A stretch of DNA of 64,000 nucleotides from Lacrimispora indolis DSM 755 (lineage in GTDB: Bacteria; Bacillota; Clostridia; Lachnospirales; Lachnospiraceae), in assembly GCF_000526995.1 (NCBI RefSeq), contig NZ_AZUI01000001.1, positions 682,001-746,000 on the forward strand. The letters run 5' to 3'. Every line of letters begins with the position of its first letter. The first letter of the stretch is position 1. Both the position numbers and the translations under genes were made by a program. Below, piece by piece: positions 1 through 64,000 of the stretch. The notes under the pieces were generated by a model. It was not told the DNA's origin. It ran no database searches and was given only the letters and a program-made list of their open reading frames with translations.

Positions 1-641
1 CCGGAACCTGGGTGGATCCCTGTGTCCGTAAGCTGAATGGTAGTCCCAAGGCGCTTTACGCTTCTGGCCGCAAGCGCATCAATTGCAATAATGAGATCAG
101 GCTCTGTTTCGTTTATGATCCCCTTTAAAATCTCGGCGCTTTCCATGCCTGTCTGAGCCATGACCCCCGGAACAATGCCGCTGATCGTGGGCATACTTCT
201 TCCTTTCCAGAAATCATCCCCGTACTGGACTTTCAAATGCCTTGTCACCTGAAGGTTTTTAAGGACTCTGGGACCAAGGGAATCCGGGGTCACGGAAGAA
301 TTGCCAAGCCCTGCCACCAGCACATGAAATTCCGGCTTCCTGTAATTTTTCCCCGCAAGGAGACGTTCGATCTGGCTCGCCAGTTCTTCCGAAACCTCCC
401 TGTGATAATCTTCGTCTTTCATGGAAAGCTCATCGGCTTCCAGGGTGATATAAGTTCCAATTGGTTTTCCCATGGCTTTTTCGCCCTTTTTATCAAGAAT
501 TTTTACTTCGGTCATCTTTATATGGCTGTCTGCCCGGTGCCACTCCCGCAGGGATACCCCCGATATTTCACCGCCGTCGCCTGGGAAGCTTTCTCTCTCT
601 TCTACTGCAAGATCTGTGCGCACTGTAAATGTATTTTCCAT
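1..641 (-). CDS. gpr: GPR endopeptidase (germination protease), C-terminus cut by window edge
   Basis: Translating the minus strand from the ATG at 641 gives an open frame to the left edge, beginning MENTFTVRTDLAVEERE. It contains the blocks HVLVAGLGNSSVTPD, LGPRVLKNLQVTRH and LIIAIDALAARS, which I recognise as the spore germination protease GPR. A GGTGG ribosome binding site lies six bases before the ATG. GPR is an aspartic-type protease made in the forespore as a zymogen that removes its own propeptide; on germination it degrades the small acid-soluble spore proteins that coat spore DNA. About 213 codons are visible and the family is usually near 320-370 residues, so the C-terminal third is missing. 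It is divergent from rpsT, a common arrangement in clostridia. A sigma-G promoter is expected, but I could not place one convincingly. Confidence 0.93.
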   Translation of the reverse strand, partial: MENTFTVRTDLAVEERESFPGDGGEISGVSLREWHRADSHIKMTEVKILDKKGEKAMGKPIGTYITLEADELSMKDEDYHREVSEELASQIERLLAGKNYRKPEFHVLVAGLGNSSVTPDSLGPRVLKNLQVTRHLKVQYGDDFWKGRSMPTISGIVPGVMAQTGMESAEILKGIINETEPDLIIAIDALAARSVKRLGTTIQLTDTGIHPGS

Positions 642-749
642 TTTTTCCACCTTTCCTGTTAATTGCCCATGCTTTTTGACATAAAGTTATGCCAGTATGG
701 CTTTCCAGCATTTCTAAGGTATTTTCTGCAAAAATACGGGAATTATGTA

Positions 750-778
750 TTGACATATGCGACGAAATTCGATAGAAT
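750..778 (+). promoter_or_regulatory. Sigma-A promoter of rpsT
   Basis: A TTGACA box at 750-755 and a TAGAAT box at 773-778 are separated by exactly 17 bases. They lie about 90 bases before the rpsT start, giving a leader of roughly 80 bases in which no other gene is seen. Confidence 0.8.
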
Positions 779-868
779 GAAAAAGTATGTTTACATTGAA
801 CTGTCCGTGTCCAGGCTTTGATGCAAAACAAAGAATAATCATATATCATTTTATTGGAGGTGTACCGA

Positions 869-1132
869 TTGGCTAACATTAAATCTGCTAAAAAGAGAAT
901 TTTAGTAAACGAAACAAAAGCTGCAAGAAACAAAGCGATCAGATCCAAAGTGAAAACATCTATCAAGAAGGTAGAGGCTGCTGTTGTTGCCGGTGACAAG
1001 GCTGCTGCACAGGCAATTTTAGCAAGCGCTATCGCAGAGATCGATAAGGCTGCTACAAAGGGCGTATATCATAAGAATACCGCTTCCAGAAAAGTATCCA
1101 GAATCTCTAAAGCTGTAAACACAATGGCTTAA
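869..1132 (+). CDS. rpsT: 30S ribosomal protein S20
   Basis: The 87-residue lysine- and alanine-rich protein starts MANIKSAKKRI and continues NKAIRSKVKTSIKK and GVYHKNTASRKVSRISKA, which is the S20 pattern. S20 is a primary 16S rRNA-binding protein at the base of the small subunit body. I chose the TTG at 869 because a GGAGGTG ribosome binding site sits at 856-862, six bases upstream. The longer frame beginning with TTG at 854 would start inside that site and add five residues (MEVYR) absent from S20 proteins. The gene is monocistronic, with its own promoter at 750-778 and a terminator directly after the stop. Confidence 0.97.
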   Translation: MANIKSAKKRILVNETKAARNKAIRSKVKTSIKKVEAAVVAGDKAAAQAILASAIAEIDKAATKGVYHKNTASRKVSRISKAVNTMA

Positions 1133-1150
1133 TTTATAGAACAGAATTTT

Positions 1151-1185
1151 ATCCCATTCAGAATAACCCGCTGAATGGGATTTTT
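1151..1185 (+). terminator. Rho-independent terminator of rpsT
   Basis: The arms ATCCCATTCAG (1151-1161) and CTGAATGGGAT (1171-1181) pair around a nine-base loop, and the stem runs into TTTTT. It begins 18 bases after the rpsT stop. Confidence 0.9.
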
Positions 1186-1195
1186 GTATAAATTT

Positions 1196-1243
1196 AAGGC
1201 TTTTGCAAAATGGTTTCATACGGACCCATTTTGCAAAAGCCTT
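1196..1243. terminator. Bidirectional terminator between rpsT and the alpha-glucoside operon
   Basis: A perfect 18-base inverted repeat (1196-1213 against 1226-1243) is followed by T runs on both strands. It lies 21 bases beyond the stop of malL on the minus strand and behind the rpsT terminator on the plus strand, so it probably ends the converging glycosidase operon as well. Confidence 0.88.
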
Positions 1244-1264
1244 TTTGTTTTATATAATATAAAA

Positions 1265-2923
1265 CTATTGATAAATCACCAGCGCTTCATAAGGTCTAAG
1301 CTCTTTGCTCTTTTTCTCCCCTGCCTCATAATTGCTGATCAAAACCGTTCCTGACTTAAATTCCTCCGGTATGCAGTAATTTACGGTCTTACTGCTGAAG
1401 CTGCATACCACCAAAAGCTTCCTGTCTCCCAAAGTCCTCACATAGGCATATATATCCGGGTCATCCGGAAGAAGCAGCTCATAACTGCCGTAAACAATGA
1501 TCTCATACTTATGGCGGAGAGCGATCAGTTTTTTATAGTAATGGAATACAGAAGTCTCCCGTTTCATCTGTTCTTTGGCATTGATGGTTTTATAATTGGG
1601 ATTTACCATGATCCACGGGTCACTTTCTGAAAATCCGGCATAAGCGCCTGTATCCCACTGCATAGGCGTCCTGGCATTGTCCCGGCTCTTGTACCTTATA
1701 TACTTCATCATTTCTTCTTCCGTAAAAATCCCCTTTCCGGTCAGCTCATGATATGCATTTATGCTGTCAAGATCCCGGAAATCATCAATGCTTTCAAATG
1801 GAACATTGGTCATGCCTAGCTCCTCTCCCTGATATACATAAGGAGTCCCCTGCATCATATGAAGGCAGGTGGCGAGCATCTTGGCTGAACGTTCTCTGTA
1901 TTCCTCACAGTCGCTGCCAAAGCGGGAAACAACTCTTGGCTGGTCGTGATTATCCCAGAACAGACTGTTCCAGGCAATTCCCTCAAGCCCTTTCTGCCAC
2001 TTTGTCATGACCGCCTTTAAATCCGGCAGGTGCATCTTCTTATCCGTCCACTTGTTGTCAGGGTCCCCATCCACATCCATATGTTCGAACTGGAATACCA
2101 TGTTAAGCTCCTTACCATCAGAAGATGCGTATTTGGCGGCTTCCTCAAGAGTGACCCCTGAGCACTCTCCCACAGTCATGATATCGTAACCGGATAAAAC
2201 CTCCCGGTTCATTTCCTGTAAATATTCGTGGACCAAGGGACCGTTGGCTGCAACATTAAAGCTGGCATACCCATTGATCATGGCCGGGCCGTCAGGAAGT
2301 CCTTCCCGCTTGGAAATCAGGCTGATCACATCCATGCGGAACCCGTCAATGCCCTTATCCAGCCACCATTTCATCATGTCGTATACCTCTGTCCGGACTT
2401 TCTCATTATCCCAGTTTAAGTCAGGCTGCTTTTCAGAAAAAAGATGAAGGAAATACTGGCTTGTTTCCTCATCGTATTTCCATGCAGGCCCGGAAAAGCA
2501 GGATCCCCAGTTATTGGGCTCTTTTCCATCCTTTCCATCCCTCCATATGTAATAATCACGGTAAGGATTGTCCTTTGACTTTCTGCTTTCCGCAAACCAT
2601 GAATGCTCATCAGAGGTGTGGTTTACCACAAGATCCATGACCAGTCTGATTCCCCTATTATGAAGCTCCGTTAAAAGCTTATCAAACTCTTCCATGGTTC
2701 CAAATTCTTTCATAATTTTACGGTAATCACGGATATCGTAGCCATTGTCATCATTGGGAGAATCATATACAGGAGACAGCCAGACCACATCGATCCCCAG
2801 CTCCTTTAAATAATCCAGCTTGCTGATGATTCCCCCTATATCACCGATCCCGTCTCCATTGCTGTCACAGAAGCTTCTGGGGTAAATTTGATACACTACG
2901 GATTCTTTCCACCAATTTTTCAT
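1265..2923 (-). CDS. malL: Oligo-1,6-glucosidase / alpha-glucosidase (GH13 subfamily 31)
   Basis: The 552-residue protein opens MKNWWKESVVYQIYPRSF and carries all GH13 landmarks: DLVVNHTSDEH near residue 97, GFRMDVI with the nucleophile D198, TVGECSG with the acid/base E253, and WDNHDQPR with the transition-state stabiliser D327. It hydrolyses short alpha-glucosides from the non-reducing end in the cytoplasm. The residue after the nucleophile is valine (V199); in this subfamily valine there is associated with alpha-1,6 preference (isomaltose type) and threonine with alpha-1,4, so isomalto-oligosaccharides are the likelier substrate. Length matches the family. It is the last gene of the alpha-glucoside operon, 13 bases after the restored end of the frameshifted GH63-like gene, and is closed by the hairpin at 1196-1243. 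Confidence 0.92.
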   Translation of the reverse strand: MKNWWKESVVYQIYPRSFCDSNGDGIGDIGGIISKLDYLKELGIDVVWLSPVYDSPNDDNGYDIRDYRKIMKEFGTMEEFDKLLTELHNRGIRLVMDLVVNHTSDEHSWFAESRKSKDNPYRDYYIWRDGKDGKEPNNWGSCFSGPAWKYDEETSQYFLHLFSEKQPDLNWDNEKVRTEVYDMMKWWLDKGIDGFRMDVISLISKREGLPDGPAMINGYASFNVAANGPLVHEYLQEMNREVLSGYDIMTVGECSGVTLEEAAKYASSDGKELNMVFQFEHMDVDGDPDNKWTDKKMHLPDLKAVMTKWQKGLEGIAWNSLFWDNHDQPRVVSRFGSDCEEYRERSAKMLATCLHMMQGTPYVYQGEELGMTNVPFESIDDFRDLDSINAYHELTGKGIFTEEEMMKYIRYKSRDNARTPMQWDTGAYAGFSESDPWIMVNPNYKTINAKEQMKRETSVFHYYKKLIALRHKYEIIVYGSYELLLPDDPDIYAYVRTLGDRKLLVVCSFSSKTVNYCIPEEFKSGTVLISNYEAGEKKSKELRPYEALVIYQ

Positions 2924-2936
2924 AGTTTTTCCCTTT

Positions 2937-3069
2937 CTAATTCAATATATAATCACGAAGCAAAATGAAAAATACGCTGGCTGTCCAGGTAAAGCCGTGA
3001 TCCCGCAGGCCACTCCCGTCCAGTGCACTGTAATTCTCATAAAATCCCTTTTCCGCGCAAAAGTCTGCA
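2937..3069 (-). other. Displaced C-terminal coding tail of the GH63-like gene (frameshift)
   Basis: On the minus strand, in a frame shifted by one base relative to the upstream gene, the sequence reads DFCAEKGFYENYSALDG and then GLRDHGFTWTASVFFIL, ending at a TAG at 2939-2937. The block GLRD.GFTWTASVF resembles the usual C-terminus of GH63 and trehalase-like (alpha/alpha)6 glucosidases, so this is the natural end of the preceding gene, put out of frame near 3062-3069. The restored end falls 13 bases before the malL start, as expected for tight operon spacing. Confidence 0.82.
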
Positions 3070-4659
3070 GAAACGTTCTGCGTAAATCCGTGCCTCTTTT
3101 TGTCTGCCGCACCGTCTCAGCGCATCTGTCAGAATCATGACAGCAGCCGGCCAGACAGCTCCCCGCCAGTATCCGTCCTCCTCAAACAGCTCACTGTTCA
3201 TAGGCTCTGATGCAAATCCCCAGATACCGGCCAGACGGCCGTCCTTTAAGAGCCCTGAAAGGAGATCTTCCCGAAGTTTCTTTGGCAGGCGCTTTCCAAG
3301 GATCAGAGGAAGGTACAGAATCAGAGAATCAGAGGGCACCGCCTTCATCTCTGGAATTTTCACTGCAATAAAGCGGTTATTTCTGACAAAATAAGCCTGC
3401 AGCTTAGAGAGAAGCTCTTCCCCTTTCTCCTTCCATGTTTCAGCCTCAGAATGCCGCCCAAGCTCTCTTGCCGTATGTTCTAAAAACTCCATCTGCAAAA
3501 CAAGCCAGGCCGATAAATCCGGTGACTGGACCGGCAGGCCTAAGCGGAAAACCGTTGCATTGTCCCAGCCGGAATCATTGCCATGATGATAGGTAGGAAT
3601 GCCGTTTTCCTCCATCCGGTAGGTCAGCCACCAGTTGGTAAAGGCGGCGGTGGAATGATACAGCCTTTCCTTGATCTCCCTGCCCGGATCATGGATCTGA
3701 AACATTTTTTCCAGAATAAATCCCTGAACAGGAGGCTTCACAAAAGAGCGTATGATCTTCCTCGCCTGATAAGCATCAGGATATGCCCCATACTCATCCT
3801 GTTGGTCCGCCATGGCCAAAAACTGGCCGTATGCCAGGTCCGGATGAGAGGAAACCAGGGCAAGGCCGTTAAAGGCATAATCCCAGCTCCATACCAGATT
3901 CATCCAGTTCTTTGTCATGACCATTACCGGCCTTTTGATGTACCCGGACGGATAGAGCACGGAATGCCACAAAATATAAGCAGCCTCTCTTCCGGCTTTT
4001 CCATAAGCAGGATCCGGCTTTTTAAGGCCTTTTATGATTCCTGACTCAAATTTCTCATATTCCTCTTTTACCGCCTGACGGCAAACATCATAGCTTTCAT
4101 ATTCCTCTTTTTGCGGGCTTAAACCGGTAAGAGTGACCGCTGCCAACAGCTCCCCTTCCTTTGGGCTCAGAAGAAGCCCTGTTCTGCTGCTTCCAAAGCC
4201 ATTGCCCTGACTGGCCGATTGATCCTTTGCTTTTCCCTTTTGTATTGACACGCGCAGCGCCATATCATCTCCTGCAATTTCAAAGCTTCCATCCATATGT
4301 TCCATCACTCTGTCATAGGTGCCTGCTTTTGTCTTTGTGATCAATATGGGACTGTCCGCTTTTAAGAGAAACGTGTCCTCATCCCTAAAGCATATGGAGT
4401 AGCCTCCTGTTTCAGAAGCTGCGTTCAGTTCCCAGGGTGACATGGAAACAGCAAACTTTTCTTCCGGCTTTCCTTCATCATTTAAAAGTATGATGGGGTA
4501 GGTCTCCTGCTGGGAAAAAGCGCCGTAAAGCACCCGCACCGCAATGTGGCCGTCAAACTCCTTTGTGCCATCCTGAGGGTAGGAAAATGCCAGGTAAGAG
4601 CCGTACCTGCTAAAGGGAACGGAGCGGATATCCAGTTCCATGCTGTAGTCTTCCATCAC
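3037..4659 (-). CDS. GH63-like (alpha/alpha)6-barrel glucosidase, frameshifted near the 3' end
   Basis: The 540-residue product has a beta-rich N-terminal part to about residue 190 and then a GH63 / trehalase-like barrel, seen in KNWMNLVWSWDYAFN, HGNDSGWDNATVFRLG and DGYWRGAVWPAAV. Relatives hydrolyse alpha-glucosides, including glucosidase I-type enzymes and glucosylglycerate hydrolases; the exact substrate cannot be read here. The carboxylates in WSWDYAFN and in the segment before GYWRGAVWP are the candidate catalytic residues. The frame ends early at a TGA at 3037, and the true family C-terminus continues in the next frame to 2937. One base inserted (or two lost) therefore removes the last 40 or so residues, including a helix that normally closes the barrel. 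It could be a sequencing error or real decay. It sits nine bases after the GH65 gene. Confidence 0.8.
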   Translation of the reverse strand: MMEDYSMELDIRSVPFSRYGSYLAFSYPQDGTKEFDGHIAVRVLYGAFSQQETYPIILLNDEGKPEEKFAVSMSPWELNAASETGGYSICFRDEDTFLLKADSPILITKTKAGTYDRVMEHMDGSFEIAGDDMALRVSIQKGKAKDQSASQGNGFGSSRTGLLLSPKEGELLAAVTLTGLSPQKEEYESYDVCRQAVKEEYEKFESGIIKGLKKPDPAYGKAGREAAYILWHSVLYPSGYIKRPVMVMTKNWMNLVWSWDYAFNGLALVSSHPDLAYGQFLAMADQQDEYGAYPDAYQARKIIRSFVKPPVQGFILEKMFQIHDPGREIKERLYHSTAAFTNWWLTYRMEENGIPTYHHGNDSGWDNATVFRLGLPVQSPDLSAWLVLQMEFLEHTARELGRHSEAETWKEKGEELLSKLQAYFVRNNRFIAVKIPEMKAVPSDSLILYLPLILGKRLPKKLREDLLSGLLKDGRLAGIWGFASEPMNSELFEEDGYWRGAVWPAAVMILTDALRRCGRQKEARIYAERFCRLLRGKGIL

Positions 4660-4668
4660 CGCTCCTCC

Positions 4669-7641
4669 TCATTCCACGATTTCCAGCAACTGCCTGAAGG
4701 ATGACAGTTTATACTCTGCTAATGAAGATTTTACCCCATCTTCCACTGCCGCGCAATCCATTCCGCAGGATTTTGCTGCTGCCAGCCCGGCCTCCGCATC
4801 TTCTACCACAAGACAGTTTTCTGGTTCGCAGTTCAGCATTGAGGCTGCTTTTTGAAATACTTCCGGATGAGGCTTTGAATGGGTGATTGCATTTCCATCG
4901 GAAACTGCATCAAAGAAGTGTTCCAAGCCTAACTGCTTTAAGATCAGTCCCGCATTCTTGCTGGAAGAGCCGATGGCCAGCTTGATCCCCCGTTTTCTAA
5001 GCTCCGTTAATGTATCTTTTGTTTCAACAGACAAATCGGAAGGGGTCATGCCTTCCAGCAGTTTTTTATAACTCTCATTTTTTTTCGTAAGATATGTTTC
5101 CTTTTCTTCTTCCTTCATAACCCTATCATATCGTTCCAGTATAATATCAAAGCTTTCCTTTCGGCTGACTCCTCTCAGACGGTTATTGATGATTTCGTCA
5201 AAATAAATTCCCAGCTCATCCGCCACCTTTTTCCAAGCAAGATAGTGGTAATGGTCGGTATGGCAGATCACTCCATCCAAATCAAAAATAACTGCTTCAT
5301 AAGTTTTCTTCTCCACGTAGACAGACTCTTTTGGTTCCACCTTGCTGCTCCTTCCAAATACCACAAGCTTTACCGGACAGCTTCCGTTGTTTGCGATTCT
5401 GACGCCTTTCTTTTCCACTGTAACCGTCAGTTTCTGACCCTTCCAAACCAATGGAAAACGAAGCTCCTCCCAGGCCTTTGGAAGCTTTGGATTAAGCTCC
5501 AGACTGTCATGGCGGATCCTCACACCTCCAAAGCCCATGACACAGCTTAACCAGATCCCTCCGATGGAGGCACTGTGAATTCCTTCCTCTGAGGATTTCA
5601 TATTAGGTCCCAGATCAGTGTAGCATGCCGCCTGATGCATTTGGTAGGCCATGTCATCCATTCCGTAATCATTGGCTAAAACTGCATGAACGCAGCGGCT
5701 TAAGGAAGAATCATGGAGGGTCTTATCTTCATAAAATTCAAAATTCTTTCTTTTTGTTTCCAGAGGGAACAGATCAGGCAGCAAAAAATCCAGCATAACC
5801 GTATCAGCCTGTTTGGAAACCATCAGTTTTCCCATCTGCTCCATATTATAATCCTGGTGGATTCCCAGGACCCTTCCTGACGCCTTATAGGGTGCCAGGT
5901 CAATGGGTTCCAGGCTCATATACTGGTCTGTCTGAGGAACAATGCCGTTTTCATCGGGTGCGGGCAAATAGAACTTTGCCCTCTTTTCCATAAGCTTTTG
6001 TTTTAACTGGCTGAAACGGAATTTCCGGTCAAGCCGGTCTGAAACTTCCTTATTTTCCTTTGGCAAAGCTTCCATAATATGCTCTGCCAGCTCCATATTA
6101 TAATCCGCCATATAATTGGTATAAGCATTATTGTCCACATGCTCTTTATACTCATCCGGGCCGATCACATCAAGTATCTCGTAACAGCCCTTATTCTCAT
6201 TCCATTCCAGACGGCTGGCCCAGAAAAGAGCTGTATCCAGTATGATCTCGTACCCGTACCGCTCCATATAGTTTCGGTCTCCGGAGGCCTGATAATATTG
6301 CCACACCGCATAGGCCACATCCGCGCTGATATGGTGCTCAATTAAGCCTGTCAGGCACTTTTGCACTTTTCCCGTTACCACGTCGGTGCCCAGGTATAAG
6401 GGGGTTACCTCGCCGTCGTCGATCCAGGCGCACTCCCATGGATACATCGCTCCCTCCCAGCCGTTTTCACCAGCCTTTTTGCGGGCGCCATAGAGATTTC
6501 TGTAGCGGTATTCCAGAAGCGTTCTTGCAGTTTTTGGCTCCGTAAGGGTAAAGTAGGGTAAGATGAACATTTCCGTATCCCAAAAGGAATGGCCCTTATA
6601 CCCCTCTCCTGTCAGGGCCTTTGCACCGATTCCCACCCGGTTATCGTCCTTTTTCACCATAATATTCAAATGGTACTGGGCAAAACGGAGGGCAAGCTGA
6701 TCAAAATCATCATTTCCCCGTATGGTCACCTCATGGTCTTTCCAGAAATCTTCCCACACTGCTTCAGATTCCGCCAGCAGTCTATCATATCCTTTTTCAA
6801 ACTCAATCCGTAAGCAGTCCATTCCGTCGGCCTTCAAACGCTCAGACATGCCGGAGTGTTCTTCTTTTTCATAAGCCAGATCCCTGGAGGAATGAAAACA
6901 GGATATCTTTTCCAGGCGGATGGGTTCTCCGGCCTCTGCTGTGATGGACCAGCGCAGATCCATATTTCTTCTTCCCATAATGGGAAGGGGCTTTTCCTCC
7001 CGGTTTATCCGGCAGGCACTGTGGACTGCCGCCAGAACCCGGGACTGGGTGGTTTCCGAAAGGAACTGCATAGTAACTCCATCATAAATTCTGCGCCTCA
7101 AATTCTCGAAATGCATGGCTCCATGGTTTGTCACATCCCCATGAATCCCCGTTTCAATCACCAGCTGGGCGCTGCTATCACAGGAGAGTTCTAAGTATTC
7201 CGCCGCTACATGTTCATTTTTCAGAGAAACAAACCGTTTAAATAGGGCCGTTACCACTGTCCCTTCCGGGCATTTCCATACAATCTTTCTGGTGGTTTCG
7301 CCGTTTTTAAAGTTCATAACCCTGGAATACTCCACAACCTTTCCTGACTGGAGATTCAGACGGTATCCGTTAACAGTAATGTCCATGGCAGTTACATCCG
7401 GAATGTTGGGAAGCTCAGTTACCTCCTCATCTCCTGCTTTATTGAAGGTTCCGGTAATAAAGGTATTCCTCACCTCTTCCACATACCGCTCCTCCAGAGC
7501 ATTGCGCATCCCTATGTAACCGTTTCCCTGGGCAAAAATTGCCTCGTATTTTCCCAGATTCCGGGCATCAAATTCTGTTTCCTCTATCAGCCAGTTTTTC
7601 AAATCTCCCTGGCCCTTAAAAAAATTCATTGTGTTAAGCAT
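4669..7641 (-). CDS. GH65 alpha-glucoside phosphorylase fused to beta-phosphoglucomutase
   Basis: The 990-residue protein joins two enzymes. Residues 1 to about 770 form a GH65 inverting phosphorylase, seen in FAQGNGYIGMRNALEE, KGHSFWDTEMF and DVIGPDEYKEHVDNNAYTN, where E497 matches the catalytic acid of maltose phosphorylase. Residues 781-990 form a HAD-fold beta-phosphoglucomutase: IFDLDGVICHTD with D787 and D789, LRGVSRKES, AIGSSSKNA, SKPHPEVF and VVEDAEAG. GH65 phosphorylases cleave maltose, kojibiose, nigerose or trehalose with phosphate to beta-glucose 1-phosphate, and the mutase turns that into glucose 6-phosphate. The linkage specificity cannot be decided from sequence alone. The mutase is usually a separate gene (pgmB), so the fusion is unusual. 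It lies between the permease and GH63-like genes in the LacI-controlled operon. Confidence 0.93.
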   Translation of the reverse strand: MLNTMNFFKGQGDLKNWLIEETEFDARNLGKYEAIFAQGNGYIGMRNALEERYVEEVRNTFITGTFNKAGDEEVTELPNIPDVTAMDITVNGYRLNLQSGKVVEYSRVMNFKNGETTRKIVWKCPEGTVVTALFKRFVSLKNEHVAAEYLELSCDSSAQLVIETGIHGDVTNHGAMHFENLRRRIYDGVTMQFLSETTQSRVLAAVHSACRINREEKPLPIMGRRNMDLRWSITAEAGEPIRLEKISCFHSSRDLAYEKEEHSGMSERLKADGMDCLRIEFEKGYDRLLAESEAVWEDFWKDHEVTIRGNDDFDQLALRFAQYHLNIMVKKDDNRVGIGAKALTGEGYKGHSFWDTEMFILPYFTLTEPKTARTLLEYRYRNLYGARKKAGENGWEGAMYPWECAWIDDGEVTPLYLGTDVVTGKVQKCLTGLIEHHISADVAYAVWQYYQASGDRNYMERYGYEIILDTALFWASRLEWNENKGCYEILDVIGPDEYKEHVDNNAYTNYMADYNMELAEHIMEALPKENKEVSDRLDRKFRFSQLKQKLMEKRAKFYLPAPDENGIVPQTDQYMSLEPIDLAPYKASGRVLGIHQDYNMEQMGKLMVSKQADTVMLDFLLPDLFPLETKRKNFEFYEDKTLHDSSLSRCVHAVLANDYGMDDMAYQMHQAACYTDLGPNMKSSEEGIHSASIGGIWLSCVMGFGGVRIRHDSLELNPKLPKAWEELRFPLVWKGQKLTVTVEKKGVRIANNGSCPVKLVVFGRSSKVEPKESVYVEKKTYEAVIFDLDGVICHTDHYHYLAWKKVADELGIYFDEIINNRLRGVSRKESFDIILERYDRVMKEEEKETYLTKKNESYKKLLEGMTPSDLSVETKDTLTELRKRGIKLAIGSSSKNAGLILKQLGLEHFFDAVSDGNAITHSKPHPEVFQKAASMLNCEPENCLVVEDAEAGLAAAKSCGMDCAAVEDGVKSSLAEYKLSSFRQLLEIVE

Positions 7642-7658
7642 TCTGTCCTCCTAAATTG

Positions 7659-8483
7659 TCAGCCTTTTACTCCTGATGCTGCAACACTTGCCTGTACCTG
7701 CTCCTGGGCCAGCGCATACAAAATAATGCCAGGAAGCACGACAAGGGTCAAAGCGGCAAACAGCTTTGTATAATCATAAGAAAATGATTCGGTGAAAAAT
7801 TGCAGTGCTACCGGCAGAGTCCTGTTCTTATTGGAAGAGGTCAGCAGGGAAGCGTAGAAAAATTCATTCCAGTTATTTAAAAACATGAGGATTCCGGCCG
7901 TAGCCAGTCCGCCTTTTGCCAGGGGAAGGTTGATCTGGAAAAATACCCGGAGAAAGCCTGCCCCCTCCAGCCTTGCCGCCTCATCTAAGGATGAAGGAAT
8001 GGACATAAAGGTGGATTTTAAAATAAACATGGACATTGCCAGCCCCATGGATAAGTAAACAACTGCCAGTCCCCAGATATTGTCATACAGATTCATCTTC
8101 ATGATCAGAGAGAATATGGGCTGTGCCTTGGAATGGGATGGGACCAATAAGGTAATGGTAAACAAGGCAAAAATCAGGGACTTTCCCGGGAAACGGTATT
8201 TTCCGATCACATAAGCACCCATGGCAAAGAACAACAAAGACAGGAGCGTTGAGGAGATGCACACCAAAAAGGAATTGGCCGCATACCGGAGAAAATCGTA
8301 TTTCTCAAACAGGTATATATACGGTTCAAAGCTTATAGCGGAAGGCAGCGTAAATGGATTTCCAAGAATCTGCGCATTCGTTTTAAAGGATGACATGATC
8401 ACCCAGAGAATTGGAAAAACCGATATGATCACAGTAAAGATCATAAGGAGATACATGCAAAATACAGTGATTTTTTTCTTCAT
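7659..8483 (-). CDS. ABC sugar importer permease, MalG-like
   Basis: This 274-residue protein has about six hydrophobic segments and the binding-protein-dependent permease EAA loop (DEAARLEGAGFLRVFFQINLPLAKGG is the region, near residues 190-215), where it contacts the ABC ATPase. It ends in VAASGVKG, a common C-terminus of MalG / UgpE-type (CUT1) permeases. With the product of 8496-9392 it would form the membrane channel for the oligosaccharide bound by the lipoprotein of 9478-10836. It sits 17 bases before the GH65 fusion gene and 12 bases after the partner permease. No ATPase gene lies nearby, so a shared MsmK-type ATPase is likely. Confidence 0.9.
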   Translation of the reverse strand: MKKKITVFCMYLLMIFTVIISVFPILWVIMSSFKTNAQILGNPFTLPSAISFEPYIYLFEKYDFLRYAANSFLVCISSTLLSLLFFAMGAYVIGKYRFPGKSLIFALFTITLLVPSHSKAQPIFSLIMKMNLYDNIWGLAVVYLSMGLAMSMFILKSTFMSIPSSLDEAARLEGAGFLRVFFQINLPLAKGGLATAGILMFLNNWNEFFYASLLTSSNKNRTLPVALQFFTESFSYDYTKLFAALTLVVLPGIILYALAQEQVQASVAASGVKG

Positions 8484-8495
8484 TACGCCCTCCTC

Positions 8496-9392
8496 CTAAT
8501 AGATACTGTCATTCATGCGGAATGTAACATTGACAGCTGCCAGAATTATAAGACCCAGGGCAAACATGATCATACCGTTGGCATTGGCATACCCGTATTT
8601 CATATCGGATATGGAATTGACCAGGATCAGCGGTATATTCATGGTATCGTCTCCAGGGCCGCCTGCGGTGGTCAGCCTGATCTGCTCATACATGGCAATT
8701 CTGGAAGTAATGGAACAGATCACCCCTGTTCCAATGGCATTCCTGCAAAGGGGAAGCATGATATGCCGGGTCAGCTGCCACGGGGAGGCCCCGTCTACTC
8801 TTGCAGCTTCCACCACTTCCTCAGGTACTGCCATCAAATCATTTAATACAACCAGAGTTACAATCACCGCATAAAAGATCCATGTACATGTAACTGCCCA
8901 GAATGCATACGGGGACTGAAAAAACCATTGGACATGAAAGTCCGGGGAAAACCTTCGGATCAGGTTATTTAAAATTCCCATATCATCATTGAAAATAAAT
9001 TTATAGATCATGGCCCATGCAGCCGCTGAGATCACGTTAGGCACCATAAAAATCACTCTGGTGAATTTCCAGCCCCTGGGTTTTGCGTACAGAACAAATG
9101 CCATAAGTACGCCAAACCCCACATGAAAGGTGGCGGCAATCATTGACCAGGCAAGAAGATTTTTCAAGGATATGAGAAAGGTTTTTGAATGAAAAAGGTC
9201 TATGTAATTTTTAAGTCCTATGAAAACCGGTTTGTTAAAGCCATCCCACTTGGTAAAGGATGTAGCGATCACCGTAAGGATGGGCGATAAGTAAAACAGC
9301 AAAAATATTAAGAGGGAGGGCAGTAAAAATAAGTAACACCACTTATAATTCCTTCTCTCCAAAACGGTGGAATTTGACTTTCCTGCTTTCAT
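8496..9392 (-). CDS. ABC sugar importer permease, MalF-like
   Basis: The 298-residue protein has a short charged N-terminus, then a first membrane segment (WCYLFLLPSLLIFLLFYL) and about five more. The EAA loop reads VVEAARVDGASPWQLTRHIMLPL near residue 195, and GGPGDDTMNIPLILVN follows, typical of CUT1 permeases of the MalF/UgpA type. It would pair with the MalG-like permease just downstream. It follows the binding-protein gene after an 85-base gap that contains a hairpin (9413-9461), which should lower its expression relative to the lipoprotein. Confidence 0.9.
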   Translation of the reverse strand: MKAGKSNSTVLERRNYKWCYLFLLPSLLIFLLFYLSPILTVIATSFTKWDGFNKPVFIGLKNYIDLFHSKTFLISLKNLLAWSMIAATFHVGFGVLMAFVLYAKPRGWKFTRVIFMVPNVISAAAWAMIYKFIFNDDMGILNNLIRRFSPDFHVQWFFQSPYAFWAVTCTWIFYAVIVTLVVLNDLMAVPEEVVEAARVDGASPWQLTRHIMLPLCRNAIGTGVICSITSRIAMYEQIRLTTAGGPGDDTMNIPLILVNSISDMKYGYANANGMIMFALGLIILAAVNVTFRMNDSIY

Positions 9393-9412
9393 TTTCTTCC
9401 CTTCTTTCTAAA

Positions 9413-9461
9413 AAATACTGCTGCAATACACCCCTATTACAGGCTTTTTGCAACAGTATTT
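9413..9461 (-). terminator. Partial terminator / stabilising hairpin between binding protein and permease genes
   Basis: Arms 9413-9426 and 9448-9461 pair over 14 bases with one mismatch around a 21-base loop. On the minus strand the stem is followed by a short T tract. It sits after the binding-protein stop and before the permease. Such hairpins usually allow partial read-through and leave more binding-protein mRNA than permease mRNA. Confidence 0.72.
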
Positions 9462-9477
9462 AATTCCCATATTGCTA

Positions 9478-10836
9478 TTAGTTTTTTGCTTCCTCAGCCT
9501 TCTGAGTCAGCTGGCTGCAAAATTCCTCCGGCGTAAGAGTTCCATCCGCCAGCTTGGGAAGCAGCTTTCCAAATTCCGTATCAGCAACGGAGGCTGGCAT
9601 CACATCAAAAATTGATGCCGTGTATTTTGTATTTCCATCCATGCTTTCAGCAAGCTGGGATAAGATTCGGTTTTCCGCCTGTTTCTTTAAAAACTCGTCG
9701 CTGTAATCCAGCTTTGGAGCCACTCCCCCTTCGGTCAAGACCAGCTGTTCGATTTCTTCCTTGGAATCACGGAAGGCAAAGAAAGCTTTTGCCAGCTCTT
9801 TTTCCTCATCAGAAGCGGTATCCGCGATCCAGAATTCACCAAATACTCTTGGATTTGCAATGGCAAAGTTGCCGGGATAAATATCTGAGGTCACTTCCTC
9901 ACCGGTAAATCCGTTGGACCACTTGTCTGCTGATGCTTCATCAAAGTCTGAGGCCATCCAGGAACCGTTGCATATAATGGCTGCGCTTTTGCTCATAAAT
10001 GCATTGGCTGCATCTGCATAAGCTGCACCAATGGTATTGGCCGATGCATTTTTCTGAAGGAGCTCCTGCAGAATGGTTGTCGCGGAAATGATTTTTTCGT
10101 CAGTATAATCGTACAGCTTGTCATCCACAAACTGAGCCAGGTACCCCTCGCCTCCCTCCTGGTTGGCAATAAGGGCAGTGAGAAGAAGTCCTGTGGTCCA
10201 TGCGTTTTCCGCAGTCTGGAACGCGATCCTGTTATCTCCGATGCTTTCCGTAAATTCATCAAGAGTCATATCCTTAACCGCTTTTTCCGGCTGATACATG
10301 GTATTGTTATAGAAAAGGCCCACAGGCTTTAATACGGAAAGAGGCTTGCAGATCAGTTTTCCGTCTACGGTACAGTAATCTATGGATTCGTCAATCCAGT
10401 TCTTTTTTACCTCTGGATTGGAATTTGCAAATTCAGTCAGATCATATGCCATGCCATTGGCGAGAGCCACGTTCTTAAACCACTGCAGATCAATTCCGCC
10501 GGAACCGGGTGCATGGACTATGGCCGGAAGCTTGTTCTGCTGGGCCAGTTGTTTAATCTTTTCCGCATACTGGGCCTGGGGAACCTCTTCAATCACGATC
10601 TTATACTTGCCCGCATACTTCTCATTAAACCGTTCTACCTCAGGAAGGAAGAAAACAGCCCCTACATTTTCACCTGCCAGATAGGTTGGAAAAGTCATCT
10701 GGATTTCCTTGCCGGATCCGGTTTCCCCCTTTCCCGCTCCTGATGCAGTTGTATTGCTGCTTCCGCCGGAGCAGCCGCTGATCAATGCTGCAGCCGCCAT
10801 AACAGCCGCCATAAATCCCGCCAATTTGCTTTTCAT
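9478..10836 (-). CDS. Extracellular sugar-binding lipoprotein of an ABC importer
   Basis: The 452-residue protein starts with a lipoprotein signal (MKSKLAGFMAAVMAAAALIS, lipobox ending at C22) and a serine/glycine/threonine linker. The rest has the layout of family 1 solute-binding proteins (SBP_bac_1): a long bilobed fold, the segment QYAEKIKQLAQQNKLPAIVHA near residue 105, and YADAANAFMSKSAAIICNGSW near 265. Anchored to the outer face of the membrane, it delivers an oligosaccharide to the permease pair downstream. The gene context (GH65 phosphorylase, GH63-like and GH13_31 enzymes) suggests an alpha-glucoside ligand. An AAGGAGG ribosome binding site precedes the ATG, and the regulator gene ends only 22 bases upstream. 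Confidence 0.92.
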   Translation of the reverse strand: MKSKLAGFMAAVMAAAALISGCSGGSSNTTASGAGKGETGSGKEIQMTFPTYLAGENVGAVFFLPEVERFNEKYAGKYKIVIEEVPQAQYAEKIKQLAQQNKLPAIVHAPGSGGIDLQWFKNVALANGMAYDLTEFANSNPEVKKNWIDESIDYCTVDGKLICKPLSVLKPVGLFYNNTMYQPEKAVKDMTLDEFTESIGDNRIAFQTAENAWTTGLLLTALIANQEGGEGYLAQFVDDKLYDYTDEKIISATTILQELLQKNASANTIGAAYADAANAFMSKSAAIICNGSWMASDFDEASADKWSNGFTGEEVTSDIYPGNFAIANPRVFGEFWIADTASDEEKELAKAFFAFRDSKEEIEQLVLTEGGVAPKLDYSDEFLKKQAENRILSQLAESMDGNTKYTASIFDVMPASVADTEFGKLLPKLADGTLTPEEFCSQLTQKAEEAKN

Positions 10837-10858
10837 ATGAATCCTCCTTAATATTTAT

Positions 10859-11878
10859 TTACAATTGCTTTACACTCTTGCCTTCCTCAAGAAAATATTT
10901 TGTCATATGAATCTTTGAATACTTTTCGTCATTTACCATTTTCATGAGAAGTTTTGCCGCGTCGTAGCCTTTCTGCCACATATTCTGGTTGATGCGAGTA
11001 ACAAAGGGGTCAATGTATTTCATAAAATAGTTGCCGTCATAACCTGTGATGGAAAAATCCTCCGGGCTCTCGTATCCCAGCTCCTGTACTGCTCTTAGAA
11101 CTCCTATGGCCGTTAAATCGCTCATGCAGATAAAAGCGGTGCCAGCCTCTTTCCCATATTCTTTCAGCAGTTTCTTCGTTCCTTCATACGCTTTCTGCTC
11201 CATAAAATCCGTATAGATCACTTTACAGCTTTTTGGTTCAATGCCGTTTTTTTCAAGAACGTCTAGGTACCCCTGCTGACGCCTGATGGAAACATCAGAC
11301 TTCTTCCGCCCATAGACAAGAATCAGCTTCCGGTGTCCATGGTCGATCACATACTGCGTGATCTGTTCAAACGCCTTTCTGTCATCTGTCATGACAGCCG
11401 ACGTACATGCTCCGTCCAGCGGAATATCAATGGAAACACAGGGCAGGGTGGAATGAGGCAGGGTTTTTACCAAAGGATCGGTTATCCTGAGTCCCATAAT
11501 CACGGCTCCTGACAATGAATATTCTCTGCAAAATGTGTCAAAATCCTTTTTTTCCTGTTCTTCCTTCCCAATGGAATACATGGCAAGATTGATCTCATGC
11601 TTCATCATGTAGGTATAAGCTCCCTGGATAACATTCATCATGAACTCGTTTGACTGGGCTTCCTCCAAAAGTCCGCAGATGAGCAAAGCCACATTTTTCT
11701 TGTTCTTTGAAGACAGATTTTTGGCACTGGTATTTGGAACATACCCAAGTCTTTCCGCAGCCTCCACCACGCGCGCCCTGGTTTTGGCCGATACATCACT
11801 GTATCCGTTTAACGCTCTTGATACCGTACTTACAGATAATCCCGTTTCCTGTGCCACATCGTAAATTGATTTTGCCAT
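10859..11878 (-). CDS. LacI-family transcriptional regulator of the alpha-glucoside operon
   Basis: The N-terminal helix-turn-helix reads IYDVAQETGLSVSTVSRALNG and is followed by the hinge region (YVPNTSAKNLSS) and a periplasmic-binding-protein-like effector domain (PTF VALLICGL through VTRINQNMWQKGYDAAKLL). I set the start at the ATG at 11878 (339 residues) because AGAGGTG lies just before it and MAKSIYDVA is the usual LacI N-terminus; the frame can be extended 17 residues upstream, but that part runs through an operator. It is the first gene of the operon, 22 bases before the binding-protein gene. Two palindromic sites and a strong promoter lie directly upstream, so it very probably represses its own operon and is released by an imported sugar. 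Confidence 0.93.
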   Translation of the reverse strand: MAKSIYDVAQETGLSVSTVSRALNGYSDVSAKTRARVVEAAERLGYVPNTSAKNLSSKNKKNVALLICGLLEEAQSNEFMMNVIQGAYTYMMKHEINLAMYSIGKEEQEKKDFDTFCREYSLSGAVIMGLRITDPLVKTLPHSTLPCVSIDIPLDGACTSAVMTDDRKAFEQITQYVIDHGHRKLILVYGRKKSDVSIRRQQGYLDVLEKNGIEPKSCKVIYTDFMEQKAYEGTKKLLKEYGKEAGTAFICMSDLTAIGVLRAVQELGYESPEDFSITGYDGNYFMKYIDPFVTRINQNMWQKGYDAAKLLMKMVNDEKYSKIHMTKYFLEEGKSVKQL

Positions 11879-11893
11879 TTCACACCTCTTTTT

Positions 11894-11909
11894 CCAAAAA
11901 CGTTTTTGG
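11894..11909. promoter_or_regulatory. LacI-type operator, proximal copy
   Basis: The site is a perfect 16-base palindrome, CCAAAAACGTTTTTGG, with the central CG typical of LacI-family operators. It lies 15 bases before the regulator start, in the leader of its own mRNA. Confidence 0.82.
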
Positions 11910-11962
11910 TTTTTGATTTTTTTTAACACTTCTTTTAGAAGTGTTGTACGAAATCGTTATTT

Positions 11963-11978
11963 ACGAAAACGTTTTTGA
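11963..11978. promoter_or_regulatory. LacI-type operator, distal copy at the transcription start
   Basis: ACGAAAACGTTTTTGA repeats the core AAAACGTTTTTG of the proximal site and is centred about 15 bases beyond the -10 box of the minus-strand promoter, so a bound repressor would block initiation. The two operators are 69 bases apart centre to centre, which would allow looping. Confidence 0.72.
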
Positions 11979-11985
11979 TGATTAC

Positions 11986-12014
11986 AAAATAACATTTTAT
12001 TAGATCTGTGTCAA
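11986..12014 (-). promoter_or_regulatory. Sigma-A promoter of the alpha-glucoside operon
   Basis: On the minus strand TTGACA (12014-12009) and TATTTT (11991-11986) are separated by 17 bases. It reads into both operators and then the LacI-type gene. The leader between the operators holds an inverted repeat, AACACTTCT / AGAAGTGTT (11925-11945), followed by A rather than T, so it is not a terminator for this operon. Confidence 0.78.
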
Positions 12015-12435
12015 TGTTTTTTATATTATTTGTTATAAATGCTGTATTTTTATCAATATTTTTATGCATTTTAGTATAGGGCAGTTCTTTGAACAGCTAT
12101 TTCTCAGACTTTTATAATGCAGCGGAACGACTGGGATTTTGCTCATGCTCCTTTTTCTGTCTTTTTACTTATTGTTTCTACATTCCTCTTATATTCCGTT
12201 GTGTTTCTGTTTGTTGCTGGCAGCGGAAGCATTGACCTTATTATATTCTGGTAGCGGTTGTTTTGGGATTAGGATTAGGGGCAGGGATCAAGGATTCAGA
12301 TATTTATGCATTTAGGCATTGAATCATTGGTGTTGAGAGCAAGGCTGCAGGGAGAAAATGCCCGGCGACCGGACCTGTCGGAAAGCTTAGGATTATAAGG
12401 TTCTTAAAGGGAACAATGGAATGTACCGGATTGGC
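12015..12435. other. Intergenic stretch without a recognisable gene
   Basis: I see no coding frame with a ribosome binding site, no RNA gene and no strong hairpin between the alpha-glucoside promoter and the end of the CPBP protease gene. The sequence is AT-rich at its left end and more mixed toward 12350. It may hold the 3' untranslated region of the CPBP gene. Confidence 0.5.
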
Positions 12436-13269
12436 TCATTTCTTTTTGTAACGGGATATATAAAGGAAGAGCACAATGAGAAAAGAAAGGGTCTGGGCAA
12501 TGGTGATGCGAATGGTCAAAAGTTCATCTACACCGGAAGCCGTAACCACATGCAGCAGATTAACCGTGGTATTATTCACAAAATGCGCTGCCATTCCTGC
12601 CCATAGGGATCCTGTAAGCCTGCAAAGCATGCAGTACTGAATGCCAAGCAATGTGCTGGTGACCACCAGTACCAGACCGGCTAAGAATGCGCCTTCCATA
12701 GACTGACTGCCGTCTATTACATTTCTTAGGGGCTGCATAATATGCCAGATTCCAAAGAGTACAGAGGAGAGCATGCATGCGGCGGGAAAAGAATGTCTTT
12801 CTTCAGACAGCCGGACAAACAATCCGCGGAAAACTCCCTCTTCCATAATCACATTGATCATGTTTCCTGCTACGCAGATAAGAAGGAACAGGAGGCCATT
12901 TTTCATCTCACGGCTGCCTAAAATGGAATAGCTGGTCACGTAAAGCTTAAGTACCGGGGAATTACCTGCTGCCGACTGCATCAGTATTTCTGCCCCATAG
13001 CCTGCTGTAAAAACAACGGTGCCCAGTAAAGTTCCCAATAAAATATTGCGGAACAACTTTTGAGAAGTAAAACCGATTTCTGACCATGAATACCGGAAAA
13101 ATGGCAAGGCAGCTGCCAGCAGGAAAATACCGGCCAGTTTATGTATAAATGCTTCCCCGATTATGGACTGGTCAGTACGTAACAGGAAATATTCCATCGC
13201 CCGGAATGCAAAGCAAATGGCATAAAATATAAAAATAAATGGGATCGGGTTTCGCTTGTAATACTGCAT
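12436..13269 (-). CDS. CPBP-family intramembrane metalloprotease (Abi-like)
   Basis: The protein has about eight hydrophobic segments and the three CPBP (Rce1-like) motifs: EEGVFR at residues 143-148, FGIWH ending at H176, and HFVNN starting at H228. These glutamates and histidines form the buried metal site. Relatives cleave prenylated proteins or process peptides such as bacteriocin precursors; no partner peptide is seen here, so the substrate is unknown. I set the start at the ATG at 13269 (277 residues), which has AGAGG seven bases upstream and leads straight into the first membrane segment. The frame extends 55 residues further, but that part is hydrophilic and lacks a ribosome binding site. 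It lies just beyond the lysis end of the tailocin locus, on the same strand. Confidence 0.85.
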   Translation of the reverse strand: MQYYKRNPIPFIFIFYAICFAFRAMEYFLLRTDQSIIGEAFIHKLAGIFLLAAALPFFRYSWSEIGFTSQKLFRNILLGTLLGTVVFTAGYGAEILMQSAAGNSPVLKLYVTSYSILGSREMKNGLLFLLICVAGNMINVIMEEGVFRGLFVRLSEERHSFPAACMLSSVLFGIWHIMQPLRNVIDGSQSMEGAFLAGLVLVVTSTLLGIQYCMLCRLTGSLWAGMAAHFVNNTTVNLLHVVTASGVDELLTIRITIAQTLSFLIVLFLYISRYKKK

Positions 13270-13440
13270 AGGGATACCTCTCTGACTGTTGTTTTTGAAA
13301 TAGGAAATATTTTGCTGCCGCTGATTCATTGGAGCATCATTAGCGGAATATCCGGGGACAGCACAATGATTGTTCATACAAATCATTTTAACATAGCGTA
13401 TGGATAATTTCCACCATCTTTGGGCGGTATACATAACTTT

Positions 13441-13472
13441 AGGCGGGGCCGGATTTTTCCGGACTCCCGCCT
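13441..13472. terminator. Strong hairpin behind the tailocin operon
   Basis: AGGCGGG and CCGGA pair with TCCGG and CCCGCCT around a T-rich loop, four bases after the amidase stop on the minus strand. The minus-strand side lacks a T tract, so it may terminate weakly or protect the 3' end; the plus-strand side is followed by TATTTT. Confidence 0.55.
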
Positions 13473-13476
13473 ATTT

Positions 13477-14307
13477 TCAGATAATGTGCAGTGCACCTTT
13501 TTCATCTGTACCCAGATACAGTTTTCCTTCCAGCATGCTTCCGTCTTCTGTAGCCCGGTATAGTTCTTCCTTCCAGATGATCCACTGGCTTTTTGCCATA
13601 GCACCGTCGTTATTCAGATAGTACCATCTGCCGTCTGATCCGGTCTTCCATGTATCTTTTACCATATATCCGGCACCATCGAACCAATACCAGTTTTCCC
13701 CGTCCTTGTACCAGTCGTTTTTAACATAGTTTCCGGTATCTCCCAGGTAGAACCTCCAGCCGCCCTCCTCTTCTATCCATCCGGATTGATTCTGGGGCGC
13801 TTCTGTCAATGCTAGTTTAAAATCATTCCACGTATGCTGGGTGTGATTGTAAACGTAAGGATTGGGGCAGATTTTTCCCGTTACGTCATAGTGGCGTATT
13901 ACGTGATCTGCCGTGACATCGTAATGCTTCATCAGCTCTTTTGTCAGCTGGGCGGCGGCCTTTACTGTTGCATCTTCAAAATACCAGTCTCTGCTTGTAT
14001 CTGACTGACTGCCATTGTTCCTGACACAGAGCTCGATTCCCAGACTGTTGCTGTTTCGGCATTCCGGATGGATATATGTTTTTGCCCCGCAATGCCATGC
14101 AATATCTTTGTCCTCAACGGACTGCCAGATCTCTCCGCTGAAGCCAACAAAATAATGAGCGCTGGCTCCGATGTATTGGGAGGCGTAATATTTGCAGTTT
14201 GCTTCGGCTCCTCCTAAAGCCCCTACATAGTGGATCACGATATATTTAATTCGGTCTATCTGACCGTTGCTGTAGTTGTATGGTGTCAATAGTTTGTGAA
14301 CTTCCAT
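13477..14307 (-). CDS. N-acetylmuramoyl-L-alanine amidase (phage-type endolysin) with cell-wall-binding repeats
   Basis: Residues 1 to about 160 form an amidase_2 (T7 lysozyme / PGRP-like) domain. The zinc ligands are visible as H26 in IVIHYVG, H139 in VIRHYDVTGK and C147 in the following CPNP. The remainder (about 175-276) holds choline-binding-type aromatic repeats such as GWRFYLGDTGNYVKNDWYK, NWYWFDGAGYMV and RWYYLNNDGAMA, which anchor it to the wall polymer. It cuts the bond between muramic acid and the stem peptide and, with the holin at 14544-14969, releases the particles by lysis. It is the last gene of the tail operon, one base after the small gene at 14309. Confidence 0.93.
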   Translation of the reverse strand: MEVHKLLTPYNYSNGQIDRIKYIVIHYVGALGGAEANCKYYASQYIGASAHYFVGFSGEIWQSVEDKDIAWHCGAKTYIHPECRNSNSLGIELCVRNNGSQSDTSRDWYFEDATVKAAAQLTKELMKHYDVTADHVIRHYDVTGKICPNPYVYNHTQHTWNDFKLALTEAPQNQSGWIEEEGGWRFYLGDTGNYVKNDWYKDGENWYWFDGAGYMVKDTWKTGSDGRWYYLNNDGAMAKSQWIIWKEELYRATEDGSMLEGKLYLGTDEKGALHII

Positions 14308-14308
14308 A

Positions 14309-14464
14309 TTAAATCCCTTCCCTTATGCCCACGAACCCCATCTCATCCGCATCAAAAGATTCCCGGAAACGTTCTATTTCCGTGTAATCGGCATTCTTTA
14401 GATTTTCCTGTATTCCCAGCAGCTCCATGTTCGGCATATCTTTTGTAGCCTCACTTTTAACCAT
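14309..14464 (-). CDS. Small hypothetical protein between holin and amidase
   Basis: A 51-codon frame starts MVKSEATKDMPNMELLG and ends FDADEMGFVGIREGI. It is preceded by AAGGAG nine bases before the ATG and ends one base before the amidase start, so it is very likely translated and coupled to the amidase. It is acidic and hydrophilic with no membrane segment, which argues against a second holin subunit. I do not recognise the family. A role in lysis timing or in the particle is possible from position only. Confidence 0.65.
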   Translation of the reverse strand: MVKSEATKDMPNMELLGIQENLKNADYTEIERFRESFDADEMGFVGIREGI

Positions 14465-14543
14465 AATGTCTCCTTGTCCTTTTTATTATTATAATATGAC
14501 GGAAAGGGCGGGGATGTACCGGGCTGAAATGGGCCTTTTATCG

Positions 14544-14969
14544 TTATTGTGATGGCTGCGATTTCTTGTTTAAAATGTCTATGGCTCTGATTAAGACCTG
14601 TGGGAGGGGCAGGCCCATAAGGCCTGCATTCTCTACGATGGATATGAGCTCGTTTGCCATAAAACCGATGATGACAGTGTCTCGTATGTAGGGGGTGCCT
14701 AGGGATAGGTCTAAGCGGTGGGCCACCAGCACAAACAGGAGCGTCATACACTTCCTGCATAAGCCTTTAAAGCCCGCCTTTGATTCTAATGTTCCGGATT
14801 CTGTTTTTACACTTTTATGGAACACTCCGGCTACTGCCAGGCCTGAAAGGAAATCAACAGCCATGAAAAGTATTAAAGTTCCGATTGCGGTATCCCACCC
14901 TCCAAATACAGACACTATGAAACTGCCTGCTGCTCCTGCAGCTGTACATAATATATTTTTCATTCTCAT
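14544..14969 (-). CDS. Phage-type holin (holin_4 / TcdE-like family)
   Basis: The 141-residue protein has a basic start, then hydrophobic segments around residues 5-25 (NILCTAAGAAGSFIVSVFGG), 27-50 (TAIGTLILFMAVDFLSGLAVAGVF), 70-85 and 95-115, with ESKAGFKGLCRKC between them. This is the pattern of the clostridial toxin-secretion / phage-lysis holin family. It forms pores in the cytoplasmic membrane that let the amidase reach peptidoglycan. GAGG precedes the ATG; a second ATG two codons on could also be used. It lies five bases after the XkdX-like gene, within the lysis end of the tail operon. Confidence 0.9.
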   Translation of the reverse strand: MRMKNILCTAAGAAGSFIVSVFGGWDTAIGTLILFMAVDFLSGLAVAGVFHKSVKTESGTLESKAGFKGLCRKCMTLLFVLVAHRLDLSLGTPYIRDTVIIGFMANELISIVENAGLMGLPLPQVLIRAIDILNKKSQPSQ

Positions 14970-14974
14970 TTACC

Positions 14975-15115
14975 TCACGCTTTCTTATATTCTTCTCCTG
15001 TGATCTCCCGGTATTCCTCCACTGTGATCCAGCGGCCTACCGAGTTCCACACCATTTCCTCTGACCACAGTTCAGAATCATAAAAACTCTTTACTTTTTC
15101 AAAATTTTTACTCAT
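14975..15115 (-). CDS. XkdX-like small phage protein
   Basis: The 46-residue product reads MSKNFEKVKSFYDSELWSEE and then MVWNSVGRWITVEEYREITG, matching the XkdX family pattern (a YD.GLW...MV..AV..G.IT..EY..ITG motif). It has GGAGGT five bases before the ATG, and the ATG overlaps the stop of the preceding 90-residue gene, indicating translational coupling. XkdX proteins occur at the fibre / lysis junction of PBSX-like phages; their function is not established. Confidence 0.85.
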   Translation of the reverse strand: MSKNFEKVKSFYDSELWSEEMVWNSVGRWITVEEYREITGEEYKKA

Positions 15116-15380
15116 CGTCTACCTCCGTTCCTGTGCCTGACATCATGGAGAGGTACTCTATCCGAGCATTCATCATCTTCAATGTTTTCGTCAAAACCGA
15201 CATTTGAGTCTCTTCTATGATGGGAGCAACAGTATCTTCATCAATAGTAAGGCCTGTTAACTGTTCCCCGTCTTCAACCTCAACAATAATATTTCTAACG
15301 TCCTTGCTTGCCATCTCCTGGCCATATTGAACGGCTAATATACGACCATTTTCATGATCATAAATGACTGAAACCTTCAA
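15108..15380 (-). CDS. Hypothetical phage protein preceding XkdX
   Basis: The 90-residue acidic protein begins MKVSVIYDHENGRILAVQYG and ends MSGTGTEVDDE. The C-terminal half (QMSVLTKTLKMMNARIEYLSMM) could be a short coiled coil or oligomerisation helix. Genes of this size sit between the fibre genes and xkdX in many Firmicute myophages, the position of xkdW. I do not recognise a conserved domain. A fibre-associated or chaperone role is an inference from position. Confidence 0.7.
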   Translation of the reverse strand: MKVSVIYDHENGRILAVQYGQEMASKDVRNIIVEVEDGEQLTGLTIDEDTVAPIIEETQMSVLTKTLKMMNARIEYLSMMSGTGTEVDDE

Positions 15381-15407
15381 TAAAAAACCTCCTCGTATTA
15401 ATTATTA

Positions 15408-15827
15408 TTACTTTGTGAATTCAATTTTCTCAATTATCATTTCACCATAGGTTGCCATTACGCTTTCAGATTGTATTCTGAAAAATGCTTGCACATTTAT
15501 ACTGGATACATCTAAGGAAACCACTGTTGAAACAAAATAGCCGCCGCTTACTTGACTGGATGATTTAATGGTACTCTTACTTGTATTTAGTAATACAATG
15601 CGACACTCCCCACCCAGTCCATCTGACCCTCGCCCATAATTAGATCTAAATGTAACCTTCAGTTGGCTAAATGGCGTCAGGTTAACACTCTTAGAGTTTA
15701 CAATATATTGAGAGTATATATAATCATCACCATCATTGCTATTGTAGTATTTCCCTCTTAAATATATCCCTGGATAAGTTCCTGTGGAAATATAAAATCC
15801 TCCTCTATCTGTTCCTGTCGACTGCAC
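15408..15827 (-). CDS. Distal tail-fibre segment, possibly reached by frameshifting
   Basis: The open frame reads GGFYISTGTYPGIYLRGKYY and then a beta-rich glycine/serine/tyrosine sequence ending IIEKIEFTK, resembling a receptor-binding tip of a tail fibre. The GTG at 15827 has no good ribosome binding site. The frame stays open upstream to 15926, and that extra part reads coherently as protein (ERLFLSGGRAGGFLNGTFSG), overlapping the end of the preceding fibre gene in the -1 frame. No ATG, GTG or TTG with a ribosome binding site is found in the overlap. The segment may therefore be made as a -1 frameshift extension of the gene at 15860-16489, or the two may be one gene split by a mutation or error. 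Confidence 0.6.
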   Translation of the reverse strand: MQSTGTDRGGFYISTGTYPGIYLRGKYYNSNDGDDYIYSQYIVNSKSVNLTPFSQLKVTFRSNYGRGSDGLGGECRIVLLNTSKSTIKSSSQVSGGYFVSTVVSLDVSSINVQAFFRIQSESVMATYGEMIIEKIEFTK

Positions 15828-15859
15828 GCCCCCAGAGAGGACACCCGAGAACGTGCCGT

Positions 15860-16489
15860 TTAAAAAGCCACCTGCCCTACCGCCAGATAAGAATAGTCTT
15901 TCATTGTGCCAATAGTACCGCCAACATTAACTCCCTCTTTGACGTTTGCGGCTGTAAGGTTTGACACGCCATTCACCACCACATTCCCAGTCATATACTT
16001 CCCAGAGCTGGAAACCGTCTGCTGGGAAGCAGTAGGGTTAATTGTCTGCCCTGCCAAAGAGGCAATATTTCCTGTAAGCTTACTTCCATTCACCCAAGCC
16101 GTTTGCCCGCTTAAAATATGTGCCGCCGCAGCCGTTGCGCTGGTCTGACTTGCCAAACTGTTAGCTGTCACCTTACCGCCCCCATTGTGAAAACCAGCAG
16201 GAACCGTATACGAAGCACCAGCATTCAAATTCAGGGCCACCGCACCATGGTTTACCATAGAGCCTGTTCTCTTAATTTTGGGATTCGAATTATAATATGT
16301 TTTTCCTTCCAGTACCTGACTATCTGACACGTCACCAGTAAGTTCCAATGTTCCTTCAGCCACTTCATCAGCGGAATCTGATGTAATTGCTCTATACCCC
16401 TTTAAAACCTCTGCCTTTGAAGCTGTGCACTCATCAGAACCTGCTCCTGATCCGCCAGCTCCGGCGATAATCACTTTACCCATTATCAC
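15860..16489 (-). CDS. Tail-fibre-like protein
   Basis: The 209-residue protein is rich in alanine, glycine, serine and threonine, with short repeated beta segments such as ILSGQTAWVNGSKLTGNIAS and NLTAANVKEGVNVGGTIG that are typical of phage tail-fibre shafts. The N-terminus MGKVIIAGAGGSG may attach to the baseplate side. It ends DYSYLAVGQVAF at a TAA embedded in TTTTTAAAC. The start overlaps the previous gene by 14 bases; an ATG two codons downstream is an alternative. It probably forms part of the receptor-binding fibre that sets target specificity. Confidence 0.72.
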   Translation of the reverse strand: MIMGKVIIAGAGGSGAGSDECTASKAEVLKGYRAITSDSADEVAEGTLELTGDVSDSQVLEGKTYYNSNPKIKRTGSMVNHGAVALNLNAGASYTVPAGFHNGGGKVTANSLASQTSATAAAAHILSGQTAWVNGSKLTGNIASLAGQTINPTASQQTVSSSGKYMTGNVVVNGVSNLTAANVKEGVNVGGTIGTMKDYSYLAVGQVAF

Positions 16490-16910
16490 TTACCCCCCTC
16501 AAATACACGCTGAAATCTCCGGTCGGCTTCTTTTCTGCACAGTAAAACGTTACATATCCATCTTCTGTTTCACCGTCAGTTATCATTCCAACCATTTTTC
16601 TTCTAAGTTTTACCTCTGCCGGTGATAATTCCTTTGGAGTACATGGACTGATTATAGGATTATCTGATGCTTTTATCCCAGTCACCGCGATTTTCTGGCT
16701 GTATGGAATCATATTGCTCCAACCAGAGGCAGGAATAATGACCTCTATCGGCCGTTCATGCTGCTCCAGAATCATCTTATTATAGAAAGTATTATTGAAA
16801 AGCTGTTCTATCTCAAAAGCCATTTCCTGACCATCTGCCAGAGTCTCTCTATCCCACTTTCTGATTTCCATAGTATATTCAGGTGGGGTTTTTACATTGC
16901 AAAATATCAT
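16476..16910 (-). CDS. Hypothetical tail-fibre-region phage protein
   Basis: The 144-residue protein begins MIFCNVKTPPEYTMEIRKWD and has the stretch TFYNKMILEQHERPIEVIIP. It has a clear AAGGAGG ribosome binding site and overlaps the next fibre gene, so it is a real member of the operon. I do not recognise the domain. Its place between the tail-collar-like protein and the fibre shaft suggests a fibre connector or fibre component. Confidence 0.68.
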   Translation of the reverse strand: MIFCNVKTPPEYTMEIRKWDRETLADGQEMAFEIEQLFNNTFYNKMILEQHERPIEVIIPASGWSNMIPYSQKIAVTGIKASDNPIISPCTPKELSPAEVKLRRKMVGMITDGETEDGYVTFYCAEKKPTGDFSVYLRGVSDNG

Positions 16911-16922
16911 AATTTAACCTCC

Positions 16923-17318
16923 TTAAAAGATTTCATCCATATCATAGATCTGCGGGATGTCTGCATCTTTTCCTTTACGCATAAATGTCCGATAGGCAAT
17001 TAAATCGCCATCCGAATCAAACAACCCCATTTCCGATATTTCTCTTCCTGTAAGCTCGTCCTTATCCAGAGTAGCAGTAAAACGGCATGTCGATTCCATA
17101 TCATTTACATATGCATGGGTTTCGATCTCCTTCATCAACAGCTCATTATAAAGCCCGATTTCATTGCCTGTTGTTGTCTTAGGCTGTCCGTTTTCATCCA
17201 CTCCTCCGTCTCCCCATGCCATATGTGTGATAATTGGGAGTGTTATATCCCCGGCATGAGCCTTGCAAAACTTCTTCCTTCCTGTTGTTGTTATTACTCC
17301 ATTTGATGTATTTGTCAT
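16923..17318 (-). CDS. Phage tail-fibre / collar-like protein
   Basis: The 131-residue protein starts MTNTSNGVITTTGRKKFCKA and contains IITHMAWGDGGVD, GNEIGLYNELLMKEI and LTGREISEMGLFDSDGDL. This is the pattern of short phage tail-fibre N-terminal proteins (DUF3751-like), in which the conserved ISE.GLFD segment anchors fibres to the baseplate. It follows the YmfQ/XkdU-like gene by 15 bases and lies directly before the other fibre genes, fitting the order baseplate then fibre. Confidence 0.78.
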   Translation of the reverse strand: MTNTSNGVITTTGRKKFCKAHAGDITLPIITHMAWGDGGVDENGQPKTTTGNEIGLYNELLMKEIETHAYVNDMESTCRFTATLDKDELTGREISEMGLFDSDGDLIAYRTFMRKGKDADIPQIYDMDEIF

Positions 17319-17333
17319 TTTTCTCTTCCTCTC

Positions 17334-18260
17334 TTATAAAATTGATAAGCCACCATTTAACTTTCGCCTGCTATCTAATTTCCAAGTGCTATTCACCCTA
17401 TTTATGTTCATAACACGGATCGTACCTGCTGTTGCCTGTTCCTCTGTTTCAAATAATAAAGCTGCTTTCATTTTGCATTGTATATCTCTCCTTAAATCAG
17501 TTTTAAATCTCAATATGTTATTACCTGTGTTACTCTGCTCCACAAATACCGTCGGTACCTTTATTCGTTCTGCTCCTTTAACAAATTCTGAAACATTCGC
17601 TTCCAGTCTGGATCTTATCGGGTAAAAGTCGATAAATTCTCTACTGTTATACCCATTCAGCCTACAGCTGCCATTTAACGGCCAGAGATTATCCAAATAT
17701 AAGTACGAAAGATTGTAGCGAGGATAAAAACCTATCCGGTAGCGGATTGAATTTTTACAAGAAGTCTGAAAATTATAGTTTCCAGAATATTTACTGAAAA
17801 AAACTGTTTCCAAATTAGCTGGTACCATTTCTTGAATCATTCCTTGAATACTTTTTAAGACTGTTATTGGTCTCTCCTTCACTACAAGCTTCAATTTATA
17901 AATATGATGAAAAATATATAATTCGTAGTCTTCACCTAACAAAGCCGTTAGCTGCTCTCTTAATTTACTTCTGGAGTAAGGAAGTTGGTAATTCCAATTT
18001 GCCAAAACTGCTGATCTTCTCTCATCAAGCGTAAATTGAGGATCTGGTTTTAAATCTAAAAACTGCTCCCATTTCTTTATTCCCTGATAGTCTGTCGTCA
18101 AAATGAATCCAGCTTCCCAAATATACCGGCAGCTATCATAAAGATTTTTGAGTTCTTCCGCCTCTAGTTTCGCGATAGTGTTAAACTCAACAATTTCCTT
18201 AACGTACTCTGGGAAATAAGAGTTTAAATCATTTTCCCTCCGATCATACATGAATCTCAC
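17334..18260 (-). CDS. XkdU / YmfQ-like tail protein with a repeat-rich C-terminus
   Basis: Residues 1 to about 155 match the putative phage tail protein family next to baseplate J (XkdU / YmfQ, DUF2313): YFPEYVKEIVEFNTIAKLEA, FDLKPD-type segments with DERRSAVLANW, and IQGMIQEMVPANLE. The C-terminal half has the related motifs LDNLWPLNGSCRLNGY and STWKLDSRRKLNGG, a pattern common in tail proteins of this position. It would connect the baseplate wedge to the fibres. Its start overlaps the end of the baseplate J gene by 17 bases, as in PBSX. Confidence 0.84.
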   Translation of the reverse strand: MRFMYDRRENDLNSYFPEYVKEIVEFNTIAKLEAEELKNLYDSCRYIWEAGFILTTDYQGIKKWEQFLDLKPDPQFTLDERRSAVLANWNYQLPYSRSKLREQLTALLGEDYELYIFHHIYKLKLVVKERPITVLKSIQGMIQEMVPANLETVFFSKYSGNYNFQTSCKNSIRYRIGFYPRYNLSYLYLDNLWPLNGSCRLNGYNSREFIDFYPIRSRLEANVSEFVKGAERIKVPTVFVEQSNTGNNILRFKTDLRRDIQCKMKAALLFETEEQATAGTIRVMNINRVNSTWKLDSRRKLNGGLSIL

Positions 18261-19299
18261 CTCTCACAGCTATTCTATCCGATGGAATAACATAATTTTC
18301 ACTTTTCCCATTGATGTATGTATCAAACACATCAAGAATTCCTTCCACATCCAGCAGTTTGCTTTCAATTCTGGAAATCCTCACTACGTTTTCACTAAAC
18401 TCCTGCCAGGATTTGTTTAGTTCCGCCAGGTAACCATCGATCGTATTACTGATATCATCATAGCACCGACCGGCATCATACCCTGTCTGATATGTAATAT
18501 TAGTTACAATGGATATTTTCTCCCCCTCTGCGCCAACTACAGTTACCTCATGGCCAATGGGGGCCAGTCCATAACCCTTCCCTTGATTCGGCTCCGGGTC
18601 AATTTGATCCTGTACTGTTTGAATCAAATCTTCAGTAGGAATACTAAAAGATGAGTCAATAATAACCAGCTTCACAGTTCCACCACCGGCCCATGCAGGA
18701 AAGACTTTTACCCCTCCCACTCCAGAAATTGCAGATACCTTTTCTTTATAATCTGCTATATTTCCACCATACGCCTGTGATTTTAAACTATTAAAATATC
18801 GCTTGCGAAATCGCTCTGTTTCTTCCTCATCTTCTCCAGGTATTAATAATTCCGTCAATTCTGCCTTTGTCAGCCCTTTTATATATTCAATAGGGATTAA
18901 TCTGCCAAAGTTGCTGTTACCAGCTGCTCCGATTGTCTCACATCGCATTCTGTATTCACCGATACCCAATCGTTCTACAGCTGTATAGTTTAAAACATCT
19001 GATGAAAAACGACTACCAATGGATATTTCTACATTGAATTCTCCTTTTAATTCTGCATAGGTAGCTGCTTTTGGTATTACTCCACGCTCTGCTGCCCTAC
19101 GAATTAAAAATTCCCGACTTGCTGAATCAGCAAACATTTCCTTTAAAACATGATCCAACTCAATATATGTAATTGCAATTTCCGCTGCTGATGGAGCTAA
19201 AGCTGTGTAAATGACAGATCCTTCCCTTCTATCCAGTTCTTTTGGAACCCGATCCAGCATTCGTTTCAAAATAACTTCATACGTCATATCCTCATACAT
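18244..19299 (-). CDS. Baseplate J / gp47-like protein (XkdT)
   Basis: The 351-residue protein contains LIRRAAERGVIPKAATYAEL, the cysteine/glycine-poor central part with ETIGAAGNSNFGRLIPI and GEDEEETERFRKRY, and VSAISGVGGVKVFPAWAGGG. This is the baseplate_J (P2 gpJ / T4 gp6-like) family. It builds the baseplate wedges that switch conformation and trigger sheath contraction. Length matches the family. Its start overlaps the stop of the XkdS-like gene by one base. Confidence 0.92.
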   Translation of the reverse strand: MYEDMTYEVILKRMLDRVPKELDRREGSVIYTALAPSAAEIAITYIELDHVLKEMFADSASREFLIRRAAERGVIPKAATYAELKGEFNVEISIGSRFSSDVLNYTAVERLGIGEYRMRCETIGAAGNSNFGRLIPIEYIKGLTKAELTELLIPGEDEEETERFRKRYFNSLKSQAYGGNIADYKEKVSAISGVGGVKVFPAWAGGGTVKLVIIDSSFSIPTEDLIQTVQDQIDPEPNQGKGYGLAPIGHEVTVVGAEGEKISIVTNITYQTGYDAGRCYDDISNTIDGYLAELNKSWQEFSENVVRISRIESKLLDVEGILDVFDTYINGKSENYVIPSDRIAVRGEIHV

Positions 19300-19700
19300 T
19301 AAATGTTCACCTCCTTCTCAACTACGATTTCTCCCAAAATGGTATGAACCATAAACCTTACATGAAGCGACTGCCCATTGCTTTCAAAAGAAAACGTATC
19401 AACACTCTGTATCCGGTCATCCTGCTGCAACGCTTCTTTGATTCTCTTTTTGATCTTTGCCTTTACCAGCCCTGTTGATTTTCCAAATAAGTTTTTAAAC
19501 TCCACACCATAATTCCAGCTGTAAATCAGCCAATCGAACCGTTCTGTATTAAGAATACAGAACACGGTTTGCCTTATCGCCTCCAAGCCATCTACAGTTC
19601 CGACCACGCGCTTTGTTTCCGTATCAAGACGAAAGGTTTTTGACGGCATCTGGACCACCTTAATATCCTGCTCTAAAATATTACCTGTCACCGGAAGCAT
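19299..19700 (-). CDS. XkdS-like baseplate protein (DUF2634, gp25-like)
   Basis: The 133-residue protein has KTFRLDTETKRVVGTVDGLE and AIRQTVFCILNTERFDWLIY followed by WNYGVEFKNLFGK, the DUF2634 pattern of PBSX XkdS. It is a relative of the lysozyme-like gp25 wedge protein, which nucleates the sheath at the baseplate. It sits 16 bases after the XkdR-like gene in the canonical order R-S-T. Confidence 0.9.
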   Translation of the reverse strand: MLPVTGNILEQDIKVVQMPSKTFRLDTETKRVVGTVDGLEAIRQTVFCILNTERFDWLIYSWNYGVEFKNLFGKSTGLVKAKIKKRIKEALQQDDRIQSVDTFSFESNGQSLHVRFMVHTILGEIVVEKEVNI

Positions 19701-19716
19701 GGCAACACCTCCTTTC

Positions 19717-20031
19717 CTACCACGTACCCATTACCACATACTGTTGCCCGCCTCTCTTCTGAAGCAGAAGCACCTTTTGACCTGCTTTTAACCCATCTTT
19801 TACAGTTACAGCCACCTGACCGATTCCAGGAATATTCATTTCCTCCGTATGGTCCGTAAATTGTTTCAGCAGAATGATCTGTGATTCGGACAGGATTGTC
19901 TTCTGATCAATTTGTATTTCCATAGGATTTACTTTAATTACAGTTCCTGGTATCACGTCACATGGATCTCCCGCTTCGATTGCCTGAATTACGATCCGTT
20001 TTATATTTTCGATCCATTCCACATCAGCCAC
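19717..20031 (-). CDS. XkdR-like protein (DUF2577)
   Basis: The 104-residue protein carries VIPGTVIKVNPMEIQIDQK and KDGLKAGQKVLLLQKRGGQQ, typical of DUF2577 (PBSX XkdR), a small OB-like baseplate hub or spike component. It overlaps the XkdQ-like gene by eight bases, indicating translational coupling. Confidence 0.9.
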   Translation of the reverse strand: MADVEWIENIKRIVIQAIEAGDPCDVIPGTVIKVNPMEIQIDQKTILSESQIILLKQFTDHTEEMNIPGIGQVAVTVKDGLKAGQKVLLLQKRGGQQYVVMGTW

Positions 20032-20980
20032 TGACCTTCGCCCCCCTTAATGTCAAATCCATGGTATGTACTCCCTCATCAATTTTATGGGTCACAGACT
20101 CGATCACCAGATAATTTTTCAACTCCATGTCCTTTATATCCAGGAACACCGGAATCAGGCAGCCCGCCCGCACCCGGATATCTCCAAAAGCATCCTTTAC
20201 AGTCAAAGTCCTGGAAGGGCGGTTATACAAAGTTAAATATGTTTCCGCTATGGCCTGGCCGTCTACCCCTTTATCAATGGACTCGTCTTTCTGGAGAATT
20301 CCCCATTTGTTGATATTTTCAGTATGTTTTGTCATATAGATTTCTCTTTGCTTTGTATCATTGTTGTCACAATACAGTTTGATCTGGTTGTAAGTATTGC
20401 TGTCAATGCTGACCTTATAGTCATAATCCTGAGCCGCCTTGCCATCAATCATGATGTCAAGCTTCATGTTATTCATATTTTTCAAAGTCAGTTTTCCTGC
20501 ATCGTCATAAAATGTAAACAAGTTCTTTGTATGTATCATAGCGAGATCCAGATTGTTTAAAATAATATCAAACAGGGTTTTATCCTTTTCTTTTCTGGAG
20601 ATTCGTTCCCCTGTATCCTCTAATTCTCCTGTGTTTAGATTGTAATCCCTGGCTATCATCTGGATCACCTCTCCTGCAGTTAAATCCGTGTAATTATAGG
20701 TATCTTTATTTTTTAAATATCTCAGCTGATCATAAGCAGTAACCTTCATTTCCCCATCACTGCTCCAGTTACGCTCAAAAATAAATCCAAAGAAAACGGG
20801 TTTCCCATCCACATCCAGACGGAGGGCGTTGCCCTCCTCGATCTGGAGGCGTTTGTCCGGAACCAAGGTAAAAGAACACTTTCCGGGCTGCCCTCTGCGC
20901 TGAGTTTCCCAGGTAATGGCTCCTTTTACTACCGGCTCATATACGGTCTGACCGTTCTGGATATATAAATGTACTTCCAT
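20024..20980 (-). CDS. XkdQ-like tail hub protein (gpD/gp27 family)
   Basis: The 318-residue protein begins MEVHLYIQNGQTVYEPVVKG and shows WETQRRGQPGKCSFTLVPD, VTAYDQLRYLKNKDTYNY and VRAGCLIPVFLDIKDMEL, the pattern of PBSX XkdQ. Members form the central hub through which the tube exits and correspond to P2 gpD / T4 gp27. It lies between the LysM gene and the XkdR-like gene as in PBSX. Confidence 0.9.
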   Translation of the reverse strand: MEVHLYIQNGQTVYEPVVKGAITWETQRRGQPGKCSFTLVPDKRLQIEEGNALRLDVDGKPVFFGFIFERNWSSDGEMKVTAYDQLRYLKNKDTYNYTDLTAGEVIQMIARDYNLNTGELEDTGERISRKEKDKTLFDIILNNLDLAMIHTKNLFTFYDDAGKLTLKNMNNMKLDIMIDGKAAQDYDYKVSIDSNTYNQIKLYCDNNDTKQREIYMTKHTENINKWGILQKDESIDKGVDGQAIAETYLTLYNRPSRTLTVKDAFGDIRVRAGCLIPVFLDIKDMELKNYLVIESVTHKIDEGVHTMDLTLRGAKVSG

Positions 20981-20990
20981 TTCCTACCTC

Positions 20991-21659
20991 CTATGGCATA
21001 GTGAGAACCTGCCCCGGATAAATAACATTGGGATTTGTTATTTTATCCCGGTTCAGATTATGGATTTCCTGCCACCGGCTCCCATTGCCAAGCTGTTTTT
21101 TCGCTATGGACCACAGACAGTCTCCCTTATTAACCACATAAGTTTTCACCGGCGGCGGTTCTCCCTGACGTTCCTCCTGCGGTTGTACAGACTCTATTTT
21201 CTGATTTTCTTCAACAATAGAAAAATTCATAATTTTAGTTCCATAATTTTTATATTCCTTCATTGTAAGGGACACTATGAGATCAAGCCCCTGACTCACA
21301 TCATCCGTAACCTTATAATCTTCCAAAGTAACATCAATGCTGGTATCAAAAAGGCTGTTTCCTCCCGTTCCCTGGCGGATAACGGTGAATTCAAAAGGAC
21401 TTTTGCCATCCTTCAACTCCTGAAGCCGTTCCAGAAAATCTTCTGCACTGTCAATGCTGCCATCCCAAACTGCGCTGGGATAATCCATTTGAGGAATTAT
21501 TGCATCAATTCCGATTTCTGCAAGGCCAAAGGGCCTGATCAAATTGATTTCTTCGCCATTTATTAAGTTCACCGTCTTATTTTGCCCGCTATATTTAATA
21601 GGGATCTTTTCCGGCGGCAACGGGAGAAGCATATCATCAATATAAACTTCATATGCCAT
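20991..21659 (-). CDS. XkdP-like LysM tail protein
   Basis: The 222-residue protein has a tail-connector N-terminal part (MAYEVYIDDMLLPLPPEKIP, then INLIRPFGLAEIGI) and a LysM domain at residues 170-222 (TYVVNKGDCLWSIAKKQLG, ending NVIYPGQVLTMP). In PBSX-like tails this protein links tube and hub, and the LysM part can bind peptidoglycan. It shares its first base with the last base of the tape-measure gene, so translation is coupled. Confidence 0.91.
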   Translation of the reverse strand: MAYEVYIDDMLLPLPPEKIPIKYSGQNKTVNLINGEEINLIRPFGLAEIGIDAIIPQMDYPSAVWDGSIDSAEDFLERLQELKDGKSPFEFTVIRQGTGGNSLFDTSIDVTLEDYKVTDDVSQGLDLIVSLTMKEYKNYGTKIMNFSIVEENQKIESVQPQEERQGEPPPVKTYVVNKGDCLWSIAKKQLGNGSRWQEIHNLNRDKITNPNVIYPGQVLTMP

Positions 21660-24121
21660 TAAAAGTTCACTCCTTCCGCAGCTGAAGCAAGAATTTCATT
21701 GGTAGCATCACCGAGTCTGCGATACATTTCATCAATATCAGCTACATTCTTTATGGTGTTGTTGTTATTCACATCTACTTTTAGTTCAGCAAGGGTAAAT
21801 CGGTTGATGATTTCCTGTTCCGCAGCATCCCGCATATACTTTAACTCCTCATCCATGATATCCATTGAGTCTGCCATAGCTGCCGTATTCATAGCTGTAT
21901 CTCCGGTACTTTGGGCAATGCTGTCAGTTACACCAGGCAGACCAGATTCTGAGGAATTCCTGTCAAGGAAACTATTTATCCCGCCAAATTTATCCTTTAT
22001 GTTATCTCCCAACTCTCCTCCAAATTCATATCCGTTATGGGCTTTATCACCATAATTCCACCGTTTCAGTGGTATACCAAAATCAGCCAATACCTGATCC
22101 ATGTCCAGTTTATCTGCTTTGACCTCATAGGTCCCGTTTCCATACTTTTCAGCAAGCTGATCGGCAAGATTAGATAAATTATCCCGCCAGCCTTTCACGG
22201 TATCTGCCATATGGGTACCAAATACAAAGTCCAGGCCCTGTGCTATCTTTTGTATAACGCCAAGAACTGTATCACCTAAATCTGCAAATAAGTGAATTAC
22301 CGAAGCTACCGGATCATGAAACAGATTTCCGAAAAAGTTTGCAAAAGCTACCCAGCCATTATAAAAGTACTCAATAATCCCAAACCCGATTTCCAGGATT
22401 CCCATAAGAGCATTGGCTATAAATGCAACGGCTACCGCAATTGCGCCACATATCATCCCGGTTGCGCTGTAAGAGGTTCCGGCGAATTTATTAAAGGCAG
22501 CCACACCTGCATAAAACAGTCCTATCAAAATGATAATAAACATAATTATCCAATTAAGAGGGCAGGCAGCTAATGCTGCATTTAATCCGTCCTGGGCAGC
22601 TATCAATGCAATTATCGCTGCAGTCTCCGCCCAATCGCAGATCGTCTTCCACACTTGGCCAGCTGCATTCTTTATTGTAGCAATCCACCCATCTTTCAAC
22701 GTTGCATTGTAAACAATCAACGCCCCAATAATTCCCCACAAAACAGGCTCTATCACAGGCCATACTTCTGCAAAAGCCCTACCCACGGTTCCGGCCACAA
22801 ATCCAATGGTTCCAAAAATCCCGGTGATTTCACCGACATTTCCCTTAAGTCCGGCTGTAAAGCTGCTGATGGCTTTGGTCACATTGTCAACCATATTGCC
22901 TATAGGACCGGCAAGCCCCATATTGACTGTTTTAGCCAAAGAGCTCAGTGCACTGGCTGCATCATTGTATTTTACATTATTTAATTCTTCCAGATGTTCC
23001 GTTGACAGCTGTACGGAGCCATCCAAATTAGACAATGCCATAACCCCTTCGCTGCCTAACGCTCCCCAGGTGCTGCCAAACAATTTCATCCCTGCTACAT
23101 TCCTTTTCACAGGATCTTCCATACTGCTTAAAGCGGCTATCGTCTGCTGGAATGCCTGCTTTGCCGTATCGCCACCGCTTCCGAAAGCTTCCGTCATCTT
23201 TGCAGCATCAAGCCCCAAAGCGGAAAAACCTTCCCGGGCGTCCTTTCCTCCTCCAACAGTCCTTGATGTAAATTCCTTTACAGCGTCGCCTAACGTGCTG
23301 ACTGAAATTTCTCCATTCTGTGCTCCATTGACCAGCATGTTAAACATATCAGCTCCGCCAAGGCCTAAACTTTTAAACTGGGGAGAATATTCATTGATCG
23401 TATCCAAAAGCTCTCCGTTTTTATCAAGACCTGCCTGAGTTGCCTGCACGATTAAGTCCAATGACTGAGCACCGGTAACTCCAAACTGCGCTTGCAGCAC
23501 TCCTGCAGTACGGATACTGTCTGCCAGGCTGTAACCAAAAGTATCTTCCAGGAGCAATCCTGCTCTTGTAAGCTGTTCCAGGCTGTTCCCTGTCTGTCCG
23601 GTCATCTGATGAATGGATGATAAACTCTTTGCGGCATCTTCCGGACTTCCGCTTATGTTATCCACGTACAGGTTTTTCGTGCTTTGTTTTGCCGCCTCTA
23701 AATCCTGTCCCTGCATTCCGGTCCTGGACTGTATGAGATTACCGGCTGCTTTTATATCATTTGCCTGGTTAAATATTTCCATTGGACTGGTGTTGATTCC
23801 CATCTTACCCAGACCAGATAATGCCTTATCACAGAGTTTCTTCATTTTCTGGAATTTGTCATTGCCTTCATCTATGCTTTTATTTAATTCTTCCTGCTGC
23901 TCTTTGGCTTGCACAATTACTTCCGTAACCTGTTCAAACTGGATTCCCATGCTATGGATATCCGTTACGGATGCTGATATTCCCGGCAGACCCATAAAAT
24001 TATCTGCTGCCACCTGGAACTTTCGAAAGGACTCGCTAGTCATATTGATTGAATGATTGATCCTCGTTAATATGGAGGAGGCTCCATCCTGAAGCTGTAT
24101 TGAGTTTTGTATTGTTGCCAT
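21659..24121 (-). CDS. Tail tape-measure protein (XkdO-like)
   Basis: The 820-residue protein has a coiled-coil N-terminal part (EVIVQAKEQQEELNKSIDEG), a TP901-type tape-measure core (residues about 100-400, including QMTGQTGNSLEQLTRAGLLL and AREGFSALGLDAAKMTEAFG), then three strongly hydrophobic segments around residues 440-590 and a helical C-terminus. It sets tail length inside the growing tube and is probably ejected on contraction. At the commonly used 0.15 nm per residue, the tail should be near 120 nm long. It is 57 bases downstream of the frameshift extension of the tail chaperone gene. Confidence 0.92.
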   Translation of the reverse strand: MATIQNSIQLQDGASSILTRINHSINMTSESFRKFQVAADNFMGLPGISASVTDIHSMGIQFEQVTEVIVQAKEQQEELNKSIDEGNDKFQKMKKLCDKALSGLGKMGINTSPMEIFNQANDIKAAGNLIQSRTGMQGQDLEAAKQSTKNLYVDNISGSPEDAAKSLSSIHQMTGQTGNSLEQLTRAGLLLEDTFGYSLADSIRTAGVLQAQFGVTGAQSLDLIVQATQAGLDKNGELLDTINEYSPQFKSLGLGGADMFNMLVNGAQNGEISVSTLGDAVKEFTSRTVGGGKDAREGFSALGLDAAKMTEAFGSGGDTAKQAFQQTIAALSSMEDPVKRNVAGMKLFGSTWGALGSEGVMALSNLDGSVQLSTEHLEELNNVKYNDAASALSSLAKTVNMGLAGPIGNMVDNVTKAISSFTAGLKGNVGEITGIFGTIGFVAGTVGRAFAEVWPVIEPVLWGIIGALIVYNATLKDGWIATIKNAAGQVWKTICDWAETAAIIALIAAQDGLNAALAACPLNWIIMFIIILIGLFYAGVAAFNKFAGTSYSATGMICGAIAVAVAFIANALMGILEIGFGIIEYFYNGWVAFANFFGNLFHDPVASVIHLFADLGDTVLGVIQKIAQGLDFVFGTHMADTVKGWRDNLSNLADQLAEKYGNGTYEVKADKLDMDQVLADFGIPLKRWNYGDKAHNGYEFGGELGDNIKDKFGGINSFLDRNSSESGLPGVTDSIAQSTGDTAMNTAAMADSMDIMDEELKYMRDAAEQEIINRFTLAELKVDVNNNNTIKNVADIDEMYRRLGDATNEILASAAEGVNF

Positions 24122-24178
24122 ATACCTTCCCTCCTTTCCTTTCTAGAAGAACACCTTGAAAGGTGTCCTTCCATTTTT

Positions 24179-24346
24179 CTATCTTTTCCCTGCAGACTTC
24201 GCCTTTTGTGCTTCTTTCTTATCATTTTCCAGTTTTAGCTGTACTGCAGCCATAATAAACGCCCGTTCATACCGGTCCAGGCTCAAAAACTCATGAGGCC
24301 ATTTGTGGAGCTTGTGGAGGCAATAGTAGGCAATATTTGCTTCCAT
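24179..24346 (-). CDS. Tail assembly chaperone, second frame (gpT-like extension)
   Basis: A 55-codon frame starts MEANIAYYCLHKLHKWPHEF and continues LSLDRYERAFIMAAVQLKLE, with a GGAGGTG ribosome binding site before the ATG at 24346. The frame is open upstream and joins the -1 frame of the XkdN-like gene exactly at its A AAA AAC heptamer (24364-24370), without an intervening stop. It is therefore most likely made mainly as a C-terminal extension of the XkdN-like protein, giving a 203-residue fusion, like lambda gpG-T. Independent translation from its own ATG also looks possible. The gene lies between the chaperone and tape-measure genes, the standard place. Confidence 0.85.
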   Translation of the reverse strand: MEANIAYYCLHKLHKWPHEFLSLDRYERAFIMAAVQLKLENDKKEAQKAKSAGKR

Positions 24347-24360
24347 ATCACCTCCTTCTA

Positions 24361-24789
24361 TCAGTTTTTTGCCTCTTCCACCTGCTCTTCCAGAGTGATA
24401 TCAAAACCATTTACCTGCTGAATGCGTTCCAGATAACCTGCATATTCCCCTGCAGTCAGCATGGCCTTTAAAAGCCCGTCTGCCCCCATAACGTGATAGG
24501 AATCCTGCAGTTCCTTATCATTTAAGTTAGGGTAAACCGTGCATTCTGCCGCCAGCTTTCCAAGATAAAGGTTATAATCCGTCTCCTGGGTATACTGTCC
24601 CTTTTTTCCGGTCACTGAAACCCGCTTTGTGCTCTCTTTTCTCAGAGCTTCATCCTCCTTAGAGGAAATTGCTTTAATCTCCCATTCCACCGGTTTTTTG
24701 TCCGGACCTAAAAAGCGTTTGGAGGCAACATATTTTTCATGCTCTGCCTTAACTGCGTTCTGGCTCAAAAAACAACTTAAATCTCCCAT
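24361..24789 (-). CDS. XkdN-like tail assembly chaperone
   Basis: The 142-residue protein reads MGDLSCFLSQNAVKAEHEKY, then VEWEIKAISSKEDEALRKES and LGKLAAECTVYPNLNDKELQ, the pattern of PBSX XkdN. Proteins in this position bind the tape-measure protein and help the tube polymerise on it, and they are not part of the finished particle. The gene ends with a slippery heptamer and should also yield a longer frameshifted form. It is 22 bases downstream of the tube gene. Confidence 0.9.
   Translation of the reverse strand: MGDLSCFLSQNAVKAEHEKYVASKRFLGPDKKPVEWEIKAISSKEDEALRKESTKRVSVTGKKGQYTQETDYNLYLGKLAAECTVYPNLNDKELQDSYHVMGADGLLKAMLTAGEYAGYLERIQQVNGFDITLEEQVEEAKN
24364..24370 (-). promoter_or_regulatory. 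Programmed -1 ribosomal frameshift site (A AAA AAC)
   Basis: The zero frame of the XkdN-like gene ends GCA AAA AAC TGA. The heptamer A AAA AAC is the canonical X XXY YYZ slippery sequence, in the correct phase and immediately before the stop codon. Slipping back one base gives AAA AAA CTG ATA GAA and continues in frame into the 55-codon gene downstream. The ribosome binding site of that gene, 7-13 bases downstream, could also act as a stimulating Shine-Dalgarno-like element. Confidence 0.85.
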
Positions 24790-24811
24790 GTCCTCTTATC
24801 CCCTTTTTCTT

Positions 24812-25285
24812 TTACTGCATTCCCGCAAGGTTGCTGAATCTTTCCGGCATTTCCCAGCTTTCAAATGTGAATTCAAACTCATCTTCCAGATATTCCCCTG
24901 TTGCGTCAAATTTGGTGATAATGCCTCCATTTAAGTTGCAATCTTTTAAAATCACAGTCTGACGGCCGACCCTGGAAGCAGGATCCTCATTGGTTACCTG
25001 AATATCAAAATAAATATCTTTTCCAGTCTGCTGGAACTTGTATAAAATATCCCGGAAAATGCTTGTATTGTAATGAAAAGTAGCAGATCCGCTTCCCTTC
25101 ATTCCCACGGTCTTATTTCCCTTCATGGCCCGTCCCAGAATCGGGATCTCTGATTTCACCTTTTCAATCTTTGCCTCCAGATTCAGTGCCTGCATAAAAT
25201 TGTACCGCTCATTTTCAATTGTGATAAAACACTCTGCTTTTGTGGCGCTGATCGCGTCCCACGCGTCCATTGTAATATTGCTCAT
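24812..25285 (-). CDS. Tail tube protein (XkdM-like, DUF2001)
   Basis: The 157-residue protein contains WDAISATKAECFITIENERY, KTVGMKGSGSATFHYNTSIF and FDATGEYLEDEFEFTFESWE, the XkdM / DUF2001 pattern. It polymerises into the inner tube that is driven through the target envelope. It follows the sheath gene by 17 bases, the invariant order in myophages and R-type bacteriocins. Confidence 0.93.
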   Translation of the reverse strand: MSNITMDAWDAISATKAECFITIENERYNFMQALNLEAKIEKVKSEIPILGRAMKGNKTVGMKGSGSATFHYNTSIFRDILYKFQQTGKDIYFDIQVTNEDPASRVGRQTVILKDCNLNGGIITKFDATGEYLEDEFEFTFESWEMPERFSNLAGMQ

Positions 25286-25302
25286 ATTTTCTTACCCCTT
25301 TC

Positions 25303-26601
25303 TTATGAAACAACTACTGTCATGTATAAAATGCTCATGGAATTAATCGGTTTCACTGGTAAATTTACGACGACAGACCGCTTGTCCTGTCCCTTTTCCA
25401 CGGTTACTTCTTCTGAATTCACTGCTTCAATGGCCCCTAACACCGCCAGCTGCTTTCCATATGTAACAATGTCATTCCAAAGACTTACCCGCCCAGCATC
25501 ATCGTTTGAGATTTTGCCCAGATAACGTGTATGGAAAAGAGATGCAATATCATTTCCAATCTGATCCAGAACACGTACCGTCTGGTTGTTAGAGAAATCT
25601 TCTCCCTTTTCCTCCGTATAAGTAACCAATGTGTTACTGTCAGTCAGAACCCGTATTTCACTTCCTACCTTGTGAAGCATGAGCTTGCCCGCTTTTATGG
25701 CATCAGCAAGCTGGGCCTGAGTATAGGAAGTCTTAACTGTATACTCGCCGTCATAAACCTTATTTTCAATGGTCTTGTTGACAGCACAAGCCGCTTCTGC
25801 ACCGGCAGCCCAATAAACAAGCCCTACAGCTGATTCCTCTGCTTCATTCTCCACGGAAATGACTCCCTCGTAATCAGCCTTGGAATACTGGTGTAATACT
25901 GTCTGGAACTTAACGCCGGCCTCATCCCTCATGCGTTTTGTAAATGCTGTAAACAAAGCCTTCACATTATCGTCTGCGGAAGGGCAGCAAAGAATCTGGA
26001 AGAAGGCATTTTCCATCTTTTCCAGGAATTCTGCGTAGTCCTCTCCTGTCACATCAGCGCCATTGGTGCCTCCTGTAAACGGAAGCCCTGCCGTCTCTGC
26101 CAGAGCAGACTCCTTTTTAAATATCACATAGCTGTTATCCTTCAGTTCTCCTGCTTCTGTGATCGTCTGGCAATCAATTTCTCTTCCGGCAAGCAGTGTT
26201 TTTACATCAAATTTGGAAGGATCATCCACGTTTTTAGAAATAATTGTCATCAGGCTGTTTCCACGAATACCTGAGTACTTTGCCGTGCCGTAATCATTGG
26301 CCCCATGTACCCCTGCATTCAAGCGGTAGAAAATACCTTTTGTCATATTTCTGAAAAGCTCTCTTACTGGAAGCATCGCTGCATCGTTCATTGCATAGCC
26401 AAAAATTTCTTTACACCTTTTTCGAAAATCCTCTGCGGTAACCTCAAACACTTCCTTCTCCGGTCCCCATTCAAGAACCATAGGGATTGCCGCCACTCCC
26501 CTGCTTCCCATGGCGGCACCAGCTGAAGCGGTACTGACAAAATTGATATATGCACCAGGAAATACCTTATTTTGAATTGTAAAATTTCCTCCACCTAACA
26601 T
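25303..26601 (-). CDS. Contractile tail sheath protein (XkdK-like)
   Basis: The 432-residue protein has the sheath N-terminus (PGAYINFVSTASAGAAMGSR, then GVAAIPMVLEWGPE), the central ETAGLPFTGGTNG and TRYLGKISNDDAGRVSLWND, and a C-terminal strand (VVVNLPVKPINSMSILYMTV) of the type that swaps between neighbouring sheath subunits. It forms the outer cylinder whose contraction drives the tube. Its presence makes this a contractile, myovirus-type tail and not a siphovirus tail. It overlaps the small upstream gene by seven bases. Confidence 0.94.
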   Translation of the reverse strand: MLGGGNFTIQNKVFPGAYINFVSTASAGAAMGSRGVAAIPMVLEWGPEKEVFEVTAEDFRKRCKEIFGYAMNDAAMLPVRELFRNMTKGIFYRLNAGVHGANDYGTAKYSGIRGNSLMTIISKNVDDPSKFDVKTLLAGREIDCQTITEAGELKDNSYVIFKKESALAETAGLPFTGGTNGADVTGEDYAEFLEKMENAFFQILCCPSADDNVKALFTAFTKRMRDEAGVKFQTVLHQYSKADYEGVISVENEAEESAVGLVYWAAGAEAACAVNKTIENKVYDGEYTVKTSYTQAQLADAIKAGKLMLHKVGSEIRVLTDSNTLVTYTEEKGEDFSNNQTVRVLDQIGNDIASLFHTRYLGKISNDDAGRVSLWNDIVTYGKQLAVLGAIEAVNSEEVTVEKGQDKRSVVVNLPVKPINSMSILYMTVVVS

Positions 26602-26792
26602 ACTTTCACCCTTCCTTTCATAAATCGATTCATAATTTCTTCTGCTTCTGTTGCAGAGTATACTTTTCTATCGTCAAGCAAAGCGCTTAATAAGTCCCTT
26701 TGATTGCGATACCTTTCCGAGCGGATCAGCTGATCCTTTGTGAAACGTGCAACGACAGTCCCGCCCGTTTCTTTTACACTTTTTTTTGCCAC
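26595..26792 (-). CDS. Small hypothetical phage protein upstream of the sheath gene
   Basis: The 65-residue basic protein (MAKKSVKETGGTVVARFTKD, then LIRSERYRNQRDLLSALLDD and a helix EAEEIMNRFMKGRVKV) occupies the place of the short conserved gene often found just before the sheath gene in Firmicute myophages. It overlaps the sheath start, so translation is coupled. I do not recognise an established function. Confidence 0.78.
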   Translation of the reverse strand: MAKKSVKETGGTVVARFTKDQLIRSERYRNQRDLLSALLDDRKVYSATEAEEIMNRFMKGRVKVC

Positions 26793-26805
26793 AACAACAC
26801 CTCTT

Positions 26806-27219
26806 TCACTTTATTTTTATATCTTCCATGGATTCCTGCGATTCTCTGGCTTTTAAAATATAGACCTGATAATCAACCAGGAAATTTAAAGCAGCCTCCT
26901 CATATTTTCCCTTTCTGCTGCTGCCTCTTATTAAGGAGCCATCTTCCAGAGTAATGTATTCCAGCTTGTCCATCAGAATTTCCAGAACAAGATTCCTGTC
27001 CTTTAGCCGCTGTTCTGGATCCTGACAGTAATATTTCACATACACGCTCACGCTGCAGAAATAACGCTGACCGTTTACAGGTTTTTCTGATGTTTCCAGG
27101 AACCCGACCTCAAAATATGGTTCAGCAATTCCCTCCCCCAAGGGAATTGTACCGATCCTGGTCTCCGGAAAAAGCTCTCTTAGCCTTTTCAGGACTCCCT
27201 CCATGATTTCGTTATACAT
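26806..27219 (-). CDS. XkdJ-like tail terminator-region protein
   Basis: The 137-residue protein (MYNEIMEGVLKRLRELFPET, then EPYFEVGFLETSEKPVNGQR and GKYEEAALNFLVDYQVYILK) matches the family of PBSX XkdJ (DUF6838-like), placed directly upstream of sheath genes and thought to cap the tail. It is the most head-proximal structural gene present. Upstream, where capsid, portal and head-completion genes should lie, there is only a 33-codon frame and a regulator. This gene therefore marks the left boundary of a headless tail cassette. Confidence 0.83.
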   Translation of the reverse strand: MYNEIMEGVLKRLRELFPETRIGTIPLGEGIAEPYFEVGFLETSEKPVNGQRYFCSVSVYVKYYCQDPEQRLKDRNLVLEILMDKLEYITLEDGSLIRGSSRKGKYEEAALNFLVDYQVYILKARESQESMEDIKIK

Positions 27220-27231
27220 AAAATCCTCCTT

Positions 27232-27333
27232 TCATACAGCACCAGCCCTCCCTTTGGGCACCAGACTTTTCTCATACCGGGCATATTGCATTTGTGTGGG
27301 GCTCCTCACCTTCCCCCAATCTCCTATTTTCAT
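27232..27333 (-). CDS. Possible 33-residue protein at the head-proximal end of the tail operon
   Basis: A 33-codon frame begins MKIGDWGKVRSPTQMQYARY and ends VPKGRAGAV. It has AAGGAG eight bases before the ATG at 27333, and its neighbours are only 12 and 15 bases away. It may be a small regulator or structural gene, or the leftover of a deleted head-tail joining gene. I do not recognise it and the call rests on ribosome binding site and spacing alone. Confidence 0.42.
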   Translation of the reverse strand: MKIGDWGKVRSPTQMQYARYEKSLVPKGRAGAV

Positions 27334-27348
27334 TAAATGCTCCTTTCC

Positions 27349-27585
27349 TCATCGCTTGAAGTAGTCATTTTGTCTACTTTTCAGTAAAAAAATTTCATCT
27401 CTCTTTTTCAACGACGTAATCTTAAGTAACCGGCACAACTCCTTGATCTCTCCTGTCTTAAACTGGTTCTCATTGTTTACCTTCCGCCAAAATCCATAAC
27501 TGGACAGATTCAATTCCATCGCGATCCAGCCCTTTTTTAGTCCGGACTTTTTGATTTCATCATTTAGCCGAACTGTATCTGTCAT
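27349..27585 (-). CDS. Small helix-turn-helix regulator heading the tailocin operon
   Basis: The 78-residue protein (MTDTVRLNDEIKKSGLKKGW, then IAMELNLSSYGFWRKVNNEN) has a phage-type helix-turn-helix of the DUF739 / Cro-like kind. Residues 1-66 differ from the product of 31733-32026 at only seven positions, so the two genes are recent duplicates. It is the first gene on the minus strand ahead of the tail genes, with a TTGACA-17-TATGAT promoter and a 17-base operator at the predicted transcription start. A second copy of the operator overlaps its own 3' end. It may activate tail gene expression or act as a Cro-like antirepressor. Confidence 0.8.
   Translation of the reverse strand: MTDTVRLNDEIKKSGLKKGWIAMELNLSSYGFWRKVNNENQFKTGEIKELCRLLKITSLKKRDEIFLLKSRQNDYFKR
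27361..27377. promoter_or_regulatory. Operator copy 1 (GTAGTCATTTTGTCTAC)
   Basis: An imperfect palindrome with arms GTAGTCA / TGTCTAC overlaps the 3' end of the small HTH gene. It matches the other three copies except at the two central AT positions. Confidence 0.7.
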
Positions 27586-27605
27586 ACTATCTTTCCCTCT
27601 CTTTT

Positions 27606-27622
27606 GTAGTCATATTGTCTAC
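27606..27622. promoter_or_regulatory. Operator copy 2 at the tailocin promoter
   Basis: GTAGTCATATTGTCTAC, flanked by T and A to give a 19-base palindrome, lies 8 bases beyond the -10 box of the minus-strand promoter. A bound repressor would occlude transcription start of the tailocin operon. Confidence 0.8.
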
Positions 27623-27629
27623 ATTCGTT

Positions 27630-27658
27630 ATCATACTCCACTGTCCCATATTTGTCAA
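27630..27658 (-). promoter_or_regulatory. Promoter of the tailocin operon
   Basis: On the minus strand TTGACA (27658-27653) and TATGAT (27635-27630) are 17 bases apart, a near-consensus sigma-A promoter that would be strong unless repressed. The same boxes occur in the second copy at 32069-32097. Confidence 0.85.
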
Positions 27659-27715
27659 CAGTATTTTGAAATTTTGTTGAACTTTTTTCTACAACGTGAC
27701 ATAATGCTCCTACTG

Positions 27716-27800
27716 AGATAATCCTGTTGAAGCAGGAAAGATCATTAATAGAAGGTGGAAATAACCGGGGATATCCCAGGAAGAACCGGCTTTACTGTGG
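27716..27800 (+). pseudogene. Decayed start of a second Xre-type repressor gene
   Basis: The sequence aligns by eye with the ribosome binding site and first 25 codons of the intact repressor (32153-32230): shared blocks are GATAATCCT/GGTGATCCT, AGATCATTAA and TCCCAGGAAGAAC. It has lost the start codon context and contains frame breaks. It indicates that the tailocin regulatory locus originally had its own divergent repressor here. Confidence 0.6.
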
Positions 27801-27882
27801 ACTTCTTTTCATAATATATGTTACTGTTCATTATCTGAATAAATAATATTTTCGATCAACTCAGACAAATGGTAATATATCA

Positions 27883-27912
27883 TTTACAGCGGCGCAACTT
27901 GCATAGTATAAT
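27883..27912 (+). promoter_or_regulatory. Probable promoter of the YcxB-like gene pair
   Basis: TTTACA (27883-27888) and TATAAT (27907-27912) are separated by 18 bases and lie 27 bases before the first YcxB-like start. Confidence 0.6.
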
Positions 27913-27938
27913 ATTAATAAAAAATTTGAGGAGATCGT

Positions 27939-28460
27939 ATGGGATCTTATTATGTGATAAATGGATCTATAAATAAAAAGGCACTAAACAGCTTAAAAAA
28001 ATATTTATATCCGCCAAAATTTACGTTTTTTTTGAATATGGCGATATTTTTATCTGGAATGCTGGCATTTCTCTTTTTCCTACTCAGAAGTTCTTTAATC
28101 ACGAGTATCTTTTTTGTAGGTGCATTGTTTCTATATATTGAAAAAATCATCCTCAGGGAAATACTTATAAAAAAAGAACTCAACAATATATTAAAACCAG
28201 GGCAAAGTGATTTTAATTATAAATTGCATTTTTACAATAACTACCTGACAATATCGAAAGAAACAGAAGGATCTGGATTTAATATGGATTATTCAAATAT
28301 CAGCAGAATTGTTGAAACAAAAAAATATATTGCTTTATTCACTCGTGAGAACATGTGTTTTCCTATTAACAAAATTTTTCTTAATGAAAATCATAAATAT
28401 GAATGGCTGGATTATGTGGTAGAAAGGAATAATAAAATCAAATTATACAATATACAGTGA
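27939..28460 (+). CDS. YcxB-like membrane protein, first copy
   Basis: The 173-residue protein has two membrane segments near residues 28-50 (TFFLNMAIFLSGMLAFLFFL) and 55-72, then a cytoplasmic part with FNYKLHFYNNYLTISKETEG and MDYSNISRIVETKKYIALFT, the YcxB-like domain pattern (strand pairs ending in Y..I..I.ETK.Y). Its function is unknown in general. It has GAGGAG before the ATG and is much more AT-rich than the tail genes, a sign of separate origin. A similar gene follows 13 bases later. The pair converges on the large peptidoglycan-binding protein gene, so a role as immunity proteins against that product is an attractive but unproven idea. Confidence 0.72.
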   Translation: MGSYYVINGSINKKALNSLKKYLYPPKFTFFLNMAIFLSGMLAFLFFLLRSSLITSIFFVGALFLYIEKIILREILIKKELNNILKPGQSDFNYKLHFYNNYLTISKETEGSGFNMDYSNISRIVETKKYIALFTRENMCFPINKIFLNENHKYEWLDYVVERNNKIKLYNIQ

Positions 28461-28473
28461 GGAGAATTAGCGT

Positions 28474-29001
28474 ATGGAATATTCAATTGAGGCAGTAGGG
28501 ATCTCAAATAAAGATTCTTTGATGGAAATAAGAAAATATCTGCTTCCTTGCTTTATTCGCCCTTTAACCGCAATAGTATGTGTTACTTTTATGTGTCAAT
28601 CTGTGTATGAAATCCTCCATGCTTCGCCATTTATATCGTTTTTCTTTCTTCTTTTAGCTTTATCCGCTTATATAATATATCTCTACAGTTTGATTTCTAT
28701 TGTTAATCGGTATATACAAATGATGAAAGGATATTTGCATACGGAAAATATTGTATACCAGCTTAGCTTTCGTGAAGACGACCTTTGCATAACGATTGCC
28801 GCCATGAATATATCTGTTCATGTCCCATATTCAGATTTTATCAAAATAGTTGAAACAAAAAACTTTTATTTCATTGCAACCAAGGCAGGAACCCCAGTGA
28901 TCATAACAAAAGAATCGTTAATTAATATAACCAAAGAGGACTGGTTGAAATTTTTAAAAAAGAAATGTATCAGTGCTAAAAAGATAAAATTTGAGAAATA
29001 A
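28474..29001 (+). CDS. YcxB-like membrane protein, second copy
   Basis: The 175-residue protein has the same layout as its neighbour: two hydrophobic segments (residues about 27-45 and 50-75) and a C-terminal YcxB-like part with QLSFREDDLCITIAAMNISV and VPYSDFIKIVETKNFYFIAT. The paralogues share the IVETK.Y/F core but are clearly diverged overall, so this is an old tandem duplication. The frame is AT-rich. A shared terminator hairpin lies 12 bases after the stop, facing the CHAP protein gene. Confidence 0.72.
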   Translation: MEYSIEAVGISNKDSLMEIRKYLLPCFIRPLTAIVCVTFMCQSVYEILHASPFISFFFLLLALSAYIIYLYSLISIVNRYIQMMKGYLHTENIVYQLSFREDDLCITIAAMNISVHVPYSDFIKIVETKNFYFIATKAGTPVIITKESLINITKEDWLKFLKKKCISAKKIKFEK

Positions 29002-29012
29002 ATATGGAGAGA

Positions 29013-29042
29013 AAGGTTGCCTATGAAAACAGAGGCAACCTT
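29013..29042. terminator. Hairpin between convergent YcxB-like and CHAP protein genes
   Basis: AAGGTTGCCT (29013-29022) pairs with AGGCAACCTT (29033-29042) around a ten-base loop, 11 bases before the end of the minus-strand gene. The tails are only moderately T-rich, but its convergent position supports a bidirectional terminator. Confidence 0.65.
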
Positions 29043-29052
29043 CCTTTCTGAA

Positions 29053-31617
29053 TTAAGCAAAGACAACTTGAGCAAGTTTACTTAAAATATTTGCAATAAG
29101 CGTGGCTAATCCTCCTGCTCCTGCCGCTATCACGCCTGCCTTAACTGCAATGACAACTGCAATAACTACCAATATTCCAGCTCCAACTTTTGCAATTTCC
29201 CATTTATATTTTTCAACAAATGCAAAGACTGGTTCAAACACAGAAGTACCTCCACCATTTTCAATTTTTACACAATATGTATATTTGAATGCAAATTCAA
29301 TCGGTGGAAAACCATCTTTAACCTGGACTTCTTTTTTAATAGTGTATGCTATATACACCCAATTTCCTGTAGTGTCACTTCTTAGTCCTGATTCAAGCAC
29401 AGAAGCACCTACTTCAACAGACGAATTTATATCAAATACAATGTCCAAGATGCTTTGGGCCTCTTCAAATCCCTCTAAGGAAATAGAAATCTTATCTTTA
29501 AGATCTATCTGCCCTGACATTGCCCTCCCATTGCTAATATCACATACTATAGAACCGGAGTTATTAGCACTATTGTCAAACAAAGTAGATTCTGCACTTG
29601 CCTCAACAATAATCTTGCTATCAGGCGGCACAGGAATTTCAACTGCCTGGTTTAACTTAATCTTATCAGACGGGAGTACGACATAACATACCTTTAAAAA
29701 CTCCCTGTAATAATCCAGCAGTACACTTTCTATTTCTTTCTCTGTAGGTGGTTTTGGGACTTCTATCGCTTCCCCGCCATTGCTGCCATATCCGTCTATT
29801 GTAGAATGGTTACGGTTATATGTGCACTTCTGCACGCGATCCAAGCTTGTATTTCCCTCAATTGTTGTAATATATTTGTCATCGCCCTCAATTACGATAC
29901 CGGTATGGGCAACTCTTCCAAGCTCGTTATTGTAAAAGAAAATAATATCTCCCCGTTTTGGAATATATCCACTATTACGCTTATAATATCTGTTTCTTTC
30001 TTTGTACCATGTCATACCTGACGGACACCATGCATAATTTGGAACCAAATCGCCAATAACACCAGCCTGATAAGCGCAATAAGAAACGAACATTGCACAC
30101 CAAGCGCTTCCATTCATTCCGTACCACTGGCCGTAAGGAGTGATATTATTGGCGTTATCTTCTTTAAATTCCCACTCCAACTCATGTTTTGCAACATGAA
30201 TCAGCTTTTCAACACCTTTGCCAGAAACGTTCACATGGTACATTTCAAAGAGTTTTTTCCATGTACCTCCACCTACAACACCATCTGCTACCAATCCATT
30301 TGCGTTCTGGAACGCAATCGCAGCATCACGAGTTTGGTTATCAAAAATTCCATTTAATGCCACCTGAAAGCCTAATTCATTGAGTAATCTCTGCAGATAT
30401 AAGGTCAGAGAACCATTAGATCCAGCCTTTAATGTTGAGGATATTGTGCCGCTGCCTGAAGTCCCCCCTAAAAGCATAGCCTTTGTCGCCGTCCCAACCA
30501 TACCATCGGCAGTTAAACCATTTTCTGTCTGATATTTTAGTACTGCATTATAAACCTTATCAGTTGCTATGCCGTCAACAAATCCAACATCATATCCCTT
30601 GTTCCCCAACGCAGTCTGAATTGGTGTAATATCTTTACGCATCTGCTCCCAGGTAGCTGTACCAACGATTCCATCCGAAGTAATGCCGGCTTTGGTCTGA
30701 TAACGTTTTACACCAGCCTCAGTTCCAGCCCCAAAGACACCATCTGTGCCGTTTGGATTAATGCAATTAATCCGCAGAGCATATTGGAAATATAGAACTC
30801 TCGGCCCCCGTGATTTTAGTTTAAGCGGTAAAGCATCAGTAGCTCCATCTGGAATATCACTCATAAGAATATCATAGGTAGAAGGACCAACCTGACCATC
30901 AGCAGTTAAGTAATTCGCTTCCTGAAACTGCTTAATGGCTTCTGCCAAAGCAGATGTTGCAATACCATCAATTAAGGGAACGTTATAGCCTCTGTTTTGA
31001 AGACGCTTCTGTATTTCTATAATTAACTGTTTTAATTTATTCCACGTTGTAGTATCACATGTGCCAGTTTGAGCTATGCCGTATTTGCTCTGAAAATTTG
31101 ATACTGCCGCCGCAGTACCAGATCCGTACACACCATCAATACTGCCTGGGCTGCAGCACATAATACGCAGACCGTGTTGTAGATATAAAACATAATCACC
31201 CTTATCTCCAGTACTAAGTGGAAGCATCAAATCATCTCCACCATTTTCATCATTAAATAACCTTGCGCGGGTAGAATTGCCTACCATACCATCGGCTGTC
31301 AATCCACGGCTTTCCTGGAAAGAAATGACAGCGCCATAGGTAGTTTCCTTAGCAATACCGGTAATTGCTTCTTTATAAAAGCCTTTATCCTTTAATGCCT
31401 GCTGAATCGGCTTAATTTCATCAACAAGGCAATTCCACGTCTTATCACCGACGATTCCATCAACCCCCAGGCCCCACTCTTGCTGAAACTTTTCAACTGC
31501 TGCCTGTGTGCCTGGTCCATAATCAGAATCAATGGAACCTGGATTGCAGCACATGATTTTTAATGCTTGCTGAAGGTATTTTACTTGAATACCCTTATCT
31601 CCGCCTTTTAATAGCAT
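29053..31617 (-). CDS. Seven-repeat peptidoglycan-binding protein with CHAP-type hydrolase and hydrophobic C-terminus
   Basis: The 854-residue protein begins with seven PG_binding_1 repeats (residues 1 to about 460, three tandem long/short pairs plus one), each with signatures such as FQ...GL.ADG.VG..T. Next is a CHAP / NlpC-like amidase or endopeptidase domain (about 480-600) with the likely nucleophile in GSAWCAMFVSYCAYQAG (C near 507) and histidine in RVAHTGIVIEGDD (near 571). A 200-residue beta-rich part follows, and the last 50 residues are very hydrophobic (ILVVIAVVIAVKAGVIAAGA). There is no signal peptide. It is transcribed with the duplicated HTH gene upstream. It could be a wall-degrading bacteriocin or effector with a membrane-active tail, or a large lysin; function is inferred. 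Confidence 0.82.
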   Translation of the reverse strand: MLLKGGDKGIQVKYLQQALKIMCCNPGSIDSDYGPGTQAAVEKFQQEWGLGVDGIVGDKTWNCLVDEIKPIQQALKDKGFYKEAITGIAKETTYGAVISFQESRGLTADGMVGNSTRARLFNDENGGDDLMLPLSTGDKGDYVLYLQHGLRIMCCSPGSIDGVYGSGTAAAVSNFQSKYGIAQTGTCDTTTWNKLKQLIIEIQKRLQNRGYNVPLIDGIATSALAEAIKQFQEANYLTADGQVGPSTYDILMSDIPDGATDALPLKLKSRGPRVLYFQYALRINCINPNGTDGVFGAGTEAGVKRYQTKAGITSDGIVGTATWEQMRKDITPIQTALGNKGYDVGFVDGIATDKVYNAVLKYQTENGLTADGMVGTATKAMLLGGTSGSGTISSTLKAGSNGSLTLYLQRLLNELGFQVALNGIFDNQTRDAAIAFQNANGLVADGVVGGGTWKKLFEMYHVNVSGKGVEKLIHVAKHELEWEFKEDNANNITPYGQWYGMNGSAWCAMFVSYCAYQAGVIGDLVPNYAWCPSGMTWYKERNRYYKRNSGYIPKRGDIIFFYNNELGRVAHTGIVIEGDDKYITTIEGNTSLDRVQKCTYNRNHSTIDGYGSNGGEAIEVPKPPTEKEIESVLLDYYREFLKVCYVVLPSDKIKLNQAVEIPVPPDSKIIVEASAESTLFDNSANNSGSIVCDISNGRAMSGQIDLKDKISISLEGFEEAQSILDIVFDINSSVEVGASVLESGLRSDTTGNWVYIAYTIKKEVQVKDGFPPIEFAFKYTYCVKIENGGGTSVFEPVFAFVEKYKWEIAKVGAGILVVIAVVIAVKAGVIAAGAGGLATLIANILSKLAQVVFA

Positions 31618-31732
31618 AAGTATCTCTCCTTTTTTATATTGATTGTGTTACTAGCTGCGATATTAATTGCAGTTTAATACTCGTATAAGATAATGGGAAA
31701 AAAATTGTATAATCTTAATCTTGAGTATTGTA

Positions 31733-32026
31733 CTAGATTTCAACCTCTCTATGCTCATTTCTATTCTGCATATAAAACCTCCTTTCTCCGCCGCCAATTG
31801 TAGTCATTATGTCTACTTCGTCAGCAAAAAAAATTTTATCCTTCTTTTTCAATGACGTAATCTTAAGCAACCGGCACAGCACCTTGATCTCTCCTGCCTT
31901 AAACTGGTTCTCATTGTTTACTTTCCTCCAAAATCCGTAGCTGGACAAACCCAGTTCTGCCGCGATCCACCCCTTTTTCAGTCCGGACTTTTTGATCTCA
32001 TTATTTAGCCGAACCGTATCTGTCAT
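31733..32026 (-). CDS. Small helix-turn-helix regulator, duplicate copy
   Basis: The 97-residue protein starts MTDTVRLNNEIKKSGLKKGW and continues IAAELGLSSYGFWRKVNNEN, nearly the same as the product of 27349-27585 over 66 residues, after which the tails differ (here FFADEVDIMTTIGGG). I set the start at the ATG at 32026, which has GGAGGAG seven bases upstream and matches the duplicate; the frame extends 18 codons further through the operator. It is the first gene ahead of the CHAP protein gene, separated by 115 bases without a clear terminator, so the two are probably co-transcribed. Confidence 0.8.
   Translation of the reverse strand: MTDTVRLNNEIKKSGLKKGWIAAELGLSSYGFWRKVNNENQFKAGEIKVLCRLLKITSLKKKDKIFFADEVDIMTTIGGGERRFYMQNRNEHREVEI
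31800..31816. promoter_or_regulatory. Operator copy 3 (GTAGTCATTATGTCTAC)
   Basis: The site overlaps the 3' part of the duplicate HTH gene and corresponds in position to copy 1. Confidence 0.7.
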
Positions 32027-32044
32027 ACGATCTCCTCCTCTTTT

Positions 32045-32061
32045 GTAGTCATATTGTCTAC
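32045..32061. promoter_or_regulatory. Operator copy 4 at the CHAP-protein promoter
   Basis: GTAGTCATATTGTCTAC is identical to copy 2 and sits 8 bases beyond the -10 box of the minus-strand promoter. Confidence 0.8.
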
Positions 32062-32068
32062 ATTCATT

Positions 32069-32097
32069 ATCATACTCCACTGTACCATATTTGTCAA
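32069..32097 (-). promoter_or_regulatory. Promoter of the HTH / CHAP-protein operon
   Basis: TTGACA (32097-32092) and TATGAT (32074-32069) on the minus strand are 17 bases apart, the same boxes as at the tailocin promoter. Confidence 0.85.
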
Positions 32098-32115
32098 CAC
32101 CGTTTCGAATTTTTG

Positions 32116-32144
32116 TTGAATTTTCTTCTACACCATGATATAAT
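32116..32144 (+). promoter_or_regulatory. Promoter of the repressor gene
   Basis: TTGAAT (32116-32121) and TATAAT (32139-32144) are 17 bases apart and read divergently into the Xre-type repressor, so repressor and target promoters sit back to back as in lambda-like control regions. Confidence 0.8.
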
Positions 32145-32164
32145 ATTCTTATGGAGGTGATCCT

Positions 32165-32647
32165 TTGGAAATAGGACAGATCATTAAACGAAGACGGGAA
32201 GAACTTGGACTCTCCCAGGAAGAACTGGCAATAAAAGCAGGCTACAAATCCCGGTCTTCCATCAACAAGATCGAAGTAGACGGGAGGGGGCTTCCCCAGT
32301 CAAAGATTATAGCCATTGCCAATGCCTTAAAGACGACGCCGGCCTATCTCATGGGCTGGGAGAGTGATACTGCTTCCGCATTTAACTACGTAAGCGGCTG
32401 TTTTGGGAAATATGCAGGAGAAATGCTTGAGAATTTTCACCATTTAAATGAAAAGGGACAGAAGGAAGCCTTAAAACGCGTCAGAGAGATGGTCCATATC
32501 CCTGAATACAGCAAGGAACAAAACATTGCAAAAATTTTAAATGGAAATAACAGGGCTTACTTAGAACCGGTAGCAGCTCATGAAAGAACTGACATCAAGG
32601 TGACCGAAGAAATGAAACAGCATGATGATGCCTTTTTTGATGAATAA
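32165..32647 (+). CDS. Xre-family repressor (phage cI / ImmR-like)
   Basis: The 160-residue protein has an N-terminal Xre helix-turn-helix (IGQIIKRRREELGLSQEELA, then KAGYKSRSSINKIEVDGRGL) and ends with a region (AYLMGWESDTASAFNYVSG onward) typical of ImmR / XkdA-region repressors. The start is TTG at 32165 with GGAGGTGA four bases upstream. It is the probable keeper of the tailocin and CHAP-protein promoters, whose 17-base operators lie in and beside this divergent region. The ImmA/IrrE-type gene follows 25 bases later, suggesting inactivation of the repressor by proteolysis after DNA damage, as in ICEBs1 and PBSX-like elements. Confidence 0.9.
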   Translation: MEIGQIIKRRREELGLSQEELAIKAGYKSRSSINKIEVDGRGLPQSKIIAIANALKTTPAYLMGWESDTASAFNYVSGCFGKYAGEMLENFHHLNEKGQKEALKRVREMVHIPEYSKEQNIAKILNGNNRAYLEPVAAHERTDIKVTEEMKQHDDAFFDE

Positions 32648-32672
32648 GAAATAACTCATTGAGGTGATTTAT

Positions 32673-33125
32673 TTGAACTATGAATCTTTATTAGAAGAAG
32701 CGGATTCCCACGGAATCATCATAAAAGAACGGCCGCTCATAGCTAACGACGGCAGGATCAGAGGCACCCAGATCCTGATCCGCCAGGATATGACGGACTG
32801 CCAGAAGGCCTGTGTCCTGGCTGAAGAGCTGGGACACTACCATACCACTACCGGAGACATTCTGGACCAGTCTGATGTATCAAACCAGAAGCAGGAACGC
32901 ACCGCCCGTTTATGGGCCTACAACAAAATGATAACCTTAGAAAGGCTGGTGGCAGCCAAGGAAGCGGGATGCCGAAATGGATATGAAATTGCGGAACACT
33001 TAAATGTGACGGAAGAGTTTTTACAGGAGGCCCTTCAATGCTATCAGGCAAAATACGGAAAAGGATTACAAAAAGACAATTACTTAATCCTCTTTGAACC
33101 TTTCAATATTTACAAGCTAGTGTGA
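32673..33125 (+). CDS. ImmA/IrrE-type metallopeptidase (XkdA-like)
   Basis: The 150-residue protein contains the segment KACVLAEELGHYHTTTGDIL, the ImmA/IrrE zinc-peptidase motif, and a C-terminal helical part. The first histidine of the usual HExxH is replaced by glutamate (EELGH), a variant also known in phage XkdA-type proteins. I chose the TTG at 32673 because GAGGTG at 32661-32666 is at the right distance; a GTG inside that site would add three residues. In ICEBs1 the homologous ImmA cleaves the ImmR repressor, so this protein is the likely antirepressor that switches on both operons. Confidence 0.85.
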   Translation: MNYESLLEEADSHGIIIKERPLIANDGRIRGTQILIRQDMTDCQKACVLAEELGHYHTTTGDILDQSDVSNQKQERTARLWAYNKMITLERLVAAKEAGCRNGYEIAEHLNVTEEFLQEALQCYQAKYGKGLQKDNYLILFEPFNIYKLV

Positions 33126-33182
33126 GGTTTTCTCTGTCTTGTCGCCTCTCTGCCACATATACTATCCAGAGGTGATTTATTT

Positions 33183-33374
33183 ATGCAATCCTGTGAACTT
33201 GTAATGCTTGTATCTTCCCTGGCTTGCTGCATCGCAGAAGGCCGGTCTTCCGATGAACTTGCTTTATTAAGCACAATATTCTCACAGCTTGGTGACACAC
33301 TGGGTACCATATCAGCCCATCAGGATCTCTGCTGTGAATGCGATGATGAAAAAGACACCAGCGAATGTAAATGA
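33183..33374 (+). CDS. Small cysteine-containing protein (DUF6774-like)
   Basis: The 63-residue protein reads MQSCELVMLVSSLACCIAEG and then SSDELALLSTIFSQLGDTLG, a pattern I know from small Lachnospiraceae proteins labelled DUF6774, and ends with a cysteine-rich tail (LCCECDDEKDTSEC). GAGGTG lies before the ATG. Its function is unknown. It follows the ImmA-like gene by 57 bases on the same strand but is probably an ordinary chromosomal gene rather than part of the tailocin. Confidence 0.72.
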   Translation: MQSCELVMLVSSLACCIAEGRSSDELALLSTIFSQLGDTLGTISAHQDLCCECDDEKDTSECK

Positions 33375-33484
33375 TAGCCATAAAAAGGGGATTTCGTAAA
33401 AATCCGATCCATAAAGAATGAAGTGCTGCATAACAGATGAACAATCATCTTAAAGAGCAGCGCTCCATTCTTACCCTTCAAGCA

Positions 33485-33514
33485 GAAAAGCAGATTCCGA
33501 AGAACCTGCTTTTC
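33485..33514. terminator. Hairpin between DUF6774-like and AI-2E transporter genes
   Basis: GAAAAGCAG (33485-33493) pairs with CTGCTTTTC (33506-33514). It lies between the converging genes; T tails are short, so termination may be weak. Confidence 0.5.
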
Positions 33515-33565
33515 CTAATTGATTCAAAGCAATAAACCAGCTATACAATAAAATGAGACAACTCC

Positions 33566-34768
33566 TTATTCATTACCATCGGACGAGACCTTGGGAGCAG
33601 GATCCGCAGTGACTTTATAGGGACCTGCACAGGCCTCACCAGCCCTTTCTTCTCTGACCGCTATGAAATCCCCGGCAATGACCTTCAGTATATGAACAAC
33701 GGGCACAGCCAAAATCATTCCCCATATCCCCGCAATTGCACCGCCTAAAGTGATTCCTATGACAATCAAAGCCGGGCTTAAGGAAAATGAGTTTCCCATA
33801 AGCTTTGGCTGTATCACATTTCCATCCAGCTGCTGGGTGACAAGTAAGACCAGGGCAGCGATTGCCCCAGTATTGATTCCGCTTGTGCATGCAATGATGA
33901 TTACAGCACCAATGGAGCCAAAAATAGAGCCAAAATAAGGTACAATATTACAGATACCCAATATAATTCCAAGGGCTACCGAATATCTGGAACCAAGTAT
34001 GGTAAATTCAACGGTAGTTATGGTACATAAAATCAAAGAATCTAAAAGCTGGCAGACAATGAATTTTTTAAAACTGTCATTGATTATGGTTCCGTATCTT
34101 AAAACTGCTTTCCTGACCCTTTCACGAAGAAACAAATTCATGAGCCGTTTCACCTGGAATTTAAAATTATGAGTTTCCAGGAGAAAATATATGGAAGCTA
34201 CAATCGTAATAAATCCGCTGAAAATATGGGAAGTCACACCCAGAACCGCACTTAATGAACCCAATACTTCTTTCAGGCCGACTCCCTCCAGCATAGTTTT
34301 CCAGGCAGTCTGGGGCGGCAGAATATTTTCCACCATTTCCGACAGGCCCAGTTTTTCCAACGGCAGATGCTCCAGGAACATGATGGCATTATTATAGTAA
34401 ATATTGAAGTTTGATATAAAATCCAATATGCTTTTCTGGAGCAGGGGTATAACCGTGTTTATGATCAGAACAACGGCAGCAATAAACAGGGCATAAATAA
34501 TAAAAACGCTGATCCCTCTGGAACTTTTTCTAAAGGGACCAAATCCAGGCCTGTTCAAACGCCGTTCCAGGGCGGAACATGGAATATTTAACAGATATGC
34601 TATGACAAATCCATAAAAAAAGGGAATGAGCACCTTTGTAAATGATTTTAACCAAATCACTGCGTCCGAAAAATTTATAACAATTTTATAAAATATAATA
34701 ACCAGCATGGCAAGCAGCAGTCTTGATAAAAATACTCTTATCTGCTCTTTTTTCAGTAAGTCTTCCAT
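33566..34768 (-). CDS. AI-2E family transporter (PerM / YdbI-like)
   Basis: The 400-residue protein has about eight hydrophobic segments, an amphipathic middle part (SILDFISNFNIYYNNAIMF) and the conserved region GICNIVPYFGSIFGSIGAVI and QLDGNVIQPKLMGNSFSLSP, diagnostic of the AI-2E transporter family. Members export quorum-signal or act as small-molecule or Na+/H+ exporters; the substrate is not predictable. It ends with a short charged tail. It lies 56 bases downstream of holA on the same strand. Confidence 0.92.
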   Translation of the reverse strand: MEDLLKKEQIRVFLSRLLLAMLVIIFYKIVINFSDAVIWLKSFTKVLIPFFYGFVIAYLLNIPCSALERRLNRPGFGPFRKSSRGISVFIIYALFIAAVVLIINTVIPLLQKSILDFISNFNIYYNNAIMFLEHLPLEKLGLSEMVENILPPQTAWKTMLEGVGLKEVLGSLSAVLGVTSHIFSGFITIVASIYFLLETHNFKFQVKRLMNLFLRERVRKAVLRYGTIINDSFKKFIVCQLLDSLILCTITTVEFTILGSRYSVALGIILGICNIVPYFGSIFGSIGAVIIIACTSGINTGAIAALVLLVTQQLDGNVIQPKLMGNSFSLSPALIVIGITLGGAIAGIWGMILAVPVVHILKVIAGDFIAVREERAGEACAGPYKVTADPAPKVSSDGNE

Positions 34769-34824
34769 CCTGACCTCCTTTCCAAATAAAATAACCAGAT
34801 TTTACCTGTTTTAATCCTTAAAGC

Positions 34825-35796
34825 CTAATATTTTTGTGTCAGCAGCAATTCCACTGCCATCCTGTCATTAAGCCTTCCTGTCTTCACAGCCTCTTCCGCT
34901 TCCACACACAAGTTTACATAAGACAAAATCTGTTCCCTGGAAAAGGTCCTTGCCTGAGGCATGATCTTTCCTGCTGCAAAGGGGGGGATTTTAAGCTTTG
35001 AGGCAATACCGCCCTTATCCATTCCCTTTCCCATCAGCTCCTTAACCTGCAAAATCTGATTAAACTGCCTGGCAATAAGAAACAGGATCCTCATGGGGGG
35101 CTCTTTCAAGGTTAGCAGGTCCTCATAAAGATCCATGGCCTTTTTGGTCTGCCGGTTCACGATCGCTGCCACCATGTCGAAAATCTTATTGGTCGTCCGA
35201 ACCGTACAGATGGTTTCCACATCCTCATCTGTAATGACCTCTCTTCCCAAAGTATAGCTTATGAGCTTTTCCAGTTCCATGCGGATGTTTTCCATATCAT
35301 CCCCGGTCATGTGAAGAAGCAGCTCCATGGTATGACCTGTGATCTTCTTCCCTTCCCTGGAGAGCAAAGTTCCCGCCCATCTGGCAAGCTGAGCCATATC
35401 CTGGCGTTCCATTTCAGCTGCATAACCCAGCTCCTTTACCTTTTTAAACATTTTGCTCCGCTTATCCACCTCTGATTCCACAAAGATCAGGCAGGTGGTA
35501 TCCGGCAACTGGGACAGGTAAGATACCATTTCTTCAGAAACTGATTTAAAAAAGCCGCTGTTCTCCACCAGAATCAGGCGTTTTTCCGCAAAAAAGGGCA
35601 TGGTATCCCCCAGGCTGATGATCTCCCGCACATCGATCCCCTTTCCTTCAAACTGATTGAAGTTCATGGTATCGCCTGCCGTAATGGCCGCCTTCATTTG
35701 ATTTTTATAGCTGTTCTTCAAAAATGCTTCCTCTCCATATAGAAGATAGACCGGCTTGAAGCTGTGATTTTTGATATCCTGAGTCAGCGTCTGCAT
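34825..35796 (-). CDS. holA: DNA polymerase III subunit delta
   Basis: The 323-residue protein reads QDIKNHSFKPVYLLYGEEAF, FAEKRLILVENSGFFKS and LSREGKKITGHTMELLLHMT, the HolA pattern. It has an AAA+-like fold that lacks an active ATP site, then the C-terminal collar domain with RILFLIARQFNQILQVKEL. The delta subunit opens the sliding clamp during clamp loading. I placed the start at the ATG at 35796, with AGAGGA nine bases upstream; the frame extends 47 codons farther but runs into the comEC end and has no family similarity there. It follows comEC by 100 bases, a common neighbour pair in Firmicutes. Confidence 0.92.
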   Translation of the reverse strand: MQTLTQDIKNHSFKPVYLLYGEEAFLKNSYKNQMKAAITAGDTMNFNQFEGKGIDVREIISLGDTMPFFAEKRLILVENSGFFKSVSEEMVSYLSQLPDTTCLIFVESEVDKRSKMFKKVKELGYAAEMERQDMAQLARWAGTLLSREGKKITGHTMELLLHMTGDDMENIRMELEKLISYTLGREVITDEDVETICTVRTTNKIFDMVAAIVNRQTKKAMDLYEDLLTLKEPPMRILFLIARQFNQILQVKELMGKGMDKGGIASKLKIPPFAAGKIMPQARTFSREQILSYVNLCVEAEEAVKTGRLNDRMAVELLLTQKY

Positions 35797-35896
35797 GATG
35801 TCATTCCTCTCATTTTTGCATACTGATGAGTTAAAGGATATGCCTGCATATCCGCTTAACTGGCATCTCAAGGTTGAAAGAAAGCCTTGTCCAACC

Positions 35897-38389
35897 TCAT
35901 TTCCTCTTATTATACCGGGAGAATCCATCTCCGTCAATGAAACTTGTGAACCGGATCATTTCCCCATCCGTCCACATCCTTATTGCCCCGCTCACACCGG
36001 TTTTTAAAACCTCTGCCTTCTGTCTCTCCAAACGATCCAAAACTTCCTCATGAGGATGGCCGTAGGAATTGCCTTCCCCGTAGGATATAACGGCCCACCG
36101 CGGCTTAACCACATCAAGAAATGCCTGGCTGGATGAATACTTAGAGCCGTGATGCGCGGTTTTCAACACATTGACCTCTTCCAGCATCCTGATTTCCACA
36201 GGCCGCTCAAGAAGCCGTTCCTCCCCCCTTTCTCCCATGTCGCCGGTAAACAGCATATGGCAGTTTCCATAATCCATCTTAAGCACTTCTGATTCCTCAT
36301 TGGTATTTTCCGGTACATCCGACTCTTTGGGGTAAATGCAGGTGATCCGGAGCTTTCCAACCTGAATTTTGTCTCCCCCAGTTAAGTACCATACCTTTGT
36401 CCCCCGTTTCCCTGCAAGCTCTGCCAGCCTGATCACGGACTTGTCCTGCCTTCCGTGGTAAGGAAGCATGAGATTTTGTATTCTTATGTCATCGCAGGAT
36501 TCTAAAAGATATTCTACTCCGCTTAAATGATCCAGATCCCCATGACTGATAAACGCGTAATTGATCACGGAAACTCCCAGGCTCTTTATGCACGGTTCAA
36601 GGGTGTATTCTCCCAGAGATTTTTTTGAAGAACTTCCTCCATCCACCAGCACTGAAAACTTCTCCGTCCGAAGCAAAATGCCGTCCCCCTGCCCCACATC
36701 AATGAACAGAGCTTCCAGCCCCTTTACCGGGCCAGGCTTAAAGATTAGGATGCATAGGCAATACATCACAAAAAGAATAAGCATTTTCCCTGGATATGAA
36801 ATTTCCTTTACCTTTGTTTTTTTATTCTCTTTTTCCTTCGTCTCAGTCTTTCCCTTTCCATTTTCTTTTTCTTTCTCCTCTTCCTTTTTCCTGGCCTCAG
36901 TTTTTTTCTTCTCCGCTTTCTCCCCAGCCTTATTTTCTCCTCCTGCCTCCCCCTGGTCATTCCCCGACACTGCCAAAAGCACCAGCCCTGCAAGCATCAG
37001 AAAAACATAAGCCATCATCCGTTCTGCCCCCGGTCTCCCGAAGGTCAGGCTATAGCCTGGAAGTTGGGACACTTTCCTGCAAAGGAACTCATATAAGACC
37101 AGAATATAATGTCCCGTTCCTGCTGCAAAAACACCCATGACAGGGCTTACATTTCCAAGAAAAATTACTGCGAATCCAGAGCAGAGTACGCCCCCCATCA
37201 GTGGGATCACAAGAAGATTAAGAAAAAGGCTGTAAAGCGGAATCTGATAAAAATGATAAAACAGGAAGGGCATGGTGACCATTTGAATGGCTAAGGCAGC
37301 GGACACAGTGCCTGCCAGGGGTTTTTCCTTCCCGATCCAGCGCTCTATTACAGGACTCACCCCTCCTATGGCAAAGACAGCCCCAAAGGATAGCTGAACC
37401 CCTCCCTGAGTGATAAGAAGGGGTGATTCAACGGCCAAAAGCAGGAGTGCCATGGAGGCGGCAGACAAAAGGTCATACGTCCTCCCAAGATAGGAGGCTA
37501 AAAATCCCGTGCTCATCATAATAACCGCTCTCATGACCGAAGGTCCTCCCCCTGTTAAAATTCCGTAGAGAACGATCAGAATCGTCCCGGCCAGACCGGA
37601 GCCGCCGTAGCCAAGGCCGGCTTTCCTGAGTATCCGGTAAAGAAATATCCCCACAAAGGACATGTGAAGGCCGCTGATCGCCAGAAGATGAGCGATCCCG
37701 TTTTTCTGATATAGAGTTTTAATCTCCCTGGAAATGCCGCCCTTATCCCCCAATACTGCGGCCGTAAAAATTCCGGCATCATCCTCTTCCCCATACCGGT
37801 AAAGGATTTCTTTCCCCCGCTCCCTGATCCGTCGCAGCCCCTCAAGCAGGGGAGAAGGATCAGAATTTACCATCTCCAGCTCCTCCCCGGAAAGCCTGCA
37901 GTCCAGTCCCTGTGCCTGATAATAGGCTTTGGAATCAAACTCCCCCGGATTTCTGGCCTGGGAGAAAGGCTGAGCCTCTCCTCTGATCCTTACGATCTGC
38001 CCCAGACATAATTCGTCTTCCTTCATCTGAAAGGTTGATTTCATTGTCACGAGAATGCCGGGAAGGAGAAGCCGGGAGTCTTCATTCCTTCCGCCTTTCC
38101 CATATTCCCACACCTGGTTCCCTTTCAAGGTGAGCCTCAATACCCCATTCACTTCTTCCAGTGATGACACCTTTCCCTGAACTTCCACATAGGCCTCTGA
38201 TATTCGTTCTGCCTTTGCTTCCCGTCCTTTCCATCTTTCCCTGTCTTGCCCAGCCCAGGCCGCGCCAAGGAATAAAAAAAGAAGAGGCAAAAGAACCCAA
38301 AGCCGGTTTCTGCCTCTCCAATAACCATAAAGAACAATCCCGGCAGCTAAAAAAGCCGGAATCAAAAGCCAGGATGTCATAACCAGCAA
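35897..38389 (-). CDS. comEC: ComEC/Rec2-type DNA uptake channel
   Basis: The 830-residue protein has an N-terminal membrane part and OB-like domain (KGNQVWEYGKGG region, then RGEAQPFSQARNPGEFDSKA and YYQAQGLDCRL), the Competence domain with many membrane segments (HLLAISGLHMSFVGIFLYRI, GGGPSVMRAVIMMSTGFLAS), and a C-terminal metallo-beta-lactamase-like domain (FIDVGQGDGILL, SHGDLDHLSGVEYLL, KTAHHGSKYSSSQAFLDVVK). It forms the channel that carries single-stranded DNA across the membrane. Between the last two domains (residues about 476-530) lies an unusual Lys/Glu-only linker. The listed start is TTG, but 19 further codons upstream continue a typical ComEC N-terminus (KRPLCLIAGGFVLGE) down to an ATA codon with AGGAGG before it. 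Confidence 0.92.
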   Translation of the reverse strand: MLVMTSWLLIPAFLAAGIVLYGYWRGRNRLWVLLPLLFLFLGAAWAGQDRERWKGREAKAERISEAYVEVQGKVSSLEEVNGVLRLTLKGNQVWEYGKGGRNEDSRLLLPGILVTMKSTFQMKEDELCLGQIVRIRGEAQPFSQARNPGEFDSKAYYQAQGLDCRLSGEELEMVNSDPSPLLEGLRRIRERGKEILYRYGEEDDAGIFTAAVLGDKGGISREIKTLYQKNGIAHLLAISGLHMSFVGIFLYRILRKAGLGYGGSGLAGTILIVLYGILTGGGPSVMRAVIMMSTGFLASYLGRTYDLLSAASMALLLLAVESPLLITQGGVQLSFGAVFAIGGVSPVIERWIGKEKPLAGTVSAALAIQMVTMPFLFYHFYQIPLYSLFLNLLVIPLMGGVLCSGFAVIFLGNVSPVMGVFAAGTGHYILVLYEFLCRKVSQLPGYSLTFGRPGAERMMAYVFLMLAGLVLLAVSGNDQGEAGGENKAGEKAEKKKTEARKKEEEKEKENGKGKTETKEKENKKTKVKEISYPGKMLILFVMYCLCILIFKPGPVKGLEALFIDVGQGDGILLRTEKFSVLVDGGSSSKKSLGEYTLEPCIKSLGVSVINYAFISHGDLDHLSGVEYLLESCDDIRIQNLMLPYHGRQDKSVIRLAELAGKRGTKVWYLTGGDKIQVGKLRITCIYPKESDVPENTNEESEVLKMDYGNCHMLFTGDMGERGEERLLERPVEIRMLEEVNVLKTAHHGSKYSSSQAFLDVVKPRWAVISYGEGNSYGHPHEEVLDRLERQKAEVLKTGVSGAIRMWTDGEMIRFTSFIDGDGFSRYNKRK

Positions 38390-38442
38390 AGCAGCAGTCT
38401 CTCCAAGTACAAATCCCCCTGCGATCAGACATAATGGGCGTT

Positions 38443-39522
38443 TTATTGTTCTGTTCCTCCTATATCATCTGGTACTTCTTCATTTTCCGCATTGTAATCC
38501 AGGTCCCGTTCAAAAAGCTGGTTTAAGGAAATAGAATCCCGGAACATGACCTCCTGAGAACCGTTCACCGTGATTTGCACCTTATTGACGGAGGAGGCCG
38601 CAGCCAGGGAATTCACAATAGAATAAATCGGGATGTATTCCTTTACCTCCAGTGTGTTATTAAGAAATGCGGAATCAAAATTAATATAACAGATGTTTTC
38701 ATTGACCGACACATTAAGAAGCTTTATATCCCTTGGCAGGGTCGGATTCAAACCTGGCCTGCCCGGACCTGCAATCAGCTGCTCAATGACCAGTTTTTCC
38801 AGAGAAGTGTTTACATTATGCACCACTTCCCTTGTCTCCTTCACCAGCTTCTCCCCTGTATCATTGGCAAAATACAAAGGCAGTTCTGTCTTTTCATAAG
38901 AATTGACATTGCTGATGTTGTCAATAAAATCAGAGTTTGCCATAGGGCCTACCGGACTTCCGGAGCTGTCCATCAGGGGCTGTTCCGCCGTATATACGGC
39001 AACATAATCCACCCCTTTTACCTGAGTCAGAGTCCTTACCAGAGAGGCCCTGCATAAGATCTCCCTGGTGGCATTCATCATGGCATAATTATTATCAAAA
39101 TACAGATAAAGGACCGTATCCTCCAGCTTATACCGCTCAAAGCCCACCTTATCCGGGACAGCGGCCTGCCGGTCCAAGTCCTTTGGCACGGTACGAAGCT
39201 GTTCCATTAAGTTTCTGATTTTCCAGTCCGTCAGCTCTTCCAAGTCCCCCTCCGGCTTTTGGGGCATCTGATACTCCTGTGGCTCCATCTTTGTCATGGC
39301 GGAATTTAAGTAATAAATCTGATAAACATCAGCAATGGCTTCCGTTTCCTTTCCTTCCCTTTTTTCACAGCCGGTCAGACATAAAACACAGGCCAGGAGG
39401 AGAACGGTGGTCAGCCGCTTTATTATGACTGCCCGTATGCCGGGGCAGAACCCGCCCCGCTTCAGCGCACCCCGTATTATGGGGTGTACCGGGCGTAAAG
39501 TGATGCCTGAAAGGCGTTTCAT
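38443..39522 (-). CDS. GerMN-domain lipoprotein
   Basis: The 359-residue protein has a lipoprotein signal (RLTTVLLLACVLCLTGC, lipid cysteine C52) and two GerMN-type domains (YKLEDTVLYLYFDNNYAMMN with VRTLTQVKGVDYV, and LEKLVIEQLIAGPGRPGLNP with FLNNTLEVKEYIPIYSIVNS), as in the spore germination protein GerM. It is probably an envelope protein of sporulation or germination. AGGAGGC lies six bases before the ATG at 39522. The first 35 residues are abnormal: they are encoded by a hairpin-rich repeat (39431-39520) that separates MKRL from a second IKRL directly before the hydrophobic core, as if the repeat had inserted just after the start codon without breaking the frame. Confidence 0.86.
   Translation of the reverse strand: MKRLSGITLRPVHPIIRGALKRGGFCPGIRAVIIKRLTTVLLLACVLCLTGCEKREGKETEAIADVYQIYYLNSAMTKMEPQEYQMPQKPEGDLEELTDWKIRNLMEQLRTVPKDLDRQAAVPDKVGFERYKLEDTVLYLYFDNNYAMMNATREILCRASLVRTLTQVKGVDYVAVYTAEQPLMDSSGSPVGPMANSDFIDNISNVNSYEKTELPLYFANDTGEKLVKETREVVHNVNTSLEKLVIEQLIAGPGRPGLNPTLPRDIKLLNVSVNENICYINFDSAFLNNTLEVKEYIPIYSIVNSLAAASSVNKVQITVNGSQEVMFRDSISLNQLFERDLDYNAENEEVPDDIGGTEQ
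39431..39520 (-). repeat. Hairpin-rich dispersed repeat, copy A
   Basis: The segment contains CACCCC-GTATTAT-GGGGTG and GCCT-GAA-AGGC hairpins. Its order of blocks (GCCC, GGGGCAG, CCGCCCCGC, ATTAT.GGGTGT, AAAG.GAT.CCTG.AAGG) matches 49039-49106 in the same orientation, copy A having an extra 18-base and a 10-base part. It lies inside the 5' end of the GerMN gene. Confidence 0.65.
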
Positions 39523-39539
39523 CTAATAGCCTCCTGTTT

Positions 39540-40982
39540 CTAAGAAATATAAGTGAGGGGAATCCGTACGGTAAATGTGGAGCCCTCTCCCTCTTTGCTC
39601 TGAAGCTTCAATGCTCCCTGATGCATGAGCACAATTTTTTTCGTAATGGAAAGACCAAGGCCAGTGCCGCCTGTTTCCCTGGATCTGGCCTTATCCACCC
39701 GGTAGAACCGCTCAAACACATGCTCCTGGAACTCTTCTGAGATTCCGATCCCTGAATCGGCCACTTTTACATAAAAAAACTTATGATCCGCATCAAGGGT
39801 CACCCGGACCCAGCCGCCTTCCACATTGTATTTAATGGCATTTTCCACCAGATTGCTTAAAGCCAGAGACAGCTTCATCTCATCCACATCGGCAGTGACC
39901 TCCCGAATGCTTTCAAAGGTCAGCTCAACATTGCGTTTTCCGGCAATAGGGCGCAGCCTCTTTAAGATCAGCTCCAGCAGGCCGTTAATATTCACCTGAG
40001 CGATATTTAAATTCCCTCCGGAAGTCTTGTCCATGCGGACCAGAGACAGAAGGTCATCAATGATCTTGTTTTCCCGCTCGATTTCTTCGGATATATCGCT
40101 TAAAAACTCCCTGTAAAGTTCTGCCGGGACGTCTTCCAGCCCCATCAGGGAATCCGCCAGCACCCGGATAGAAGTGATGGGGGTTTTCAGCTCATGAGAA
40201 ACGTTTGAGACGAATTCCTCCCTGGACTGGTCCACCGCTTTCAGCTTCTTTAAGGTCAGGTTAATGGTCTCCGTAATCTGCATGGTTTCCTTATAGGCAT
40301 AGGTACTGACCTCCTCATCCATATCTCCTTCCGCGGCCCTGTTCAGCATCCGCTGCAGCTCCCGGAAGGGTTTTATCAGAAACTTTACAAGTAAAACCAC
40401 AAATATGGCCAGAACGGAAACGATCATGAGCTGAAGGAATTGTCCTTTTTCCGACACAATGGAGATCCGGTTCAGCAGATCCTCTGTAGATGCCGTCACG
40501 ATCATGACTCCTGCGATTTCTTTTTCCTGGCTGTTGGAATAAATGGGGATGGTCAGCGCTGAATAATGCTTTTCAGAATTATACTTGCTGCTGTTTTCCC
40601 CGTCAAAACACCGGATGACCTCCTCAGATACGTTAAGCTTGCCCACGGAAAGGGAAAAGGTATCGCTGATGATCCTGAAATTCCGGTTCACCACCACGAT
40701 CCGTCCATTAAACATATCAGCCTTTACGGACATTTCGTTGTCAAGAAGCGGGTCCTTTGGCTCCATGGTCAAGTATCCGATCCTTGTCATCTTGTTGCTT
40801 AAGATCCAGCACTGGTTTTGAATTTCCTGCATTCTGGACTCAATGAGGTTCTGCTGGTAAGCCCCCAGCATGACCGAGTTCTGGATCATTATAGGTATGC
40901 AGCCCACCACCAGAAGAACGATGATCAGGGTGAACCGCAGGCTCATGGCATGTTTCTGATTAAAAATCTTTATCTGGAACAT
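39540..40982 (-). CDS. Membrane sensor histidine kinase
   Basis: The 480-residue protein has a membrane segment at residues 15-35, an extracellular sensor part (about 36-185), a second segment (LMIVSVLAIFVVLLVKFLI), a HAMP domain, HisKA with the phosphoacceptor H263 in VSNVSHELKTPITS, and a full HATPase domain (NLVENAIKYN, GTGLGLSITKKI). It autophosphorylates and would phosphorylate a response regulator, but no regulator gene lies next to it: DegV is upstream and the GerMN gene downstream, 17 bases away. It is therefore an orphan within this window. Confidence 0.93.
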   Translation of the reverse strand: MFQIKIFNQKHAMSLRFTLIIVLLVVGCIPIMIQNSVMLGAYQQNLIESRMQEIQNQCWILSNKMTRIGYLTMEPKDPLLDNEMSVKADMFNGRIVVVNRNFRIISDTFSLSVGKLNVSEEVIRCFDGENSSKYNSEKHYSALTIPIYSNSQEKEIAGVMIVTASTEDLLNRISIVSEKGQFLQLMIVSVLAIFVVLLVKFLIKPFRELQRMLNRAAEGDMDEEVSTYAYKETMQITETINLTLKKLKAVDQSREEFVSNVSHELKTPITSIRVLADSLMGLEDVPAELYREFLSDISEEIERENKIIDDLLSLVRMDKTSGGNLNIAQVNINGLLELILKRLRPIAGKRNVELTFESIREVTADVDEMKLSLALSNLVENAIKYNVEGGWVRVTLDADHKFFYVKVADSGIGISEEFQEHVFERFYRVDKARSRETGGTGLGLSITKKIVLMHQGALKLQSKEGEGSTFTVRIPLTYIS

Positions 40983-41009
40983 GTCCGCCCACCTCCAACT
41001 TCATTTCTG

Positions 41010-41876
41010 TCATACGTCCAGCCTTTTGGTACAGGCAATTGCCAGGGCTCCCGGCCCAATGTGGCAGGATACGCTTAAAGAAAGATTGTCCACGTAAATT
41101 TCCCCTGTCTTCGGGAAAATCTCTTCCAGCTCCTTCTTAAATTCCATGGCAGCCGCTTCGTTATTGGAATGGGCAACGGCTATGCCGGTGCGAAGCCCTT
41201 CCGGATCACCGAAACGCTCCTCCATATCCTTTTTTGCTGCTGTGACCATCATGGTTTTGGCCTGTTTCATGGTTCTTGCCTTGGCAAAGGCGTCCAGCTT
41301 CTCTCCCTGAATGGTAAGAACCGGTTTGATCCTTAAAAATGTTCCTAATAGAGCCGCCGCAGGAGTGATCCTGCCGCCCTTTTTTAAGTATTCCAGCGTA
41401 TCTAAGGTAATATATATAGTGGAATCCAGCTTGGTGTCTTCCAGCTTCTCTTTGATTGCAGCAGCGTTCATACCGGAATCCGCCATGCTTTTGGCTTCCA
41501 GAACCGACTGCCTTTGGGTGACTGAAATCCTTTGGTTGTTGACCACAAACACCTTTCCCTCGTAATCATCTGCCAGCATAAGGGCGGTCTGGCATGCGCT
41601 GCTTAACCCGCTGGACATGGGAATGTGGACGATTTCCTCATATTCCTCCAAAAGCCTGTTCCACAAATCCAGGATATCCGCAGGAGAAGGCTGAGAGGTG
41701 GAAATATCTACCCCTTCCTCCAGCTTTTCATAGAAATCCCTCCGTGTCAGGCTGATATCCTCATAAAACGTCTCCCCAGCCATCATAAAGGGCATGGGCA
41801 CTACATAAATCCCGGCTTCCACCCCCTGCTTCTGGGTCATTCCGCTGTTGCTGTCTGTTACTATCGCTACCTTCAT
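41010..41876 (-). CDS. DegV-family fatty-acid-binding protein
   Basis: The 288-residue protein starts MKVAIVTDSNSGMTQKQGVE and shows ISTSQPSPADILDLWNRLLE, IPMSSGLSSACQTALMLADD, LEYLKKGGRITPAAALLGTF and LSVSCHIGPGALAIACTKR, all DegV signatures. DegV/FakB proteins bind fatty acids and present them to the kinase FakA for entry into phospholipid synthesis; whether this copy does so is inferred. It lies 27 bases before the histidine kinase gene on the same strand. Confidence 0.93.
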   Translation of the reverse strand: MKVAIVTDSNSGMTQKQGVEAGIYVVPMPFMMAGETFYEDISLTRRDFYEKLEEGVDISTSQPSPADILDLWNRLLEEYEEIVHIPMSSGLSSACQTALMLADDYEGKVFVVNNQRISVTQRQSVLEAKSMADSGMNAAAIKEKLEDTKLDSTIYITLDTLEYLKKGGRITPAAALLGTFLRIKPVLTIQGEKLDAFAKARTMKQAKTMMVTAAKKDMEERFGDPEGLRTGIAVAHSNNEAAAMEFKKELEEIFPKTGEIYVDNLSLSVSCHIGPGALAIACTKRLDV

Positions 41877-41914
41877 TTCCGTTCTCCTTTAGTTCTGTAG
41901 GCAATAATATTTGA

Positions 41915-43693
41915 CTACACTGTCAGGGCAGTCTGCTCTTCCTCACCTGCAGAAGTATAAAGCTGATAATACATACCCCGCTTTAACAGCAGTTCCTCAT
42001 GATTTCCTTCCTCCACAATATTGCTGTCAGACAGCACCAGAATCCGGTCCGCATTCTGAATGGTGGTAAGGCGGTGGGCAATGGTCAAGGTAGTTCGGCC
42101 TACTGCCAGGCGGTCCAGGGACTGGGAAACCAGATGCTCGCTCTCATTGTCAAGTGCAGAGGTGGCTTCATCAAGGATGAGCACCTGAGGATTCTTAAGA
42201 AATACCCTTGCAATGCTGATGCGCTGTTTCTGTCCTCCGGAAAGCTTTACGCCCCGTTCTCCCACATAAGTATCATAGCCATCTTTAAGCCCTGTTATAA
42301 ATTCATGGGCACCGGCCAGTTTTGCCGCCTGGATCACTTCCTCTTTGGAAGCTCCCGGATGCCCGTACTCAATATTTTCAAAAACTGTTCCTGAGAACAG
42401 GTACACATCCTGCTGCACCACGCCTACGGTGCTTCTTAAGCTCTCCAGGGTCACATTTTTAATATCCTGGCCGTCAATGAGGATCTCACCCTCTGTAGGA
42501 TCATAGAAACGGGGGATTAAGTTGCATAACGTGGTTTTTCCGCCACCGGAAGGGCCAACTAGAGCCACTCTTTCTCCTGGCCTGATATCAAGGTTCACAT
42601 CAGTCAGCACCGGATTATGGTCATCCGGGTATTCAAAGGATACCCGTTGAAAGGTAATATTTCCTTTTACATCATGAAGAGGTTTTGCCCCTTCTTCATC
42701 AAAGATATCCACGCTGGCATCCATTAACTCCATAAATCGTTCAATTCCGGTCATTCCTCTCTGGAACTGCTCCGCAAATTCGATGATCCTTCGGATGGTG
42801 GCAAGAAGCGTGGTCACATACAGGGTGTAAGCCACCAGATCTCCCGGCTCAATCAGCCCCTTTATCATAAATATACCGCCTGCAACAATGACCACCACAT
42901 ACATCAGGCCGTCAAACATCCGGATGGTATTCTGGAAAGCAGCCATGTATTTATAGGTTTTCCGCTTGATCTCCAAAAATTCCAGATTATCCTTGTTGAA
43001 TTTTTCGATCTCGATCTTTTCGTTTGCAAAGGCCCGGACCACCCGGTTTCCAAGAAGGCTGTCTTCGATCCTGGCATTCAGCTCTCCGATGTGGTTTCTC
43101 TGGTGTTTAAAGGCCCTTCTCACCTGTAAGTTAAAGTAAGTACAGGATACTGCCATAACCGGGATCAACAGGAAAATAATAAGCGTCAAAGGAAGACTGA
43201 TTCCCGACAATATAATAAAGGATACCACTGTCTTTAGGAAGGCAATAAAAAATTCCTCCGGACAGTGATGGGCAAATTCCGTCACATCAAATAGGTCACT
43301 GGTGATCCGGGACATGATCTGCCCAACCTTTGTATTGTTAAAATAGTTATCCGACAGCTTCTGCAAATGTGCAAATGCATCCTGTCTCATGTCTGTCTCA
43401 ATGGCCGCTCCCATGACATGACCTGTGTAAGCCATATAAAAACTGGCCATTCCGTCTATGATCCTGAGACCGAAATAAAGAGCGCCGATTCCTACGATCA
43501 TCTGTACCGTAAGGGTTGTGATATCTCTTAGTCCCTGATTGGTGATATAACGCAGAATCAAAGGAAGCACCATTTCACAAATGGTGGTAAGCGACGCACA
43601 GAATAAATCCATGATCATGACTTTCGTATATTTTTTATAATAGGGCACAAAGCGCTTCAGCAATGTGCCCGTTCGCATCTCATTCTGTTTCAT
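41915..43693 (-). CDS. ABC transporter, fused permease and ATPase (exporter type)
   Basis: The 592-residue protein has an N-terminal six-segment ABC membrane domain (residues about 20-310) and a C-terminal ATPase with Walker A GPSGGGKTTL, the signature LSGGQKQRISIAR, Walker B VLILDEATSALD and the switch histidine in TIAHRLTTI. It is a half-transporter of the type IV exporter class, which exports lipids, drugs or peptides as a dimer. Only one such gene is present, so it probably forms a homodimer. It follows the unrecognised 415-residue gene by eight bases, suggesting co-expression. Confidence 0.94.
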   Translation of the reverse strand: MKQNEMRTGTLLKRFVPYYKKYTKVMIMDLFCASLTTICEMVLPLILRYITNQGLRDITTLTVQMIVGIGALYFGLRIIDGMASFYMAYTGHVMGAAIETDMRQDAFAHLQKLSDNYFNNTKVGQIMSRITSDLFDVTEFAHHCPEEFFIAFLKTVVSFIILSGISLPLTLIIFLLIPVMAVSCTYFNLQVRRAFKHQRNHIGELNARIEDSLLGNRVVRAFANEKIEIEKFNKDNLEFLEIKRKTYKYMAAFQNTIRMFDGLMYVVVIVAGGIFMIKGLIEPGDLVAYTLYVTTLLATIRRIIEFAEQFQRGMTGIERFMELMDASVDIFDEEGAKPLHDVKGNITFQRVSFEYPDDHNPVLTDVNLDIRPGERVALVGPSGGGKTTLCNLIPRFYDPTEGEILIDGQDIKNVTLESLRSTVGVVQQDVYLFSGTVFENIEYGHPGASKEEVIQAAKLAGAHEFITGLKDGYDTYVGERGVKLSGGQKQRISIARVFLKNPQVLILDEATSALDNESEHLVSQSLDRLAVGRTTLTIAHRLTTIQNADRILVLSDSNIVEEGNHEELLLKRGMYYQLYTSAGEEEQTALTV

Positions 43694-43701
43694 ATAATCC
43701 T

Positions 43702-44949
43702 CTACTCTGTAATCTTAATATTCTTAATGAGCCCTAAAGCCCAATCTTTTTCCCCCGGCTTTCTGCTCACAATATTAATGTTCATACGCTGTTCCTTATA
43801 TAATACCTGTGCTGACATCCCATAAAGGATTTCTCCTTCCCGTTCCTCCGGCTCATAAAATGCCGCCCGGGCCTTGGCCTCTCCTACGTCAAAGTCCATG
43901 ATTTCAGGCCCTTTCCCCTGCTCAAACCACTGCTTCTTAAACTCAGCCTTACGTCCTTCAAAAACCGCTGCGTAAACGTAATAATCATGGCCCCCATACC
44001 CTTTTCCGTCATAGTAGTGGTCCATGGTGCCGTTATATGACTCATCGTAAAGAAAATTCCCCGGGATCCCAAAGCTCATATTGCCGATCTTCCGGTAAAC
44101 CAGATGCTTTCGACAGCCGATGGAATCCTCCTCCGTCAAGGACACCACGCCTTTCAAATCCACAGGAATATGGCCGTCAAGGCTGCATACCTCCAAATAT
44201 TCTTTCTTTGGAAAGGGAAGCTTGCGATCCATGGAAAGCGTCTTTTCAAGGAGTTCGATGATCTCCCGGTTCACCTGCTGATCCTGTTTGCTTCGGCCTG
44301 ACGGCATGAAATAGCAGAACTGGTGAAGCAGGACCAGGGCACTGTTTCTGTAAAAACAGGCATCCTTTTCCAGTTCATTCCATACAAAAAAATCCCTGGC
44401 AAATACGACCCCTATACCAGAATGTATCATCCCTTTTATCTCTTTAAAAGAAAATGACCGAATATGGGTGATCAGTTTTCCCTCCTGACGGTCCGGTACA
44501 TAATAAACCGAAGGCCAGCAAAACATGTATTCCCCATCTTCGCCCCATCCGGACACCAGCTTCATAAGGTCAGAAAACCACTGATAAAAGTGCTTCTGCC
44601 TCATGGCAAGAAAATCCCTTTTCATATAATATCCGGTCCTGTCCTCGACCTTTAGCCTTAGCTTTTCCTCTTTTGCAAGCCTCTCCAGAAAATGAATGGC
44701 CGCCGCATGAAAACCTGGGCCGGCAATGTTAGTCTGACTCTCCCCCTGAAGCTTGTTCCTGCTCCACTTAAGCCAGATATAGCCTTCCTGGCACAGCTGG
44801 ACAAGCAAAAAACCTTCGATCCGAAAACAATGGTACCCCATTTCCTTTGCCAGCTTTTTTGCCATACCTTCTGCCGACTGGCAATTCCAGCTAATCCCTG
44901 AGAAAATTTTTTTCTTTGGCTCCAAAGAAAATCTGATTCGAATACTCAT
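43702..44949 (-). CDS. Unrecognised 415-residue protein
   Basis: I do not recognise this protein. It is hydrophilic, with no signal peptide or membrane segment, and rich in aromatic residues (HFYQWFSDLMKLVSGWGEDG, EYMFCWPSVYYVP, MDHYYDGKGYGGHDYYVYAA). It reads as a mixed alpha/beta cytoplasmic protein. The C-terminus (ILYGMSAQVLYKEQRMNINI) looks like a beta-sheet edge. It is the first gene of a pair with the ABC exporter, eight bases apart. A function linked to that exporter is possible only by position. Confidence 0.75.
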   Translation of the reverse strand: MSIRIRFSLEPKKKIFSGISWNCQSAEGMAKKLAKEMGYHCFRIEGFLLVQLCQEGYIWLKWSRNKLQGESQTNIAGPGFHAAAIHFLERLAKEEKLRLKVEDRTGYYMKRDFLAMRQKHFYQWFSDLMKLVSGWGEDGEYMFCWPSVYYVPDRQEGKLITHIRSFSFKEIKGMIHSGIGVVFARDFFVWNELEKDACFYRNSALVLLHQFCYFMPSGRSKQDQQVNREIIELLEKTLSMDRKLPFPKKEYLEVCSLDGHIPVDLKGVVSLTEEDSIGCRKHLVYRKIGNMSFGIPGNFLYDESYNGTMDHYYDGKGYGGHDYYVYAAVFEGRKAEFKKQWFEQGKGPEIMDFDVGEAKARAAFYEPEEREGEILYGMSAQVLYKEQRMNINIVSRKPGEKDWALGLIKNIKITE

Positions 44950-45154
44950 CTGAAACCCTTCCTAAGATATCTTTCTCTATTCTATCGTATTTTCATAAGA
45001 AATGGAAGCATAAAACGAATATGGACGAATTTAATTTTTCAATTTACATTAAAAAACCTTGTCTGCCTCAGCCGGACATTCAAGGCTGAAAGAAAAATGT
45101 CTTCAACCCTGAATGGGCAAACATATCCCATTGATTCACTTGGAGAAAAAAAGA

Positions 45155-45189
45155 GGGCCGTCCAGTGCAGCACTGGAAAGCCCTTTTTT
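45155..45189. terminator. Bidirectional terminator behind gpmI
   Basis: GGGC and TCCAGTG pair with CACTGGA and GCCC (45155-45183), with A and T runs on either side. It lies 18 bases after the gpmI stop on the minus strand. The 200 bases beyond it toward 44950 hold no gene, only short inverted repeats near 45085-45115. Confidence 0.85.
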
Positions 45190-45206
45190 GACATAACTTC
45201 CTAAAC

Positions 45207-46745
45207 TCATTTCACAAGTAAAGATTTTCCTGTCATTTCTTTTGGCTGTTCTAATCCCATCAGTTCGATCAGAGTCGGAGCGATATCGGCCAGGCATCCG
45301 CCTTCTCTCAGCTTGTAGGATGGGTCTGCATTTACCAGGATAAACGGAACCGGGTTGGTGGTATGGGCAGTAAAAGGTTCTCCTGTCTCATAATCCAAAA
45401 GCTGCTCCGCATTTCCGTGGTCAGCACAGATGAACAGAATGCCATTTGTTTCCTTGATGGCATCCACAGTTCTTCCCACACATGCATCCACTGTCTCAAT
45501 GGCTTTGATGGCTGCGGTCTCGATTCCTGTATGGCCTACCATATCCGGGTTTGCAAAATTAATGATAATCACATCGTATTTTCCGGATTTGACAGCCTCC
45601 ACCAGCTTGTCGCAAACAATGGGAGCGCTCATCTCAGGCTGTAAGTCATAGGTGGCGACCTTTGGAGACGGAACCAGGATCCTGTCCTCTCCTTCATTAG
45701 GCGCTTCCACACCGCCGTTAAAGAAAAATGTTACATGGGCATATTTTTCAGTTTCCGCGATTCTGGCCTGAGTCATGTTGTTCTTGGCCAAAAATTCACC
45801 GAAGGTGTTTGCAATGGATTCCTTTTTAAAGGCAACCACCTTGTTATCAATGGTTTTATCGTAATCCGTAAAGCATACATAGGTCAGGTTTAAGCGCTTT
45901 TCTCTGGCAAATCCCTTAAATTCATCATCGCAGAACGCTCTGGTGATTTCTCTGGCCCTGTCAGGGCGGAAATTAAAGAAGATCACGGAATCGCCGTCAT
46001 TTACGGTTGCTAGGGGTTTTCCAGCCTCTGTCACAACAAATGGCTCCACAAACTCATCATAAACCTCTTTGTCATAGGAAGCCTGGATTCCGGCAGCAGC
46101 CGATTCCCCATGGTTTCCTTCTCCCTTTGTCAGGGCATTGTATGCCCGCTCCACACGGTCCCAGCGGTTATCACGGTCCATGGCATAATAACGGCCCATA
46201 ACAGAAGCCACCTTGCCTGTGCCGATTTCTTTCATCTTTTCTTCCAGTGCTTCTACAAAGCCCTTTCCGGAAGCAGGAGGTGTATCACGTCCATCCAGGA
46301 AGCAATGAACGAAAACCTTGTCCAGACCGTTTCTCTTTGCCAGCTCTAACAAGCCGTAAATATGGGTGTTATGGCTGTGTACCCCGCCATCAGATACCAG
46401 ACCCCACATATGAAGGGCTGATCCGGATTTCTTGCAGTTTTCCACTGCCTGTAAAAATTCCGCAACTTCAAAAAAGTCGCCGTCTTCTATTGATTTTGTA
46501 ATCCTGGTAAGCTCCTGATATACGATGCGCCCTGCGCCCATATTCAAATGCCCTACCTCTGAATTACCCATCTGTCCGTCAGGAAGACCTACCGCCAGTC
46601 CGCTGGCATTGCCTTTAACAAAAGGACACTGGCTCATAAGCTGATCCATGATGGGGGTCTTGCCTTCACAAACAGCGTTATGATCGCAGTTATCATTTAA
46701 TCCGTAACCATCAAGTATCATTAATACAACTGGTTTTCTGCTCAT
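45207..46745 (-). CDS. gpmI: 2,3-bisphosphoglycerate-independent phosphoglycerate mutase
   Basis: The 512-residue protein begins [20 protein letters not shown] and contains [20 protein letters not shown] with the phosphorylated serine of the S-E-V-G-H motif, [43 protein letters not shown] and ADHGNAEQL, covering both the phosphatase-like and transferase domains. It interconverts 3- and 2-phosphoglycerate with two Mn2+ ions; this enzyme type is usual in spore formers. It has its own promoter at 46857-46885 and the terminator at 45155-45189. Confidence 0.97.
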
Positions 46746-46856
46746 AACTAGTTCTCCTTTTCCTCTTCTTCATTCTATTGTAATGGAAGCATCCTGATAT
46801 ATCATCATGCTCCAAAATGTGGGAAATCTTATGGAAATCATTGTCTCACAGATTAC

Positions 46857-46885
46857 ATTTTACATGATTTGCACATTTCTTGCAA
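46857..46885 (-). promoter_or_regulatory. Promoter of gpmI
   Basis: TTGCAA (46885-46880) and TAAAAT (46862-46857) on the minus strand are 17 bases apart and lie between the tpiA terminator and gpmI, giving a leader of about 105 bases. Confidence 0.68.
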
Positions 46886-46946
46886 CCGGTGAATGACAAA
46901 ATAATATCAGGGCTCTGATGCCTGGTATTTTCCCCTGGGCCAAAAA

Positions 46947-46981
46947 CTGCTGCCCCACCGATTAAGGAAGAGGGGCAGCAG
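46947..46981 (-). terminator. Terminator of the pgk-tpiA unit
   Basis: CTGCTGCCCC (46947-46956) pairs with GGGGCAGCAG (46972-46981); on the minus strand the stem is followed by TTTTT. It lies 11 bases after the tpiA stop. Confidence 0.87.
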
Positions 46982-46992
46982 CTTTTATATAC

Positions 46993-47745
46993 TTATTTGT
47001 TGTAGTTTACGATATTTCCAAATTCCGGTTTTAAAGATGCTCCGCCAACCAGGCCGCCGTCAATGTCAGGCTGTGCAAACAGCTCCGGTGCGCTTGCAGC
47101 GGATACGGAACCGCCATACTGGATACGGATCGCTTCTGCAGTCGCTTCATCATAGATTTCAGCGATGCACACACGGATAGCAGCACAAACCTCCTGAGCC
47201 TGCTCCGTTGTTGCCACCTTTCCGGTACCAATGGCCCAGATTGGCTCGTAAGCGATGACCGCATTTGCCGCATTCTCTGCCGGCACACCTAAGAAAGCGA
47301 TCTTGATCTGCTGACGGATCCAGTCAAGAGTGATTCCCTGTTCTCTCTGGGTTAAAGATTCTCCGCAGCAAACAATAGGAGTGATGCCGTATTCAAAGGC
47401 TTTTAAAACCTTCTTGTTCACGGTCTCATCTGTTTCGGCAAAGTATTCCCTTCTCTCGGAATGGCCGATCACCACGTATTTCACGCCTGCATCCTTTAAC
47501 ATGCCAGGAGAAATCTCTCCGGTATAAGCGCCCTTATCCTCATAGTACATGTTTTCAGCGCCGATGTGGATATTGGTTCCCTTTGCGGCTTCCATAGCCG
47601 GTATGATATCAATAGCCGGAACACAGAAAACAACGTCTACCTCATCATTTGCTACCAGAGGCTTTAATGTATTTACCAGCTCCACCGCTTCGGTGGGAGT
47701 CATATTCATTTTCCAGTTACCTGCTATAATTTTCTTTCTGGACAT
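46993..47745 (-). CDS. tpiA: Triosephosphate isomerase
   Basis: The 250-residue protein contains the substrate lysine in AGNWKMN, the catalytic histidine in VIGHSERRE, the catalytic glutamate and flexible loop in [15 protein letters not shown], and the phosphate-binding IQYGGSV and GLVGGASL. It interconverts dihydroxyacetone phosphate and glyceraldehyde 3-phosphate as a cytoplasmic dimer. It follows pgk by 55 bases, with no terminator between, and its own terminator follows. Confidence 0.97.
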
Positions 47746-47800
47746 AGTATCAACCTTCCTTTATGTTCGTCATTCAGAAGACCGGGATCTCCCTTTTCTC

Positions 47801-49012
47801 TTACTTATTGTCTGCTGCAGCCACGCCCGGCAGTTCCTTGCCTTCCAGGAATTCAAGGGAAGCGCCGCCGCCTGTGGAGATATGTGTCATCTTGTCAGCA
47901 AAACCAAGTCTCTTAACCGCATTCACGGAATCACCGCCTCCGATTACCGTAGTGGCATCAGAAAGCTCTGCAACTGCGCGGCAAACCTCTAAAGTACCTT
48001 CTGCAAAATTGGAGAATTCAAATACTCCCATAGGCCCGTTCCATACAACGGTCTTGGCGCCTTTTAAAGCATTCTTGAAAAGTTCGATGGTTTTCGGTCC
48101 GATATCAAAGCCTGACCAGCCTGCGTCAATGACCTCTACCACTTTTCTTTCCGTATCATTGGAAAACTCCTTGCCTTCTAAGTTATCTACAGGAAGCAGC
48201 AGCTTTACGCCTTTGTCTTCCGCTTTCTTGATCATCTCCAAAGCATAATCAAGCTTGTCTTCTTCACATAAGGAATTACCGATCTCTTTGCCCTGAGCCT
48301 TTGCAAAGGTGTAAGCCATACCGCCGCCGATGATTAAGGTATCAACTTTATCAAGAAGGTTATTGATTACGTTGATCTTATCGGAAACCTTTGCTCCTCC
48401 CAGGATTGCGACGAAAGGACGTACGGGATTCTCCACTGCCTGGCCAAGAAATTTGATTTCCTTTTCCATCAGATAACCAACTACGTTGGTGGCTGTATAT
48501 TTGGTAACGCCCACATTGGAGCAATGAGCTCTGTGAGCGGTACCGAATGCATCGTTTACGAATATACCGTCGCAAAGAGACGCCAGCTCTTTTGCATACT
48601 CTTCTGCACTCTCATCCTTGCCGTACTTTGTCTCCTCCACTCTGTAGCGGGTATTCTGAAGAAGCAGAACTTCTCCATCCTTTAATTCCTCAGCAACCTT
48701 CCTTGTCTCAGGACCTGTTACCTTTGGATCGTTTACAAATTTAACCTCTACGCCAAGTCTTTCGCTTAAAGCTGGAGCAACCGGCTCTAATGACATCTCC
48801 GGAAGAGGCTCGCCCTTTGGCTTTCCTAAATGGGAGCACAGAATCACCTTTGCACCCTGATCCAATAATTTCTTGATTGTAGGAACGGCTCCGTCAATTC
48901 TGTTAAAGTTCTGAATCACTCCATCCTTTAACGGTACGTTGAAATCACATCTCACTAAAACTTTCTTTCCCTGTAATCCGGATAAATCATCAACTGTTTT
49001 CTTATTAAGCAT
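47801..49012 (-). CDS. pgk: Phosphoglycerate kinase
   Basis: The 403-residue protein has the family landmarks [16 protein letters not shown] near the start, [66 protein letters not shown] and the C-terminal [15 protein letters not shown]. It makes ATP from 1,3-bisphosphoglycerate in lower glycolysis. Its 5' leader contains repeat copy B (49039-49106), so its mRNA begins with stable hairpins if transcription starts upstream of the repeat. The gap terminator at 49140-49162 separates it from gap, although some read-through is likely. Confidence 0.97.
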
Positions 49013-49038
49013 GCTTCAATGCTCCTTTCCTATTTACT

Positions 49039-49106
49039 GCCCACGTTTTCTGGGCAGGGCCCACCCCGCATTATCGGGTGTAAAGGGATACCTGGAAGGT
49101 ATTTCC
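49039..49106 (-). repeat. Hairpin-rich dispersed repeat, copy B
   Basis: The segment shares its block order with 39431-39520. It holds GCCCACG/CTGGGC-type, CACCCCG/CGGGTG-type and ATACCT-GGA-AGGTAT inverted repeats. It lies in the leader of pgk, 27 bases before the start codon. Confidence 0.62.
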
Positions 49107-49139
49107 ATTTACTGTTATTTCAAACATTAAAAAATAAAA

Positions 49140-49162
49140 GGCCCGGTCCATAACGACCGGAC
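49140..49162 (-). terminator. Terminator of gap
   Basis: GGCCCGGTC (49140-49148) pairs with GACCGGACC (49154-49162) with one G-T/G-C irregularity; the minus strand continues TTTTATTTTTT. It lies 14 bases after the gap stop. Confidence 0.87.
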
Positions 49163-49175
49163 CCTTTGTGGATCA

Positions 49176-50207
49176 TTAGCCTAATTCAGCAAAGTACTTA
49201 ATTGTACGAACCATCTGGCTTGTATAGGAATTCTCATTATCATACCATGAAACAACCTGAACCTGATATAAATCATCGCCGATCTTGGAAACCATGGTCT
49301 GAGTAGCATCAAATAAGGAACCGAATCTCATGCCAACAACATCAGAGGAAACGATCTCATCTGTATTGTATCCGAAGGATTCGCATGCTGCTGCCTTCAT
49401 AGCTGCGTTGATGCCTTCCTTGGTTACGTCTGTACCCTTAACAACTGCTATTAAGATGGTGGTAGAGCCTGTAGGAACCGGAACACGCTGTGCGGAACCG
49501 ATTAACTTGCCGTTTAATTCCGGAATAACCAGGCCGATTGCCTTTGCAGCACCGGTGGAGTTGGGAACGATGTTGGCAGCGCCTGCTCTTGCTCTTCTTA
49601 AGTCGCCTTTTCTGTGAGGTCCGTCAAGGATCATCTGATCGCCAGTGTAAGCATGGATTGTGCTCATGATGCCGGACTGGATCGGAGCATAATCGTTAAG
49701 AGTTTTTGCCATAGGAGCCAGACAGTTTGTTGTACAGGAAGCAGCGGAGATGATCTTGTCATCTGCTGTTAAGATATTCTCGTTTACACTGTAAACAACG
49801 GTTGGAAGATCATTTCCTGCCGGAGCGGAGATAACAACCTTCTTAGCGCCTGCATCAATGTGAGCCTGAGCCTTGTCCTTGGAGCAATAGAATCCTGTAC
49901 ACTCAAGAACTACATCAACACCGATCTCTCCCCATGGAAGTTCAGCAGCCTTTGCCTGAGCATAAATTTTAATGGTCTTTCCATCTACAGTAATGGAGTC
50001 CTCGGAAGCCTCTACGGTGTGAATACCTTCACCATAGTATCCAGCGTATCCGCCCTGTGCAGTGTCGTATTTTAATAAATGCGCTAACATCTTTGGATCT
50101 GTTAAATCGTTAATAGCTACTACTTCATAGCCTTCTGCGCCAAACATCTGTCTGAATGCAAGACGGCCAATACGGCCGAAACCATTAATCGCCACTTTTA
50201 CTGCCAT
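49176..50207 (-). CDS. gap: Glyceraldehyde-3-phosphate dehydrogenase (NAD type)
   Basis: The 343-residue protein opens [20 protein letters not shown], with D34 at the position that favours NAD over NADP. It carries the active-site C158 in [12 protein letters not shown], the [20 protein letters not shown] segment and [17 protein letters not shown]. It oxidises glyceraldehyde 3-phosphate with phosphate uptake. AGGAGG precedes the ATG, and promoter and terminator bracket the gene, so it can be expressed alone and strongly, ahead of pgk, tpiA and gpmI. Confidence 0.97.
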
Positions 50208-50268
50208 AATTCAATTCCTCCTAAGAATAAAATTAATTTGATTGTTAAATAATAATCAACTACCCTTT

Positions 50269-50297
50269 ATTTTACCTAATAATCCAGTAAATAGCAA
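50269..50297 (-). promoter_or_regulatory. Promoter of gap
   Basis: TTGCTA (50297-50292) and TAAAAT (50274-50269) on the minus strand are 17 bases apart. An imperfect palindrome (TTGATTGTTA / TAATAATCAA, 50239-50260) lies just downstream of the transcription start and may be an operator or leader hairpin. Confidence 0.68.
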
Positions 50298-50328
50298 GTC
50301 CTTTTTTATTTTAAATTCCCCGCTTACC

Positions 50329-51999
50329 CTAAAGCTCATTCTTCACATAGCTGGCCAGATTATAGGAATGGTCGGAAATCCGTTCCAGATTGCTTATAAG
50401 TTCCAGGAACACAACGCCTGAAGAAGTATTGCACTCTCCCGCAGAAAGCCGTTCAATATGCTTTTCTCTCAGCTCTTCCTCCAAAAGATCCACCTCATCT
50501 TCCCACTGGCTCACCTTCCGGACATCTTCCATGTCCCCTTTTCTTCTGGCCTCTATGGAATGGAAGAAAGATTTGTAGGCTGCCTGGCAGATGACCTGTA
50601 AATCAGAAGCACCTGTATCGGAGAAGCTGATTTCATGCCGGATCATATATTCCGCCTGCTCCGCCAGGTTCTCCGCATGGTCACCCACCCGTTCGATATC
50701 ATTGACACTGTAAAATAAGTTGTTGACTACCAGTTTCTGCTCCTCTGTCAGGGACAGATTGTTGATTTTGACCAGATATTCGATCAGCATCTTTTCCATA
50801 TTATTGATCGTCTTTTCTGTTTTATACACTTCTTTCGCTTCATCCGCATTTTTCGTTATGACCGCATCCATTGCCCGCTTCACATTTTCCATGGTAATCT
50901 GTCCCATATGTACTACTTCCATGGCGGCAGTTTCCACAGCAAAAGCCGGGGTTTCAAAAATTCTCTCATCCAGATGCTTCATGGTCACGGCTTCTTCCCC
51001 TGCCGATTCCCCTTCACCGGTTCTGTCTTCCGGGATCATCAACCCGGATAAGTTCACCAGCTGCTTTGCAAACGGGAACAGAAGAAGGGTGTTTGTCAGG
51101 TTAAAAAACGTATGGAAGATGGAAATCTGTACCGCCGTAATGTTATGGGCCGCCAACGCCGGGGAGACCATAAAAAGGGCAAAGGAACCTATGCCGAAAG
51201 TAACGGCTCCCAGCACATTAAAAGACAAGTGGATCACTGCCGCACGCTTTGCAGTCCTGGAACCGCCGATACTGGAAATGAGGGCTGTAACACAGGAACC
51301 GATGTTCTGCCCAAGGGTGATGAAAATAGCCGCATTGGTAGTAACCACCCCGTTCATGGCAAGAGTCTGTAGAATTCCCACCGATGCGGAAGAGCTTTGG
51401 AGCAGTGCTGTTACCATGGCTCCGATCAGCATACCCAGCAAGGGGTTTCTCCCTAAAAGGCGGAATGCTTCAGAAAAAATGGGAGCATCGGTATAAGGTG
51501 AAATCGCTCCTGACATAAAATCCAAGCCGATAAACAGCATGCCAAGGCCCACCAGGATCTCCCCTATGGTTTTCATCTTCTGCTTTTTGCCGAACAAAAG
51601 AAGGACCGCTCCGATTCCAATAAAAAGAGGAGCTGAAAAGGAAGGCTGCAATATGGAAAATGCATCTCCCAGCTGATTCATGGATACAATCCAGGCCGTA
51701 ATGGTGGTACCGATGTTGGCTCCCATGATAACACCTACCGCCTGGGTCAGATTCAGCACTCCTGCACTTACAAAACCCACTACCATAACCGTGGTTGCCC
51801 CGCTGCTCTGAATGATGGCTGTTATGAGCGCCCCTAAGAGCACCGCCAGGAAACGGTTGTTTGTAAGCATTCCCAAAAACCGGCTCATCCTGCTTCCTGC
51901 ACTCTTCTGCATTCCATCCGCCATGGTGTTCATGCCATACAGGAACATTCCCAGTCCCCCTAGAAAACCAAACAGACTCGATATGTCATTTATAGACAT
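50329..51999 (-). CDS. Na+/phosphate cotransporter family protein with PhoU-like domain
   Basis: The 556-residue protein has two inverted Na/Pi-cotransporter repeats, each with the QSS signature (AIIQSSGATTVMVVGFV near residue 62 and ALLQSSSASVGILQTLA near 200), eight or so membrane segments, and a C-terminal helical PhoU-like part from about residue 340 (VNNLFYSVNDIERVGDHAEN, LELISNLERISDHSYNLASY). It would import phosphate or another anion with sodium; the PhoU part may sense or limit uptake. It is monocistronic on the minus strand, upstream of the gap promoter. Confidence 0.93.
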   Translation of the reverse strand: MSINDISSLFGFLGGLGMFLYGMNTMADGMQKSAGSRMSRFLGMLTNNRFLAVLLGALITAIIQSSGATTVMVVGFVSAGVLNLTQAVGVIMGANIGTTITAWIVSMNQLGDAFSILQPSFSAPLFIGIGAVLLLFGKKQKMKTIGEILVGLGMLFIGLDFMSGAISPYTDAPIFSEAFRLLGRNPLLGMLIGAMVTALLQSSSASVGILQTLAMNGVVTTNAAIFITLGQNIGSCVTALISSIGGSRTAKRAAVIHLSFNVLGAVTFGIGSFALFMVSPALAAHNITAVQISIFHTFFNLTNTLLLFPFAKQLVNLSGLMIPEDRTGEGESAGEEAVTMKHLDERIFETPAFAVETAAMEVVHMGQITMENVKRAMDAVITKNADEAKEVYKTEKTINNMEKMLIEYLVKINNLSLTEEQKLVVNNLFYSVNDIERVGDHAENLAEQAEYMIRHEISFSDTGASDLQVICQAAYKSFFHSIEARRKGDMEDVRKVSQWEDEVDLLEEELREKHIERLSAGECNTSSGVVFLELISNLERISDHSYNLASYVKNEL

Positions 52000-52175
52000 G
52001 TGTTACCTCCTTATAAACACTGATTATGGTTTTATTCCGGCGCTTTTCTCCCTTTCCGGAAGACGCACCGTTTAAAATATAGCATAGGCGGAATTGATTT
52101 TTCAATGTTTTTTAAAAAATATGTAAAATTTGGGTGAAATCTATGTAAAACAACTGCCCCATTCCGACAAAAAAA

Positions 52176-52205
52176 CCGCCCTGCTGACCGGAAACCAGCG
52201 GGCGG
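52176..52205. terminator. Terminator of the GNAT gene
   Basis: CCGCCCTGCTG pairs with CAGCGGGCGG around a short loop, with A and T runs on both sides. It lies 18 bases after the acetyltransferase stop on the minus strand. Confidence 0.85.
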
Positions 52206-52223
52206 CTTTTGCCGCGGAGAAAT

Positions 52224-52751
52224 TTACAGTATTTTTTCATATAACTTAAAGCAATGAAGTCCATATTTTCCTAGCCCCAGATCCACAGTATCCACATACT
52301 TAAAACCGCATTTTTCATACAGCCTTACAGCAGGCAGGTTCTTTTCATAAACATCAAGGCGGATGGCTTTTGCGTGTTCTTTCATGCCATGCTGAACCGC
52401 AAAATTCATCAATGCCATGCCAATTCCATTTTTAAGATACCCAGGGTGAACAGCGAAAGTATAAATCACAAATATATCAGAGCAGTCAGCTTGTATTCCC
52501 CATTGAACCTTATGATATGCAGGTTCGGGCTCATGGCTTAATATCATTGAACCCACGATTTTTCCTTCAGCTTTTGCTACATAAAGATTGTCATTTGCAA
52601 TACCGTTAACTGCATCTTCACGTGTAGGATATATGCCTTTTATCCAACCGGGATAGTTAATGCTGTTCTCCAGAAAGTCATTCAGATCGTCATAGAGCTG
52701 CTCAAGCTGATCAATATGGTATTTTGTTCCCTTCTCAATAAGAATGTTCAT
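52224..52751 (-). CDS. GNAT-family N-acetyltransferase
   Basis: The 175-residue protein shows GNAT motif A in FAVHPGYLKNGIGMALMNFA (acetyl-CoA pyrophosphate loop) and motif B in LDVYEKNLPAVRLYEKCGFK. GNAT enzymes transfer an acetyl group from acetyl-CoA to amines; the substrate cannot be told here. It lies between a Na/Pi transporter and the GH94-like phosphorylase gene on the same strand, 63 bases downstream of the latter, and is probably unrelated to sugar use. Confidence 0.9.
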   Translation of the reverse strand: MNILIEKGTKYHIDQLEQLYDDLNDFLENSINYPGWIKGIYPTREDAVNGIANDNLYVAKAEGKIVGSMILSHEPEPAYHKVQWGIQADCSDIFVIYTFAVHPGYLKNGIGMALMNFAVQHGMKEHAKAIRLDVYEKNLPAVRLYEKCGFKYVDTVDLGLGKYGLHCFKLYEKIL

Positions 52752-52814
52752 ATGTAACCTTTAACCTTTCAGAATTTTACGACTGGTATGAATGCAGGAG
52801 CGAGCCTATTTAAC

Positions 52815-55800
52815 CTATGAGATACCCTTTGCTTTTCCAAGCTTTATAACAAGAGATTTCACCTTTCCATCTCTTAGTTTCATGGCAGCCGCTCCAAAAA
52901 GCCCGGCTTCCTTTTCTTCTGATTTTTGCCCATCAAAGTATTCCAGTTCCATCCCCTCAATGCGGTAGCAGCCCGGAATCATATCCTGCTTCTCAAAAAA
53001 CTGATAGACGACCCTGGTTTTTCCTAAAAATCTGGCTTCAACGGTTTTGTTCTCCGGTATGAGATATCCGGGAATTGCAGGCTTAAAAAAACAGCAAAGC
53101 TGCCCCTCTATTATGCGGAAGGGCTTTTCTCCAAACATCATAATCTGCCAAATTTGCAGGAATTCAGCAGTGGAACCGCTGAGTCTTGCCACAAAGCCTC
53201 TTCCATGAAGCTTATCATCGGCATTTGCGCTGCTCACAAGAAACGAAGAATTCTCCAGAGGGCTTCTTCCGTATCTCTCTTCATCCAAAAACGGAATGCA
53301 TGCATTGTGAAAATCTCGGAAGAATTCATCATATAATTTTGATTTGAGCAATTCCAGCAGATACTTATATTCCATGTGAAGCCAGATGGATTCATTTTCC
53401 AGCCAGCCGGGTGAAAATGCCTTTGCTCTCCCGATCTCAAAGGGGGCATTGTCCAGGGACTCATTGACTTTATACATTTTCAATTTGGAATCATATAATC
53501 CGGTTTCCTTAACTTTTTGGTACAAGGACAATTTTTCTTCCCTGGATACGGGCAGTTTCATATACCGGACAAATCCTTCCAGGAACAGAGGAAGGGCAGT
53601 GACCTGCAGATTTTCAGGAATGATATGGTTCCCAGCCAATTCATAGCTGTCAAACTGATGAATAAAATAAGTAGGAATCCTTCCATCCTTTTTGCAGGCT
53701 GATTGGATGCCGTCTTCCACATAGGAAATCCACTTCCCAAGGATTCCCAGAAACTCCTGTCCGGAAATGAATGCCTCATCTCCCCGGACTCCTTTGGCAA
53801 TAATCCCTCTGTAATGCTCCTTGTAATCATTGCACTCATTCCATACCCACAGCTTGATTTTAGCTTCTTCCTCATAGGTTGTAAAGGTTTTATCCAGACC
53901 TTTGATAAAATCATACAGCTCGCCCGGCACTGTAACCCCTTCTTCAAACCGTTCCAGAGCGCTTTCCATAAATTTCAGCAGACGGTACAGCTCAAAGGTT
54001 TCCGGCATGGAGGAGCCTAAGAGACCCGGCAGTCCATTTAATGCATCGTACCAGCCGGGCTTTCCCCCTTCCATTTCTATCCCTAAGCCGGACATGTCTA
54101 AGGAAGCGGTTTTATTGGCAGCTATTACCGCCAGCTTTGTCATCAGGTTTGTGACATAAACGGTTCCCTTTCCATGATCAGTGAATACCGTTTCCTTTAA
54201 ATCTTCTTTTTTCCGGTCCTCACAAAGGGCGTGGTACTGCCTGATCCCCCGTTCCGTCTTTACATAACGCTCATGGCGCGGTCTTACAACCGCCCTTGAT
54301 TCATAATAAGTGTAGCTTTTATCAGAAAACAGCAGGTGTTTTTCCATTTCAGGATAAACGGAAAGGTAGGCTTCAATCAAATCAATGTGATATGTCCAGT
54401 GGTCAGTCCAGTATCCTTCCCCAAAATCCGCGTGAAATTTAAGTCTGCTGTGCTCTGTCACTGCACTGAGGAATTCCTCCCTGCCGCATTTTAAGGAAAT
54501 GGAGTGGTGTCCCAGAAAAGCGAACAGACTTCCCGGGGAAAACTCCTTTTGGAAAAATCCTTCCACAGAGCCTCTGCCTTCCTCTCCCACAAATTTAAGA
54601 ATCTCATCAGTCCGGAGGGCCTGATAGGTGATCTGGCGGACCACCAGGGGATTGTACCCGTCCAGCTGCAGCAGATTATAAAACAGCTTGATGTTATGAT
54701 CCTTTACATAGGGCGTGAATAAAACATCGCTTCTCCGGTTCTGGTTTACATCTCTGAAATTTCCGTTTCCCTGGGAGTAATATTCCGGAAACATGGAAAA
54801 ATCATTGTAATCCCGTTCCATATCCCCATGCTTTCTGGAATACACGTAAAAGACGGAATCCTTCCCTGCTTTTATTGGAAACCCGCCCCGCAGCACGTTA
54901 TCTATATAAGTCTGCTTGCAATAAGCATCAAAAACCGGATCAGAGGTTTTCGTATCAATGAAACTTCCCAGTTCCCTCGTTTTTTCTGCTGCCCTGTTGT
55001 ATCTGTCTTCGAAATAGCTCCTGTCCAGATTCCCTTTCCCATAATCTGACAAGATCTTTTTGGTTGAGGCCTGGCCTGCCACACTGTTCCACTCCATTGC
55101 CTCACCGGCAGACAGGATCCTGGTCATACAGGCAAAACCGGAAGGCACAAGATTTTGAGTGATCTGCTTTTTTTGCAGAAGTTCCTCAAGGCTGTGACGG
55201 ATCAGGCCTATCGGATGTTCCAATGACGTATCGTGTTCAAACACAAGCTCAGGATCTGCGATTATTGGCAGCAGCTGCCCGAACTCTGATAAAGAAACCA
55301 TGAAATTTCCCTTTTCCACCCTTGAAACAACTGCAGAATCTCCTGTACTGTATCTTACCCGGTAATAAGGCATCCTCTTTTCCACGTCCTCCACCTGCAT
55401 CCAGGCTTTCATGGTCTGTGCCATTTCCTTCATTTCTTTTAATCCGATGCCATAAGGGAGGATTCCAGGCATTCCATCCAGTATTTGCAGCCGCAGCTCC
55501 TGCCGGGAAATATTTTGTACTGTCACCCTTCTCACCAGACCGGCTATCTCTTCATCAGGCAGGGTATAATACAGGACATTGGTTTTTAAGCCTGTATCAT
55601 GATTGATTTCTTCCAGCTCCAGCTCATTCATTCCCACATACATCCGGGTCTTCACAGAATCCAGCCGAAAGGGTTCGTATAACTCGCTCCCAACCTTAAT
55701 AAAAGTGCGAAACCCCATGTTCCTCACAAGCTGGTATGCCTGGTGGGCCGGATAAAACTCCATAATGGAATGATTCTTGTTTTCCACTCCAAAGCTTGCA

Positions 55801-55934
55801 ACTGCCTGACCCCTGTTGGTATAAAAACACCAGAGAGGGATGCCGTAAATTCCGCTGATTCCCGGCAAAAAGCTGGAAAATACCGGCTTTTGGCTATAAT
55901 TTTCTATAATAAATCTTCCTTTTGAATCAAACAT
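52815..55934 (-). CDS. Large GH94-like glycoside phosphorylase
   Basis: The 1039-residue protein looks like a clan GH-Q phosphorylase of the GH94 / GH149 / GH161 type. It has a long beta-sandwich N-terminal region (YGIPLWCFYTNRGQAVASFG, GMPGILPYGIGLKE) and an (alpha/alpha)6 barrel with DMERDYNDFSMFPEYYSQGN, GNFRDVNQNRRSDVLFTPYV and NADDKLHGRGFVARLSGSTA. Aspartates in the RDVNQNRR block are candidate catalytic residues. Such enzymes cleave beta-linked oligoglucosides with phosphate to alpha-glucose 1-phosphate. The size fits beta-glucan oligosaccharide phosphorylases better than classical cellobiose phosphorylase (about 800). It follows the permease pair by seven bases and is the last gene of the transport operon. 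Confidence 0.75.
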   Translation of the reverse strand: MFDSKGRFIIENYSQKPVFSSFLPGISGIYGIPLWCFYTNRGQAVASFGVENKNHSIMEFYPAHQAYQLVRNMGFRTFIKVGSELYEPFRLDSVKTRMYVGMNELELEEINHDTGLKTNVLYYTLPDEEIAGLVRRVTVQNISRQELRLQILDGMPGILPYGIGLKEMKEMAQTMKAWMQVEDVEKRMPYYRVRYSTGDSAVVSRVEKGNFMVSLSEFGQLLPIIADPELVFEHDTSLEHPIGLIRHSLEELLQKKQITQNLVPSGFACMTRILSAGEAMEWNSVAGQASTKKILSDYGKGNLDRSYFEDRYNRAAEKTRELGSFIDTKTSDPVFDAYCKQTYIDNVLRGGFPIKAGKDSVFYVYSRKHGDMERDYNDFSMFPEYYSQGNGNFRDVNQNRRSDVLFTPYVKDHNIKLFYNLLQLDGYNPLVVRQITYQALRTDEILKFVGEEGRGSVEGFFQKEFSPGSLFAFLGHHSISLKCGREEFLSAVTEHSRLKFHADFGEGYWTDHWTYHIDLIEAYLSVYPEMEKHLLFSDKSYTYYESRAVVRPRHERYVKTERGIRQYHALCEDRKKEDLKETVFTDHGKGTVYVTNLMTKLAVIAANKTASLDMSGLGIEMEGGKPGWYDALNGLPGLLGSSMPETFELYRLLKFMESALERFEEGVTVPGELYDFIKGLDKTFTTYEEEAKIKLWVWNECNDYKEHYRGIIAKGVRGDEAFISGQEFLGILGKWISYVEDGIQSACKKDGRIPTYFIHQFDSYELAGNHIIPENLQVTALPLFLEGFVRYMKLPVSREEKLSLYQKVKETGLYDSKLKMYKVNESLDNAPFEIGRAKAFSPGWLENESIWLHMEYKYLLELLKSKLYDEFFRDFHNACIPFLDEERYGRSPLENSSFLVSSANADDKLHGRGFVARLSGSTAEFLQIWQIMMFGEKPFRIIEGQLCCFFKPAIPGYLIPENKTVEARFLGKTRVVYQFFEKQDMIPGCYRIEGMELEYFDGQKSEEKEAGLFGAAAMKLRDGKVKSLVIKLGKAKGIS

Positions 55935-55941
55935 AGTCTTA

Positions 55942-56763
55942 TCATCCTTTCACCGCACCTGCAACCAGGCTATCCTGGATCTGATTGCTCAGCATAAAAT
56001 AAATAACAATGGTAGGCAGGGTGGCTATGACCATGCCCGCTCCGATTAAGCCCCAATCAGTGGAATATTGGCCTGCAAAGGACATGATGCCTACGGGCAG
56101 GGTCCGGTACCGGTCGCTGTCCACAAAGGTATTGGCTAACATCAGCTCATTCCAGGTCCCTAAAAAGGTAAAAATAGAGGCAGTGGCAAGAGCAGGCTTG
56201 ACAATGGGAAGTATGATGGCCGCAAAACACCGGAAAATCCCGCAGCCGTCAATGCAGGCAGCCTCCTCAATTTCCATTGGGATGCTTTTGTAAAATCCGA
56301 TTAATATCATGATGCTCATGGGAAGCGCCCCGGCAATATAAGGAATCAAAAGCCCTAAATACCCGCCTTTTAAACCGGCTTTGTCAAGGACCTGAAACAG
56401 AGGCAGCAGGGCAGCCTGAGCCGGAATCATGATTCCCAATGCGAAAACTCCGAATACCAGGGATTTAAGCTTCCATTTCATCCTGGCTATGGCATAAGCA
56501 GCCATGGCAGACAAAAGTCCTGCAACAACCACTGTCGCCATGGAATAGAATACGGAATTTAAAAAATACCGGATCAGGTTTGTCTGGGTAAATGCGTTTC
56601 CATAATTTTCCCATCTCCAGACCAAGGGGAGCCCGATGGGGTTTTCTCCGAAAATCTCTCCATTGCTTTTTAAGGAAAAGGTAAAAAGCCAGTATAAGGG
56701 GAAAAGCTGAGTCAGTGCAATGAGGCACAGCAGCAAAAACTTTATCTTTTTTTTAATCTTCAT
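55942..56763 (-). CDS. ABC sugar importer permease, MalG-like (second locus)
   Basis: The 273-residue protein has about six membrane segments and the EAA loop MEIEEAACIDGCGIFRCFAA (residues about 187-206), followed by ILPIVKPALA, and ends LVAGAVKG like other CUT1 permeases. It would pair with the permease encoded just upstream (16-base gap). It is seven bases before the GH94-like gene, which implies that its cargo is the substrate of that enzyme. Confidence 0.9.
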   Translation of the reverse strand: MKIKKKIKFLLLCLIALTQLFPLYWLFTFSLKSNGEIFGENPIGLPLVWRWENYGNAFTQTNLIRYFLNSVFYSMATVVVAGLLSAMAAYAIARMKWKLKSLVFGVFALGIMIPAQAALLPLFQVLDKAGLKGGYLGLLIPYIAGALPMSIMILIGFYKSIPMEIEEAACIDGCGIFRCFAAIILPIVKPALATASIFTFLGTWNELMLANTFVDSDRYRTLPVGIMSFAGQYSTDWGLIGAGMVIATLPTIVIYFMLSNQIQDSLVAGAVKG

Positions 56764-56779
56764 AGGACCGCCTCCTCAT

Positions 56780-57679
56780 TTATATGGCAGATGCATTTTC
56801 TTCCGCTTTTTTAAACAGCCTGCTCACAATAAAGGTAAACAGCAGGCATTCCACTACAATGAAAAATGCCTGTGCGCTTCCATACCCATATAAGCCTCTG
56901 CGGAATAAGTTATTGTACATCAGGGTTGCCGGCACTTCACTGGCATGGTTGGGTCCGCCCCCGGTCATGACATAGATGAGATCAAAGGCCCTCAAAGAAC
57001 CGGTAATGGAGAATATGACACAGGTCTTGATAACAGGGGCCAGGAGGGGCAGGGTGATCTTTGTATTCACCTGCCACTTGCTGGCTCCGTCGATTTGAGC
57101 CGCCTCATAATAATCCTGTGAAATGGATTTGATCCCTGCATAAAAGATCAGCATATGATAGCCGATATATTGCCACACAGCAGGAACCAATGTGGAGAGA
57201 AATGCTGTTTTAGGATTGGAAAGCCAGGAATAATTGAAATCAGAAGCTCCCAATGCCCGGATCAAGTTATTCAAAAGTCCATATTCGCTGTTAAACATCT
57301 TCATCCACAGCTGACCGATTACCATGCTGGATATAACCACAGGCAAAAAGTAAACCGTGCGGAAGAACTTTTCTCCTTTTACCCCTCTTGCCAGAACCAT
57401 TGCCAGTAAAAGGGAAATGGGCAGCTGAATGATTAAGGATGCGCTTACTAAAAGAAAGGAATTTAAAACGGCCTTCACAAAGTGGCGGTCCTCTGCAAAC
57501 AGCCTGATATAATTCCCAAGCCCGATAAACTCCATTTTCCCCATGCCATCGTACTGGAAAAGGCTGTAGGCTCCGGAGATAAAAAGGGGGATGATGCTGA
57601 AGCTGATAAACAGGATGAGCGCAGGCAGCACAAAGCAGGCCACAAAGCTCTTTTTTCCCAACATGTTATTCATAATCAA
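56780..57679 (-). CDS. ABC sugar importer permease, MalF-like (second locus)
   Basis: The 299-residue protein has six hydrophobic segments, the EAA loop YYEAAQIDGASKWQVNTKIT (residues about 190-209) and the following LPLLAPVIKTCVIFSITGSL, and MTGGGPNHASEVPATLMYNN, all typical of the MalF/UgpA type. It follows the binding-protein gene after a gap containing a terminator-like hairpin and precedes its partner permease. Confidence 0.9.
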   Translation of the reverse strand: MIMNNMLGKKSFVACFVLPALILFISFSIIPLFISGAYSLFQYDGMGKMEFIGLGNYIRLFAEDRHFVKAVLNSFLLVSASLIIQLPISLLLAMVLARGVKGEKFFRTVYFLPVVISSMVIGQLWMKMFNSEYGLLNNLIRALGASDFNYSWLSNPKTAFLSTLVPAVWQYIGYHMLIFYAGIKSISQDYYEAAQIDGASKWQVNTKITLPLLAPVIKTCVIFSITGSLRAFDLIYVMTGGGPNHASEVPATLMYNNLFRRGLYGYGSAQAFFIVVECLLFTFIVSRLFKKAEENASAI

Positions 57680-57691
57680 TCTCCTTTGGGC

Positions 57692-57728
57692 AAAAAACGG
57701 GTATCGCCTGTTTTTGTAAGCGATACCC
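57692..57728 (-). terminator. Partial terminator between binding protein and permease genes (second locus)
   Basis: GGGTATCGC (57699-57707) and GCGATACCC (57720-57728) form a perfect nine-base stem; on the minus strand it is followed by GTTTTTTG. As at 9413-9461, it should let only part of the transcripts continue into the permease genes. Confidence 0.8.
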
Positions 57729-57740
57729 CCTTGCTCTTAC

Positions 57741-59066
57741 TTACTTATTAATAGCTGCTTCATGTTCCTTTATAAACTCACCGGTATCTGCTCCCGGTGC
57801 AAATAAGGTCTGCACCTGTTCATTATGGATGGTGGCAGGCTCCGCATCAAGAGAGGTATCCCATGCAAGGACTGAGGTCTTACCCTGGGAAAGAAGATCC
57901 TTGATCTGTACAAAGAGAGGATTTAAGCCGTTTTCATCCACCTCTGTTTTCCAGCCGCTGAAGCCTGTGCCTGTCTGGTACGCAGCCTCTCCCATCTTCT
58001 GGTTTATATAGATTGCAAATTTGGCCGCCTCATCCGGGTTTTTGGAGCTCTTATTCACCCAGAAGGATTCTACGAATCCGCCGCAATAATCGGTTTCATT
58101 TCCTTTGCCGGAAATCATGGGGATTTTCATTGCAACCACATCCTCCGGATTGATGGTAATGGCTTTATCCGTATAAATGCCGTTTGCAAACCAGCTTCCC
58201 ATAAGCCTCATAGCGGCCTTTCCGGTTCCAAAAGCTGCATTGGCATCATCATTGCTCTGTTCCAGAGGATTGGCTCCAAATGCGCCCATCTCGTATAATT
58301 CCTGCACCTTATCGGCAGCTTCTGCATAACCCTCTCCTTCAAAGGGAGCCTGGCCGGAGAGCATCTTGTTGATTCCTTCTGCCCCTACGGTCCTTAATGC
58401 CAGCGCCTGATAAATGAATGCGGCATTCCAGCCATCCTTTGCGCCGGAAGCCAGAGGAGTCACTCCGTCAAGGGCTTTCAGCTTTTCAACTGCTGATACC
58501 AGTTTGTCATATGTATCGGGTAGCTCTGCTCCTGCCTGACCGAATAAAGCCTTATTGCAGTATAAGGTCATGTACCAGGAAAAGGAGGGAAGAGAATATG
58601 TCTTTCCATTGTATTCAAAAGCTGCCGTGGACCCCTCAAGCAATTTCCCCTTGATCTCATCCGTGATATAGGAATCCAGAGGAAGGAGTTTATCCGCATT
58701 GATCATCTTTCTTGCGGTTCCTGCCCCCCAGTAGTAGAACACATCGATCCCTTTTGCATCTCCAGCAAACTCTGCGGAAATCTTAGTCTTATAAGCTTCC
58801 GTATCCAGGGTCTGGGTGTTGATTTCTATGTTGGGGTTTTCCGCCAAGTAGGCGGAAACCGCCTCGTCATATTTTTTCTTCAATTCATTGGTATCATTGG
58901 ACCACTGGTGCCATACATTTAATACGGTCTTTTCCGTCTTTCCGTCTGTTATACTGCCTGCTGCTGTGGGAGCGGCGCTGCCTTTGCCTGTGCAGCCGGT
59001 CATTCCTGCTGCCAGAGCCACCATAAGTGCAACGGCTGAAACTCTTTTCAATAACCTTTTCTTCAT
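57741..59066 (-). CDS. Extracellular sugar-binding lipoprotein (second locus)
   Basis: The 441-residue protein has a lipoprotein signal peptide with lipobox cysteine C25 (VALAAGMTGC) and a family 1 solute-binding fold. The recognisable pieces are VLNVWHQWSNDTNELKKKYD at the mature start, FEYNGKTYSLPSFSWYMTLY and GKAAMRLMGSWFANGIYT, with C-terminal PDEAAKFAIYINQKMGEAAY. It captures an oligosaccharide outside the cell for the two permeases downstream. It heads the transport operon, with a promoter at 59108-59136 and AGGAGG before the ATG. Confidence 0.92.
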   Translation of the reverse strand: MKKRLLKRVSAVALMVALAAGMTGCTGKGSAAPTAAGSITDGKTEKTVLNVWHQWSNDTNELKKKYDEAVSAYLAENPNIEINTQTLDTEAYKTKISAEFAGDAKGIDVFYYWGAGTARKMINADKLLPLDSYITDEIKGKLLEGSTAAFEYNGKTYSLPSFSWYMTLYCNKALFGQAGAELPDTYDKLVSAVEKLKALDGVTPLASGAKDGWNAAFIYQALALRTVGAEGINKMLSGQAPFEGEGYAEAADKVQELYEMGAFGANPLEQSNDDANAAFGTGKAAMRLMGSWFANGIYTDKAITINPEDVVAMKIPMISGKGNETDYCGGFVESFWVNKSSKNPDEAAKFAIYINQKMGEAAYQTGTGFSGWKTEVDENGLNPLFVQIKDLLSQGKTSVLAWDTSLDAEPATIHNEQVQTLFAPGADTGEFIKEHEAAINK

Positions 59067-59107
59067 CTCAATCTCCTCCTGGGTTTTCTTTGTTTCCTGA
59101 TGGTATC

Positions 59108-59136
59108 AGTATACCGAAACTCCCTTTGTTACTCAA
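59108..59136 (-). promoter_or_regulatory. Promoter of the second transport operon
   Basis: TTGAGT (59136-59131) and TATACT (59113-59108) on the minus strand are 17 bases apart, about 40 bases before the binding-protein start. The -10 box lies within a small palindrome (GGTATACTGATACC). Activation by the YesN-like regulator encoded just upstream is likely. Confidence 0.7.
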
Positions 59137-59170
59137 TTTAATATTTTGACCCAAAAGGTTAGAAATTTTA

Positions 59171-60739
59171 CTACCTTTGCTTAAACTCCTTAATGGTCAC
59201 TCCCACGTGCTTTTTAAAACAGATACCAAAGTAGTGGGAATCCCGGAACCCCACCTTTTCCGCTATTTCATAAACCTTTAAATCCGTGGTATTGAGGAGA
59301 CGGATGCTCTCTTCGATTCTTTTTTTCAGTATATATTCAATCAGACTCTGACCCACCTCTTTTTTAAACACCCTGCTTAAATAGCTTTCATTGGAATAGA
59401 CCTCCGAGGCAACGGTTTTAAGAGAGAGCGCGGGATCGCAGAAGTTTTCATCAATGTATTCCAGGGCTTCGTTTACCACCTTATTTCCCTGCTTTGTCTT
59501 TTTGCTGTTATGATAGCTGAGAATCATTCGGATGGATTCATCCAGAAACGGACGGCACTCCTCCACCGTCTGGATGGACTGTATGGATTCATACAACCGG
59601 TCTTCCCCGATGAGCTGTTCCAAGCTGACCCCATACTTATTAAGGGTGCTTCCCGCCTTTGACATGAGATCCATAACCGTAAGCCTTAAATACTCCACTT
59701 CCGTTACCCTTGAATTCCTGACCCCACTCACATAATCCTCGATCGCAGCGGACACCTTGTCGGAAATTCCATTGGTCAGGGAAAAAAGAAAATCCTCCCA
59801 GTCAAAAGCCAGCTTATCCGGATTTTTTTCCATGATGTGCATGTATTCTTCGTAAGTGATGATCCGGTTATCCCCTAACAGCACCGATGCGCTGAGAGCA
59901 TGCTCCGACTGGGCAAAGGCCTCTGCAATTCCCTCATAGCCCTGATGGCTGCGGCTGATGCCAATGGTGGAATCAATGTGATTTTCCTCCAGCATCTGAT
60001 GGATCTTCCAGGCGATTTCCCCGCCGTCATTTAAGCTTCCTGCCGTACAAAACAGAATGATATTTTTCATATAATGAAGAAAAGATATGGTTCCGTTAAT
60101 GGAATTTTCGCCAAGGAGGTCCATCGCCCTTTTATGGAGCCCGGCCTGGGCTTCCCCCGGCCGTTCTTCCTTTAAGTGGATGTTAAGGCAGCAGCAACCT
60201 TCCAGCAGAGCCTCACAGCCATAGGCAAGGAGCTTTTTTGCCGCTTCCTCCTCACTGGTCCGCTTTTCTACCAGCCGTTGAAAGAAACTTTCCATTAATA
60301 TGTCCTGGTCAGCGGAAACGCTCTGTTTTAACATCTCCACCTCATTCTTACGGTCCTTTTCCTTTATGATTTTTTCCCTGATCTTAAGAGTGATTTCTTT
60401 CAGCTCATTCATATCAATGGGCTTAAGAAGAAAATCCTCCACCCCCAGCTTCACCGCCCGCCTTGCGTATTCAAATTCCCGGTATCCTGTGATCATAATC
60501 ACATGAATGCTCTCATCCAGAGCTGAAATACGTTCTGCCAGCTCCAAACCATCCATATGGGGCATACTGATATCGGTTAGAACCAGCTGCGGCTTTCTGT
60601 ACTTGATAAATTCCAATGCTTCCATTCCTGAGGAAGCCTCCCCTATGACCGAAAATCCATGATCTTCCCATGGAAATCCTCTTTTAATCAGTACCCGTTC
60701 CAGTTTTTCATCATCAACAATCAGAACTTTGATCTCCAT
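59171..60739 (-). CDS. YesN-like response regulator with AraC-type DNA-binding domain
   Basis: The 522-residue protein has an N-terminal receiver domain (VLIVDDEKLERVLIKRG, phosphoacceptor D56 in LVLTDISMPHMDG, K in DFLLKPID), a long middle part (about 130-400) and a C-terminal AraC/XylS pair of helix-turn-helices (LSLKTVASEVYSNESYLSRV and LKVYEIAEKVGFRDSHYFGI). It should bind upstream of the binding-protein gene and activate the transport operon when phosphorylated. It overlaps the sensor kinase gene by 26 bases. Confidence 0.94.
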   Translation of the reverse strand: MEIKVLIVDDEKLERVLIKRGFPWEDHGFSVIGEASSGMEALEFIKYRKPQLVLTDISMPHMDGLELAERISALDESIHVIMITGYREFEYARRAVKLGVEDFLLKPIDMNELKEITLKIREKIIKEKDRKNEVEMLKQSVSADQDILMESFFQRLVEKRTSEEEAAKKLLAYGCEALLEGCCCLNIHLKEERPGEAQAGLHKRAMDLLGENSINGTISFLHYMKNIILFCTAGSLNDGGEIAWKIHQMLEENHIDSTIGISRSHQGYEGIAEAFAQSEHALSASVLLGDNRIITYEEYMHIMEKNPDKLAFDWEDFLFSLTNGISDKVSAAIEDYVSGVRNSRVTEVEYLRLTVMDLMSKAGSTLNKYGVSLEQLIGEDRLYESIQSIQTVEECRPFLDESIRMILSYHNSKKTKQGNKVVNEALEYIDENFCDPALSLKTVASEVYSNESYLSRVFKKEVGQSLIEYILKKRIEESIRLLNTTDLKVYEIAEKVGFRDSHYFGICFKKHVGVTIKEFKQR

Positions 60740-62450
60740 GCTCCAGCCCCTTTGCTCCCATACGCTTTACTCTTACTGCTATTTCCGTTCCATTTCCCAT
60801 CTCGCTGTGAATAAGGACCGGCTGCTTGATCCCATGATAAAGGGTGATCCGCTGCATCAGGTTATAAAGGCCGAATCCCGACTTGCCGGTCACTGTCCGG
60901 CCATCCATAATTTCCTCGATCTTTTCTTCGCTCATGCCGACCCCGTCATCAGACACCAGAAAAATAATTTCATCCTCATCGGAAAAGGCTTTAATGGAAA
61001 TGGTACCTTTTCCCTCCCTTGGCTTGATTCCATGGTGGACGGCGTTCTCCACCAAAGGCTGTAAAAGCAGTTTTAATATTCTGCATTCCTTTAACTCTTC
61101 TTCCACATCCACCTCTACCTTAATTTCATTGTCATACCGGATATTCAGAATGGTCAGATAGCTTTGAATGCAGCTGATCTCATCCTTTACCGTAATAAAA
61201 TCCAATCCGCTGTTTAAGCTGTTCCTGTAAAAGCTGCCCAAAGCCTGGGTCATTTTAAAGCAATTATCATAATCCCCCATGAGAGCCAGCGCGGATACCG
61301 CATCAAGGGTGTTGTAAAGGAAATGAGGATTGATCTGAGCCTGAAGCAGATCAAGCTCCACCTTTGCAATGATCTGTTCTTCTTCCTTTACCTTTAAAAT
61401 CAGATTCTTAATGGACCTTGCCATATGATTAAATACACGCTTTAAGTTATTGATTTCATTTTTCTGCCGGTCCACCTCCATTTCATCAAACTGCCCCTTT
61501 TCCACCAGCATCATATGCTTTTCCACTTTTAATAATGGGCGGAAGATAAAACGGGTGAGCATGACCGAGCAGACAAATACAAAAATTACATTAAGGCACA
61601 TGATCAGCAGAATAACTGTGGAATAATAGGGCGCCATGGCCGTCATATTATCCATCTGAAAGGAGCCGGCCAGCTTCCAGTTTTCAATGCCGATATCCTG
61701 GGTGATCACCAGCCGGTTTTCACTGTTTTGCTGTTCCGGGTTTTGAGGTGCCACAATGTATTCATTCTCATCTCCCAGGATATAAAAGTGGCTGTCACTG
61801 GAATTACTGACCCCGTTAAAGTAATTGCGTATGGTTTCCTCATTGACCGTGACCAGCAGGATCGCCAATGGTTTATATGTATTTTCATCCCGTATTTCAC
61901 GGATATAAGTAATGTAGGGAGTGTCTCCATAAAATTCAATGACCCCTTCGCTGCCCTTCATAAAAAAACCGTTTCCATTGTGCGCACTTAAGTTCCGGTA
62001 CCACTCAGACTCCAGAGCCTTATCCCCGTGAATGCCTTTGGGTGTCTTTTTATAGGAGCTGTATACATTATGGTAGGAATCCATAATCAGCACGCTGGAG
62101 ATATATTCTCCTGACAGGATCATATTGACCAGGCTCTGCTTGATAGTCCTCTGAATGGACGGATCAATGGCCCTGTTGTCAACATTTCTTAAAGCCTCCT
62201 GAACATTTCTATCAAAATAGATCAGGTTGGAGAACTGGGTCACATTATCAAAGATCAGGGATAAGTTTCCCTTCAGGGCGCTGACCGTCTGAGTGCCTGC
62301 ATTAAGAATCTCTTTTTTCGTATAAGAGCTGTTAATGACGGATATGACGGAAAAGGTGATCACAAAGGATAATAATACGACTGTCAAATACATAATCAGG
62401 ATTTTTGTCTTAATCCTCATATTCCTCCATGCATCCATCAAACCAGCCAT
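60714..62450 (-). CDS. YesM-like sensor histidine kinase
   Basis: The 578-residue protein has two membrane segments (residues about 16-38 and 288-308) around an extracellular dCache-like sensor, a HAMP domain, a His_kinase domain with the phosphoacceptor H376 in QINPHFLYNTLDAV, and an ATPase domain (LLQPLVENAVHHGI, SDDGVGMSEEK, SGFGLYNLMQRI). Family members sense extracellular sugar, often through the cognate binding protein, and phosphorylate the YesN-type regulator encoded next. GGGAGG lies six bases before the ATG. Confidence 0.94.
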   Translation of the reverse strand: MAGLMDAWRNMRIKTKILIMYLTVVLLSFVITFSVISVINSSYTKKEILNAGTQTVSALKGNLSLIFDNVTQFSNLIYFDRNVQEALRNVDNRAIDPSIQRTIKQSLVNMILSGEYISSVLIMDSYHNVYSSYKKTPKGIHGDKALESEWYRNLSAHNGNGFFMKGSEGVIEFYGDTPYITYIREIRDENTYKPLAILLVTVNEETIRNYFNGVSNSSDSHFYILGDENEYIVAPQNPEQQNSENRLVITQDIGIENWKLAGSFQMDNMTAMAPYYSTVILLIMCLNVIFVFVCSVMLTRFIFRPLLKVEKHMMLVEKGQFDEMEVDRQKNEINNLKRVFNHMARSIKNLILKVKEEEQIIAKVELDLLQAQINPHFLYNTLDAVSALALMGDYDNCFKMTQALGSFYRNSLNSGLDFITVKDEISCIQSYLTILNIRYDNEIKVEVDVEEELKECRILKLLLQPLVENAVHHGIKPREGKGTISIKAFSDEDEIIFLVSDDGVGMSEEKIEEIMDGRTVTGKSGFGLYNLMQRITLYHGIKQPVLIHSEMGNGTEIAVRVKRMGAKGLEHGDQSSDC

Positions 62451-62507
62451 AGCAGCCTCCCATTCAAACGTTTTTTACCCTTATTCTAGCGATTTTGCCG
62501 GGGAATG

Positions 62508-62912
62508 TCAAAAGAAAGTTGGGATTGCATTGATCTGCTCCCTGCTTAAAAGCTCAGTAGGAGAATTCTTATCACAGGTATCCTGATTCTCAATAATCAG
62601 GACGCTTCCTTCCTCATCCAGGGCATGGGTATGCCAGACTCCTTTCTTCACATTATAGAGCCGGTTTTTTACCATTCTCACACATTCCACCTCTCCCGGC
62701 CGGTCTCCTCTTCCGCCTGAAATCAGAACGCAGTTCCCTTCCAGCAATACAAACACCTCATCTGTCTCCAGATGTCTCTGCATGGAAACCAGGCGTTCTG
62801 CTCTCACATCATCACAATACCGCAGCACAGCCACTCTCCATGTTTCATAATCCACAAGAGGGGTATATCCCTCTTGGGAAATCTTAATGATATCAATCAA
62901 TTCTCTATCCAC
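62508..62912 (-). CDS. Cupin-fold protein (WbuC-like)
   Basis: The protein has a single cupin domain: SMQRHLETDEVFVLLEGNCV matches cupin motif 1 (histidine, glutamate) and VKKGVWHTHALDEEGSVLII motif 2 (two histidines), so a metal site is likely. Similar proteins are annotated WbuC or as sugar-binding cupins of unknown reaction. I chose the GTG at 62912 (134 residues), which has AGGAGG five bases upstream; the frame extends 14 codons further without a ribosome binding site. It lies between the GH94-like gene and the sensor kinase gene, all on the minus strand. Confidence 0.78.
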   Translation of the reverse strand: MDRELIDIIKISQEGYTPLVDYETWRVAVLRYCDDVRAERLVSMQRHLETDEVFVLLEGNCVLISGGRGDRPGEVECVRMVKNRLYNVKKGVWHTHALDEEGSVLIIENQDTCDKNSPTELLSREQINAIPTFF

Positions 62913-62978
62913 TCTGTCCTCCTGAATGAAGCAGCCATTCCCCTGCCCCTGCACCGCCTGGCTTTGAATCCGGTCTGC

Positions 62979-64000
62979 TTATTCTGCATTCAAATCAACC
63001 GTAATGGTATGAAGCTCCTGACCCGGCAGCTTTAAAAGCTCTTCTCTCCCAATGCCCCAATCCCTGTTTAAGGGTTGGCAGGGAATCCCATTTAATGAGA
63101 TACCGGTTATCCTATAGGTTTCCGGATCCAGACTCCGGGGATTTTTATAAATGACCTTCAAGCTTTTACCGGCAAATATCAGGGATGCCCATGCCTCATG
63201 CTGCCAGTCAAACTGCTCTTTTAAAAGCTGGGGTTTAAAAACCAGATCCCCATATTGCCCTCTGATTCCAAACATTTCAGTGATAACCGTAACAAGATAC
63301 CAGCTGGCGGCTCCTGTCAGATAGTGGTACACCCCTCTTCCCCTGGCATCCACGTATTCGGGAATTCCCGGGTATACCCTGCTCTTTTCGGAATTGCTGC
63401 AATGATCAAATAATGACATGAGGGCATGATATCCTTCCCTGGAAGCATTCCGCCTGTACAGGGCATTTCCGTACATCGTCGCCATATGGGAAAAAACTGC
63501 TCCATTTTCCTTATGTCCGTAAGCAAAACCAAACATCCTGCCTAAATCCATTTTCACCTCATGGAAATCCGTATTTAACCGGTATCCCCCGATGTCCTCT
63601 TTGTATAGATGAGCATGGGAAGCCTTCACGACCTCCCCCACCTGCCGGTCCGTTGCAACTCCTGACATAAGGGAAAAGACCTGACTGGTGAGCATCATCC
63701 GCACCTCTGCTGCCCCTTCTCCCTCTACTTTGTTTCCGGAATTGTCGTAGTATCCGTTATACCAGCCATACCCATTCCTGGAAGAAATCCATTCCGTTTC
63801 TCTTACATGATCAAATATCCAGGAAGCCTTTGCCCGCAGATCTGCCTGCAATTCCTCTCCATTTATGACTGCTTTTTTTCCTGAAATGCGGTGGGAACAG
63901 CTTCTGCAGTAATGAGCCAGTATTTCCTGTTTCTTACCAATATCATCGTAAACAGCCCTGTCCTCTGTTAACAGCTGCCTTATCTCCTGGGCAACTTCCA
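62979..64000 (-). CDS. GH94-like glycoside phosphorylase, C-terminal part (N-terminus beyond window)
   Basis: The frame is open from the right edge of the window to the stop at 62979, giving about 340 residues. It contains YGWYNGYYDNSGNKVEGEG, GHKENGAVFSHMATMYGNAL and SRVYPGIPEYVDARGRGVYH followed by YLTGAASWYLVTVITEMFGI, which is the C-terminal barrel and cap of GH94 enzymes (cellobiose, chitobiose and related phosphorylases). A TTG at 63851 is not the true start, because the coding sequence continues upstream with family-like residues. The enzyme would release alpha-glucose 1-phosphate (or an aminosugar phosphate) from a beta-linked disaccharide. It lies upstream of the cupin and YesM/YesN genes. 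Confidence 0.85.
   Translation of the reverse strand, partial: EVAQEIRQLLTEDRAVYDDIGKKQEILAHYCRSCSHRISGKKAVINGEELQADLRAKASWIFDHVRETEWISSRNGYGWYNGYYDNSGNKVEGEGAAEVRMMLTSQVFSLMSGVATDRQVGEVVKASHAHLYKEDIGGYRLNTDFHEVKMDLGRMFGFAYGHKENGAVFSHMATMYGNALYRRNASREGYHALMSLFDHCSNSEKSRVYPGIPEYVDARGRGVYHYLTGAASWYLVTVITEMFGIRGQYGDLVFKPQLLKEQFDWQHEAWASLIFAGKSLKVIYKNPRSLDPETYRITGISLNGIPCQPLNRDWGIGREELLKLPGQELHTITVDLNAE

What the first reader, a model, noticed from the sequence alone, without database searches (positions are those of the whole stretch)
13477..27585. Headless contractile-tail cassette: a probable R-type tailocin
The cassette runs from a tail terminator-type gene through sheath, tube, chaperone pair, tape measure, LysM connector, hub, XkdR/S/T/U-like baseplate proteins, fibres, XkdX, holin and amidase in PBSX order. 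Nothing in the window resembles terminase, portal, protease, capsid, integrase or replication genes, and the only thing upstream of the tail terminator is a 33-codon frame and a regulator. Complete lysis genes and an SOS-type regulator argue for a domesticated killing particle like diffocin. The tape measure predicts a tail near 120 nm.
Basis: partly seen in the sequence, partly recalled or inferred. Interest (0 to 1): 0.75.

Follow-up and report, generated by a model that had tools for sequence, protein, structure and literature searches.

The report
Headless tailocin with frameshifted tail fibre
A bacterium of the genus Lacrimispora carries a phage tail without a head, most likely a protein weapon against related bacteria, and the tip of its tail fibre can apparently be made only if ribosomes slip back one base at a conserved signal.

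Summary
In detail: 13477-27585 (minus strand) is a complete PBSX-like contractile tail with holin and amidase; no head, packaging or integration gene was found in the window.

Comparison makes the tailocin reading strong. Sixteen of 25 genus genomes, own included, have this headless core beside holA. Their cores form one clade; its sister is two phage loci that carry head genes. Core divergence follows holA (Mantel r 0.79-0.88); dN/dS is low. Five more genomes have an unrelated P2-like contractile core at the same site behind the same switch.

New here: the switch is an ImmR/ImmA-type pair at 32165-33125, outside the given interval, and no LexA box was seen in the window's control regions. The control region is duplicated around a 3.7-kb insert. 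The fibre gene stops at UUUUUAA; its carbohydrate-module-like tip lies in the -1 frame, with a covarying hairpin, in 8 of 8 distinct sequences.

Killing and frameshifting are inferred. Verdict: R-type tailocin, new variant of a known kind.

The parts
13477..14307 (-). N-acetylmuramoyl-L-alanine amidase with choline-binding-type repeats (endolysin)
   Evidence: PF01510 1.5e-28; in 14 of 15 other R-core genomes (G005's stretch stops short of it), 3 of 5 alternative-core and 3 of 3 remnant loci within the stretches read
14544..14969 (-). holin
   Evidence: PF05105 7.1e-36
14975..15115 (-). XkdX-like protein, 46 aa
   Evidence: read from DNA; tblastn relatives in 11 other loci; name recalled
15108..15380 (-). 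small protein of the fibre block, 90 aa
   Evidence: no family; 37% relative in the G014 phage locus
15408..15863 (-). fibre tip domain, 151 aa, in the -1 frame from the shift site
   Evidence: 8 distinct sequences; beta-sandwich model, CBM-like
15825..15855 (-). RNA hairpin behind the shift site
   Evidence: compensatory changes
15860..15866 (-). shift site UUUUUAA (contains the stop of the shaft ORF)
   Evidence: invariant in 8 of 8 distinct sequences
15860..16489 (-). fibre shaft ORF, 209 aa
   Evidence: phrog_13589 3.2e-33
16476..16910 (-). protein of the fibre block, 144 aa
   Evidence: no family; 65-94% in loci with this fibre type
16923..17318 (-). tail-collar fibre protein
   Evidence: PF12571 4.4e-06; phrog_1780 6.4e-24
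17334..18260 (-). Mu gp48 / XkdU-like baseplate protein
   Evidence: PF10076 3.1e-21
18244..19299 (-). Baseplate_J (XkdT-like)
   Evidence: PF04865 9.3e-58; diffocin CD1371 2e-27
19299..19700 (-). sheath initiator (XkdS-like)
   Evidence: PF10934 7.1e-31
19717..20031 (-). DUF2577 (XkdR-like)
   Evidence: PF10844 6.5e-22
20024..20980 (-). YqbQ/XkdQ-like hub, 318 aa; no hydrolase domain found
   Evidence: PF24032 5.6e-107, the only match over its cut-off
20991..21659 (-). LysM tail protein (XkdP-like)
   Evidence: PF01476 1e-11; phrog_380 2.7e-61
21659..24121 (-). tape measure protein, 820 aa
   Evidence: PF10145 4.8e-24; phrog_1068 2e-95
24179..24346 (-). second chaperone ORF, reached by a -1 shift at A AAA AAC
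   Evidence: slippery site in 16 of 18 other loci, with 59-61-codon extensions
24361..24789 (-). XkdN-like tail assembly chaperone
   Evidence: PF08890 7.1e-48
24812..25285 (-). tail tube (XkdM-like)
   Evidence: PF09393 2.7e-48; PBSX XkdM 2guj 5.5e-24
25303..26601 (-). contractile tail sheath (XkdK-like), 432 aa
   Evidence: PF04984, PF17482, PF17481, PF22671
26595..26792 (-). small protein between terminator and sheath, 65 aa
   Evidence: 56-85% in the 15 other R-core genomes, some over part of its length; 43-48% in two phage loci
26806..27219 (-). tail terminator
   Evidence: PF20765 1.1e-20
27334..27790 (-). control region copy 2: promoter TTGACA-17-TATGAT, operators 27606-27622 and 27361-27377, Cro-like gene 27349-27585
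   Evidence: repeat of 31773-32229: 87% over 218 nt, 81% over 197 nt, 74% over 46 nt; sites conserved; operator pattern 4 times in the own genome
29053..31617 (-). 854-aa protein with peptidoglycan-binding repeats and CHAP domain, downstream of control copy 1; possible co-induced cargo
   Evidence: PF01471, 7 stretches, and PF05257 2.6e-11; co-induction not shown
31773..32229 (-). control region copy 1, operators 32045-32061 and 31800-31816, with Cro-like gene 31733-32080
32165..32647 (+). ImmR/CI-like repressor
   Evidence: HTH_3 1.6e-12; phrog_8 4.5e-16; 71-89% in 14 of 15 other R-core genomes, split in G023
32664..33125 (+). ImmA/IrrE-like metalloprotease (presumed anti-repressor)
   Evidence: Peptidase_M78 9e-10; phrog_87 6.4e-36; 78-97% in 15 of 15 other R-core genomes

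Best explanation
The locus is a domesticated R-type tailocin. A CI/ImmR-like repressor holds a strong promoter shut; an ImmA-like metalloprotease presumably removes the repressor under stress; one operon then makes a contractile tail of about 120 nm without head or DNA, and holin plus amidase lyse the producer to release it. Fibres bind a surface sugar of related bacteria, the sheath contracts and the tube pierces the membrane. The fibre tip that would bind the receptor is encoded in the -1 frame behind UUUUUAA and a hairpin, so the full 360-aa fibre is most likely made by programmed -1 frameshifting, with a tipless 209-aa form as the default product. Shown by sequence: gene content, no linked head genes, conserved locus, selection, conserved switch sites, conserved shift site and hairpin. 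Inferred: induction, lysis, killing, sugar target, the frameshift itself and its rate.
For: Gene content. No head genes found among 38 flank ORFs scanned. Headless core beside holA in 16 of 25 genus genomes, own included, with 1.6-3.2 kb between terminator and holA in the other 15. dN/dS 0.012-0.382 over cassette genes in 4 of the 15 relatives where not saturated. Core distances follow holA: r sheath 0.79, tube 0.85, YqbQ 0.88, LysM 0.86, amidase 0.86, 0 of 2000 permutations as high. One headless clade (100/99) with two head-bearing loci as sister (head genes). Baseplate/fibre block changes type while neighbours stay alike. Promoter and two operators in 15 of 15 other R-core genomes; operator pattern 4 times in the own genome, all here, reversed control 0. 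Fibre: same shift site in 8 of 8 distinct sequences, covarying hairpin, tip under selection in its -1 frame, CBM-like fold. Listeria monocin uses the same switch design (PMC6872733, passages).
Against: No particle, induction or killing was seen. The own genome has portal genes elsewhere (4608629, 2119643 and a broken one near 0.83 Mb), so head proteins could in principle come in trans, though it has only one Baseplate_J and one match to this sheath. The sheath of G005 is split and several genes of G023, its holA among them, are broken; both could be assembly errors. For the fibre: the window's hairpin alone is no more stable than its shuffles (z -0.44); two of the five covariation measures do not stand out (pairs changed on both sides 43 of 500 shuffles, pair types 235 of 500), and the sequences are related, which the control does not remove; GCU UUU UAA is not a textbook X XXY YYZ site; a long open -1 frame after a stop is in itself common, as the next gene often lies there; the in-frame fibre C-terminus of G011, of like length, is not detectably related to the tip.
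Confidence: 0.86

Rival explanations
1. A decaying prophage that lost its head genes and is on its way out, without present function.
For: Three of 25 genus genomes keep only switch and/or lysis genes at this site (G008, G014, G020); the window has an insert in its control region; G005 and G023 have broken tail genes.
Against: Low dN/dS, one well-supported headless clade, divergence tracking holA, conserved promoter and operators, change of type concentrated in baseplate and fibre genes.
Confidence: 0.06
2. A tail supplied to heads from another prophage of the same cell (satellite or split phage, or a gene transfer agent with unlinked head genes).
For: Portal genes exist elsewhere in the own genome, one beside a tape-measure-sized ORF of 1356 aa.
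Against: 11 of the 16 genomes with the core (own included) have no PF05133 match over its cut-off, and 8 of 16 have neither a PF05133 match at E 0.001 nor a PF04860 match; those two families do not cover all portals. The head-bearing sister loci carry their head genes directly upstream.
Confidence: 0.04
3. An extracellular injection device that delivers a protein cargo to other cells rather than a membrane-piercing killer.
For: Contractile tails can be adapted to deliver proteins (general knowledge); an 854-aa CHAP protein seems to share the control region.
Against: Lysis genes and tail core are those of PBSX-like tailocins; the CHAP gene sits in 1 of 24 classed loci and its relatives in two other genera stand without a tail locus. 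I did not search for the AAA ATPase or PAAR-type parts expected of such devices.
Confidence: 0.04
4. For the fibre only: the tip is a separate protein started inside its own ORF, or the shaft ORF is a recent mutation, not a programmed shift.
For: Start codons occur in the tip ORF; GTG at 15827 follows a run of G.
Against: The residues right behind the shift site are among the most conserved of the tip and lie before any start codon of that frame, whose position varies (codon 7, 12, 30 or 35); the same out-of-frame state is found in 8 of 8 distinct sequences, most of them 34-42% identical to the window's tip; the hairpin covaries.
Confidence: 0.2

Closest known systems
Diffocin (R-type bacteriocin of Clostridioides difficile)
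   Same: Headless contractile tail of a Gram-positive; relatives of its tube, sheath and Baseplate_J; tape measure of like length (passage).
   Different: Diffocin sheath is 354 aa against 432 and only remotely alike (2.2e-10); the hub here shows no hydrolase domain, while diffocin has a hub-hydrolase (PMC11329794 abstract); fibre with a -1-frame tip. The diffocin locus itself was not fetched.
PBSX of Bacillus subtilis
   Same: Gene families and order of the tail and lysis region; tube closest to XkdM among solved structures (5.5e-24).
   Different: PBSX packages host DNA in heads (passage of PMC12946183); no head genes were found here.
Listeria monocin
   Same: Domesticated tail locus under a CI-like repressor and a DUF955/ImmA-like protease, old and vertically inherited in its genus (PMC6872733, passages).
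   Different: Monocin is of the non-contractile F type (recalled); other tail proteins.
Tailocins and clostocins of solvent-producing clostridia
   Same: R-type tails in clostridia, inducible (PMC10538166, passages).
   Different: Those loci are described as about 40-kb prophages that keep integrase and capsid genes.
Carotovoricin of Pectobacterium and tailocins of Pseudomonas with different ancestries
   Same: One conserved site in a genus, exchange of fibre genes, inversion of fibre DNA (PMC13195805, passages).
   Different: Gram-negative hosts. That Pseudomonas tailocins of different ancestry share sites is recalled; one search gave listings only.
TpeX of 936 lactococcal phages and gp17.1* of SPP1
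   Same: A programmed frameshift adds a carbohydrate-binding or adhesin domain to a tail protein (PMC6669499, passages).
   Different: There the tail tube protein is extended; here the fibre shaft, in a tailocin and in related phages. The TpeX shift site was not compared.

Membership tests
R-type tailocin | complete contractile tail: sheath, tube, terminator, tape measure, baseplate, fibres | tested here: met
R-type tailocin | no linked head, packaging or integration genes | tested here: met
   38 flank ORFs by Pfam; 1.6-3.2 kb between terminator and holA in the 15 other genomes with this core
R-type tailocin | own lysis genes | tested here: met
   holin and amidase
R-type tailocin | maintained by selection at a stable chromosomal site | tested here: met
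R-type tailocin | inducible release of DNA-free particles that kill relatives | not testable with these tools
   needs induction, microscopy and spot tests
SOS (LexA) controlled element | LexA box in the control region | tested here: inconclusive
   no GAACN4GTTC in the window's control regions, but ImmR/ImmA-type switches can answer to DNA damage without one (recalled)
PBSX-like gene transfer element | head and packaging genes with the tail | tested here: not met
   none found in the window
Diffocin | hub with peptidoglycan hydrolase domain | tested here: not met
   318-aa hub, only YQBQ over its cut-off; by sequence profile only
ImmR/ImmA-type switch | HTH repressor gene followed by an M78/DUF955 protease gene, divergent from the regulated promoter | tested here: met
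   cleavage not testable here
Programmed -1 ribosomal frameshift element | conserved slippery site | tested here: inconclusive
   UUUUUAA invariant in 8 of 8 distinct sequences, but not X XXY YYZ
Programmed -1 ribosomal frameshift element | downstream RNA structure with compensatory changes | tested here: met
   covariation score 0.582 against 0.258, 0 of 500 shuffles; pair-type count does not stand out
Programmed -1 ribosomal frameshift element | shifted product observed | not testable with these tools
   needs mass spectrometry or a reporter
Carbohydrate-binding module fold (fibre tip) | beta sandwich like solved carbohydrate-binding modules | tested here: inconclusive

The most novel reading that the evidence does not exclude
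The tailocin can make its receptor-binding fibre tip only by a programmed -1 frameshift at UUUUUAA with a covarying hairpin, so each particle would carry a set ratio of tipless and sugar-binding fibres; and the genus keeps one weapon socket beside holA, with one switch and lysis set, into which unrelated contractile cores (PBSX-like or P2-like) and fibre blocks are exchanged.
Probability: 0.65. Interest if true: 0.75.

Novelty: new variant of a known kind. Interest (0 to 1): 0.62.

Why it matters
A 2023 review calls diffocin the only widely recognised Gram-positive R-type tailocin and says that such loci in clostridia keep their capsid genes (PMC10538166, passages). This locus gives a headless set in Lachnospiraceae with its head-bearing sister still in the same genus, so the loss of the head can be studied directly. 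If the fibre shift is real, a phage-derived weapon (and related phages) sets the number of its binding tips by translation, which mass spectrometry can test. The exchange of whole tail cores behind one conserved switch shows which parts of such a weapon are interchangeable.

Tried and rejected
LexA control: GAACN4GTTC occurs once in the window, at 51296; in relatives one looser match lies upstream of the L061 promoter. SOS control is neither shown nor excluded.

TerL search of the own genome with phrog_2 gave 0 of 1, but the portals found later suggest that one family is too insensitive a test; it is not used as evidence.

The seeming tandem duplication of the island in G013 was rejected: the two copies lie at the two ends of one contig and are 99.8-100% alike over the three longest blocks, i.e. 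most likely an untrimmed overlap of a circular assembly. The same comparison shows a real difference in the fibre segment (see Noticed in passing).

The idea that the alternative core might be a non-contractile F-type tail was rejected: it has an FII tube, Baseplate_J, gpV-like spike and gp25 and a phrog_23 sheath.

Origin of the control-region duplication: the tree did not resolve it (open forks). Homology of the in-frame fibre C-terminus of G011 with the -1-frame tip: no significant match. A stricter DNA pattern for the shift site found nothing in viral contigs; a looser one found 6 stretches, 1 of 397 family genomes, the own one, and 4 of 25 genus genomes. No Rfam family matched the window. 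The tip profile found no PDB sequence. The model of the CHAP protein is weak at its C-terminus and was not searched.

Rows dropped: dN/dS used 4 of 15 relatives (L045, L046, L047, L049); gpJ and gp48 were saturated in L047 and L049, the fibre comparison is with longer ORFs that are alike only in their first part, and a CPBP value of 1.9 from 22 codons (a gene outside the cassette) is disregarded. The Mantel test left out L048 (overlap copy), L057 (broken frames) and the two phage loci; the tree left out L048. G015 could not be classed: a 35-residue holA match only, and no stretch was fetched.

Papers: PMC10538166, PMC4453579, PMC6872733, PMC12846349, PMC6669499, PMC11329794, PMC13195805 and PMC12946183 were seen as found passages only; all others as search listings. 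That a frameshifted tailocin fibre or a Lacrimispora tailocin was not found in print rests on searches of an open-access library, no more.

Full report
What is there. The interval 13477-27585 (minus strand) holds a complete contractile tail in PBSX order: terminator, sheath, tube, chaperone, 820-aa tape measure, LysM protein, hub, DUF2577, sheath initiator, Baseplate_J, gp48-like protein, fibres, holin and amidase. XkdX was read at 14975-15115. The chaperone ORF ends in A AAA AAC, with a 59-61-codon extension in the -1 frame in 16 of 18 other loci checked; the two misses are L048, the poorer end of the G013 contig, and L057 (G023), where many genes are broken.

What is not there. Pfam scans of 38 flank ORFs of the window name carbohydrate, glycolysis, transport, regulatory and other cell genes and no head, packaging or integration gene; a few ORFs, one of 1039 aa at 52815-55934 among them, have no match. 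One Baseplate_J exists in the 6.38-Mb genome. Portal genes of the PF05133 family do exist elsewhere in it: an open one at 4,608,629, a partial match at 2,119,643 and a broken one near 0.83 Mb; PF04860 gave none. Their surroundings were read as ORF lists only, where a 1356-aa, tape-measure-sized ORF near the second suggests a long-tailed phage of another kind; they were not profile-scanned.

Where it sits. Named relatives with a like sheath are mostly Lacrimispora and Clostridium species (13 loci). holA was found in 25 of 25 genus genomes (only a 35-residue match in G015). The PBSX-like headless core stands beside holA in 16, own included: G000, G001, G002, G004, G005, G006, G007, G009, G010, G012, G013, G016, G021, G022, G023, G024. 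In the 15 others the gap between terminator and holA is 1.6-3.2 kb, filled by the switch genes and, in three genomes, the AI-2E transporter gene. Five genomes (G003, G011, G017, G018, G019) have at the same place, behind the same switch and before like fibre genes, an unrelated contractile core: in G011 an FII tube, TAC, tape measure, gpV-like spike, gp25, Baseplate_J and P2 gpI with a phrog_23 sheath; the other four match G011 by tblastn at 62-91%, apart from tape measure (38-54%) and terminator (43-46%). Three (G008, G014, G020) keep remnants of switch and lysis genes without a tail. G015 is undetermined.

The head-bearing sister. In G014 and G017 a related tail lies elsewhere in the genome. 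In G017 it is preceded, up to the terminator, by terminase, SPP1-type portal, Mu F-like, scaffold, capsid E and connector genes. In G014 capsid E was confirmed by Pfam, scaffold- and connector-like ORFs by eye, and a portal match lies upstream. A tree of sheath, tube, LysM and hub proteins puts the 16 headless loci in one clade (100/99), these two beside it (99/97), and phiC2 and an order-level relative outside on long branches (midpoint root). In phiC2 too the head genes stand directly before the tail.

Selection and inheritance. dN/dS of cassette genes against four relatives is 0.012 to 0.382 where not saturated. Protein distances of sheath, tube, hub, LysM and amidase follow those of holA (r 0.79-0.88; 0 of 2000 permutations as high for each); Baseplate_J follows less (r 0.45, p 0.001), because the gpJ-gp48-fibre block comes in different types: against the window G013 has 90% sheath but 52% gpJ, G006 90% and 92%.

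The switch. At 32165-33125 on the plus strand lie an HTH_3 repressor and an M78/ImmA-like protease, divergent from the Cro-like gene. The pair was found in 15 of 15 other R-core genomes, the repressor split in G023. A consensus promoter and two sites of the form GTAGN9CTAC occur in all 15 and in 5 of 5 alternative-core loci; of three remnants one has promoter and two sites, one promoter and one site, one none. GTAGACN5GACTAC occurs exactly 4 times in the own genome, all in the two control copies, and the reversed pattern 0 times. The sites outlive the Cro gene: in G006, G013 and G012 that gene is shortened or altered, but both sites remain. Listeria monocin has the same design, and there the protease is needed for induction (PMC6872733, passages). 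That this switch answers to stress here is inferred.

The duplication. The window has the control region twice, 27334-27790 and 31773-32229; each of the 15 other R-core genomes has one copy in the stretch read. Between the copies lie an 854-aa protein with seven peptidoglycan-binding repeats and a CHAP domain (29053-31617) and two YcxB-like membrane proteins (27939-28460, 28474-29001), found at this site in the window alone, 1 of 24 classed loci. The CHAP gene lies downstream of copy 1 on the same strand, so co-induction is likely but not shown. Its best relatives in a sample of 299 family genomes, in two other genera, stand without tailocin or YcxB neighbours; the neighbours of closer relatives found by protein search (up to 88%) were not seen.

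Comparison with what is known. The particle should work like diffocin, PBSX and the clostocins, and it meets every R-tailocin feature that sequence can test. It is not a diffocin (sheath and hub differ) and not a PBSX (no head). Fibre exchange and inversion are known from carotovoricin (PMC13195805, passages). Frameshift-added carbohydrate-binding domains are known on the tail tube protein of 936 phages (PMC6669499, passages); I found no report for a tail fibre or a tailocin in the searches listed under Tried and rejected.

Verdict. R-type tailocin at a genus-wide weapon locus: about 0.86. Programmed shift in the fibre: about 0.75-0.8. Interest 0.62: the element itself is a new member of a known kind; the frameshifted fibre and the interchangeable cores make it a new variant.

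Noticed in passing
L047:14028-15928 and L048:13335-15880 (genome G013): The overlapping contig ends of one relative differ by an inverted fibre segment next to a 339-aa integrase-type recombinase (L047:14784-15803; phrog_1 1e-48), which suggests a switching fibre locus in its tailocin. The recombinase was not found in the other loci searched, window included.
   Followed up: partly
window 29053-31617: 854-aa protein with seven peptidoglycan-binding repeats, a CHAP domain and a variable C-terminus with predicted helices, downstream of a copy of the tailocin control region; could be a co-induced lysin or bacteriocin.
   Followed up: partly
window 27939-28460 and 28474-29001: Two YcxB-like proteins in A+T-rich DNA on the strand opposite to the CHAP gene; perhaps immunity proteins.
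   Followed up: no
L074, L076, L078, L079, L080: P2-like contractile core in place of the PBSX-like one behind the same switch in five genus genomes.
   Followed up: yes
L063 and other places at 33-36% sheath identity: A second, more distant contractile element in about ten genus genomes, at other sites; whether phage or tailocin was not examined.
   Followed up: no
window 12436-13434: CAAX-protease (Rce1-like) gene next to the amidase; alike in the closest relatives, not found beside the island in most others; not clearly part of the element.
   Followed up: no
G000:C1:830909-831564 (in L086): Remains of a phage portal gene, with two stop codons inside one of its pieces, about 0.1 Mb from the tailocin.
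   Followed up: no
window about 27670-27700 and 32110-32140: A conserved GTAGA...TTCAACA element upstream of the -35 box in all aligned control regions, perhaps the repressor's own operator.
   Followed up: no
window 52815-55934: ORF of 1039 aa without a Pfam match at 0.001.
   Followed up: no
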